32,673 nucleotides of DNA from a virus. The DNA lies in IMG/VR virus record IMGVR_UViG_3300046387_001273, positions 1 to 32,673 of that record. One strand, given 5' to 3'. Numbering within the stretch: position 1 is the first letter of the stretch; every line of letters begins with the position of its first letter. The translations under genes were made by a program, and so were the position numbers. Under the pieces are notes generated by a model. The model was not told the origin of the DNA. It saw only the letters and a list, made by a program, of their open reading frames with translations, and did no database searches. Shown here piece by piece: positions 1 through 32,673 of this stretch.

Positions 1-345
1 ATGCTTAGCGAAGGAGAATATGTCATAAAAGCTAATTCTGTTAGGCAAATGGGTAAGCCTTTATTAGATAAAATAAATGCTGGTAAATTTTATGATGGCG
101 GATTGGTCGGGGATGGCTCAAGTGGATCTCGGGATAGTTCTTCGTCATCTACTAATAATATTAATATAACTTTAAACCTCGATAAATCAGGTAAGAAATC
201 AGAAGAGCAATCTCAGGATGGGGATAGCGACTCCAAGGATCAAAGAGAAAGAATGAAGGAGTTTACTGAAAAAATAAAAATGCAAGTTTTATCTGTTATC
301 GTCGAGGAGCAAAAACCTGGAGGGTTACTGCAGGATACTAAGTAG
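1..345 (+). CDS. Tail tape measure protein, C-terminal end (5' partial)
   Basis: Probably the last 114 residues of the tape measure protein, which sets tail length and occupies the tail lumen. The frame is open from base 1, so the ATG there is most likely an internal methionine. The segment LSEGEYVIKANSVRQMGK followed by LLDKINAGKF and a Gly/Ser-rich stretch is typical of tape measure C-termini (a 'GEFVV...ALNAG' type motif). A Ser/Asn-rich linker and a charged, helix-prone end (about residues 75-105) follow. The position directly before gpM/gpL/gpK/gpI/gpJ-like genes matches lambda gene H. The stop lies one base before the next ATG. The call rests on the motif and gene order, as the diagnostic coiled-coil body is outside the window. 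Confidence 0.6.
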   Translation: MLSEGEYVIKANSVRQMGKPLLDKINAGKFYDGGLVGDGSSGSRDSSSSSTNNINITLNLDKSGKKSEEQSQDGDSDSKDQRERMKEFTEKIKMQVLSVIVEEQKPGGLLQDTK

Positions 346-346
346 G

Positions 347-1477
347 ATGAGTTACTCTAATTACGAACAAACTATTGTTGTTAATGGTTGCGCCTTATCT
401 GGTGTTACTAGTATCGATGGAAATTACGGAATAAGTGAAAAGACAATTAAAGTGGCTGGTGTGGGTTTCATAGATGCGTTAATTCAGAAACCATTAGAAG
501 GTAATTTTTCTATATCACGTCAAATGGTGAGCTTTGACCCTTTATTAGAGACAAACGCTTTAGGTAAGTATTCATTTGATGAAGATGATATTAATGGTGT
601 TATTTTATACGATAATAATCGAAAGGGATTCGGCTTTAAGAAAGGTAGGGTAAATAATTATTCTATATCTTGTTCTGTAGGACAAATTCCTGAGATACAG
701 ACTGATATTACTGTATATGGAGAGCTTGGTAAAAATGTAATGAAAACTGTATCTTATGTTTTAAAAGAAGATCATATGGAATATTTTAATGGGGATCAAG
801 TATTTTATACTGATAACTTTGGCCAAATTTTAATTGATGGTAGACCTAATCTTTATGATTATTTTTTTAAAAAAGAATTGTCTATTCACGATGCTCTGTA
901 TTCAAGTTTATATCCAAAATCAAGAACTATTGAGGGTAATACTATCTTAGGGTTAGGTCAAGACGCCTTTGAAATTGTACCTTATAATTTATCAGAAATT
1001 GCATACAAAGAACATCCTGATATTAGTTTTACTGATCAGTCAACGATAAAACTAAAGGTTAGTGATTTCGAGGTTGATGCTATCAGCGACTTTAGTTATA
1101 GTAGGTCACTAAGCTTGAATCCTATATATGCACTACCAAAAGGAGATGATGAGGATTGGACTGTTAATAATGAGCCAACTTATAAGAACCTAGAGCCAGT
1201 TCAGGTAGAAACTCAATACCCTATTGAGACTAACATTAATTTTACAATGATCGCAGATGAGTATGAAATAAGAGAAATTAAAGATCGTATTCAATCTGCT
1301 CCAAAGAGCAGTATAGAAATAGAATTAAGAGACTCTCAGAGGGATGTAGTTATTAATTCTTTTACTGGCAATAATATTAGGCTTATAGGAGAATCTATTA
1401 ATTCTTCTGTAGAAGGCGAAATGTCTATATCTTTAACATATAAAGGTTATGACACCTATCATAATCCAGTATCATGA
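347..1477 (+). CDS. Putative tail protein, tail-tube-like
   Basis: A 376-residue protein with no family I can name for certain. Residues about 1-130 look like the beta-sandwich of tail tube or distal tail proteins: a GKYSF element is followed by strand pairs around NYSISCSVGQIPEIQTD and VYGELG, resembling the 'sysi..svGsvPe....f' strand of phage tube proteins. The second half has another run of short alternating strands (SDFSYSRSLSLNP, IETNINFTMIADEYE) and ends in a comparable strand pair, which suggests an internal duplication. It sits between the tape measure end and the gpM-like gene, a slot lambda does not have. It shares the GxYSF...F/YSxS...YGxxG layout with the next gene. The start is one base after the previous stop with no clear Shine-Dalgarno, and the 3' end overlaps the next gene by ATGA. 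Confidence 0.5.
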   Translation: MSYSNYEQTIVVNGCALSGVTSIDGNYGISEKTIKVAGVGFIDALIQKPLEGNFSISRQMVSFDPLLETNALGKYSFDEDDINGVILYDNNRKGFGFKKGRVNNYSISCSVGQIPEIQTDITVYGELGKNVMKTVSYVLKEDHMEYFNGDQVFYTDNFGQILIDGRPNLYDYFFKKELSIHDALYSSLYPKSRTIEGNTILGLGQDAFEIVPYNLSEIAYKEHPDISFTDQSTIKLKVSDFEVDAISDFSYSRSLSLNPIYALPKGDDEDWTVNNEPTYKNLEPVQVETQYPIETNINFTMIADEYEIREIKDRIQSAPKSSIEIELRDSQRDVVINSFTGNNIRLIGESINSSVEGEMSISLTYKGYDTYHNPVS

Positions 1478-2391
1478 AAAATCCTTTTTTAAGATTTGAA
1501 GACGGAAAGATCACGTTAAATGGTCAAAATATTATGGTTAGTAGTGCATCTTTATCTATTCGCCCATCATTAGAAGCGGAAAGAGTTTATGGAGATCTTG
1601 ATTTATCTATCGCAGGCGCTAAAACAGAGTTTTTGAAATATTCTCCTAGTGGCGGATTAAAAGGTTCTCTATCTATCAGTTTTTATATATCAGCAGAAAC
1701 ATTTGCTCAAGATGGGGCTGCTAATTCTATTGATAGGCTTTTTGATATTAAGGCTGGAATGTCTGAAGATCCTATACATAATAATGAGGTAGGAAGATAT
1801 TCATTTAATAATATGTACTTAAAGTCTTTTTCTTTTTCAATGACTCCTTTTTCTGTTATATCTGCCTCTGCCGAATATGATATATATGGAACTATTAGAA
1901 GGTCTGTTGGTAGAAGGTTTAGGAAAAATATTGTTGATTTCGCTCATTCTATTAAATCTTTTGGGAACGTAAAAATCTCAAGTATAGATGCAGATAACTT
2001 AATTGGTGGTCAATTCGAGATTTCTTCATTAAAGTATGCTGCAAAAATTGAAAGAAAAGAAAGTCACAAAATAAGAGAAAACGAAAGCAGTTATATCATG
2101 ACGGATTCTGACGGACCTGTTCCTCACAGAGTTTCAATAGAAAAAATAGAGTCTGAAATGTCTGTCACTGCTAATGAAATGATTGATGATATGAATATAT
2201 TTGGAGATTATCAGGGACTGAATACTGTTGATAATATAGCTAATTCTAGAATATCTGCTTATTTGTATGGTTTAAACGGAAATAAGTTAGCTAAATTTTC
2301 TGTAGATGGAAAAATACAAGGGCAATCTATATCTATGGAAGAAGGGGGTCGATCTTCCTCGCAAATAACAATAACAGAGATTATTAAATAA
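1474..2391 (+). CDS. Putative tail protein, related to the preceding gene
   Basis: A 305-residue protein, probably a structural component near the tail tip. It repeats landmarks of the gene before it: an N-terminal 'ITLNGQNI' strand, a long loop, GRYSFNNMYLKSFSFSMTPF and then YDIYGTIRR. This supports paralogy between neighbours. No enzymatic motif, signal peptide or membrane segment is visible. The C-terminal half (about 170-305) has further amphipathic strands and ends SSSQITITEIIK, like the last strand of a beta-sandwich. The start overlaps the upstream stop as ATGA and no Shine-Dalgarno is present, so expression probably depends on translational coupling. The tail role is inferred from position between the tape measure and gpM-like genes. 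Confidence 0.5.
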   Translation: MKNPFLRFEDGKITLNGQNIMVSSASLSIRPSLEAERVYGDLDLSIAGAKTEFLKYSPSGGLKGSLSISFYISAETFAQDGAANSIDRLFDIKAGMSEDPIHNNEVGRYSFNNMYLKSFSFSMTPFSVISASAEYDIYGTIRRSVGRRFRKNIVDFAHSIKSFGNVKISSIDADNLIGGQFEISSLKYAAKIERKESHKIRENESSYIMTDSDGPVPHRVSIEKIESEMSVTANEMIDDMNIFGDYQGLNTVDNIANSRISAYLYGLNGNKLAKFSVDGKIQGQSISMEEGGRSSSQITITEIIK

Positions 2392-5300
2392 TGACTTCAT
2401 CATATCAACATTTTTATAATCAACAACAAAGCCATATTAGTAACTATAGCGGAGTCTTTGATCAAAATGCAGTTTATGAAAAATTTGATTTTGTTTATAA
2501 TACTGGGGACGGATTGTTTTATTATGCAAAAAAAGATAATGTTCTGGGTGGTGGAGCAACTATAGAAGGGTCTAATAGATTTTCTTTGTATCCTGATGAA
2601 AATCAATCTATTAAAATTGATGGTAGGCCTACCAATAGTATTATCGATGAATATAATCAACTAGATACAATTAGTAATACTTTTAAGATTGGTCAAACCA
2701 TAGATTTGCAGGGTTCGGAAAATGGTTCTGATGGTCAATATATCATTCAAGGTATTGATACTAATTACGATGTAAGAATTAAATCAGATTTAAGTTTAAA
2801 TCAGATTTTAGGCGGAAATGAAGCTGATATTAATAACGGACTTAATTACTTTACTAACTCTTGGTTCTTTGATAGCAATGACGCTGGTTCTGATAATATT
2901 GTTAAAAATAACTTTTATTGGTATGGAAGAAATTTTGTAAGATGGGTGGACTCTTTTGATTCTGTATCTTCTCAATGGCAGAATTACCAATCAAGCAATG
3001 GATCTTCTCACCCTCAATTCCCTGAAGGTTTAGATAAAGAAGGTTTTGGTAGATTTTTATACGATAGTGATCCATCTAGCTCTTTAACTACTCCTTTACC
3101 TATAGATGATATCCAAATTGATCACGAAAGTTTGGGTAAAGTTCAATTTTCTACATTGCATGGGTCAAGTAGAGAAATATGTTTTTACTTGTCTCAGGTT
3201 AATATTTTGGACGATTCTAATCCAACGTGGTTTTATACTAATGATAGTTTGGCGAGAAGGGGTCTAGCATTTATGATATCTGAGGGTAAGTCTGATTTCG
3301 GAAATCTAGGGTGGACTTTTTGGCAAAGATATCCCGGGGCATCTTCGCAAACATCTAAACTCGAATCTGAATCTATAGGGGTATATAATTTTTCCGAATC
3401 TAAATGGTATAAAATAACTAACACGTTACAATCTGATAATAAGCCCAGGGCAGTATACGAAACAAGTGAGTCTAAGGTTCCTGAGGTAAATTTACCAGAA
3501 GATCCTGAAGTTTCGGTTCCAACAAGTACAGAAGATTATAGGGCTAGGATATTAATTCAAGGTATAAATGACTCTACCTACATTAGGAATTACGAACATA
3601 AGTCTTCAAATGAACTGTATATAACTATTACTGACTCGTTTCCTTCTGACAGTCCAGATGTCTGGGCTTCGGATGTGTTTTTCTTTGATGCAGATTATGG
3701 GTCAACAGCTTCATATAAGGTAGAAAACAATATGATTGAATATTCTAACGGATATACCCATAGAAGCCCTAAGTCTATTAATGCTCTTGGTTTTGAAGCT
3801 AAATTAAATTTTAAAAATCGAACAAATAAAGAGGCTAACGCTATCGTTCATTTTATAGAGAATCATCAAGGTCAATTAGAAAAGGATGCTCCTTCAGATT
3901 TCCTGAAATATTCTCAGGGAATATCAGGTTTTAGGTGGGATGGAGGTTCAACTTTTCACCCCTATGACTCTTTAAATGCTCAAACGACAAGATTTATATG
4001 TGGAGGGATTGATCATAAAATGAATTTCGAGAATAGTAATGATTTGTCCTTGACTTTGAGAAATTTTAATACATCTATATTGAATAAATCAGAAGGCTTA
4101 TTTGTGAGAAGGGCTGATGAATATGATCAATCTGAATACTATGAATATAATGACGTTGTTTTCTCAACAGGTAATCATAAGTATTATTATAACATATCCA
4201 ACTTTCCGATAGCTAATACTCCTCCGGTGGAAGAATATAGAGATGACGATGATCTTTTAAAATTTAGAGATATAAACACAAATACGTGGTCAAGGGAATT
4301 TATATGGAAGCCTTCTATTGGTTTAGATGTTAATCAAAAATTTAATTTATCAGAAATATCTGCAACAAACGGTTATTCTCAATTTTACAAAGATGGAATT
4401 AACGAAAGTCTTTTGGAGCTAAATTTATCTTTTAAATCAAGAGATGATTCCGAAGCTTATGCTGTACTTCATTTCTTGGAAGATCATCTCGGGTTTATTC
4501 CTTTTATATACTCTCCGCCTGCTCCATATGATAGGAAATTAAATTTTGTGTGCGAATCATGGAATCATACTTATGTTTATAAGAATTCTCATACTATAAC
4601 CGCTGTATTTAAGCAGGTTCCGTTTAATTTCTCTTCAGAAAAAATAGATAATCGATTTAATGATTCTCCAGTTGACCCACCAGAGTTAAATTTCTCTTCT
4701 CCAGTAACGTTTTCTATAGGAAATGACGCTAGTAGTAGGAATAGAGATCATAGACGTAGGATATTTTTTGAAAACAAAGGGGTTTCCCCAATTACTTTGT
4801 CTTCAATTATAATAGATCAACACGAAAAATTACTATTCGAAATCCTTGGTCAAGAAGAAGATGAAGTTCCCCTGATTATTCAGAATGACTTAACTAACGA
4901 AGATTATATTATACAGTTACCTTCTTCTCCTGATTTACCTTTTGGTCTCAACGGAAAATATATTAAGCTGAGCAAATTTTTTACAAATGGAGATGAGGGT
5001 GGGATATCTTTCAAGACTCTTGTAGATAATGGCGATGGCGCATTTTCTGATGAAAAAGTTGGAGCTAATAGAGTAAATCATTTCAGGCAAAGAAATGATG
5101 GGCTTATAACGTCTTCCTTCCTAGGAGGATCTTCTTATGCAGATTATATTATTGGGGTTGAGTTTTTCAAGAAAAATAAGGTGTCAATTTTAGACGCAAA
5201 ACAAAGAGGTTATATAGATGTAGTGTATAGATCTCAAGAATTTATTATAAATATAATAGACCAAAATGAAAATAATATCATCAATCAAAACGGGGACTCG

Positions 5301-5405
5301 TTAATAGCCTTAAGGTCAGCTAATTTTTACACAAATTCATTTAATGTCGTATATAATAACGGATCTGTAGAAAATTTACAAGGCTTAATTACTATCAATA
5401 TATAA
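2391..5405 (+). CDS. Large minor tail protein with two gpM-like domains
   Basis: A 1004-residue protein in the place of lambda gpM (about 109 residues). Two copies of a gpM-type domain are visible. The second, about residues 645-745, is the clearer: NGYSQFYKDGIN, then EAYAVLHFLEDHLG, SPPAPYDRKLNFVCESW and a final FKQVPFNF. These match the gpM order of 'GYSQ..GLN', 'FL..HGG', 'PPY...C..W' and 'F.QV'. A more divergent copy lies at about 459-563 (KEANAIVHFIENHQGQL ... RFICGGIDH). The N-terminus (about 23-54) and residues about 575-600 hold short aromatic modules of the 'Y..nDvV......YY' kind, resembling small carbohydrate-binding modules. The last 250 residues form another beta-rich region. It is coupled to its neighbours by TAATG overlaps at both ends. 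The tail-tip role is well supported; the extra modules are inference. Confidence 0.72.
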   Translation: MTSSYQHFYNQQQSHISNYSGVFDQNAVYEKFDFVYNTGDGLFYYAKKDNVLGGGATIEGSNRFSLYPDENQSIKIDGRPTNSIIDEYNQLDTISNTFKIGQTIDLQGSENGSDGQYIIQGIDTNYDVRIKSDLSLNQILGGNEADINNGLNYFTNSWFFDSNDAGSDNIVKNNFYWYGRNFVRWVDSFDSVSSQWQNYQSSNGSSHPQFPEGLDKEGFGRFLYDSDPSSSLTTPLPIDDIQIDHESLGKVQFSTLHGSSREICFYLSQVNILDDSNPTWFYTNDSLARRGLAFMISEGKSDFGNLGWTFWQRYPGASSQTSKLESESIGVYNFSESKWYKITNTLQSDNKPRAVYETSESKVPEVNLPEDPEVSVPTSTEDYRARILIQGINDSTYIRNYEHKSSNELYITITDSFPSDSPDVWASDVFFFDADYGSTASYKVENNMIEYSNGYTHRSPKSINALGFEAKLNFKNRTNKEANAIVHFIENHQGQLEKDAPSDFLKYSQGISGFRWDGGSTFHPYDSLNAQTTRFICGGIDHKMNFENSNDLSLTLRNFNTSILNKSEGLFVRRADEYDQSEYYEYNDVVFSTGNHKYYYNISNFPIANTPPVEEYRDDDDLLKFRDINTNTWSREFIWKPSIGLDVNQKFNLSEISATNGYSQFYKDGINESLLELNLSFKSRDDSEAYAVLHFLEDHLGFIPFIYSPPAPYDRKLNFVCESWNHTYVYKNSHTITAVFKQVPFNFSSEKIDNRFNDSPVDPPELNFSSPVTFSIGNDASSRNRDHRRRIFFENKGVSPITLSSIIIDQHEKLLFEILGQEEDEVPLIIQNDLTNEDYIIQLPSSPDLPFGLNGKYIKLSKFFTNGDEGGISFKTLVDNGDGAFSDEKVGANRVNHFRQRNDGLITSSFLGGSSYADYIIGVEFFKKNKVSILDAKQRGYIDVVYRSQEFIINIIDQNENNIINQNGDSLIALRSANFYTNSFNVVYNNGSVENLQGLITINI

Positions 5406-6484
5406 TGGGTTCCTCTGAAATAAATTTAAATAGACAAATGGTATCTATTATGCCAGATGTTGTGGTAGAATTGTTTGAAATAGATTTTAGTAATCTTCAA
5501 TATATTTTTGAGGAATTTGAGTCTTTATTGGATACCTCTCCTAATTCTGAGCCTATATATAGATTTTCTTCAATGCAAAATGGAACTAACCCTATTTATT
5601 GGAAAGGTAATGCGTATCAGCCATTGCCCATAGAAGCTTCCGGCTTTGAAAATAAATCTGACGGCAAAATGCCTAGGCCCACATTAAGAATAGCTTCTCC
5701 AGTGGGATTGTTGTCTAAAATAGTTAAAATGAACAAAGATTTCTTGGGGTGCAAGGTAACAAGAAAAAGAACTTATGCAGGGTTTTTAGATAATAATAAT
5801 TATTTAAATAGAAATATTAATGATCTAATAAAGAATCCTTTTGGAATGAGCGATCCAGGCGCTAGCTTCTTGGATGATATTTTCTATATCAACAAAAAAG
5901 TTGGAGAGCAAAATTCTGTTATAGAGTTTGAATTAACTTCTGTGCTTGAGATAGAAGATTCTATGGTTCCGGCTAGAGTTATTTTATCTAGATATTGTAA
6001 TTGGACTTATAGATGTAAAATAGGTTGCGGTTACAAAGGTTTACCTATTGAAACAGGCTCAAGTAAATCATTGACCTCAAACTTCTCGAAGGATAGTGAG
6101 GGTCGCGTAGATCCGGGACTGTATTCTAATGGCATATCTGATATTCCAGAATGGAGCAAATATGGTAAAAATGGTAATCCAGAAAATTTAAAGGGCTATA
6201 AATTGAATGATGTGGTTAAAATAGTAAACGAAAAATCTAAAAACCCTTACGTTTCAGCGCCAAAAGTTTTTGTGTGCGCTAAAGATCATGAGTTGGCTAA
6301 AAATTTCCATCCATTTTTTAATGCAGATTATTGGCTAGAAGATGCCTGTACGAAAAGTATAGAGTCTTGCAAAAAAAGATTTTCTAAGGATGATCCTAGC
6401 TTAATTGATTATAATCAAACAGATAATGTAGGTTTAAGATTCGGCGGTTTTCCTGGTACAGAACAGTATCCTATTGAAAGATAA
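5405..6484 (+). CDS. gpL-like tail tip protein (Fe-S cluster type) with an inserted module
   Basis: Homologue of lambda gpL, a tail-tip assembly protein that carries an iron-sulfur cluster. Family features run in order: VVVELFEID, 'IYWKGNAYQPLP', GFENKSDGKMPRPTLRIA, GCKVTRKRTYAGFLD, 'IEFELTSVLEIED', then RYCNWTYRCKIGCGYKG and the C-terminal LRFGGFPG. Candidate cluster ligands are Cys198, Cys208, Cys315 and Cys322, with Cys204 as an extra cysteine. The last pair keeps the C-x6-C spacing of lambda. About 100 residues separate the two cysteine pairs, far more than in lambda. The insert reads like a small aromatic binding module (LNDVVKIV ... VFVCAKDHE ... YWLEDAC). The start is a TAATG overlap, and the end overlaps the JAMM gene by 11 bases. 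Family assignment is firm; the nature of the insert is inferred. Confidence 0.85.
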   Translation: MGSSEINLNRQMVSIMPDVVVELFEIDFSNLQYIFEEFESLLDTSPNSEPIYRFSSMQNGTNPIYWKGNAYQPLPIEASGFENKSDGKMPRPTLRIASPVGLLSKIVKMNKDFLGCKVTRKRTYAGFLDNNNYLNRNINDLIKNPFGMSDPGASFLDDIFYINKKVGEQNSVIEFELTSVLEIEDSMVPARVILSRYCNWTYRCKIGCGYKGLPIETGSSKSLTSNFSKDSEGRVDPGLYSNGISDIPEWSKYGKNGNPENLKGYKLNDVVKIVNEKSKNPYVSAPKVFVCAKDHELAKNFHPFFNADYWLEDACTKSIESCKKRFSKDDPSLIDYNQTDNVGLRFGGFPGTEQYPIER

Positions 6485-6815
6485 AATTCCAGAGAAATTA
6501 CTGGAAGAGGCCAAGCAATTTTCTATAGAAAATAATCATCAAGAGTCTTGTGGGTTATTTTTATATGACAAAAATACTCTTGAGGTTAGTGATTTTATTA
6601 AGCTTGATAATTTAAGTGCTAGCCCTAAGAAAACTTTTGTTATAAACCCAGCTTATCTGGTGATGGATAATATTTACTGTATATTTCATTCTCACTTAAA
6701 TATTTCCGAAAAACCTTCCACTTCGGATATAGAGAATTCATTGAGTTTAGGTATTTCATTTTTAATATATAGTCTGAAAACAGATTGTTTTTGTTTTTAT
6801 GAAATTAAAGTGTAA
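6474..6815 (+). CDS. JAMM/MPN-domain tail assembly peptidase (gpK-like, single domain)
   Basis: A 113-residue JAB1/MPN metalloprotease-like protein corresponding to the N-terminal half of lambda gpK. The full JAMM signature is present: Glu24 in QESCG, His72-Ser-His74, then x7, Ser82, x2 and Asp85. These would bind and activate a zinc-bound water. Lambda gpK-type proteins normally also carry an NlpC/P60 cell-wall hydrolase domain. Here the reading frame ends right after the MPN fold, so that half is missing. The start given is TTG at 6474, 11 bases inside the gpL-like gene. No ATG exists upstream of the catalytic Glu, so a non-ATG start (TTG, or ATT a few codons on) is required. It lies between gpL-like and gpI-gpJ-like genes, as in lambda. 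Confidence 0.82.
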   Translation: MKDKIPEKLLEEAKQFSIENNHQESCGLFLYDKNTLEVSDFIKLDNLSASPKKTFVINPAYLVMDNIYCIFHSHLNISEKPSTSDIENSLSLGISFLIYSLKTDCFCFYEIKV

Positions 6816-6820
6816 TATTT
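6807..6820 (+). promoter_or_regulatory. Candidate phage promoter motif, AAAGTGTAATATTT
   Basis: The 12-mer AAAGTGTAATAT overlaps the stop codon of the JAMM gene and lies 19 bases before the I-J gene. The same 12-mer recurs at 27205 just before another gene, and shorter forms occur at 28712 and, on the minus strand, at 32194. If TGTAAT acts as a -10 element, the transcript would start near 6823 and keep the Shine-Dalgarno-like AAGG at 6826-6829 (9 bases before the ATG). There is no clear -35. This is the only place in the tail block with a real gap and an AAGG before the start. Confidence 0.4.
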
Positions 6821-6838
6821 AAATTAAGGTTTAAGGTA

Positions 6839-9800
6839 ATGAAAAAGGTTCGTCTTTATGGAGAATTAGGCAAGAAATTCAACTCATCATGGGAGTTGAA
6901 CGTTTCGACTATACAAGAAGCGTTGTCTGCTATAGAGGCGAATTCTTCGGGTTTTTTTGAACATACTGTCAGAGAGCATGTTAAGGGTAATAAGTACATA
7001 ATTCTATTAAAAGACCCTTTGAAAGTTGAATCAGAAAATGATGCTGTAGATAGTTTAATTACTAAAAACAATCTAAACTCGGAGATAAAAAGTGACGAGA
7101 TTCATATTTTACCGGTGCCCAAGGGTGGGGCAGTTGCTAGTACGGTTATTGGTGGTTTTTGGGTGAATATGATAGGAAAAGGAGTACTTGCTACAGTTTT
7201 AACTGTTGCAACTTATGTAGCGATTGCTGTTGCTATATCATTTATAACTCAAGCTTTATTTAAGCCTCCTGCTCCTCCTAAACCTGGCACAAAAGTATCT
7301 TCCAAATCTTTATTGCTTGCTGGACAAAGAAATCGTCAGGCCCAAGGAATTCCTGTTCCTTTAGGTTATGGATTGCTTAAGATAGGCTCTGCTAATATTG
7401 ATGCGAAAGTTAGTACATTTAATTTAAAAAGGAACTCGAAATCTAAATCTAGTGTTTTAGAATCTTATTCAACTACAGAATATATAGATTTGCTGTGTGA
7501 GGGTCCGATAGCTGGACTTGTGGATAAAAATGGTAACTTATTAACCACCACTGATATTAGAGAAGGAATATATTTAAATAATGTGCAGATTAAAAATACT
7601 GTTTCCAGTGGAGAAATAGAGAGTTTTAATTATGTTTTAAATGAAGATGACGAGCTGCCTAAATTAAAAAAAGGTTTGAGCTCTGACTCTGATGCATTAT
7701 CTAGTAATATTTCCTACACTATTCAATATGGAACTCAGTTGTATGGGCCAGGACCTTATTTAGGTGGAACTGCTAAGTCTGTATATAATAATTTTGAATC
7801 TGCGATAAAAAAACAGGCTTTCATTTTCTCTCACGCTATAACCGATAGAAATGTTAGTAAAATAACGATTCAATTTGCAGTTAACATGATGCAGATGAAT
7901 AAAGATCCTGGAGACACATTAAGTGACTCTATTAGATTTGTTATTTTTTACACTAAAAACGGAAAAAGAATTAATATACTTGATCCTAGCAGCGATATAA
8001 ATTCAAATGATATTCATTATCTTGAAGGTACGCCTAATTCTGATGAAGTTAATGGAAAGAAAATAACAAAAGGGCTGCAAAAAATACAAGTGGGGGATAA
8101 TTATTTTTTTATGATACAAGGCTTAGCAACTTCATTTTATGAATTTTCTATATCTGTAAAGTATGATCCCGGTATTCTTTTCGTTGATAACTCTGAGCAA
8201 TTAAATTTTTCAGTTGTAAAACTTACTTCGGAATTCGATCAATCCGTAGATAGCTCTGGTTCGGTCAGTTATGATAATCCTAATGGAAATAATTCTACTT
8301 TTCTTGGTCATGTTGGCGGTATAATGAGGCAAAAGTCTATTAAAATTCCTTATATTCAGGAATCTATAGAAGAAAAGGTTATTTATCCACATACGGCTGC
8401 TGTTAAGATAAAATTTGATAGTAAGAATTTTAATAATATTCCTGTTAGGTCTTATCATATAAAAATGAAAAAAATTCTTGTCCCCTCCAATTATGAGCCG
8501 GAGTCAAGAACATATAATGGGCCTTGGAACGGTTTGTTTGCAGGACAAGGAGATGGAGAATCTGTGTTTTCTATACCTGATGAAAAACGAGTTTGGAGTA
8601 ATAATCCGGCTTGGGTCTTTTATGATTTACTGACTAATTATAGATATGGGTTAGGTAAATATGGAGTTGAGGATTTGATGGTTGATAAGTGGCAGTTGTA
8701 TAAAATAGCTAAGTATTGTGATGAACTTGTTGAAACTAATTACCCTGTAGAAACTACAAATAGATTGCCGCTTGCTTTTACTACCGAAAATGTTTTGGAT
8801 CAAAATTCTCATGAAAATAGGTTAAGGAGATATAAAAACCCTCCTGGAGCTTTTTATATTAAAATAAAATTAGACCAGTTTAGACACCCTGATAGATCTA
8901 GTAATGAAAGTGGAGACTTTATACCTTTTTCTTATACTGAAGGAGATTTCCTTAAAGACTTTGGAGATAGAAATCAGTTTAAGGGTAAGAAAATTGCATT
9001 TTTTATTCATAAACATAATTATACCGACGATCAGATATTACCTTCTAATAATGTGCAGTCCGCTTTAGCTAAAGACTCTGTTACGAGAAAAGGTGAATAT
9101 GATATCGAGGAAAGATTTATAGTTGATTCTCAAATAACAAATGGGGAGATGTTAGTTTTAGTAACCGGTCCGACCTTCGCAAGTAACAGTTCTTCATACA
9201 AAAACGCAGATGCAAATATAACTATTGGTGCATGCGCCACCCAACTTAACCACTCTATTGTTGAGCCGAGGTTTGAATCAAATTTGTATCTAACCGAGCA
9301 GTCTGAGGCAATAAACGCATTAAATTCATTAGCTTCATTATTTAGAGGTATGGTGACATATACTGCGGGTAAGATTTCTGTAGTTCAAGATTCAAAAAAA
9401 ACTCCTATAATGTTATTTAATAATTCAAACGTAAGGAAAAAAGAGGGGTTTTCTTATTCTGGTTTCGCGAAAAACAAAAAAGTAACTGCAAGTTTGGTCA
9501 GATTTAATAATAAAGAAAGGAATTATAAGCCAGATGTAGTTTACGAAGAGGACGCTGCTGCAATGCAAATTTATGGATATATAGAAAAGGAAACTATGGG
9601 TATGGGTATAACTTCTCGAAGTATGGCTAGAAGGTTAGCTAAATGGGTATTAGCTTCATCTAATTTAGAGTCTGAAAAAATTCAATTCGTTACAGGGTCT
9701 GAGGGTTCGTTTCTTTTTCCTGGTTCATTGTTTGAAGTTTCTGACGAAAATAGATCTGGCGATTCTACGAGTGGAAGGATTTTGAATTTGTTTTTTAAAA

Positions 9801-11581
9801 GTAAATATACTGATAGTCAGGGGCAAATTCAGGAAAAAGATAAATTAAGTATTTTAGTAGACAAGGATTTGACTAATTTGCCTAGCATAAGAAATGTTGA
9901 AATTGTTATCAACGTAGGCTTGGATAATGAAAAATATGAAACTATAAACCAAAGAGCTAAAGTAGAAAAAAGTCAAGAAGATCAAGATGTAGACATAGAT
10001 TCTATTTATTCTCCGCAAATACTTAGATTTGAAGGTCGAGTTTTTGTTGATGAAGAGTTAGACGAAAAAGGGCCTCAGGGACAAAAAACTTTAATAACTG
10101 ATTTAGATTTAAGGATGAGTTTTGGTTTAGATTTGGGGACAAATACTATAAAAATTTATAAGCATGGATTGAAAGATGGCGATCGAGTTAGGTTTTCATC
10201 TTTAGGTTTATTGCCATCTGGTTTAAATGTAGATAAGAGAGGGGCAAATGCCTATTTTGTAGTAAATTCTACAAGAAATACCTTTAAAGTTTCTGAGCAA
10301 GAAAATGGATCAGAAGTTAATATAATTGACAGCGGTAAAGATTATTTTCTTAATGAAGGTGGAGAGCATTTTGTTTGTGTGGAAAGTGTAGGTCAGTCTA
10401 TTTCCCCTGTGACTTTATTAGCGTTTAAACAACTGGAAATCGGTACTCCATTTTCATTAAATGGTTTATTTGCTACTAGCGGTTCTCGCGGACAAGACTC
10501 ATCTAACGTAGGTGTACTAAATAATATTTTTGTGGATAAACCCGGTAATCCCGAAAAAAATAAATTGTATGAATCTAGTTTGTTTGGAACATTAATTGAT
10601 GTAGGTGACGACTGGTTTTATACTTTTAGTTTCGGTTGGGTATATTTAGGCCAACTAACAGGGCAGCCTAATACTGGAGAGGAAGGTTTTTGGTTTTGGT
10701 TGACAAATGTGGGATGGGCGTGGACTAATTATGATATATCTGAAATTTCTAACTCCCCGAATAAAAGAGTTGGTTGGTGGTATTTAGATTTAAGAGATAA
10801 GTCAATGTGGGCTGCAGTAATTTACGAGCAAAATAAACCTGATCCCGTTAAGCTATATGTGTATGATAATGTTGATGGTTATTCAGTTGGTGAATCATAT
10901 AAATTGGGCGATAAGGAATTTGATATTGTAGATGTGAGTGAAAAATATATAGGACTTAAATTGACTTCAGGAGATAATAGTACTGATACACCAGGTGAAA
11001 TCCCTGAAGAATTGTCGGGGAACTCGTATAGTTCTTCGAATCCGGGCTATAATGAATGTGAAATTTTTTCTATAGAAAAAAAATCTCAAGATCTATCTGT
11101 GCAAAATAAAAATTCTATAATTATTAAGTTGATTGATAACCATGGCGTTGATCTATTTGCAAATAGAAATATAAGTATTAAAAATTTTAATTCTTCTGAG
11201 CAGGATTTAGATTCACAAATAAATAAACAATGGAATACAATTTATGTTGATGCTAATACAATTGAGTTGATCGATTCTCATGAAGTATTTAATTCAATTG
11301 ATTCTGCTTCAATAGTAGATAAGGGTGAAATATTTTTTACTGAAGATATTAATATTAAAACCTCGAGAATTTTTCAAACACAATTATTTAGGACTCTTGG
11401 GGTTAAAGAGCTTGATAATAATCAATTCGAGGTTCAGGGCATAGAGTATAGCCAGAGTAAATTTGATATGGTTGATAAAGATGCCTCTATACAATTACCT
11501 TTAATGCCGATACCTCCTCAGGCTAATATGAGTCTACCTGAAGCTCCTGAGGATTTAATTCTAACAGATTTAAGCGTATAA
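6839..11581 (+). CDS. gpI-gpJ fusion: tail tip assembly and receptor-binding baseplate hub protein
   Basis: A 1580-residue fusion of lambda-type gpI and gpJ. Residues 1-100 form the gpI beta-grasp (ubiquitin-like) domain, starting VRLYGELGKKF and ending IHILPVPKGG. A hydrophobic stretch (about 101-143) follows, then the gpI C-terminal signature IPVPLGYGLLKIGSANI. J begins near residue 214 with EYIDLLCEGPIAGLV and continues with the diagnostic NNPAWVFYDLLTNYRYGLG near 589 and the hub domains after it. In lambda, I and J are separate genes. A Trp-rich module at about 1258-1326 (DWFYTFSFGWVYL ... GFWFWLTNVGWAWTN ... GWWYLDL) is extra. The frame stops after LPEAPEDLILTDLSV, the first strand of a fibronectin III domain that continues in the next gene (TAATG junction). 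J forms the tail tip and contacts the receptor. Confidence 0.87.
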   Translation: MKKVRLYGELGKKFNSSWELNVSTIQEALSAIEANSSGFFEHTVREHVKGNKYIILLKDPLKVESENDAVDSLITKNNLNSEIKSDEIHILPVPKGGAVASTVIGGFWVNMIGKGVLATVLTVATYVAIAVAISFITQALFKPPAPPKPGTKVSSKSLLLAGQRNRQAQGIPVPLGYGLLKIGSANIDAKVSTFNLKRNSKSKSSVLESYSTTEYIDLLCEGPIAGLVDKNGNLLTTTDIREGIYLNNVQIKNTVSSGEIESFNYVLNEDDELPKLKKGLSSDSDALSSNISYTIQYGTQLYGPGPYLGGTAKSVYNNFESAIKKQAFIFSHAITDRNVSKITIQFAVNMMQMNKDPGDTLSDSIRFVIFYTKNGKRINILDPSSDINSNDIHYLEGTPNSDEVNGKKITKGLQKIQVGDNYFFMIQGLATSFYEFSISVKYDPGILFVDNSEQLNFSVVKLTSEFDQSVDSSGSVSYDNPNGNNSTFLGHVGGIMRQKSIKIPYIQESIEEKVIYPHTAAVKIKFDSKNFNNIPVRSYHIKMKKILVPSNYEPESRTYNGPWNGLFAGQGDGESVFSIPDEKRVWSNNPAWVFYDLLTNYRYGLGKYGVEDLMVDKWQLYKIAKYCDELVETNYPVETTNRLPLAFTTENVLDQNSHENRLRRYKNPPGAFYIKIKLDQFRHPDRSSNESGDFIPFSYTEGDFLKDFGDRNQFKGKKIAFFIHKHNYTDDQILPSNNVQSALAKDSVTRKGEYDIEERFIVDSQITNGEMLVLVTGPTFASNSSSYKNADANITIGACATQLNHSIVEPRFESNLYLTEQSEAINALNSLASLFRGMVTYTAGKISVVQDSKKTPIMLFNNSNVRKKEGFSYSGFAKNKKVTASLVRFNNKERNYKPDVVYEEDAAAMQIYGYIEKETMGMGITSRSMARRLAKWVLASSNLESEKIQFVTGSEGSFLFPGSLFEVSDENRSGDSTSGRILNLFFKSKYTDSQGQIQEKDKLSILVDKDLTNLPSIRNVEIVINVGLDNEKYETINQRAKVEKSQEDQDVDIDSIYSPQILRFEGRVFVDEELDEKGPQGQKTLITDLDLRMSFGLDLGTNTIKIYKHGLKDGDRVRFSSLGLLPSGLNVDKRGANAYFVVNSTRNTFKVSEQENGSEVNIIDSGKDYFLNEGGEHFVCVESVGQSISPVTLLAFKQLEIGTPFSLNGLFATSGSRGQDSSNVGVLNNIFVDKPGNPEKNKLYESSLFGTLIDVGDDWFYTFSFGWVYLGQLTGQPNTGEEGFWFWLTNVGWAWTNYDISEISNSPNKRVGWWYLDLRDKSMWAAVIYEQNKPDPVKLYVYDNVDGYSVGESYKLGDKEFDIVDVSEKYIGLKLTSGDNSTDTPGEIPEELSGNSYSSSNPGYNECEIFSIEKKSQDLSVQNKNSIIIKLIDNHGVDLFANRNISIKNFNSSEQDLDSQINKQWNTIYVDANTIELIDSHEVFNSIDSASIVDKGEIFFTEDINIKTSRIFQTQLFRTLGVKELDNNQFEVQGIEYSQSKFDMVDKDASIQLPLMPIPPQANMSLPEAPEDLILTDLSV

Positions 11582-14500
11582 TGTCAAGAACAGCTCTAGG
11601 TGTAGAATTTAAAATAAATGATCTCGATGCAGAATACGAGGTTGTTGGTACGTCCGATAATTATTCTTTTCAATATGAACTTGGTAGAGGTTCCGAACTC
11701 GTGGATGAAGAAGGGGATACTGTTTTTAAAGAAGTTCCTCTTCAGGGTAATTATGGAGTGTTTGACGTTAGGGTTTTCGCAGTAAGTGATATAGGTGTTA
11801 GATCTGAATTCATTCAAGATAGAATTGAAATATTTCCAAATTTCTTAGAAACAACGTTTACTTTTTCTGATATAAATATAGATAATTTGCCAGCCGACGC
11901 GAGTGTTGGTAAAGAAGTTATATTACAACCTTCGTCTCAAGGTGATCCGCTTCATATAAGATCTGAATACGTTGGTAGGAAAACTGAAATATCTTGGAGT
12001 TTGATAGCTCCTTTTGGTCATCCTAATGAAGGAGAGGTTATGTCTAATGAACTTCTTGGTGATTCTTTCTTTTCTAAATTTTCTTTATCTTTTAGAACGG
12101 GAGAAAATGGAGAAGCTATAGATGATGCTACATTAGCCTCTTCTGAGTATTTAAAATACCATCTTTTATCTGACGACGTGCTAGGGGCCTTGGATAATTA
12201 TAGGGAATTTTCTTTAAGTTTAGAGGAGCCTTTTTTTGATGAATTAAATATCGATAGAACTCTAGCTATAGAAATTGTAGCTCATGACAAGTTTGATAGA
12301 ACAACAACAGGTGTCCTTACTGGAATAAACTATCCTTCTGTTATTGGTAACTTTACATATAATATGCGGGGCGCAGAATTTAATGCATCTTATTTTTGTA
12401 ATGACACCGATTTTATGAATTTAAATTGCCAGGGTTTTTATATACAGCAAGGTATTGAACTTCATAGCGATAAGAGTGTATCGGAAAATTTAGATTATTA
12501 TACATCGTTGCAAAATGCACCTAGATACTCCGAGTTAGAATCGGTATTTTATGGTATAGGTGATAGGGTATTATATACAGACGGTAGAGTATATGAAGCC
12601 AAAAACAATCATCAAAATAATCCTTTTTCTACTGCTCCTCCCTCGACAGATTTTTGGGCCGATTTAGGAGAACCACCATTTTTTGAATCTATTGGCAAGG
12701 TTGGATCAAAGGATTCATTTATTCATCAGCAAAAATTTGGATTTGATTATTATTATTCATTTGCTCCTGTTGATGAATATGGTATACAAGATTATGTTAA
12801 TCTAACCGAAAATGGTTTAGAGAAAGATGGTGTTCTTAAAAAAATTACTTCATCTATAAAGCTTGATAATATTAGGTTTAATGAAAGAGAAGATGATTTA
12901 ATTTTTAATTGGGACGTTGTTGATGGCGCTGGTAATTTAGTTGATTTAAATCAATATAAATTTATGTTTAAAAACGGGGTGGTTCCTGGAGTTGTGGGTA
13001 TTAGTGGTTCACTATTTGATCCTCATACAAATGAATTTTTAAGTGGAATTACAGAAGGAAATGACACACTTTCGTCTGATATAGATGATCTGGGTAATAG
13101 ACCTTTGGTTGAAAATATTCATAACGCTAAAGTTTTTTATAATTTTGAATATACTCGCGAATTAAATAATCAAATACATGGAGACAAGTATCTGCCAGAA
13201 AGTGGTAAAAGGTCCGTGGGTTTAGAGCTTGGTATTATTAATAATTTAGGAGAAATAATTAACAAAGAAAGAATTATTGCTGATAATCCTCCTCCTGTTA
13301 TATTGAGTGAAGGATTTACCTCTGACTCTCAAGATCAAGTTACTAAAGTAAAGTTTAATTTTAATTATGCAAACGGAAGAGGAGAAAAAACTAGTGAGGT
13401 TCTATTGTATAGATCTACTGGTAAAGACTTTTCTATAGTAGATTCAGAAGGAAAACTTATAAGAGAAGGTGAACCTTTTGTTAAGAGCGTTTTGGGCGCT
13501 GGAGATTTAACTTTTGGCAATAATATTAACCAAATTATAGACGATAAGCCACCTGTAGAAGAGGAAATTACTGGGTATTATTATAAAATATTGCCTTTTG
13601 ATGATTTTGGAAGTGGAGAGGTGTTTGGGTGCAATGATAATCGAGGAGAGTTGGATCTGGTTTGGGTTTTACCTTCAAATTATTATTCTAGTAGTCCTAA
13701 TGCGTATCCTGGTCCAGCTCTAAATATTACCACAGATGAAATACCTGGACCTGTCGTTGGCTTTGAGGGAGATACTGCATTTGAAAATTACTTTTTGAAT
13801 TGGTCAAAGCCTAATTACCAGATCGATGATGAAGGGGTAATAAATTTAGCTCCACTTGATATTGATTATTATGAAGTTTGGCAATCAATAGATGACAAAT
13901 TAGAAATTAATCAAGAAGGAAATTATTTGGGATCTTATGAAAACTCTACAGGATATAGAAGAATTGAAGGCGTTCAAAATACCGTAGGGGAGATTCCAGA
14001 AGAATTTTATGATTTTGCAGAGGATATTATTAATGCTGAGAATATTTTTAATATAGACGCGAATTCTTCAAAAATTCAAACTTTACATAAAGGCTCTGTA
14101 AATGATAAAAGATATTTTTGGGTAAGACCTGTTGATTATGCTGGTAATAAGGGGCCATTTACTGGGGTACAGAATTCTACTTCTGATTATGTTGAGGGTT
14201 TAGAGTTAATTCTTGGGCAGGCTAAGACAACAGATATAGCTAATTTTGAACAAGACATAACTAATGCATTTCCTAATGTTTTAGCTTTAGTTCCAAATAA
14301 TCCTTTTTCATCTAACGGAGCTGGAATATCTTGGGTGCAACACTTCCTGTATTATAACGGAGAAGGCTATGTTGTAACAGAAGGTAATACTCAAGATCCT
14401 TTTGTTTATTTTAGCGCTACAGGAGAGGGTGTTGTGAAATTAGTAGATTACGCTGAAGAAAATAATATAGATGTAGGGGATTTATATGAAGATCTTAATC

Positions 14501-17500
14501 TTACTGGACCGGGAGGTGGAGCTTTTGATAATAGCATTAATAATCCTTTAAGGAATATTGTTTATAGTGGAAGTTATAATACTTCTAGTTACCACCCTGC
14601 TGGAGAAGGAACTCAAGAGGGGGTCGATCAAAAAAAACCTTCTTTACTCGGTGAAACTGACGATTTCATTATAGCCAAAAATGCAGGCGGTATACCTGTT
14701 CCGATGTGGCATGCTTTCGCTAATGCAACAATAGGAACCGCTCATATACAGGACGCAGCAATCACTAACGCAAAAATTCATAATTTAACCGCAGATAAAA
14801 TAAGATCTGAAGTAATTCAAGGGCAAGATATTCAACTGGCCGAAGCTGGTGGAAAAGGACAGATTCGTAGTGCTGGTTTCCAAGGCTTAAATACTAATCA
14901 TGACGTAAAGAATGATCCAGGGTTTGCTTTGAGTGGCGACGGATCTTTCGTATTTCAAACTGAAAATGGTAAATTATTTTTTGACGATGACGTCTTAACT
15001 CTTTACGGAAAAATAAAGCAATTTGATGGTGCTGAATTTACGTTTTTAGATATAAGTGCAGAGCCTAAATCTTTTATGTATTTAGAATTATCGGATGGAT
15101 CTTATGAACCAGCAAGAAATACTGATAGTTGCATATTTACTGCTACTTATCAAAACAGTGAAATGACTCGAGATGATATACGTTTCAGGATATCATCTCC
15201 TGATGGTTTGGTGGATTTTGTGTCTTATGATGAGTTTGCCGAGAGTAAGAATAAGAATAAAGATTTACCTGAAGCTTACGATATATCTGGTTTTAGGTAT
15301 AATCCTCCAACTGATTTTACTGACTATGCTGGAACTACTCGAGCAAAAACTGCCAGAGCTACATTTGATGTCACTGGATTTAATGCTATGATTTCATATG
15401 ACACTGAAAATCCGAATAGAATTTTACCTAAATACGGATCTGTAGTTGTTCATGTTTCCGGAAAAGGAACTTCAATGGAAAGATCTCTTGCTGTAGATTT
15501 CGTTGCTGATGGTAAGTCAGCTACCTATATGGATTTAAGCGTAAATAATCAAATATATAATTATGATTACGATGGTAATTATGATCCTAGTGCAAACACC
15601 TTTAATAATAATACTTTATCTCTTACAACTGACTTAATAGATGAATTAGAGAGTGAAGCTAAAATTATCTTTTTTACTGGCCAGAACTTAAATCCTGAGA
15701 ATCTAATAAGGTTGAATTATAAAGAATATAACGATTTGGATCCAAGTTTCTTTATATCAGATGGTTACAATGTAAAGTATGGAAATAATATATATGAAGT
15801 TATAAAGGATCATAAAAAAGACCCAAATAAACTTCCCACTAATACGTCGTATTGGAGAGTTAACCCAAATCAGGATTCTATAAAAAAGTGGAATATTAAT
15901 GAAGATGAAGGGACTGCTGTGTTATCAAAATTTGACGAGGAGTTGGATACATTTAATAAGACTCCTTTTATTTGTAAAGCGTCTGCGGTACATGAAAATC
16001 AAGATATAGATCCTGATAGTGAAGCAGATGATCCTAAAGACTTACTTTTGGCTACTGATTTTGTTACGATTTATGGAAGTAAACCTGGTAATGACGCCTA
16101 TACGGTATTACTTGATAATGAAAATCATACATATGTTGCTGATGAGTTTGGGAAGGTTGCAGAAGGAATATTTGACGAAGGTAAAACAGCGGTCATTTTC
16201 AGAAGAGGTCATGAATACTATGACTACAAAAAATATGATGTTAATCCGCAGCCTAGTAGTGGTTATAGTGTAGGTACGATCACTAGCAATCCTTCGAAGC
16301 AATTAATATTTAAAGAAAACGAAGACAATTATGAAGTGCCAGATAGTGAAAAAGATAAATTTGTAATTAATAAACGTTATGGCGAGAACGTAACAAGGAT
16401 AGTTACTGATAGTTCTGGTAATCAACAAACAGTGAAGGTATTAGAAATAGAATTTTTGAATATTCCTGACTTGGATGACACAGTTGCCCTTAAGATTCCT
16501 GTTTTCGATAATAAATACAGAGGTAATGATTATGACAGCGACTTTCCTCCTGTTGAGTTTGAGAAAATATATACATTCTCAAAAGCGAAAGCAGGAAGTA
16601 GGAGTAGGGGTATTGAGATCGTCTCAGATTCTCAGACTTTAGTATATGATCAATTCGGCGTATTGAAAAACAATACTAGTGATATTACGGTTGGCGTTGA
16701 GCATTTTAATTTTTTTGATGGCGGTCAAAATATGCTGCTTGAGTTTTCTAGATACATAGATAATGAATGGAAGAGTATAACGAGCGAAAATGTAAGAGAG
16801 ATAACTTTTTCAACAGGAGCATCAAATGCCTTCTTAAAAATACCGGCAACATATGATGATAAGAATTTACCCATAAGAATTAAATGCAAAGCAAAAGATG
16901 GTCCGTCAAGCGATAGCGATGAATTAACAGAAGTCGCAGAAGATAGATATACTATTTTCGGTTTAAAAGAAGGATCTAATGCCCTGACGGTCGTTATGTC
17001 TCAAGAATTTTCAAACGTACCTGTAACCTTGGGAGCTAATAACCAAGAAAATTTAAATTTTGATAATACTTTAAATATTATATCTGTTTTTCAGGGAGCT
17101 ACATCTTTTGTTTATCAAAGTGAAGAGGGAAATTTAGCACCTAAACAATTTCATATTAAAACTACTACATCAGGAGTAACTCTTGATTCTAGCATTCAAG
17201 AACCCGAGTTTAAGGTAGCCAGTTGGACATCTAGCTCCAATATAGCTCATATAGATTACGAAATTACTGTAAAGGATCAAGATGGACAATTAAAAACTTT
17301 TACAAAAAGACAAAGTTTAAGTAACAATAAAGAGGGTAGCCCTGCTAGAGCGGTTGATCTGACCGCATCTCCAGCTCAGGCAGTATCTTACAATGAAGAT
17401 GATTTAACCAGAATAAATTCTGGTGATATAACTGTAAGAGCTACCCCTCGTAATAATCTTGGGGGGGATGGATTTTATAAATATTCAAAAAGTGGAGTCG

Positions 17501-19011
17501 GCACACTAAAAAAAATAGGGGGAGGATCTTATACCGAAGGTTATTACATTGAAGGTTTAAATCAAATTCTTTATGAGCCTCCCTCTGATATTAAAGGTAC
17601 TTCAGAAAGTCTTTTAGCGACTATAACTTGTAGTTTTTCTGAAACAGGTCCGTCCGGCTCTGAATTAGCTTCAGATCAAATAAGTATTTTTGCTTTAAGA
17701 GCTGGGTCCAATGCCACTACCATTGTATTAAGTAATGAGCATCATGGCTTAACTTATGATTTAGTAAATGATCCGTCGCCAACTGGATCTGGTACGAGTA
17801 TTCAAGTTTTCCTTGGAAGCGTTTCGTTAACACCCAGGAAATATGGAAGCGGAGCGGGCGAAGTAACTAGAGGATCCCAGCTATCGGATGGAGAATTTTT
17901 TGTTCAAGCAACCCCTTCTTCAAATATAACTGTTGGATCGCAAACAATTTCAAGTAAAACATTAATTTTTGCTGACGCTTCTGGATTTAAGTCTACAGAT
18001 GATGGAGCTTTTATTAGCTATGATATTACAGTTAAGGATTTTAAGAGTCAAGTTTCTTCATCTCCAATTACTAAAAAACAAACTTTCTCTGTAACTGATA
18101 AAGGCAATAGGGGTAACCGAGGTTCTGGACCAATCTTTAGGGGAGAATGGAAACCTGAGACTTCTTATACAGGAGCTGTAGGAGATAATCTTAATGTAGA
18201 TGTAGTATCTTATGGTAATGACTATTATATCGCTAAGACCGATATCGTGGGAAATACCGCAAATCCTAATCCTTCTGTCGACACAAGTCGTTGGCAAGCC
18301 CTGAATAGCTTTTCTAATGTTGCAACAGGATTATTAGTAACAGAATCATCTATAGTAAAAGATATTATTACTTTAGGAGAACAATCTGACTATTCTAACC
18401 CTGATGGCAAAGGTTATATACGAACTCATGATAATAGTTTCTTTATCGCCGGAATAGTTGATGGTAAAAATAAATTTAAATTAGGAAAAAGTCAAGGTGA
18501 TGACATAAATATAAGTTACGCAAATATTAGTAATGGAACTATTGCTGATGCGAATATTGCAAGAGGAACTATTTCTAACGTAAGTTCAATCTCTTCAACA
18601 GGAAGTATAGCTAATAACAATATAACTTTATCAGCATTGGGCGATATCACGTGCAATAATCTTTTCGCTACCAATGATGTTATCGCGCAATATACTCAAT
18701 CAGATATATTACTTAAGGATAATATCTTTAAGATCGAAAATCCTCTATCTAAAATTCTATCATTAAGAGGTGTAGAATTTGAATGGAACAGTAAATCCAA
18801 GAATCATGTAGGAAAAGATTATGGACTAATAGCTCAAGAAGTTCGTGAAGTTGCACCTCATTTAGTAATGAAAAGATCTGATGGATATCTTGGCCTTAAA
18901 TACGAAGGTATAATTCCATTTTTAGTTGGAGCAATCAAGGAGCAACAAGATAAAATTTCTTCCCTAGAAAGAGATATAAAAGAAATTAAAAGTAAAATTA
19001 ACCGTTTATAA
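11581..19011 (+). CDS. Giant tail tip/fibre protein: continuation of J with Ig-like repeats and C-terminal S74 chaperone
   Basis: A 2476-residue virion protein. The first 90 residues complete the fibronectin III domain begun at the end of the J gene (YGVFDVRVFAVSDIGVRSE is a typical last strand pair). Another FnIII-like domain lies at about 724-865. Three short aromatic modules resembling carbohydrate-binding modules sit near 324-368, 1393-1430 and 2187-2240. Six Ig-like repeats start near 1306, 1496, 1676, 1791, 1919 and 2035; several open with TIFGLKEGSNALTVVMS-type strands. The C-terminus is a peptidase S74 intramolecular chaperone with the Ser-Lys dyad at Ser2374 and Lys2379 (SDILLKDN), then GVEFEWN, GLIAQEV and a coiled-coil tail. 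Known S74 domains trimerise fibres and then cut themselves off before that serine. The 3' end overlaps the convergent gene by 14 bases. Confidence 0.8.
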   Translation: MSRTALGVEFKINDLDAEYEVVGTSDNYSFQYELGRGSELVDEEGDTVFKEVPLQGNYGVFDVRVFAVSDIGVRSEFIQDRIEIFPNFLETTFTFSDINIDNLPADASVGKEVILQPSSQGDPLHIRSEYVGRKTEISWSLIAPFGHPNEGEVMSNELLGDSFFSKFSLSFRTGENGEAIDDATLASSEYLKYHLLSDDVLGALDNYREFSLSLEEPFFDELNIDRTLAIEIVAHDKFDRTTTGVLTGINYPSVIGNFTYNMRGAEFNASYFCNDTDFMNLNCQGFYIQQGIELHSDKSVSENLDYYTSLQNAPRYSELESVFYGIGDRVLYTDGRVYEAKNNHQNNPFSTAPPSTDFWADLGEPPFFESIGKVGSKDSFIHQQKFGFDYYYSFAPVDEYGIQDYVNLTENGLEKDGVLKKITSSIKLDNIRFNEREDDLIFNWDVVDGAGNLVDLNQYKFMFKNGVVPGVVGISGSLFDPHTNEFLSGITEGNDTLSSDIDDLGNRPLVENIHNAKVFYNFEYTRELNNQIHGDKYLPESGKRSVGLELGIINNLGEIINKERIIADNPPPVILSEGFTSDSQDQVTKVKFNFNYANGRGEKTSEVLLYRSTGKDFSIVDSEGKLIREGEPFVKSVLGAGDLTFGNNINQIIDDKPPVEEEITGYYYKILPFDDFGSGEVFGCNDNRGELDLVWVLPSNYYSSSPNAYPGPALNITTDEIPGPVVGFEGDTAFENYFLNWSKPNYQIDDEGVINLAPLDIDYYEVWQSIDDKLEINQEGNYLGSYENSTGYRRIEGVQNTVGEIPEEFYDFAEDIINAENIFNIDANSSKIQTLHKGSVNDKRYFWVRPVDYAGNKGPFTGVQNSTSDYVEGLELILGQAKTTDIANFEQDITNAFPNVLALVPNNPFSSNGAGISWVQHFLYYNGEGYVVTEGNTQDPFVYFSATGEGVVKLVDYAEENNIDVGDLYEDLNLTGPGGGAFDNSINNPLRNIVYSGSYNTSSYHPAGEGTQEGVDQKKPSLLGETDDFIIAKNAGGIPVPMWHAFANATIGTAHIQDAAITNAKIHNLTADKIRSEVIQGQDIQLAEAGGKGQIRSAGFQGLNTNHDVKNDPGFALSGDGSFVFQTENGKLFFDDDVLTLYGKIKQFDGAEFTFLDISAEPKSFMYLELSDGSYEPARNTDSCIFTATYQNSEMTRDDIRFRISSPDGLVDFVSYDEFAESKNKNKDLPEAYDISGFRYNPPTDFTDYAGTTRAKTARATFDVTGFNAMISYDTENPNRILPKYGSVVVHVSGKGTSMERSLAVDFVADGKSATYMDLSVNNQIYNYDYDGNYDPSANTFNNNTLSLTTDLIDELESEAKIIFFTGQNLNPENLIRLNYKEYNDLDPSFFISDGYNVKYGNNIYEVIKDHKKDPNKLPTNTSYWRVNPNQDSIKKWNINEDEGTAVLSKFDEELDTFNKTPFICKASAVHENQDIDPDSEADDPKDLLLATDFVTIYGSKPGNDAYTVLLDNENHTYVADEFGKVAEGIFDEGKTAVIFRRGHEYYDYKKYDVNPQPSSGYSVGTITSNPSKQLIFKENEDNYEVPDSEKDKFVINKRYGENVTRIVTDSSGNQQTVKVLEIEFLNIPDLDDTVALKIPVFDNKYRGNDYDSDFPPVEFEKIYTFSKAKAGSRSRGIEIVSDSQTLVYDQFGVLKNNTSDITVGVEHFNFFDGGQNMLLEFSRYIDNEWKSITSENVREITFSTGASNAFLKIPATYDDKNLPIRIKCKAKDGPSSDSDELTEVAEDRYTIFGLKEGSNALTVVMSQEFSNVPVTLGANNQENLNFDNTLNIISVFQGATSFVYQSEEGNLAPKQFHIKTTTSGVTLDSSIQEPEFKVASWTSSSNIAHIDYEITVKDQDGQLKTFTKRQSLSNNKEGSPARAVDLTASPAQAVSYNEDDLTRINSGDITVRATPRNNLGGDGFYKYSKSGVGTLKKIGGGSYTEGYYIEGLNQILYEPPSDIKGTSESLLATITCSFSETGPSGSELASDQISIFALRAGSNATTIVLSNEHHGLTYDLVNDPSPTGSGTSIQVFLGSVSLTPRKYGSGAGEVTRGSQLSDGEFFVQATPSSNITVGSQTISSKTLIFADASGFKSTDDGAFISYDITVKDFKSQVSSSPITKKQTFSVTDKGNRGNRGSGPIFRGEWKPETSYTGAVGDNLNVDVVSYGNDYYIAKTDIVGNTANPNPSVDTSRWQALNSFSNVATGLLVTESSIVKDIITLGEQSDYSNPDGKGYIRTHDNSFFIAGIVDGKNKFKLGKSQGDDINISYANISNGTIADANIARGTISNVSSISSTGSIANNNITLSALGDITCNNLFATNDVIAQYTQSDILLKDNIFKIENPLSKILSLRGVEFEWNSKSKNHVGKDYGLIAQEVREVAPHLVMKRSDGYLGLKYEGIIPFLVGAIKEQQDKISSLERDIKEIKSKINRL

Positions 19012-19819
19012 CTTTCATTAATATTCTTGCTTGTGTTGCAGGAATATCAGAGTAATCATTCCAGTTTTTAACTTCATCGTTTTTATATTTTCCTGACGAC
19101 CACCAATCACGAAGAACAACTTTAAACTCTTCGAAATTTCCGCAATTTAATTTATCTTTCGCTAAATTTTCTATCATTGAATAGGGTGTTAATGTTGCTG
19201 ATATATTAACTTGAGCATTATTATTGTTGGATGATTTATCTATCTCATCATCACCTACAATATGAACATTAAGAAAATTTCTAACACAACGAACAAATGC
19301 GCGATTACATGCAATAGTCTCTAGGAATTTAGTCGCAAAGCTACTTGTATTGTTTAAGGTTGCATTTGCCATATCCTGAAAAGTTACAGCCTTGCTTCCA
19401 GTTTCATAATTAGGTAAAAACGTAACTCTGCAAATTACCGCAACATGGTCTTCTTCGCACTTCACGACTTCATAAGATACATCTGAGAATCCCCTAAGCT
19501 TTGCAAGTTCTTTGATTCCTGAAAGTTTAATAAGTAATTGGTGATCTTTTAATCCATCAATTGTTCGTGGTAAATCTTTTTTTCGAAGATCAAACCATGA
19601 CTTGTTGGGAAACAAATGTTCATCTTTAATCATAGATCTCCAATTAACAGAGCCATCTTCGTCAAATTCATAACTCACTTCATTTAATAAACCGTACTCG
19701 TTTCTACAAAAACGTCCTGGGCCTTTTAAGTATTTTTCAGGAATTGATCTTTTAGGTGTTTGGATTGAAGCTTGTGATTCGTATGTTACTGAATTATCTG
19801 TGGTTGTTTTTGTTGACAT
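18998..19819 (-). CDS. Putative single-strand annealing recombination protein (Rad52/Sak/Erf-like)
   Basis: A 273-residue cytoplasmic protein. The core (about residues 85-200) has a strand pair ending CRVTFLPNYETGSK, then FQDMANATL and FATKFLETIACNRAFVRCVRNFLN. The last resembles the 'A.TRA..RALR..' helix of Rad52/Erf/Sak-type phage annealing proteins. After a flexible Ser/Asn-rich linker (near 200) comes a small helical C-terminal domain with conserved-looking Trp residues, the arrangement usual in such proteins, where the tail binds SSB. It ends a leftward operon that starts with a DNA-binding protein and a ssDNA-binding protein, which supports a recombination or replication role. The start is one base after the upstream stop. 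Only one motif supports the fold, so a structure prediction could change the family. Confidence 0.45.
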   Translation of the reverse strand: MSTKTTTDNSVTYESQASIQTPKRSIPEKYLKGPGRFCRNEYGLLNEVSYEFDEDGSVNWRSMIKDEHLFPNKSWFDLRKKDLPRTIDGLKDHQLLIKLSGIKELAKLRGFSDVSYEVVKCEEDHVAVICRVTFLPNYETGSKAVTFQDMANATLNNTSSFATKFLETIACNRAFVRCVRNFLNVHIVGDDEIDKSSNNNNAQVNISATLTPYSMIENLAKDKLNCGNFEEFKVVLRDWWSSGKYKNDEVKNWNDYSDIPATQARILMKVING

Positions 19820-19820
19820 T

Positions 19821-20978
19821 TTATTTTTTGTTATAAAGTTTTAAGTTGATTGCGTTGTCCCAAAAGTCAGGTTCGTCTATAATTTTATTGTGCCTGCCAG
19901 GTATATCATTTTTCCATGCGCTTTTACTTGCGTAAAGCATGTTGTTTGATGATATGATTTGAGCGCTTTTATAACGAGTATTATCACATATTTTTTGATA
20001 ATTGTCAATGTCTTTTTTTGTTTTCTTTTTTGATAAGTGAACTTCCCAATCGAAGAATTTTAATCTTGCTTCGTTGATATGGTTTTCGTCTTCGCAAATT
20101 AATTTTAGTTTTATTCCCATTTTTTGTACTAATTTAAAAAAGTCTTCATTGTCATCGGGTTTTATATAATAATTTATTTGATGAACATTATCTCTTATTG
20201 CTTGTAAGTAATTATATTGCATTGGTTGGTCTAGAAAAATGTTTACTTTCCTAGAGTATGCCCATTTGGCTATATTTACTTCATCAAAATGTTCGTTGGC
20301 TAAAATATTCGCCGGTTGATTTGGCGCAAAACTTTTTGGCATAACATGATTGGGTATAACACTTAAAGAGCCTGCGTGGTATGCGCTTCCTATATGAAAA
20401 GTTTCTATGCTGTTTAAATCATTTGCTATATTCAATAGATCTAGTACAGGTTTTGCTACTTGTTCTGGCATTATAGAATTAATCGATTTAGGATACTCTT
20501 GATCCGAGAATGAAGGTTTGGATTTTGACCAATCAGGCTCAAGTAAAACATGGTCGTTACTGTCTCCCCAGAATGGTTTACAACATTCTTTGAATAGTAC
20601 TGAATATAGGCTAACTATTTTTTTATTGAATCCCGATGCAACGTGGCTACTGAATGAATCTGTACCAAGATGTAATAGAGAATTTTTTATTAAATAAGAT
20701 GCTTGTTTTATTGTTGTTTTTCCTTGGTAATGTATGCAGTGATTAATTTTTTCTTCATTCCTTGAACCTATTTGAATTATATCAATTCCTTCTTTTTTCA
20801 AAAATGGGTGCATTAAATCAAGTACATCATTATAGTAGTCATACGTTTTGGATTGTATCCTATTACTTGTGTGCAATGTTATGTATTTATCGCTTTCAGT
20901 TGGGTAGTAAGAGGTTTCTATAAACGGTTTATCAATTTTTATTCCGCAAGAAAGTGCGTATTGCTCTAAAAGGTGCAT
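19821..20978 (-). CDS. Glycosyltransferase family 9-like C-terminal half plus unknown domain (split gene)
   Basis: A 385-residue protein. Residues about 1-180 match the C-terminal (nucleotide-sugar binding) half of GT9/heptosyltransferases: an early helix LLEQYALSCGI, the strand pair IDIIQIGSR, then IKQASYLIKNSLLHLGTDS, SSHVASGFNKKIVSLYS and a Pro/Trp loop. The matching N-terminal half is at the end of the upstream gene in another frame. One extra base in the TTTT run at the junction (minus strand ACCTTTTAGAG) would give one continuous protein. The remaining 200 residues (from about IETFHIGSAYHAGSLSVIP) have no family I recognise; they contain alternating strands and helices and a Lys-rich patch (HLSKKKTKKD). 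The ATG overlaps the upstream frame by 13 bases. Alone, this product lacks half of the GT-B fold. Confidence 0.7.
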   Translation of the reverse strand: MHLLEQYALSCGIKIDKPFIETSYYPTESDKYITLHTSNRIQSKTYDYYNDVLDLMHPFLKKEGIDIIQIGSRNEEKINHCIHYQGKTTIKQASYLIKNSLLHLGTDSFSSHVASGFNKKIVSLYSVLFKECCKPFWGDSNDHVLLEPDWSKSKPSFSDQEYPKSINSIMPEQVAKPVLDLLNIANDLNSIETFHIGSAYHAGSLSVIPNHVMPKSFAPNQPANILANEHFDEVNIAKWAYSRKVNIFLDQPMQYNYLQAIRDNVHQINYYIKPDDNEDFFKLVQKMGIKLKLICEDENHINEARLKFFDWEVHLSKKKTKKDIDNYQKICDNTRYKSAQIISSNNMLYASKSAWKNDIPGRHNKIIDEPDFWDNAINLKLYNKK

Positions 20979-22873
20979 AGTTCGAATTGTATTTTATCTT
21001 CTGTATTGTGTGGAAAGTTTATTATTCTTTGAGTGCCTAAAAATGGTATAAAAACCATATTAAAATATCCTTGCGACTCCCCTTGTCCTTCCATTGCTGG
21101 CAAATTAGCCAGCGAATCATGGTAAGGGATGCATTTGTGAACGTAAGGGTTTCCGTCTAGAATTTCAAAATATTGAGGTTTTGTTGCATAGTATATATTA
21201 TAATTTGGATATTGTTTTTTGAAATTAGGAAGTAATGATGTTGATAGATATATATCACCAATTCTCTCTGGCATAACTATAAGTAATCTACTACCTTCGT
21301 CTTCTTTATCTAAAAATTCAGTTAATTCAACTTTTTTATTTTCTTTATTTTCTTTTTCTGCTACGCTTCTAAAATATTTAATTACATCTTTTCTTGATAA
21401 ATCAGTGTTTAATCTATTCATCCAATGTTTATGACCGTCTTCTAATTCATTGGTTTCTACTTTTAATATATTTTTATATAAGTCTGTTATCCACTCTGAG
21501 TCACTTTCTATTTCAGGCGGTTCATAAAAAGGATCTCTCTCTTCGATTTCGAAATTGAAGTCCCAATTTACTTCTGGCATGTTATCTATAATTTGTTCAA
21601 GCTTTTTTCCAATAATATCTGTACTGTAGTTATTGAGAACAAACTCTCTAGCTTTTTTACCCATAATTTCTTTTTTTGAACTAGGCATATTTAGCGCTTT
21701 TCTGAGTTGGTTTGCTATGCTTTTAGGGTCAGTGCTGGCTTTTATAAATTGAGTTCCAGGTTCTCTATATTCTGTCCAGGATAAAGGTAAGCTATTAGCT
21801 TCTTCAGTGCAACAGTCTTCTCCGCAGCTGTAATTAGTTACTAATGTGATTAATTCTGTTAATTTAGCTTCTTGTATTGGTATTTCTTGACCTCCGCTAG
21901 TAAACGGATGACAGTATACATCCATCAAATTGTAAATCTCATTTAATTGATTTTCATTAACTCCGGCTTTTGTGCTTGTCGTGGACTGAGATTTTTCTTT
22001 TCCACAGAAACCGCAATCCTGCTTCTCTCCTTTGAAGGGTTTAATTTCGTACTCTTTGCAATGTTCACAGAAGTATGTCGTTAAAATTTGTTCTGGATCT
22101 ATCCCTTTTTCTTTTATTAATCTATTAATATCCCAACCTTCTCCCCAATGAGTATGAAGTAAAAGTTTTGGCTTGCATTCTGGGTTTTGTTTACAAAAGA
22201 TTTTAAATCCTTCAAGTAGATTGGGGACACTTTTTCTTAATTGGTTTCTAAAAACAAAACCTATTACAAAATCTTCTTGAGAAATACTCTGTTTCTCTCT
22301 TAATAAAGATCGTGATTTTTTATTCATTTTGAAGAAATTACCTGTATCTAATGCTCCCCTCAAAGTCTTTACATGTTCTTGACCTGATTGGTTTAATGAT
22401 TTTTGCGCAAAACTTGCCCATGTATAAAAATTTTTAATCTTCGGGGCAGACTGTATGGCGTCTGGTAGTATTGGTAAGCTGTCAAGGGTGGTCCATATCA
22501 TGCAGTTAATGTTGTTCCACCATGTTTTTTCTGTGTACCCAGAAAATGCCCAGATATCCTCTATGCCTATATATACATCAGGTTTCTCTTCCTCTATTAT
22601 CTTATCTATCATTTCTGCGCCATATCCAGCGCTTCTAGCTAATTGAGGATCTTTATTTAGTTTTGATAGTAGAGATGGACTGTTTGGCAGAGAGCCCTGA
22701 GCTCTCCATGGTAATGATCGGAGTGATGGGTCACCCCATCTTATTCCATTGCAAAATTCTATTAATTCATATTTGCCTGTTTTTTGAAGATGTATTAGAA
22801 TATTTTTGGCGTGCTTGCCGAAACCTGTATAAGCTTTGCAGTGATTGCTGTGTATTAATACCTTTTTCTTCAT
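20966..22873 (-). CDS. GT4-family glycosyltransferase with zinc-ribbon insert, fused to the N-terminal half of a GT9 domain
   Basis: A 635-residue protein. The N-terminus (KVLIHSNHCKAYTGFGKHAKN) is the first strand and Gly-loop of a GT-B glycosyltransferase. The second Rossmann half follows near residue 200 (IGFVFRNQLRKSVPNLLEGF), with a donor-site segment PFTSGGQEIPIQEAKL. Between them lies an insert with two CxxC pairs (FCEHC and DCGFC), a likely zinc ribbon that is unusual in this family. From about residue 525 a new domain starts, SRLLIVMPERIGDIYLSTSL, ending in YFNMVFIPFLG. This is the N-terminal half of a GT9/heptosyltransferase, whose other half is the next gene. It probably transfers sugars onto a phage or host glycan, or onto DNA; the acceptor cannot be read from sequence. 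The start is a TAATG overlap. Confidence 0.78.
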   Translation of the reverse strand: MKKKVLIHSNHCKAYTGFGKHAKNILIHLQKTGKYELIEFCNGIRWGDPSLRSLPWRAQGSLPNSPSLLSKLNKDPQLARSAGYGAEMIDKIIEEEKPDVYIGIEDIWAFSGYTEKTWWNNINCMIWTTLDSLPILPDAIQSAPKIKNFYTWASFAQKSLNQSGQEHVKTLRGALDTGNFFKMNKKSRSLLREKQSISQEDFVIGFVFRNQLRKSVPNLLEGFKIFCKQNPECKPKLLLHTHWGEGWDINRLIKEKGIDPEQILTTYFCEHCKEYEIKPFKGEKQDCGFCGKEKSQSTTSTKAGVNENQLNEIYNLMDVYCHPFTSGGQEIPIQEAKLTELITLVTNYSCGEDCCTEEANSLPLSWTEYREPGTQFIKASTDPKSIANQLRKALNMPSSKKEIMGKKAREFVLNNYSTDIIGKKLEQIIDNMPEVNWDFNFEIEERDPFYEPPEIESDSEWITDLYKNILKVETNELEDGHKHWMNRLNTDLSRKDVIKYFRSVAEKENKENKKVELTEFLDKEDEGSRLLIVMPERIGDIYLSTSLLPNFKKQYPNYNIYYATKPQYFEILDGNPYVHKCIPYHDSLANLPAMEGQGESQGYFNMVFIPFLGTQRIINFPHNTEDKIQFELCTF

Positions 22874-23445
22874 TAAAAGGGGGCATCATCGCCTTCTGCG
22901 GAAGATTCTTTTTGTGTTTGTTTGCTTGGTTTGTATTTTTCCATCTTTTTGGCTTCTTCTATTTTTCGATGTTTATATAAAGATTTTAAATAAAATTTAA
23001 AGAACTCTATTAAATTTTCGACTTCTCCGGGTTCGATGGGTATCCTGAAAACTTGACTTCCGTTTCTTGTGAATGTTATTCCGAATGCGGGTAAGGTAAT
23101 CCATTTGTCATTATCTCCATCTTTCACTTTAGTCTTCTTATCCCAGGGCACGCATTTAATTGATGTTTTATTTTCTTCAAAAGCATGAAAAGAGGAAAAT
23201 TCATTTCTATTCTTAAATGCACTAATTACTCCTCCGATTTCAAATTCGGTAAATTTTAAATTTATTTTTTTATCGGGATCGCTTGCGTTTCCGGAAAAGT
23301 TTCCTGTTTTTTTATTATCGTCCCAGCTGAATTGCTGGATTGCGTTGACGTATACTACGGGTTCTTTGTTTCTATTATTACCTATAGAAAAGTTAAAAGC
23401 GCAGCCCGTGTTTTTACTGTTTGGTTTATATAGAGATATTGACAT
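22873..23445 (-). CDS. Putative ssDNA-binding protein with an SSB-like acidic tail
   Basis: A 190-residue protein, probably coating single-stranded phage DNA. The C-terminus is SSAEGDDAPF after a Lys/Gln-rich linker. An acidic tip ending Pro-Phe is the partner-binding tail of bacterial and phage SSBs. The body (about residues 20-150) is a string of strands with FEIGGVISAFKNRNEFSSFH and ITFTRNGSQVFRIPIEPGEVENL followed by a helix. This resembles Whirly/PC4-like ssDNA-binding folds more than the OB fold. A separate OB-type SSB is encoded at 25416, so the phage seems to have two. The gene has its own likely promoter at 23462-23489 and a short leader without a Shine-Dalgarno. The tail is directly visible; the fold is inferred. 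Confidence 0.55.
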   Translation of the reverse strand: MSISLYKPNSKNTGCAFNFSIGNNRNKEPVVYVNAIQQFSWDDNKKTGNFSGNASDPDKKINLKFTEFEIGGVISAFKNRNEFSSFHAFEENKTSIKCVPWDKKTKVKDGDNDKWITLPAFGITFTRNGSQVFRIPIEPGEVENLIEFFKFYLKSLYKHRKIEEAKKMEKYKPSKQTQKESSAEGDDAPF

Positions 23446-23461
23446 AATTGTTTTTTTATAG

Positions 23462-23489
23462 ATTATACCTCTATGCCTTTATACTTCAA
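23462..23489 (-). promoter_or_regulatory. Sigma70-type promoter for the ssDNA-binding protein operon
   Basis: On the minus strand TTGAAG (23484-23489) and a perfect TATAAT (23462-23467) are 16 bases apart. The predicted start is near 23455, leaving a leader of about 10 A-rich bases with no Shine-Dalgarno before the ATG at 23445. The -35 overlaps the stop codon of the helix-turn-helix gene. Confidence 0.6.
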
Positions 23490-23806
23490 GTTTTATCTAA
23501 AATTTTACCTCTTATTATCATATTACCTTTGTTTTGCACCATGGTTTTTAATTGGGTACCTGTCTTGTTACAAGTCCTGAATCTACGTATGTGTCCTGCG
23601 CTTGATAATCTAGATAGGGAAGCTGATACCTTCCCATGAGACATTCCTCCAAGATCGTCTCCGATTTTTTTATTTGAAAAAAATATAGGTTCTCCGTGAC
23701 TAGCCTTAGTAAGTAAGTAGGAGTATATCAATAAATCATTTCCTATCAACTTTCCTTCAACTACATCATCTTGGATAACTAATGGCATTTGTATAAATTT
23801 CTTCAT
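23486..23806 (-). CDS. Winged helix-turn-helix DNA-binding protein
   Basis: A 106-residue protein built around one winged-helix domain of the HTH_36 / replication-initiator N-terminal type. LLIYSYLLTKAS is the first helix, IFFSNKKIGDDLGGMSHGKVSASLSRL gives helices two and three, and SAGHIRRFR is the wing. It is the first gene of the leftward operon and sits next to an AT-rich, palindromic, divergently transcribed region, so it may act on its own control region or at an origin there. No enzymatic domain follows. The start chosen is the ATG at 23806. A second in-frame ATG six codons on has no Shine-Dalgarno either, and the promoter at 23815-23843 fits the first ATG as a near-leaderless start. 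Repressor, activator and initiator roles cannot be told apart. Confidence 0.62.
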   Translation of the reverse strand: MKKFIQMPLVIQDDVVEGKLIGNDLLIYSYLLTKASHGEPIFFSNKKIGDDLGGMSHGKVSASLSRLSSAGHIRRFRTCNKTGTQLKTMVQNKGNMIIRGKILDKT

Positions 23807-23814
23807 CGATAATA

Positions 23815-23843
23815 ACTATATACAGAAATAAATAAATTGTCAA
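23815..23843 (-). promoter_or_regulatory. Strong sigma70-type promoter giving a near-leaderless transcript
   Basis: On the minus strand a consensus TTGACA (23838-23843) is followed after 17 bases by TATAGT (23815-23820). Only 8 bases separate the -10 from the ATG at 23806, so the predicted start (near 23808) leaves a leader of about two bases. It should drive the leftward early operon. Confidence 0.75.
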
Positions 23844-23859
23844 GCTATATCCAAAAAAG

Positions 23860-23888
23860 TGAATGCTCGGCGTTCAAAAAAATGAACG
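23860..23888. promoter_or_regulatory. Operator-like cluster of three alternating half-sites
   Basis: Three copies of a TGAA(C/T)G half-site alternate in direction: TGAATGC (23860-23866, plus), GCGTTCA (23870-23876, minus) and TGAACG (23883-23888, plus). The last two form a perfect inverted repeat CGTTCA / TGAACG around six A's. The cluster lies upstream of both divergent promoters and closer to the leftward one, a sensible place for binding of the adjacent HTH protein. Confidence 0.5.
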
Positions 23889-23946
23889 TTGTTAATAATA
23901 TACGTATACATAAATATAATTAATTATTAATATATAAATATAAGAA
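23889..23946. other. AT-rich tract with short palindromes, possible replication origin or unwinding element
   Basis: This intergenic tract is almost pure A/T and contains two perfect palindromes: TATACGTATA (23899-23908) and ATAATTAATTAT (23916-23927). It lies between divergent operons that carry replication-type genes, directly beside the half-site cluster. An origin, or simply an AT-rich upstream element for the rightward promoter, would both fit. Nothing here encodes a protein. Confidence 0.35.
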
Positions 23947-23975
23947 TTGACATTTAGTTGAAATGGTGATAGAAT
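23947..23975 (+). promoter_or_regulatory. Strong sigma70-type promoter whose predicted start is the ATG itself
   Basis: Consensus TTGACA (23947-23952), a 17-base spacer and TAGAAT (23970-23975). The A of the ATG at 23982 lies seven bases past the -10, the usual start position, so the mRNA should be leaderless. It should drive the 23982-27201 operon. Confidence 0.78.
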
Positions 23976-23981
23976 GCTTGA

Positions 23982-24278
23982 ATGAAATTTTTAGACTTAA
24001 GTGAAGGGAAGTTTTATAGAATAAAATGCTCTGATTGGTCGGTTATCATTCAGGCAAATAACGAGAATGAGGCGTGTGTTGACGCACTTGTTGAAATGTT
24101 AGAGAGAAGAGGTAAGAACTTAAAACTATCTTCTGTGATGATATCCGAAGAATTACAAGCTGATGTTATGAGCGAAAATTACGACGAAAGCGTATCTTAT
24201 CACTCTGTATCCAAAATGCTTACTGATGCAGGGCAACATGAATTATCCTCTAGTATGAGGGAAATATTCGGGTCATGA
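23982..24278 (+). CDS. Small conserved-looking phage protein, function unknown
   Basis: A 98-residue protein that I cannot assign. Residues 1-30 look like a small beta-rich start (MKFLDLSEGKFYRIKCSDWS), followed by a helix with NENEACVDALVEMLERRGK and a second half predicted to be two helices. There is one cysteine in each of the first two segments, and no membrane segment or catalytic motif. It is the promoter-proximal gene of the rightward operon, ahead of nucleotide metabolism and transcription genes. The start is fixed by the promoter at 23947-23975, because the predicted first transcribed base is the A of the ATG and no alternative in-frame start lies upstream. The 3' end overlaps the next gene by ATGA. 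Confidence 0.75.
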   Translation: MKFLDLSEGKFYRIKCSDWSVIIQANNENEACVDALVEMLERRGKNLKLSSVMISEELQADVMSENYDESVSYHSVSKMLTDAGQHELSSSMREIFGS

Positions 24279-24826
24279 AATCTAACATAATAGGAATAAG
24301 CGGATTGGCTAGATGTGGAAAAGATAGTTTTTTTAATATAGCCTCAAGTATACTAAGTAGTCAGAATATCAGAACAAGAAGATTTGCTTTCGCGGATTGC
24401 TTAAAAAGCGAGTGCAATGAAATACTTGAAAAATATACAGGTATATCAGCGTTTACGGAGAAAACCTCAGAAAAAGAAATAATTAGACCCCTACTGGTAA
24501 CTTACGGCACACATATAAGAAGAAAAATAAATCCGAACTGCTGGATAGATAAAATTAATGACGAAGTAAAATCATTCTCGATCAATGGAGTTTCATTCAT
24601 TACAGATGTTAGGTTTGAAAACGAAATAGACTGGGTGAGGGATATAGGAGGTAAATCGATACATATAACAAGAGAAGGTATATCTCCACCTAATAAAGAA
24701 GAAGCTGAAAACGACCCAATCCTATTAAATAAATCTGATATAAAATTCACTTGGAAAAACTTTGAAGAAACTAATAATTTAATAATATCGAAAATAGTTA
24801 AAGAAGTCATACAATCTATTTTATGA
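24275..24826 (+). CDS. Deoxynucleoside monophosphate kinase (T4 gp1-like)
   Basis: A 183-residue P-loop kinase that would convert dNMPs to dNDPs for phage DNA synthesis. The Walker A motif is GLARCGKDS (residues 10-18), in the GxxxxGKDS form typical of phage dNMP kinases. It is followed by FAFADCLK (about 38-45), a YGTHIRRKINPNCW block (about 77-90) typical of the family, and the Walker B-like VSFITDVRFENE with the Arg-containing FENE loop. The length is a little below T4 gp1. It overlaps the genes on both sides by ATGA, so it is translationally coupled to the small upstream protein and to the sigma factor. T4 gp1 also phosphorylates modified dCMP, but whether this one does cannot be read from sequence. 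Confidence 0.82.
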   Translation: MKSNIIGISGLARCGKDSFFNIASSILSSQNIRTRRFAFADCLKSECNEILEKYTGISAFTEKTSEKEIIRPLLVTYGTHIRRKINPNCWIDKINDEVKSFSINGVSFITDVRFENEIDWVRDIGGKSIHITREGISPPNKEEAENDPILLNKSDIKFTWKNFEETNNLIISKIVKEVIQSIL

Positions 24827-25419
24827 ATAAAGATATAGAAGATATCGAATTAATTAATAACTTACAGTCTCAAATTAATCAAAGAGAAAGTTTAGAGTTA
24901 CTAATCGAAAGGCATAGCGGTATATACCTAGATATGGTTAATTGTTACGCCAGCCCCAATAATCCCTACATAGATTATAACGAATTAATTAATGATAAGG
25001 AATACAAGATATACAACGCGGCAATTAAATTTGATAGCACTAAAGGAGCCAAGTTTAGCACTTACCTAGGAAATGAAACTAAGTGGATGTGCCTAAATAC
25101 TTATAATCGAAACAAAAGAAGACCTGTTTGGCATAGTGATCATATAGAAAATATGCCAAAAGATGATTCGCTTGAATGCGATTCCATTTCAGAAAGCATA
25201 AAACAAGACTTATTTAATAAAGTACTAAACGCAATATCCGAACATCCCGACACACGGGTTGAGAAAATTTTTAAAATGAGATATATTATAGGTCACAAAA
25301 ACAAAGTTATGCCATGGAAACAGATTGGTGACGAAATGAATCTAAGCATACAGGGGTGCATCAACATACACAACTCTGCAATTAAATCATTCCAAAATCA
25401 ATTAGAAAAAGAAGTATGA
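24823..25419 (+). CDS. Phage-encoded RNA polymerase sigma factor
   Basis: A 198-residue sigma70-family protein with region 2 and region 4 only, the compact form of phage late sigma factors. Region 2 covers about residues 27-95: LLIERHSGIYLDMVNCY, a DYNELI helix, IYNAAIKFDSTKGAKFSTYL (the most conserved sigma stretch) and a Trp/aromatic-rich end. Region 4 covers about 146-195: IFKMRYIIGHKNKVMPWKQIGDEM then LSIQGCINIHNSAI, a helix-turn-helix that would contact the -35 or an activator. Regions 1.1 and 3 are missing. It would redirect host RNA polymerase to phage promoters, a likely target being the GTGTA motif found before four genes here. It is coupled by ATGA overlaps to dNMP kinase and SSB, an early or middle position suited to switching on later genes. 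Confidence 0.78.
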   Translation: MNKDIEDIELINNLQSQINQRESLELLIERHSGIYLDMVNCYASPNNPYIDYNELINDKEYKIYNAAIKFDSTKGAKFSTYLGNETKWMCLNTYNRNKRRPVWHSDHIENMPKDDSLECDSISESIKQDLFNKVLNAISEHPDTRVEKIFKMRYIIGHKNKVMPWKQIGDEMNLSIQGCINIHNSAIKSFQNQLEKEV

Positions 25420-25799
25420 ATAAATTTATAGGACTAGGTAATTTAACTAAAGACCCTGTTTTTAAAAAACTAAACAATGGAAATAATGTCTGTGAATTTT
25501 CTCTTGCTATAAATAATAAAGCAAATAACTCAGTTTTTTATATAGACGCAGAATCATGGGGAAATGTAGCAGAAAATTGTAACAGATTCCTCTCTAAAGG
25601 TCGCAAAGTTCTTATAGAAGGAAAGCTTTTGTGCAGCAATTGGAAATCAAAAAATGGAGAAAATAGAAGCAAAATATATTGCCGAGCCGACTTAGTAACT
25701 TTTCTTGACAACTCAAATCACGATAATCAACAAAAAAATATCGAGCAAAAAGCTAAAGAAATAATAGAAGATGACCAATTTGCAGATATTCCGTTTTAA
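25416..25799 (+). CDS. ssb: Single-stranded DNA-binding protein (OB-fold SSB)
   Basis: A 127-residue SSB that coats single-stranded DNA during replication and recombination. The N-terminus MNKFIGLGNLTKDPVFKK is the classic SSB opening, followed by CEFSLAINNK, ESWGNVAENCNRFLSKGRKVLIEG (with the Trp and hydrophobic positions of the family) and a strand before the linker. The C-terminal acidic tip is EDDQFADIPF, the docking site for partner proteins. The length is short compared with E. coli SSB (178 residues) because the linker is brief. It is coupled by an ATGA overlap to the sigma factor gene and lies two bases before the glycosyltransferase gene. A second ssDNA-binding protein with a similar tail is encoded at 22873-23445. 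Confidence 0.9.
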   Translation: MNKFIGLGNLTKDPVFKKLNNGNNVCEFSLAINNKANNSVFYIDAESWGNVAENCNRFLSKGRKVLIEGKLLCSNWKSKNGENRSKIYCRADLVTFLDNSNHDNQQKNIEQKAKEIIEDDQFADIPF

Positions 25800-25801
25800 T
25801 T

Positions 25802-26857
25802 ATGAATAAATTAATATACAAAGCACCACTAAATTCTCTTTCATTCGGGAATGTTTCATACAATCTCCTTAAGCAAATGTTTAAAAAAAATATGGAAATA
25901 GCATTTTTTCCTAGGGGTAATGTAGATATAAGTTCATTTGAAGTTGTTCCTGAAGATTTTAAAGCGTGGCTGGAGGATAGCATAAAAAATAGATTCAACA
26001 AGTTAGATAAAGACTCAACCACCCTACAGATGTGGCATTTGAATGGATCCGAAGATAGAATTTCACATAGGCAGATATTGTATACATTTTACGAACTAGA
26101 TTCCCCAACGAATACAGAAAAAAAACTATGTAATTTTCAAGATAAAACTGTATTCAGTAGTAGTTATGCATCAAGTAAATTCAAGGATTCTCATTTTGCA
26201 CCGCTAGGTTTCGACGAATCCTTCTACGAAACTAATAAAACTTACATGCCAGACAAAATTCATTTTGGTTTAATGGGTAAATTCGAAAAAAGAAAACATA
26301 CAGAAAAAATAATTAGAGCATGGATTAAGAAGTATGGAAATAATTATAAATACCAATTAACTTGTTGCATAACGAATCCTTTTTTTAAAAAAGAACAGAT
26401 GGAGTCTTCAATAGCAAATATTTTAGAGGGCAAAAGATATGGAAATATAAACTTCATGCCTTTTTTACCTAAGAACAGTCAGGTAAATGACTTTCTTAAT
26501 GCGATAGATATTGACCTAGGCGGAATGAGTGGGGGAGAAGGGTGGAACTTACCATCCTTCAATGCTACCTGCTTAGGTAAGTGGAGTATAGTTCTTAATT
26601 GTACAAGTCATCGCGATTGGGCTACCTCCGAAAACAGTGTGTTAATTGAGCCCTTAGGTACAGAGCCTGTTTATGATGATATTTTCTTTCAAGAAGGAGC
26701 TTCCTTCAACCAAGGAAACATATATTCTTTTAATGAAGATCAATTTATTTCAGCTCTAGAAATTGCAGAAAATAAATGTAAAATAGTTAACGAAGAAGGT
26801 AAAAAACTCAAAGATGAATTCACTTACGAAAAAACCTTAAATAAAATACTAGAATAA
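25802..26857 (+). CDS. GT-B fold glycosyltransferase
   Basis: A 351-residue glycosyltransferase, probably transferring a sugar from a nucleotide donor. The second Rossmann half is clear: KIHFGLMGKFEKRKHTEKII (about 152-171) is the usual 'ig.vG.....Kg...l' element, and GGMSGGEGWNLPSFNATCLG near 238-258 matches the 'S..EGfglp.lEAmacG' donor loop of GT4 enzymes, with Asn replacing the second catalytic-type Glu. The first half (ISHRQILYTFYELDS, SSSYASSKF) is the acceptor side. It sits between SSB and the FmdB-like gene in the rightward operon. With the split GT4-GT9 this is the second glycosyltransferase locus in the window. The acceptor (virion protein, host lipopolysaccharide or DNA) is unknown. 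Confidence 0.75.
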   Translation: MNKLIYKAPLNSLSFGNVSYNLLKQMFKKNMEIAFFPRGNVDISSFEVVPEDFKAWLEDSIKNRFNKLDKDSTTLQMWHLNGSEDRISHRQILYTFYELDSPTNTEKKLCNFQDKTVFSSSYASSKFKDSHFAPLGFDESFYETNKTYMPDKIHFGLMGKFEKRKHTEKIIRAWIKKYGNNYKYQLTCCITNPFFKKEQMESSIANILEGKRYGNINFMPFLPKNSQVNDFLNAIDIDLGGMSGGEGWNLPSFNATCLGKWSIVLNCTSHRDWATSENSVLIEPLGTEPVYDDIFFQEGASFNQGNIYSFNEDQFISALEIAENKCKIVNEEGKKLKDEFTYEKTLNKILE

Positions 26858-27201
26858 TGCCTTTATATACATACGAACACCCTGAAACAGAAGAAACCGT
26901 AGATGTCATTCAAGGAATGAATGACGAACATATTTACGTAGACAAAGAAGGAATTAAATGGAATAGAGTATGGAATATACCTCAAGCAAATATAGATTCA
27001 GATACAGATCCTTTTGATAACCAAGCTTTTCTACAAAAAACATCAAACCAAAAAGTTTCATATGGAGACCTTATAGATCAAAGTAGAGAGTTGAGTCAAA
27101 AAAGAAAAGATAAATTAGGATACGATCCAGTTCAAAAAAAATACTTTAAAGAGTATAAGAAAAAAAGAAATGGTATAAAACACCATCTAGATACAGACTA
27201 A
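26857..27201 (+). CDS. FmdB-like small protein lacking the zinc-binding cysteines
   Basis: A 114-residue protein. The N-terminal 50 residues follow the FmdB/zinc-ribbon layout: MPLYTYEHPETEETVDVIQG replaces the 'MPxYeYrC..Cg..fe..q.' start, and KWNRVWNIPQ replaces the 'lkRvfs.p' end. All the cysteines that would hold zinc are absent, so the ribbon must be held differently or has lost its role. The rest is a charged helix (about 65-95) and a Lys/Arg-rich C-terminus (KEYKKKRNGIKHHL) that could bind nucleic acid. It overlaps the glycosyltransferase gene by TAATG and ends the operon just before the GTGTA-type motif. No specific function is known to me. Confidence 0.55.
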   Translation: MPLYTYEHPETEETVDVIQGMNDEHIYVDKEGIKWNRVWNIPQANIDSDTDPFDNQAFLQKTSNQKVSYGDLIDQSRELSQKRKDKLGYDPVQKKYFKEYKKKRNGIKHHLDTD

Positions 27202-27204
27202 AAA

Positions 27205-27216
27205 AAAGTGTAATAT
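27205..27216 (+). promoter_or_regulatory. Candidate phage promoter motif, AAAGTGTAATAT, leaderless geometry
   Basis: This is a second exact copy of the 12-mer at 6807. The ATG at 27223 is 8 bases past TGTAAT, so use of TGTAAT (or TAATAT) as a -10 would start the transcript on or within two bases of the ATG. There is no -35 consensus, as expected if a phage sigma factor or activator is needed. It sits in the 21-base gap after the FmdB-like gene. Confidence 0.5.
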
Positions 27217-27222
27217 CTTCGT

Positions 27223-28161
27223 ATGGCAAGCGAAGATTATAAAAACAATCCGTTATATACGGACATTACAAAACTAGATCACCTTTCTCCACAGCCAACT
27301 TTTTCATATAAGTGGAACATCCAAAGCGGAAGATGGGAACCTTCAGAGGACTCTAGATCTGAAGAAGTAGAGAATTTATTAATAAAACTTAATGAATCCA
27401 ACTCTGGCATGCTTTCTAGTTCAGAGCAGTTGTTATCAGGAATAAGAGAGATTATAGATAACCAAGAAGAAAGTAATATCTTCAACTCTACAACTATAAC
27501 AAAAACTGTTAATCAAAAAATAGAAGAAGACTTTATTTTATTGGAAAATATTCCAGATCAAACTAGAGGGTTATCAACACCCGAAAGCTGTTATGGTCAA
27601 AATAAATTTATAATGAATGATATATTTAATGTTCATTTTGAAAACGCTAGAACAAACCCTGAATCTCCAGAGACAGGACATCCAGAATATTTTATTCACG
27701 AGGAAACTATAGATACAGGCAGATGTATAGAGTCCAACGGGGTATTTCATACAGATACTAATTTTAGCCTAAGACAAGAAAACTCACTAGCTAGTAAAAT
27801 AAATTCATACGAGTTACTCGACTTCTCTGAATTATATCAATCAGGTTTAGCGGAGAGCGTGGTTATATTCAATGAATCCCCCTACCCTATACAATTTCAC
27901 ACAATAGATAAATCATATGATCCGGATCTCGACGAAGAAAATAACTTAATATATTTATACCCAGATGGAGCGGTACAAATCAACACAGATGAAGCTAAAA
28001 ATATATATGTAAAAAGACCGCATACTATATCAGGATATACAATAAAATATTCTATCAATTATAAAGGAGGATCGGTAGGCAAATTATCTTATGATAATGA
28101 TTATATTTATATAAAAACTAGTGACAATCAATTAAAAAGATTAGTTTTATCAGCATATTAA
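27223..28161 (+). CDS. Virion structural/fibre protein with YxYxxTxDNxxKR tail
   Basis: A 312-residue protein with no enzymatic motif. The N-terminal 100 residues are acidic and helix-prone, with a TTITKTVNQKIEED patch. The middle is beta-rich. The C-terminus reads GKLSYDNDYIYIKTSDNQLKR followed by LVLSAY. The gene after this one ends the same way (GQIAYDEHYMYVCTKDNEWKR), a C-terminal element common in virion proteins of marine phages. Together with its position ahead of the fibre gene this suggests a structural role in the capsid decoration or fibre system. The start is ATG with the GTGTA motif immediately upstream and no Shine-Dalgarno. Confidence 0.55.
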   Translation: MASEDYKNNPLYTDITKLDHLSPQPTFSYKWNIQSGRWEPSEDSRSEEVENLLIKLNESNSGMLSSSEQLLSGIREIIDNQEESNIFNSTTITKTVNQKIEEDFILLENIPDQTRGLSTPESCYGQNKFIMNDIFNVHFENARTNPESPETGHPEYFIHEETIDTGRCIESNGVFHTDTNFSLRQENSLASKINSYELLDFSELYQSGLAESVVIFNESPYPIQFHTIDKSYDPDLDEENNLIYLYPDGAVQINTDEAKNIYVKRPHTISGYTIKYSINYKGGSVGKLSYDNDYIYIKTSDNQLKRLVLSAY

Positions 28162-28167
28162 TACCAA

Positions 28168-28707
28168 ATGCAATTTTTTGACACACAAAAAGCTATAAAA
28201 AGAGTTGGACCGACAAAGTATGTTGTTGGCCCTAATCCATTAAATCCTCAATTAACACTAGAAGATACATCTCTTTTTGTTGAAGAAGTTAATGCTGTAA
28301 CAGGTTTATTTATTAGCGGAGTTAATTTCATAGATTATATCACTGGAGACAAAAATCATTTCCTTGAATCTAGATATGAATTAGAAGAAGCTTTCGTAGA
28401 AGATGCTAATGGAGATTTAACGCCTTCTTTATCAAACTATATCTCAGATTCGATGTGGATATTAAGAAACGAAGGAGATCTTGAATTAAGAGCTAATCAT
28501 TGGAGATATAATATGGGCCCAGAAGCATTCACTGAAGATATATCTATAGGAGTAGAACGAAATGAGCATCAAGATACTATCGACATTCCAGCGCCCAAAA
28601 CATCTAATTCATTAGGCTATAAAGGTCAAATAGCTTACGACGAACATTATATGTACGTATGTACTAAAGACAACGAATGGAAAAGATCTGTTTTATCTGA
28701 TTTTTAA
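28168..28707 (+). CDS. Virion structural/fibre protein, C-terminally related to the preceding gene
   Basis: A 179-residue protein. Its last 30 residues match those of the preceding gene at the pattern G-x-(L/I)-(S/A)-YD-x2-Y-x-Y-x2-T-x-DN-x2-KR-x-VLS. The remainder (IKRVGPTKYVVGPNPLN, then an acidic loop, then WRYNMGPEAFTEDIS) is beta-rich and unassigned. The shared C-terminus is likely a small folding or attachment module, so the two proteins probably act at the same site on the particle. The gene begins six bases after the previous stop without a Shine-Dalgarno and is probably co-transcribed with it. Confidence 0.55.
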   Translation: MQFFDTQKAIKRVGPTKYVVGPNPLNPQLTLEDTSLFVEEVNAVTGLFISGVNFIDYITGDKNHFLESRYELEEAFVEDANGDLTPSLSNYISDSMWILRNEGDLELRANHWRYNMGPEAFTEDISIGVERNEHQDTIDIPAPKTSNSLGYKGQIAYDEHYMYVCTKDNEWKRSVLSDF

Positions 28708-28711
28708 AAAT

Positions 28712-28726
28712 AAAGTGTAGTAATAT
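28712..28726 (+). promoter_or_regulatory. Candidate phage promoter motif, AAAGTGTAGTAATAT
   Basis: A variant of the 27205 motif with two extra bases (GT) before AATAT. GTGTA lies 9 bases before the ATG at 28729, against 10 at 27205, so the leaderless distance is kept. It is preceded by an A-rich run as at 27205. Confidence 0.45.
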
Positions 28727-28728
28727 TA

Positions 28729-31314
28729 ATGGCGACAAGAAATTTAGTACCAAGAAATAGCGGAGAAGGAAGCATTGGTAAAATATCAAAAGCCTGGGCG
28801 ACAGGGGTTTTTGATAATCTATATATTAGAGGACTCGAATTCTCTATGGACCAACCCCTCAGCTCTTCGGATAATGTTGAATTCGCTAGTGGAAACTTTG
28901 TAAATGGACTGACACTAGATGGTGTTGATGTGCAGAAATTAGGAACTTCAATACTAGAAGTCCAATCTGGAGCAGCTGAATTCTGTTTTTTTTCCGATGT
29001 ATTAAATAACGCAGGTATTGAAGAAAAATTTTTTTACAATACCCCCAATACCGAAACATACCTTTCCGGGGTTACAGTAGATACAGCCTCAGACTTAAAA
29101 GTTTATTTCGAGTGGGACGGACCAAATGAATCCTATATGGGTACAGCAACAATAAATGGCGAAGAGATTCCAAGATCTAATATTAATCAAATTGGCGATG
29201 GAACTAGAAGGTTTAGAGGATACATAGATGGTATAAACGCCGCAGGATTAACTAATATAACCGGAGAAGCAAATGGAAGAACTTCCTTATTACCAATAAC
29301 TGAATTAGGAGGAGGACCTACCCCAGTAAATATACTAATAGACGAAATCCAAAATGCTACACCCAAAAATGGACAAAGATTAGGTACTTCTCACTTAAAG
29401 CAAGGAGATTCTATTAATATATATGTAGACTTCGATAGGAATGATGTCGACCTTATTAAGATTTATGACTTTGGTTTAGCGGAAGAAATAAATTATACAA
29501 ACTATAATCTACAAAGTATAGGGTCAAACTATAGAGCAACTATACCAGTTACCGTATCAAATAGAAATGGAGCTTTATCGGTTGCCGTTCAAGCTATAGA
29601 TAATTTTGGGAGTACTGGAGAATTAAAAGAATCCTCAGATTTTAACCATTTAAGCGGAACAAGAAACTTGGATCAAACTTATCCACAAATACAAGTTTCA
29701 GACCCATTGTCCTACAACGGAAGACAAGATGGGCTAAGAGAAGGGGAAAGTGTTAATTTTAATAATAATATTTCAAATTGGTCAAACACAACGGATTCTG
29801 TAGAATACACAGAGTTAACCTCAGACATCTCAATAGAAAACCCTAACTTATTTCAATTATCAAAAAAAGTAAATTACGTAAATGGAGTTTACAATAATCA
29901 AGATAATTTAGAAATTTTTGCTATAAGAAGTAGTAATGGAGCTACAGATAAAGAATACGTTAATATTAAAATCGCAAATGGCCCGGTTATAGTTGAAGCA
30001 TCCATGGATTCATTAGCTTCATTATCCACTTCACCTCACATAATTGGAACCTCTGAAGTTAAGTCTGGTGATACGGTAAATGCCTCAATAGAAATAAATG
30101 GTAAAGGAGTTGACTTAAATCAGATTCAAATATCTGTAAAAAATAATGGAATCAGCGACGGCTCACAAACCTCCTATTCTTCAAATTACTCAAAAAGCAC
30201 GTTAACAAATGGCAACTTCAGATTTTTAGTGCCAATAAAAGTTTTTGGTCCGCTTGGATCAAATTCTAGAGACGGAGATCAATCAGCAACATTTACAGTT
30301 AAAAATAATTTCGGAACTTTAAGTGATTCATTTACAACTTTAGATACAGCGAAAGTACATAATGCCACATTTCCGTCTATACAAATTCAAGATGTATCGT
30401 ATCCATCAAATCAAGATGCTATTAAATCATCTGAGTTTGCAGAAGTTGAAAATTTAATCTCAAACTTTGACCAAATTTCTTATTCATCTCCAAACAATCA
30501 ATTAAACATAGATAATCCTAGTCAACAAGAAGGTTTAAAGATAGCTAGATATTTAAGCGGAGACTACAATATAGATATAGATGGGGGTCAAAATAATTTT
30601 AAGATCTCTGCGACCCGCTCATCAAATGGCGCCGTAACAGAAAAATTTAAAATAGTAAACATTGCAAACGCCCCTTTAACCATAAATATTAACAATTTAA
30701 ACTCTAAAATAAAAACTTCTACCTCTCCTATTAGTGACAACTTTAATCTGACTACTAACCAGCTGATGCTAGAATCTCCTATTTTAAGTCTAGACCCAAA
30801 TCAAACAAACCCTTCAAATTTAACACAAACCGCCTCAGGCGTGGGGAAATTTAGTAACGCCTACAGAATTACAGTTGAAGATTCCAACACTAAAGGGACT
30901 TTTAATTGGCAAGTTTCTGCAACAAATCTAGCAGGAATTACTACAACTGCAATAACAACGAATCCAAATTATACACTAGAAGGTTTTAATTCTAGAACAA
31001 TTATAGCTTCTCCTAATAGCATAGGGGCTGGATTAGCCCCTATAGGAACAACCGTAACAAATACTTCAAATATATCGTTCGAAAACGTATCTGAAGGAGG
31101 AACTGCTGTAAACGGAGGAACTATTTACACATATCAAAATTATTCAGATGGAATACAATTAGATAATTCTTATGATTTAAATAATAAATTTACTGTATGT
31201 GATTCAAACGGACTCACAGATAGTAATGGAGATCATGTTTTTAATTTAGACAAGTTAAATAGATCAGCAAATAGTTCTACGGCAAACCCAGCAACTTTTA
31301 TTGTTTCAGAATAA
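28729..31314 (+). CDS. Long tail/whisker fibre protein with repeated Ig-like units
   Basis: An 861-residue structural protein. The N-terminus MATRNLVPRNSGEGSIGKIS, followed by KAWATGVFDNLYIRGL, is the particle-anchoring start common in fibre and appendage proteins of marine phages. Three related units of about 220-230 residues begin near residues 198, 418 and 648. Each opens with a strand like GPVIVEASMDSLASLSTSP and continues with a GVDLxxI strand, or what remains of it. The two boundary segments TYPQIQVSDPLSYN (about 317) and TFPSIQIQDVSYPS (about 547) also correspond. The third unit diverges toward the C-terminus, which ends SSTANPATFIVSE and could be the distal tip. There is no S74 domain. 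The stop codon abuts the stop of the convergent gene with no gap. Confidence 0.65.
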   Translation: MATRNLVPRNSGEGSIGKISKAWATGVFDNLYIRGLEFSMDQPLSSSDNVEFASGNFVNGLTLDGVDVQKLGTSILEVQSGAAEFCFFSDVLNNAGIEEKFFYNTPNTETYLSGVTVDTASDLKVYFEWDGPNESYMGTATINGEEIPRSNINQIGDGTRRFRGYIDGINAAGLTNITGEANGRTSLLPITELGGGPTPVNILIDEIQNATPKNGQRLGTSHLKQGDSINIYVDFDRNDVDLIKIYDFGLAEEINYTNYNLQSIGSNYRATIPVTVSNRNGALSVAVQAIDNFGSTGELKESSDFNHLSGTRNLDQTYPQIQVSDPLSYNGRQDGLREGESVNFNNNISNWSNTTDSVEYTELTSDISIENPNLFQLSKKVNYVNGVYNNQDNLEIFAIRSSNGATDKEYVNIKIANGPVIVEASMDSLASLSTSPHIIGTSEVKSGDTVNASIEINGKGVDLNQIQISVKNNGISDGSQTSYSSNYSKSTLTNGNFRFLVPIKVFGPLGSNSRDGDQSATFTVKNNFGTLSDSFTTLDTAKVHNATFPSIQIQDVSYPSNQDAIKSSEFAEVENLISNFDQISYSSPNNQLNIDNPSQQEGLKIARYLSGDYNIDIDGGQNNFKISATRSSNGAVTEKFKIVNIANAPLTININNLNSKIKTSTSPISDNFNLTTNQLMLESPILSLDPNQTNPSNLTQTASGVGKFSNAYRITVEDSNTKGTFNWQVSATNLAGITTTAITTNPNYTLEGFNSRTIIASPNSIGAGLAPIGTTVTNTSNISFENVSEGGTAVNGGTIYTYQNYSDGIQLDNSYDLNNKFTVCDSNGLTDSNGDHVFNLDKLNRSANSSTANPATFIVSE
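31021..31043 (+). repeat. Strong hairpin inside the fibre gene
   Basis: ATAGGGGCT (31021-31029) and AGCCCCTAT (31035-31043) form a perfect 9-bp stem with loop GGATT. It is GC-rich against a very AT-rich background. No U-run follows, so it is not an intrinsic terminator. It codes for residues near SIGAGLAPIG of the fibre and could affect mRNA decay or translation. Confidence 0.5.
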
Positions 31315-31503
31315 TTAAACTGAATCAAAATCAGCTTTAGTACAAAATTTTGTTAATTTAGTTCCATCCTCATCTACAGCTTTTAAAGAATATCTTATAG
31401 ATAATTTTCCTGCTTTAGTAGTCTTTTCATATGTTTTTTTAGAAACTCTTTCTTCAGGTATTAATACCTTTTGTTTTTTCTTTACATTATAAAACTCTAT
31501 CAT
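31315..31503 (-). CDS. Small basic phage protein, function unknown
   Basis: A 62-residue Lys-rich protein starting MIEFYNVKKKQKVLIPEERV. It has a predicted beta-sheet core (LSIRYSLKAVDEDGTKL) and one cysteine near the end. I cannot assign a family, though short proteins with a similar VEFYNVKKR-type start are frequent in marine phages. Its own near-perfect promoter (31512-31539) reads out of the end of the upstream gene, so it is probably expressed separately and strongly. The ATG lies 8 bases past the -10 and no Shine-Dalgarno is present. Its stop touches the stop of the convergent fibre gene (TAATTA). Confidence 0.7.
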   Translation of the reverse strand: MIEFYNVKKKQKVLIPEERVSKKTYEKTTKAGKLSIRYSLKAVDEDGTKLTKFCTKADFDSV

Positions 31504-31511
31504 AGTTTATG

Positions 31512-31539
31512 ATTATAAAGGCTTTTGATTTTTTGTCAA
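31512..31539 (-). promoter_or_regulatory. Perfect-consensus sigma70 promoter, near-leaderless
   Basis: On the minus strand TTGACA (31534-31539) and TATAAT (31512-31517), both 6/6 matches to consensus, are 16 bases apart. The predicted start (about 31505) leaves a leader of two bases before the ATG at 31503. Both elements lie around the 3' end of the J-domain-like gene, whose stop is at 31513. Confidence 0.8.
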
Positions 31540-32193
31540 TAATTCAAATATAGATTTCTTAATATCAGGATTTCCCTTGTGCCACTTATACATTATATCA
31601 TTCCTAATATGATGTATCTGTTTTTGCATTTTTTGTATCTCTTTCTTTAATTGGCTTATAAATTCTGGAGATATATTTTTAATACCTATATTTAGCTCTA
31701 AGGCTACCTTTAGTATTTTGCGAAAATCTCCGTTTTGTTTTCCCTCTATAACCTCATTATACATATCTAGTCTTTCATTCAATTCGTCTTTTGGTAAGTT
31801 TTTATTTAAATCTGGATGAGTTTTTTTAACAACTTCTCGAAATAAATCATTCATCTCATCGTTAGATAACTCAGTAGATCCATCTCTTTCATCAGGAACG
31901 GACTGAAATGGGTCTTGTATTTTTTTATTATTACAGTAATCAAGCATTTTACCTATAAAATCTCTTCTAATTTCATCAAATTCTTCAACTAAGTCTTCAT
32001 ATTCCATATTCAAATATATAGCTTTATGCCTTAATTTATTAAATATTTTCTTTAACTTTTTTTGAGCTTGAGGTTCAGAATATCTTGTTGGTAAATTTTC
32101 TTTAATAAACTTTTTATTGCCAGGCTCATATTTGCCCAGAGGATGCTTCTCTCTCTCCGAAAATAAATCATTAAACAAATCTTTTTCATTCAT
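31513..32193 (-). CDS. DnaJ-like (J-domain) phage protein
   Basis: A 226-residue, highly charged and mostly helical protein. Residues about 112-155 resemble a J domain: LFREVVKKTHPDLNKNL carries the His-Pro-Asp triad at 126-128, preceded by a basic helix and followed by a helix with ERLDMYNEVIEG. In known J proteins HPD stimulates the ATPase of Hsp70/DnaK, so this may recruit host chaperone to virion assembly. The usual Gly/Phe and zinc regions of DnaJ are absent. Flanking segments are coiled-coil-like (about 40-75 and 180-205). The start is ATG at 32193 with the GTGTA motif nine bases upstream, immediately after a terminator. The isolated J-like helix pair is short, so a fortuitous HPD remains possible. 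Confidence 0.6.
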   Translation of the reverse strand: MNEKDLFNDLFSEREKHPLGKYEPGNKKFIKENLPTRYSEPQAQKKLKKIFNKLRHKAIYLNMEYEDLVEEFDEIRRDFIGKMLDYCNNKKIQDPFQSVPDERDGSTELSNDEMNDLFREVVKKTHPDLNKNLPKDELNERLDMYNEVIEGKQNGDFRKILKVALELNIGIKNISPEFISQLKKEIQKMQKQIHHIRNDIMYKWHKGNPDIKKSIFELLTKNQKPL

Positions 32194-32211
32194 ATATTAT
32201 TTTACACAAAA
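32194..32211 (-). promoter_or_regulatory. Candidate phage promoter motif on the minus strand (GTGTA, 9 bases, ATG)
   Basis: Reading toward the J-domain-like gene, GTGTA is followed by AAATAATAT and then the ATG. GTGTA, an AATAT further on and the 9-base distance to the ATG match the motif at 28712. It overlaps the U-run of the terminator, so one transcript would end where the next begins. Confidence 0.42.
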
Positions 32212-32233
32212 AAGGCGGTCCCTAAGGACCGCC
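32208..32233 (-). terminator. Intrinsic terminator after the right-hand fibre-like gene
   Basis: GGCGGTCC (32214-32221) and GGACCGCC (32226-32233) form a perfect 8-bp GC-rich stem with a 4-base loop. On the minus strand a run of six U's follows (A's at 32208-32213). It lies 24 bases past the stop of the partial gene, on the same strand, and separates it from the J-domain-like gene. Confidence 0.88.
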
Positions 32234-32256
32234 AAAAATAAACAAATATTTTTCTA

Positions 32257-32673
32257 TTAAACAGAAGCTAAAACTTCCAATGTGTAGTCATTACTAGTTA
32301 CAATATCATCACTAAGCTGGAATACAGCTTCAGTTGTTGATATGCTTGATAATTGACACGCAATAATTGGAGAGCTCGATCCAGCTTTCATGATACCAAT
32401 TACTTTTGGCGCAGAAGCAAATGTTCTACCAAAAGTTACGGTAACTTCGCTAATTGGCGAGTTTTCTGTTCCGTTAATAGCTTGACTTATCGCAACAACG
32501 TCATTAGTTGATATATCTGCAGCTAAACTGGAGATATCAACATCAAGATCAGATGTTCCAGCTGAGCTTACAGCAGCAAGGCTGGAGATGTCTGTATCAT
32601 GACCAGAATCGATTGAAGCGAGACTTGAAACGTCAACACTAAGATCAGATTCGTTTTTAACGTCTGCAGCTTG
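32257..32673 (-). CDS. Fibre- or decoration-type virion protein, C-terminal end (5' partial)
   Basis: An open frame running in from the right edge, 138 residues to the stop. The first 50 residues are three degenerate repeats containing SVDVSSLA, DTDISSLA and DVDISSLA, giving a heptad-like, probably trimeric stalk. The remainder (from about SEVTVTFGRTFASAPKVIGI) is a beta-sandwich with the 'V.F...F..aP.V' strand seen in the tip domains of phage fibres and H-type lectin-like folds. It ends SNDYTLEVLASV. An intrinsic terminator follows 24 bases downstream. The upstream part and start are outside the window, so length and exact role are unknown. Confidence 0.6.
   Translation of the reverse strand, partial: QAADVKNESDLSVDVSSLASIDSGHDTDISSLAAVSSAGTSDLDVDISSLAADISTNDVVAISQAINGTENSPISEVTVTFGRTFASAPKVIGIMKAGSSSPIIACQLSSISTTEAVFQLSDDIVTSNDYTLEVLASV

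Follow-up and report, generated by a model that had tools for sequence, protein, structure and literature searches.

A conserved GTGTA element before tail and other genes of a metagenomic phage group, and a phage sigma factor that may read it

Introduction

How does a phage that carries its own sigma factor gene schedule the expression of its tail genes? In the window, by which we mean the whole stretch of viral DNA analysed here (IMGVR_UViG_3300046387_001273, positions 1-32,673; 32,673 nt), four genes are preceded by a short sequence with the core GTGTA, and the original prediction took this motif to mark a late regulon with its own leaderless promoters, paired with a sigma factor encoded at 24823. 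Among the best matches listed in a search of the open-access literature, titles and the beginnings of abstracts held no description of such a motif. We ask whether GTGTA behaves as a promoter element and what would read it, and argue that it is likely to be the -10 of a late promoter that is specific to the phage and read by the 24823 product, serving genes that look mostly leaderless and of which one, 27223, is probably gated by an RNA hairpin.

Materials and Methods

The phage group is known here from metagenomic contigs alone, and relatives were gathered through the sigma gene, so that co-occurrence of sigma factor and GTGTA is inherent in the sample. All family counts exclude three contigs that are near-identical to the window (G024-G026). 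GTGTA hits less than 6 nt from a start (5 of 180) were removed before clustering. The per-gene conservation count excludes orthologues whose alignment begins inside the gene, and we therefore distinguish rows from evaluable rows; G005, which joined the sample later, is absent from this count. The sigma factor family alignment has 18 rows. Arm-swapping was chosen for the hairpin test because loop-length changes spoiled the MAFFT alignment.

Results

GTGTA elements before four genes of the window

Searching the window for AAAGTGTAATAT returned exact copies at 6807 and 27205, as originally reported, and no other. The related AAAGTGTA was also found at 28712, where the full variant reads AAAGTGTAGTAATAT, and at 10383 inside the J gene, both of which had been foreseen. 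The minus-strand copy, GTGTAAAATAATAT, is real; it spans 32207-32194, and the start at 32211 first given for it was wrong. Taken alone, the window total for AAAGTGTA is unimpressive (4 against 1.56 expected, with 9 of 100 shuffles reaching at least 4). The 24 occurrences of GTGTA on the two strands combined are more telling by position: 4 of the 23 window genes have one within 45 nt upstream of the start, against 0.35 expected. As had been claimed, three of the four candidate promoter elements stand 9-10 nt before an ATG: 27205-27216 (plus strand; GTGTA 27208-27212, 10 nt before ATG 27223), 28712-28726 (plus strand; GTGTA 28715-28719, 9 nt before ATG 28729) and 32194-32207 (minus strand; GTGTA 32207-32203, 9 nt before ATG 32193). 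The fourth, at 6807-6818 on the plus strand (GTGTA 6810-6814), lies 24 nt before ATG 6839, and this gap contains two Shine-Dalgarno (SD)-like AAGG runs (6826-6829 and 6833-6836).

The genes behind these elements had been described as virion or assembly genes, a description that suits two of them. Gene 6839-11581 (plus strand) encodes a fusion of tail assembly protein I (phrog_32, residues 1-196) with central tail fibre J (phrog_31, residues 104-632), and gene 28729-31314 (plus strand) an 861-aa tail-associated protein that matches phrog_15433, 'tail sheath', over residues 462-850 in its C-terminal half (E 4e-52). It suits the others less well: the product of 27223-28161 (plus strand), by synteny the first GTGTA gene after the early operon and followed by 28168-28707, has no Pfam or PHROG match, and the 226-aa protein of 31513-32193 (minus strand) carries an HPD motif and, with two relatives, shows DnaJ similarity that stays below the Pfam cut-off (E 0.005-0.08).

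Conservation of GTGTA at fixed positions across relatives

GTGTA was kept at every evaluable orthologue of 6839 (11 of 11, from 19 rows), 27223 (13 of 13, from 17 rows) and 28729 (13 of 13, all at 9 nt). Inspected by eye, 8 of 8 relatives also have it before the 31513 gene, where the strict rule leaves 2 evaluable orthologues, both with GTGTA. It was seen at 2 of 19 evaluable orthologues of gene 5405 and at none of the 304 of the remaining 19 window genes, in a count that has few evaluable rows for genes 2391 (1 of 17) and 11581 (2 of 19). In the 11581 family, one gene of G006 has GTGTA at 10 nt, and another count gives 3 of 43. In a set of 24 contigs with 1486 genes, 51 of 486 families have GTGTA 8-13 nt before the ATG, and the 29 other, composition-matched permutations of the word average 7.0. 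An unselected, position-specific scan of all 5-mers returned as its best words GTGTA at 9 nt (22 families, 2.0 expected) and TTGAC at 30 nt (18 families, 1.7 expected). The enrichment before genes that the original prediction had named as its check is thus borne out, and together with the nearly all-or-none pattern among orthologues it supports the proposed late regulon.

These position-specific and orthologue-specific tests leave next to no room for the view that a short A/T-rich word keeps turning up by chance in a genome of 33% GC. The mild excess of AAAGTGTA would suit chance, as would the looser pattern GTGTA-N0-3-AATAT, which is uninformative over 26 whole relative contigs (34 copies, 25 in the reversed control); the family enrichment and per-gene conservation refute it. 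What counts is position relative to starts: the invariant core is GTGTA, and AATAT is not a conserved part of the motif. Some of the hits at 20-45 nt in small families are probably chance.

In 50-kb stretches of unrelated phages, GTGTA preceded 0 of 249 genes in four phages and 1 of 59 in a fifth. As the sigma factor diverges the motif becomes patchier: among 31 loci of 11-21 kb whose sigma identity is 44-49%, 10 have no GTGTA at 8-13 nt. A genome-contig scan gave two contigs from MAGs whose bins, Halobacteriovorax and Flavobacteriaceae, do not agree on a host; on the two contigs, 2 of 18 and 0 of 19 starts carry GTGTA.

Spacing and leaderless-looking starts

The distance from GTGTA to ATG has its mode at 9 nt (59 of 180 hits in 23 contigs, with 17 more at 10), as expected for the -10 element of leaderless transcripts. 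SD-like sequence accompanies 5 of 105 hits at 6-13 nt, compared with 31 of 53 at 20-45 nt. The proposal of leaderless promoters is therefore supported for most GTGTA genes and fails for the 6839, tape-measure and 95-aa families, in which GTGTA is separated from the ATG by 19-38 nt containing SD-like AAGG.

A distance to the ATG so strongly fixed in many genes would also suit a translation signal or ribosome-binding element, which we regard as very improbable. Whole conserved families at 19-38 nt, with SD-like sequence in between, do not fit such a signal, nor does the absence of GTGTA from operon-internal genes of the window. Moreover, GTGTA occurs in this phage group as head-to-head divergent pairs and directly after terminators, both of which fit a promoter. 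In the window, the T-run of an intrinsic terminator (32214-32233, minus strand) abuts the element of the 31513 gene, and this arrangement is repeated upstream of that gene in 8 of 8 relatives.

Leaderless-looking starts are not confined to GTGTA genes. In the same genomes the commonest end of a sigma70-type -10 is 6 nt before the ATG, which places it in register with GTGTA at 9-10 nt to within about one base, and 132 of 187 cases end 4-10 nt before the ATG, against 10.6 in shuffles. In both classes the -10 or putative -10 thus mostly lies too close to the start for a leader, without an SD.

Separation from sigma70-type promoters

Two divergent sigma70-type promoters, judged early, lie near the sigma gene: TTGACA-N17-TAGAAT at 23947-23975 (plus strand), which is 6 nt before ATG 23982 and heads the sigma-gene operon, and TTGACA-N17-TATAGT at 23815-23843 (minus strand), 8 nt before ATG 23806. 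TTGAC was kept in 20 of 20 orthologues at each. Among 1260 genes, 169 have GTGTA, 159 have a sigma70-type promoter and 20 have both, so that GTGTA and TTGAC mark two largely separate classes, both mostly leaderless-looking. In a 184-kb relative, an early block delimited by us holds GTGTA before 1 of 98 genes and sigma70-type promoters before 20 of 98, compared with 21 and 9 of 128 in the rest (Fisher 2e-6). A permissive sigma70 rule is also positive in 7 of 16 genes of the 27223 family and 6 of 14 of the 28729 family; we take these matches as chance, since in both families none is left under the stricter TTGAC position test.

The late label rests partly on gene neighbourhood, because tail annotations are limited to 3 of the 9 GTGTA families that are conserved best, and judging from the sequences some GTGTA genes do not look late. 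In the distant relatives G021-G023, GTGTA precedes what by eye is a ribonucleotide reductase-like gene, and a kinase-like gene is preceded by GTGTA in G002, G005 and G022.

Upstream of GTGTA, neither word enrichment nor a family-weighted logo over 58 families found a -35 element, two methods that are insensitive to a -35 of variable spacing or very degenerate sequence; a faint TTACAC signal there probably stems from divergent GTGTA sites. The missing -35 and the A/T-rich downstream part also suit an extended -10 promoter. GTGTA could then be read by the host primary sigma, perhaps modified or co-activated, and 24823 would serve otherwise. When GTGTA stands at 9 nt, its TA lines up with that of a TATAAT whose end lies at 5 nt, and falls within one base of that of the commonest sigma70-type -10. 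Yet the usual extended -10 promoter carries TGn, and the TG of GTGTA is one base nearer the TA. Reading by the host sigma would also have to accommodate the near absence of such sites from the five unrelated phages, and a phage sigma of its own that is early and conserved and whose -10-reading region, with residues matched to sigma70 by a correspondence that we take to hold, departs from sigma70 in the alignment. We consider this reading unlikely, and prefer a phage-specific promoter read by 24823.

The phage sigma factor

Gene 24823-25419 (plus strand), the third of the early rightward operon, encodes a 198-aa protein in which the original prediction had recognised a two-region sigma factor. 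It matches phrog_351, RNA polymerase sigma factor (E 2.6e-8), and the family alignment, structural model and fold comparison agree: sigma-2 occupies approximately residues 7-98 and sigma-4 residues 121-198, joined by a low-confidence linker (101-119). The AlphaFold2 model (pLDDT 82.5; helices 7-98 and 121-197) finds its best fold match in E. coli sigmaE, with 167 residues aligned (1or7, Z 10.7), and by region in sigmaE region 2 (4lup, Z 10.1) and region 4 (2h27, Z 9.7). Sequence profiles are less clear. With E values up to 1 allowed, Pfam Sigma70_r2 matches 17 of 18 family members, the best of them at 6.8e-6, and the window protein scores 12 bits, below the cut-off of 24; a profile search of solved structures was weak, and its best match unrelated. 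A tblastn search of 50,697 named phage records gave no match at 1e-5. As modelled, then, 24823 is a two-domain, ECF-like (group IV) sigma factor with a short linker and without sigma-1.1 or sigma-3. Its sigma-4 helix-turn-helix is conserved although no -35 is seen.

A hairpin around the start codon of 27223

Just 3' of GTGTA, where the early operon enters gene 27223, lies a hairpin at 27215-27237 (plus strand; 5' arm 27215-27222, loop 27223-27229, 3' arm 27230-27237) that holds the start codon in its loop. No terminator is predicted at this junction (27201/27223). The arms covary in an arm-swap test (0 of 20000 permutations; the distant G021, which has no hairpin, and 3 of 19 rows with identical sequences excluded): arm sequences change while pairing over the translation start is kept. 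The hairpin recurs in 10 of 11 held-out loci with six distinct arm pairs, several of the ten being near-duplicates; the remaining locus has GTGTA and no hairpin. Of 13 GTGTA clusters, only that of 27223 has a clear excess of stem length (+2.2 over shuffles). The other 12 deviate from their shuffles by -1.2 to +1.2 in mean stem length, the largest excesses being in cluster 4 (mean 5.9, shuffles 4.7; n 10) and cluster 11 (mean 6.0, shuffles 4.85; n 3).

We suggest that the hairpin probably silences 27223 in early mRNA that reads through the junction, and that it would form only in this RNA. GTGTA directly precedes the 5' arm, and the usual spacing, from which alone we place the late start site, would put that site at or past the end of the arm. 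The AUG is unpaired in the folded model, and pairing by itself does not readily account for repression. With the AUG displayed in the loop, the hairpin might instead stabilise the 5' end of late mRNA or bind a protein, and a start 3-5 nt after GTGTA would keep most of it in that transcript. We hold this to be the less probable role, given the usual spacing and the restriction of a clear stem excess to one cluster, and a sequence-specific protein site sits poorly with arms that vary in sequence while they keep pairing. Read-through silencing remains our preferred reading.

Discussion

The scheme we favour runs as follows. Early in infection, host sigma70 holoenzyme would read TTGACA-N17-TATAAT promoters, that at 23947 among them, and the 23947 operon would produce the phage sigma 24823. 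Tail and other genes may then be transcribed by RNA polymerase that this sigma guides to their GTGTA promoters, so that a sigma factor made early would act as the early-to-late switch. GTGTA with a short A/T-rich stretch would form the -10 element, apparently needing no -35. Most GTGTA transcripts would begin at the AUG or within 2-3 nt of it, and those of three gene families some 10-29 nt upstream, with an SD-like sequence. At 27201/27223, read-through early RNA would fold the hairpin around the AUG, and the late 27223 transcript, beginning inside or after the 5' arm, would escape it and be translated.

If this is true, the temporal expression plan of the phage group could be read from sequence, with promoter type sorting many genes into two classes, and a testable sigma factor would be paired with a five-base core promoter. 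A further implication is that leaderless mRNA would be translated, in at least one host group, well enough for virion proteins.

The closest parallel to the promoters may be T4. According to PMC2988020, T4 late transcripts run in either polarity from -10-only promoters without a -35, and gp55 and gp33 are described as a split sigma. Both systems would thus join a phage-encoded sigma to a short -10 with A/T-rich sequence downstream. The T4 element is an 8-bp TATA box and not GTGTA, the phage sigma here keeps its sigma-4 domain, unlike gp55/gp33, and the GTGTA promoters look mostly leaderless. The T4 late box TATAAATA was rejected as a hidden consensus: 11 of its 255 copies lie within 40 nt upstream of a gene, compared with 150 of 880 for GTGTA, in a count that additionally excludes G007, G009 and G010. 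Relative G014 carries a clamp-loader-like gene.

In its two domains and a linker of fewer than 50 residues, 24823 resembles ECF sigma factors such as E. coli sigmaE. These read one flipped base at -10, according to PMC8103513; if transcription starts at the A of the ATG, position -10 would fall on the A of a GTGTA standing at 9 nt. In contrast, this sigma is phage-borne, with phage genes for a putative regulon and no -35 found. Short phage-specific late consensus sequences are also given for AR9 (AACA-6N-TA/G) and phiKZ (TATG) in PMC5312081; there they are read by phage multisubunit RNA polymerases, and AR9 leaders of 26-491 nt are not leaderless.

Finally, the hairpin recalls T4 genes e, soc, 49 and I-TevI, in whose early read-through RNA a fold covers the start site. 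When we folded the T4 e region, the structure included the SD, whereas 27223 has none, shows its AUG in the loop and looks leaderless. The hairpin looks like an independent case of the T4-type read-through silencing structure. Put together, mostly leaderless early and late programmes, an own ECF-like sigma on -10-only GTGTA promoters and an SD-independent RNA gate at their junction would make a leaderless equivalent of the T4 lysozyme switch that arose independently, a comparison we offer tentatively, at slightly less than even confidence.

Conservation and position of GTGTA

The window spans an IMG/VR virus record in full (32,673 bp, 33% GC) and is treated here as a fragment. It contains tail genes of lambda type, a sigma-factor gene and a pair of divergent early operons. 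Relatives were gathered through the sigma gene: 23 were found by sequence (a 24th, short weak match was left out), and a profile search with the sigma protein returned 70 loci at 38-76% identity. Gene starts came from a simple longest-ORF caller that accepted only ATG.

The motif sites named in the original prediction were all present in the window, with one coordinate off by 4 bases and the others correct. GTGTA lay within 45 nt upstream of 4/23 gene starts, where its own frequency predicts 0.35; copies within coding DNA, such as that at 10386, are ordinary background. We looked for orthologues of all 24 window genes in the relatives and compared their upstream regions. GTGTA was found within 45 nt of every evaluable orthologue of 6839, the gpI-gpJ fusion (11/11), of 27223 (13/13), of the tail-associated gene 28729 (13/13) and of 31513, which has weak similarity to DnaJ (2/2 under a strict start rule, 8/8 with starts judged by eye). 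It was present at 2/19 orthologues of 5405 and at 0/304 evaluable orthologues of the remaining 19 window genes, among which 2391 and 11581 contributed only one and two; relative G006 has an 11581-family gene with GTGTA at 10 nt. As protein identity among the compared GTGTA genes was mostly 34-70% (the exception being the 31513 protein of relative G002, at 100%), retention of the motif is not simply recent copying. The 31315 protein is likewise 98% identical to that of G002, and the adjoining 28729 protein 64%, so a small cassette (31315-32193) was perhaps exchanged recently.

Across 20 contigs, in which intergenic DNA makes up 5.3%, 150 of 880 GTGTA occurrences fell 0-40 nt before a start, 50 of them at exactly 9 nt. 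Nine other 5-mers gave 9 to 36 each in the same test, save the A/T-rich GTATA (116). The original prediction required the motif to be commoner before genes than elsewhere, and it is: in an enlarged set including G005 (24 contigs with 1486 genes in 486 protein families), 51 families were marked by GTGTA at 8-13 nt, against an average of 7.0 for the other 29 permutations of its letters. The highest-scoring of these, AGTGT (30 families), overlaps the GTGTA motif. In 50-kb stretches of unrelated phages, GTGTA at this distance preceded 0/249 genes in four phages and 1/59 genes in a fifth, NCTB, whose 28729 relative lacks the motif over the 60 nt upstream.

GTGTA sites as a probable second class of promoters

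Shine-Dalgarno (SD)-like words, present at 180/1261 genes overall, accompanied 5/105 genes with GTGTA at 6-13 nt, 1/17 at 14-19 nt and 31/53 at 20-45 nt: the gap to the ATG usually leaves no room for a leader, or else is longer and often holds an SD. GTGTA sites directly follow terminators at 31513 and in 8/8 relatives, and also occur in head-to-head divergent pairs. Together, placement and leader pattern are promoter-like, and GTGTA sites are probably promoters rather than translation signals. The 31513-family terminator, GC-rich and strong (32214-32233 in the window), abuts GTGTA in all eight relatives and is often preceded by a second stem, AAGAT/ATCTT. The divergent elements, about 20 bp apart (L087-L090, L098-L101, L050-L053, L105-L114), serve family pairs mostly lacking PHROG matches.

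When position-specific 5-mers before starts were ranked with no word preselected, the top two were GTGTA at 9 nt, in 22 families where 2.0 were expected, and TTGAC at 30 nt, in 18 families where 1.7 were expected; the 6-mer TATAAT at 5 nt marked 13 families, with 1.9 expected. Under a sigma70-type rule (up to one mismatch in TTGACA, a spacer of 16-18 and up to two mismatches in the -10), the -10 ended 4-10 nt before ATG in 132/187 cases (mode 6), against 10.6 in shuffled sequence, and its TA aligns with that of GTGTA to within about one base. Given these distances, genes of both classes look mostly leaderless.

The classes overlapped little: with a more permissive sigma70 rule, 169 of 1260 genes had GTGTA, 159 sigma70 and 20 both. 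Sigma70-type families included 23982 (21/23), fam102 (10/10) and fam97 (6/6), none of which had GTGTA; GTGTA families included 27223 (16/16), 28729 (13/14), the tape measure (12/14) and families of 152-aa (10/13) and 95-aa (9/11) proteins. The permissive rule also matched some members of the 27223 (7/16) and 28729 (6/14) families; no evaluable orthologue of either had TTGAC at the -35 position, which was found at 23486 (20/20), 23982 (20/20) and 31315 (1/8) and at no other window gene. A perfect TTGACA-N16-TATAAT lies at 31512-31539 (minus strand), inside the end of 31513 and 8 nt before the start of 31503, a sigma70-type gene thus nested behind a GTGTA gene.

Compared over 58 families, the element consists of GTGTA followed by roughly seven positions that lean to A/T, with a weak A/T bias upstream and nothing clearly conserved near -35. 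For a transcript beginning at the A of ATG, a GTGTA at 9 nt would place its last A at -10, the base described as flipped out by ECF sigma factors (PMC8103513).

The phage sigma factor and the genes it may serve

An 18-row alignment of the 198-aa sigma protein (24823..25419, plus strand) contained sigma-2- and sigma-4-like blocks. Its predicted model has two domains with good within-domain confidence (pLDDT 82.5, pTM 0.52), and the best fold match, whole and region by region, was E. coli sigmaE. The gene is third in an operon headed by a sigma70-type promoter at 23947, which suggests early expression. Where the sigma of a locus shared 59% identity or more, 25/205 genes had a GTGTA start (8-13 nt); such starts were rarer at 44-49% identity (27/525, with none in 10/31 loci) and below 44% (6/62). 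Bacterial genome bins yielded just two sigma relatives, L162 and L163, from a Halobacteriovorax and a Flavobacteriaceae MAG; since these bins disagree, both may be stray phage contigs.

G005 (184,324 bp) has its 27223 orthologue close to one end (1938, minus strand) and, close to its opposite end, those of 28729 and 28168 (182588 and 183265, minus strand), so it is probably a nearly complete, circularly permuted genome. Within its early block, delimited by our own judgement, 1/98 genes had GTGTA and 20/98 sigma70 promoters; the remainder had 21/128 and 9/128. Among the G005 genes with GTGTA are those for the tape measure and for a protease-like protein (phrog_3677), along with the gene directly after the terminase large subunit. 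G005 also encodes a ClpB/ClpC-like AAA+ ATPase (L112:1-2220, minus strand) with GTGTA an untypical 5 nt before its predicted start. No PHROG match was obtained for the 152-aa, 95-aa, fibre-like (fam103) and fam104 families tested, so the label "late" rests on the tail genes among GTGTA families and on gene neighbourhood. Exceptions to it are a ribonucleotide reductase-like gene (by eye) in G021-G023 and a kinase-like gene in G002, G005 and G022. The early genes 22873 and 23486, adjacent in the window (23445-23486), are set apart in G005, G008, G014 and G018 by a variable stretch of about 3 to 8 kb in which several genes look sugar- or glycosyltransferase-like by eye.

A hairpin at the early-late junction

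In the 27223 family, a stem of 5-9 bp encloses the start codon immediately 3' of GTGTA. Stems averaged 7.2 bp against 5.0 in shuffles and reached at least 6 bp in 15/17 members; the distant G021 had no hairpin of note at this start. The arms vary between genomes yet pair within each: own-arm pairing scored 18.1, whereas permuted partners gave 12.75 (sd 0.76) and attained the own-arm value in 0/20,000 permutations (16 distinct sequences). Eleven other loci, with a sigma of 59% identity or more, played no part in the discovery of the hairpin; ten of them had both GTGTA and hairpin. Several of the ten were near-duplicates, and together they represent six distinct arm pairs, four previously unseen. 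The eleventh, L159, had GTGTA without a hairpin. Among more divergent loci, 34 had a 26857 homologue; in 33 of these no GTGTA occurred in the following 140 nt, and the one in L140 was assigned to no start. The next frame in many of the 34 resembles early gene 22873 (by eye), so that these loci seem to lack an early-late junction.

Predicted folding energy (means of 17) was -10.1 kcal/mol for RNA from -30 to +30, versus -0.8 when the RNA begins at the ATG. This design resembles that of T4 genes e, soc, 49 and I-TevI, in which read-through RNA is silenced and late RNA, without the 5' strand, is free (PMC3014915). Unlike in T4, 27223 has no SD and its AUG lies unpaired in the loop; inhibition of read-through translation by the hairpin is thus something we infer, by analogy.

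Comparison with T4

Conserved and position-bound, GTGTA supports the original idea of a late regulon with its own leaderless promoters and a phage sigma factor. The sigma factor would be made early, from an operon under a host-type sigma70 promoter, and would then drive late genes from -10-only GTGTA promoters; the junction hairpin would silence 27223 in read-through RNA and leave late RNA, without the 5' strand, free. We file the system, as read from sequence, as a phage sigma factor with a putative -10-only late promoter and, at the junction, a probable RNA gate resembling that of T4 gene e. The late-promoter logic is that of T4, whereas the promoter sequence, the sigma architecture and the leaderless layout differ.

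What the first reader, a model, noticed from the sequence alone, without database searches (positions are those of the whole stretch)
23815..23982. Divergent leaderless transcription: two strong promoters that start at the ATG
The control region holds TTGACA-17-TATAGT leftward and TTGACA-17-TAGAAT rightward. Their expected start points fall about two bases before the ATG at 23806 and exactly on the ATG at 23982. Phage operons normally carry a Shine-Dalgarno leader. Here both divergent operons would be leaderless, and the nearest alternatives lack a Shine-Dalgarno as well. Promoter elements are read directly; the leaderless state is inferred from standard -10 to +1 spacing.
Basis: partly seen in the sequence, partly recalled or inferred. 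Interest (0 to 1): 0.72.

Follow-up and report, generated by a model that had tools for sequence, protein, structure and literature searches.

The report
Marine phage promoters fused to start codons
In this uncultured phage and its relatives, two back-to-back promoters sit so close to the first codons of their genes that the messages should begin at the start codon itself, and the same layout recurs at many other genes of the lineage, which hardly uses the usual ribosome-binding signal.

Summary
With standard spacing the mRNAs start 2 nt and 0 nt before AUG.

I recovered 28 further distinct copies of the control region from relatives. In 27 of 29 copies per side the promoter ends 6-10 nt before the start codon. 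The 17-bp spacer is kept in 55 of 56 promoters. The -35 box (91-96% identical) and -10 box (74-78%) are conserved, but the bases between -10 and ATG are near random (31-35%).

Stretches of 120-180 kb from four related contigs each hold 10-24 strong promoters at 5-9 nt from an ATG, against 0.4-1.0 expected. Eight control phages hold 0-1. Shine-Dalgarno use is weak across the lineage, so its absence here is not special.

The leaderless reading is well supported, though no 5' end has been mapped. Divergent leaderless phage genes are already known (PY54 cI/cro), so this is a new variant of a known kind; the new part is lineage-wide use. The host is unknown.

The parts
23838..23843 (-). -35 box of the leftward promoter, TTGACA
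   Evidence: read directly; TTGAC conserved in the relatives, 91% pairwise identity in the near clade
23815..23820 (-). -10 box of the leftward promoter, TATAGT, 17 bp from the -35 box
23807..23814 (-). 8-nt gap TATTATCG between -10 box and ATG; inferred start point at 23808, leaving a 2-nt leader
   Evidence: sequence not conserved (35% identity) but length kept at 6-10 nt in 27 of 29
23486..23806 (-). 106-aa winged-helix protein, first gene of the leftward operon; probable DNA-binding regulator or replication-related protein
   Evidence: PHROGs weak matches to DnaD-like loader and replication initiation families; AlphaFold model pLDDT 80 with winged-helix matches in PDB, best E 0.006
23947..23952 (+). 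-35 box of the rightward promoter, TTGACA
   Evidence: 96% pairwise identity in the near clade
23967..23975 (+). extended -10 box TG-a-TAGAAT of the rightward promoter
   Evidence: TG present in 23 of 28 scored control regions
23976..23981 (+). 6-nt gap GCTTGA; inferred start point is the A of the ATG at 23982, no leader
   Evidence: 31% identity across relatives, length 6-10 nt in 27 of 29
23982..24278 (+). 98-aa protein of unknown function, first gene of the rightward operon (dNMP kinase, sigma-like factor and SSB follow)
23930..23946 (+). conserved AT-rich stretch ATATATAAATATAAGAA directly upstream of the rightward -35 box; candidate UP element
   Evidence: alignment of relatives; function inferred
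23849..23864 (.). proximal imperfect palindrome ATCCAAAAAAGTGAAT, candidate operator upstream of the leftward promoter
   Evidence: conserved in relatives; coordinates
23872..23887 (.). distal palindrome GTTCAAAAAAATGAAC, 23 bp from the proximal one; candidate operator
   Evidence: conserved in relatives with GTTC/GAAC and GTAC/GTAC variants

Best explanation
This is a divergent control region of a large, uncultured, tailed phage. Two strong sigma-70-type promoters drive two operons, and each promoter is placed so that RNA polymerase starts transcription at, or within about two bases of, the A of the start codon (spacing shown to be conserved; start points inferred). The first gene of each operon is therefore translated from a leaderless mRNA by recognition of a 5'-terminal AUG, without a Shine-Dalgarno sequence (inferred). 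Genes further down mostly touch or overlap the gene before them and probably depend on translational coupling (inferred). The layout is a general habit of the lineage, used at many operon heads. A pair of palindromes upstream of the leftward promoter probably binds a regulator, perhaps the winged-helix protein encoded by the leftward operon itself (inferred, weak).
For: 1) Coordinates and spacing read directly. 2) In 29 distinct control regions the -10 box ends 6-10 nt before the start codon in 27 of 29 on both sides, mode 6-7, with a 17-bp spacer in 55 of 56; the -35 and -10 boxes are conserved but the gap is near random. Total intergenic length varies from 165 to 267 nt, so indels do occur, but rarely between promoter and ATG. 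3) N-termini are conserved from the first Met, codon third positions vary most, and upstream frames are closed in the window. 4) The same spacing peak occurs at other genes: 41 sites against 3.3 expected in the distant clade, and 18, 10, 24 and 15 sites in stretches of four large contigs against 0.4-1.0 expected; eight control phages have 0-1. 5) Shine-Dalgarno matches in the lineage are close to shuffled rates, unlike lambda, Pelagibacter phage HTVC008M or P-SSM2.
Against: No transcript 5' end has been mapped. Relatives share ancestry, so counts are not independent. Exceptions exist: L063 right promoter at 16 nt, no leaderless right promoter found in L070, and L031 left gene would need a TTG start. 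A second promoter-like site at 23892-23920 (TTAATA-17-TATAAT) could give a leadered rightward transcript. Some genes in the large contigs do carry Shine-Dalgarno matches above chance (SD>=5: 4.5-13% against about 3%), so the lineage is not free of it. The host is unknown, so its promoter and start-site rules are assumed to be those of ordinary sigma-70.
Confidence: 0.88

Rival explanations
1. The genes are mainly transcribed from promoters further upstream (such as the TTAATA-17-TATAAT site at 23892-23920) or by a modified or phage-coded polymerase, giving leadered mRNAs; the promoters at the ATG are minor.
For: A 10/12 site exists upstream of the rightward gene. The phage carries a sigma-like gene in this operon, so alternative promoters are possible.
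Against: That site is in AT-rich sequence and is not kept as a promoter in the alignment of relatives, whereas the ATG-proximal boxes are. A longer transcript would still lack a usable Shine-Dalgarno.
Confidence: 0.07
2. Chance: AT-rich sequence gives promoter-like hexamers everywhere, and these two happen to lie near start codons.
For: In the 3-kb region the number of promoter-like sites equals the shuffled expectation (13 against 14.8).
Against: Spacing and hexamers are conserved in 27 of 29 control regions per side, and the 5-9 nt peak exceeds Markov expectation 15- to 36-fold in four large contigs.
Confidence: 0.01
3. The start codons are misassigned: translation begins at downstream codons and the promoter gives an ordinary short leader.
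For: The L031 relative lacks an ATG at the expected place on the left side.
Against: Proteins align from the first Met across the clade. In most relatives the next in-frame ATG lies at codon 39 or 40 (98-aa gene; codon 13 in 8 of 22) or codon 55 (winged-helix gene, 13 of 22), inside conserved sequence.
Confidence: 0.03

Closest known systems
Yersinia phage PY54 cI/cro control region
   Same: divergent regulatory genes, both giving a single species of leaderless mRNA that begins at AUG (RACE), a strong -10 box directly before the cro start codon, an AT-rich UP-like stretch and a 16-bp palindromic operator (PMC4488713)
   Different: temperate lambdoid repressor/Cro switch in a phage whose other genes use Shine-Dalgarno signals (SD>=4 in 62% of genes); here the genes are unrelated (winged-helix protein, 98-aa unknown) and the layout is used lineage-wide
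lambda cI mRNA from PRM
   Same: phage gene whose transcript is leaderless (named as such in PMC9031893)
   Different: one gene in a Shine-Dalgarno-using phage, maintained in lysogeny; lambda shows no promoter peak at 5-9 nt
Leaderless ('TA-led') genes of bacteria, Actinobacteria and Deinococcus-Thermus above all
   Same: a -10 box about 10 bp upstream of the start codon marks leaderless genes (Zheng et al. 2011, PMC3160421)
   Different: cellular genomes; around 20% of genes in Actinobacteria and around 40% in Deinococcus-Thermus, with smaller shares in other groups; none shown to be the host here
Thermus phage P23-45
   Same: from memory only: described as having leaderless middle and late transcripts (the paper is not held)
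   Different: strong Shine-Dalgarno use by the same measure (SD>=5 in 45% of genes) and no TTGACA/TATAAT peak at 5-9 nt in the 50 kb tested

Membership tests
leaderless genes (mRNA starting at or within a few nt of the start codon) | -10 box about 6-9 nt before the start codon, so that +1 falls at the start codon | tested here: met
   8 nt and 6 nt in the window; 6-10 nt in 27 of 29 control regions per side
leaderless genes (mRNA starting at or within a few nt of the start codon) | mapped 5' end at the AUG | not testable with these tools
   needs dRNA-seq or 5' RACE of infected cells or of a reporter
leaderless genes (mRNA starting at or within a few nt of the start codon) | no Shine-Dalgarno at a usable distance | tested here: met
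   duplex energies; sequences of relatives
sigma-70-type promoters | TTGACA-like and TATAAT-like hexamers 17 bp apart, conserved in relatives | tested here: met
   17 bp in 55 of 56 promoters; -35 identity 0.91-0.96
lambda-type cI/cro switch | divergent genes encoding CI- and Cro-like repressors | tested here: not met
   Neither protein matches a CI or Cro family; left is winged-helix or replication-like, right has no significant family match
lambda-type cI/cro switch | palindromic operators between the divergent genes | tested here: inconclusive
   Two conserved palindromes upstream of the leftward -35 box; the binding protein is unknown

The most novel reading that the evidence does not exclude
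A large lineage of uncultured phages has made leaderless initiation its default for operon-leading genes, with stop-start coupling and few Shine-Dalgarno sites elsewhere, either because its unidentified host initiates translation mostly without Shine-Dalgarno or because leaderless mRNAs are favoured during infection and give the phage a translational advantage over the host.
Probability: 0.4. Interest if true: 0.75.

Novelty: new variant of a known kind. Interest (0 to 1): 0.56.

Why it matters
Leaderless phage mRNAs are known mostly as single cases, such as lambda cI and PY54 cI/cro. Here 10-24 promoter-start-codon fusions lie in each of four 120-180 kb stretches, in a lineage whose terminase gives hundreds of matches in IMG/VR but has no close cultured relative. 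That makes leaderless initiation testable as a phage-wide strategy, gives a simple sequence marker for it, allows start codons to be placed exactly, and sets a constraint on the unknown host: its ribosomes must initiate efficiently without Shine-Dalgarno.

Tried and rejected
Direct searches of IMG/VR with the two flanking proteins gave one relative or none; the sigma-like neighbour opened the lineage. DNA and protein searches of cultured phages found nothing close; the best tail and terminase hits are about 24-32% identical and point to no host. Host by metagenome bin: one phage contig lies in a Halobacteriovorax MAG, but that genome uses Shine-Dalgarno (SD>=4 in 53% of genes) and the phage contig does not, and no other of 291 genomes drawn from the phylum has a match; one lies in a Flavobacteriaceae MAG whose genes lack Shine-Dalgarno, but no other of 397 genomes of the family has a match. 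Host-marker genes WhiB, ribosomal S21 and psbA were absent from 20 records, and no tRNAs were found in the window and seven loci. The palindrome was not shown to have sites elsewhere: matches are only 2-3 times a rough expectation and mostly degenerate. Stop-start contact is high in the window (65%) but not above other phages in the lineage at large. Folding of the first 60 nt shows nothing unusual.

Full report
What was checked. The two promoters are present exactly as described. The leftward one is TTGACA (23843-23838), 17 bp, TATAGT (23820-23815), 8 nt, ATG at 23806. The rightward one is TTGACA (23947-23952), 17 bp ending in TGa, TAGAAT (23970-23975), 6 nt, ATG at 23982. With the usual distance of 7 nt from the end of the -10 box to +1, the starts fall at 23808 (2-nt leader) and at 23982 (the A of ATG). 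A bare consensus scan would not make this significant: the 3-kb region holds 13 promoter-like sites against 14.8 in shuffles, although these two score best. Comparison with relatives was therefore needed.

Relatives. The window is a 32.7-kb virus record with lambda-like minor tail genes, and a dNMP kinase, a sigma-like protein and an SSB in the rightward operon. The two genes at the control region have few detectable relatives by direct search. A scan with the sigma-like protein opened the lineage. Profile searches then located the divergent pair (winged-helix gene and 98-aa gene) in many contigs. After removal of identical copies, 29 distinct control regions were compared, counting the window.

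Result of the comparison. On the rightward side the distance from -10 box to ATG is 6 (14 cases), 7 (9), 8 (2), 9, 10 and 16 nt, with one region lacking a match. On the leftward side it is 6 (7), 7 (10), 8 (8), 9, 10 and 12 nt, with one lacking a match. The spacer is 17 bp in 55 of 56 promoters. In the near clade pairwise identity is 0.96 and 0.91 for the -35 box and 0.78 and 0.74 for the -10 box, but only 0.31 and 0.35 for the bases between -10 box and ATG, close to random, while the first 30 nt of the genes are about 0.70 identical. So the spacing is kept and the sequence in it is not. That is what a leaderless constraint predicts and what a leader with signals in it does not. The start codons are supported by alignment from the first Met, by excess third-position variation and by closed upstream frames in the window.

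Beyond this region. The same layout recurs. In 41 loci of the more distant clade 41 strong promoters lie 5-9 nt from an ATG against 3.3 expected from Markov shuffles. In stretches of four large contigs (140, 120, 180 and 180 kb) there are 18, 10, 24 and 15 such sites against 0.5, 0.4, 1.0 and 1.0 expected. The same measure gives 0 in lambda, Pelagibacter phage HTVC008M, Synechococcus phage S-CBS4, Thermus phage P23-45, PY54 and Cellulophaga phage phi14:2, and 1 each in P-SSM2 and crAss001 (most controls were tested on 50 kb, PY54 on 26 kb). PY54's two known leaderless genes are not caught by it, so the measure is conservative. Examples with perfect 12/12 promoters precede a short conserved gene (MPMY/MPLYT...) in several loci.

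Shine-Dalgarno. It is not. In the window few genes have one, and matches of four or more bases occur at the shuffled rate in the near clade (0.186 against 0.168) and the far clade (0.134 against 0.154), whereas lambda, HTVC008M and P-SSM2 show two to three times the shuffled rate. In the large contigs a minority of genes exceed expectation at five or more bases (4.5-13% against about 3%), so Shine-Dalgarno is rare, not absent.

Regulation. Two palindromes, GTTCAAAAAAATGAAC (23872-23887) and ATCCAAAAAAGTGAAT (23849-23864), 23 bp apart, lie upstream of the leftward -35 box and are kept in the near clade, with paired half-site variants. An AT-rich stretch abuts the rightward -35 box. The leftward protein is predicted as a winged helix with weak matches to replication-loader families. 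Autoregulation is a guess, not shown.

Host. Unknown. Two placements in bacterial bins contradict each other and neither repeats. Host-marker genes were not found. The best-covering terminase relatives among cultured phages are about 24-28% identical, while IMG/VR holds hundreds of matches. 'Marine' in the title rests on the seawater-like sources of the two bins and on general knowledge of such contigs; habitat was not tested.

Known background. Divergent leaderless phage genes are known: PY54 cI and cro each give one leaderless mRNA that begins at AUG, mapped by RACE (PMC4488713). Lambda cI is a standard leaderless mRNA (PMC9031893). A -10-like signal about 10 bp before the start codon is an established mark of leaderless genes in bacteria (PMC3160421). 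One paper on giant phage AR9 remarks that phage transcripts are 'often leaderless' (PMC5312081). The literature searches turned up no report of a phage lineage that uses it at this density, but only open-access text was searched.

Verdict. The reading is supported at about 0.88. The remaining uncertainty is the lack of any mapped 5' end and the unknown host. The finding is a new variant of a known kind, with its interest in the lineage-wide use.

Noticed in passing
window 23849-23887: Two conserved tandem palindromes 23 bp apart upstream of the leftward promoter, with paired half-site variants in relatives: candidate operators.
   Followed up: partly
window 24823-25419: Sigma-like protein (PHROG matches to phage sigma factors; Sigma70 region 2 in 3 of 13 relatives) inside the rightward operon; could switch transcription later in infection.
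   Followed up: partly
L029, L062, L064, L067, L077, L083 (coordinates): Homologues of the short MPLYTYE gene (window 26857-27201) have their own perfect TTGACA-17-TATAAT promoter ending 8 nt before ATG in the distant clade, while in the window the gene directly abuts the one before it.
   Followed up: no
L028 (Halobacteriovorax MAG contig PBIO01000001.1) and L029 (Flavobacteriaceae MAG contig): Phage contigs of this lineage lie in bacterial bins; the first does not fit the Shine-Dalgarno use of its bin and looks misbinned.
   Followed up: yes
window 20966-22873, 19821-20978, 25802-26857: Glycosyltransferase-like genes in both operons (Pfam-supported for the first, by eye for the others); relatives carry other sugar and nucleotidyltransferase-like genes at the same place (L001).
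   Followed up: no
window 11581-19011: Very large 2476-aa protein; by eye its C-terminal end resembles a self-cleaving tail-fibre chaperone domain (not searched).
   Followed up: no
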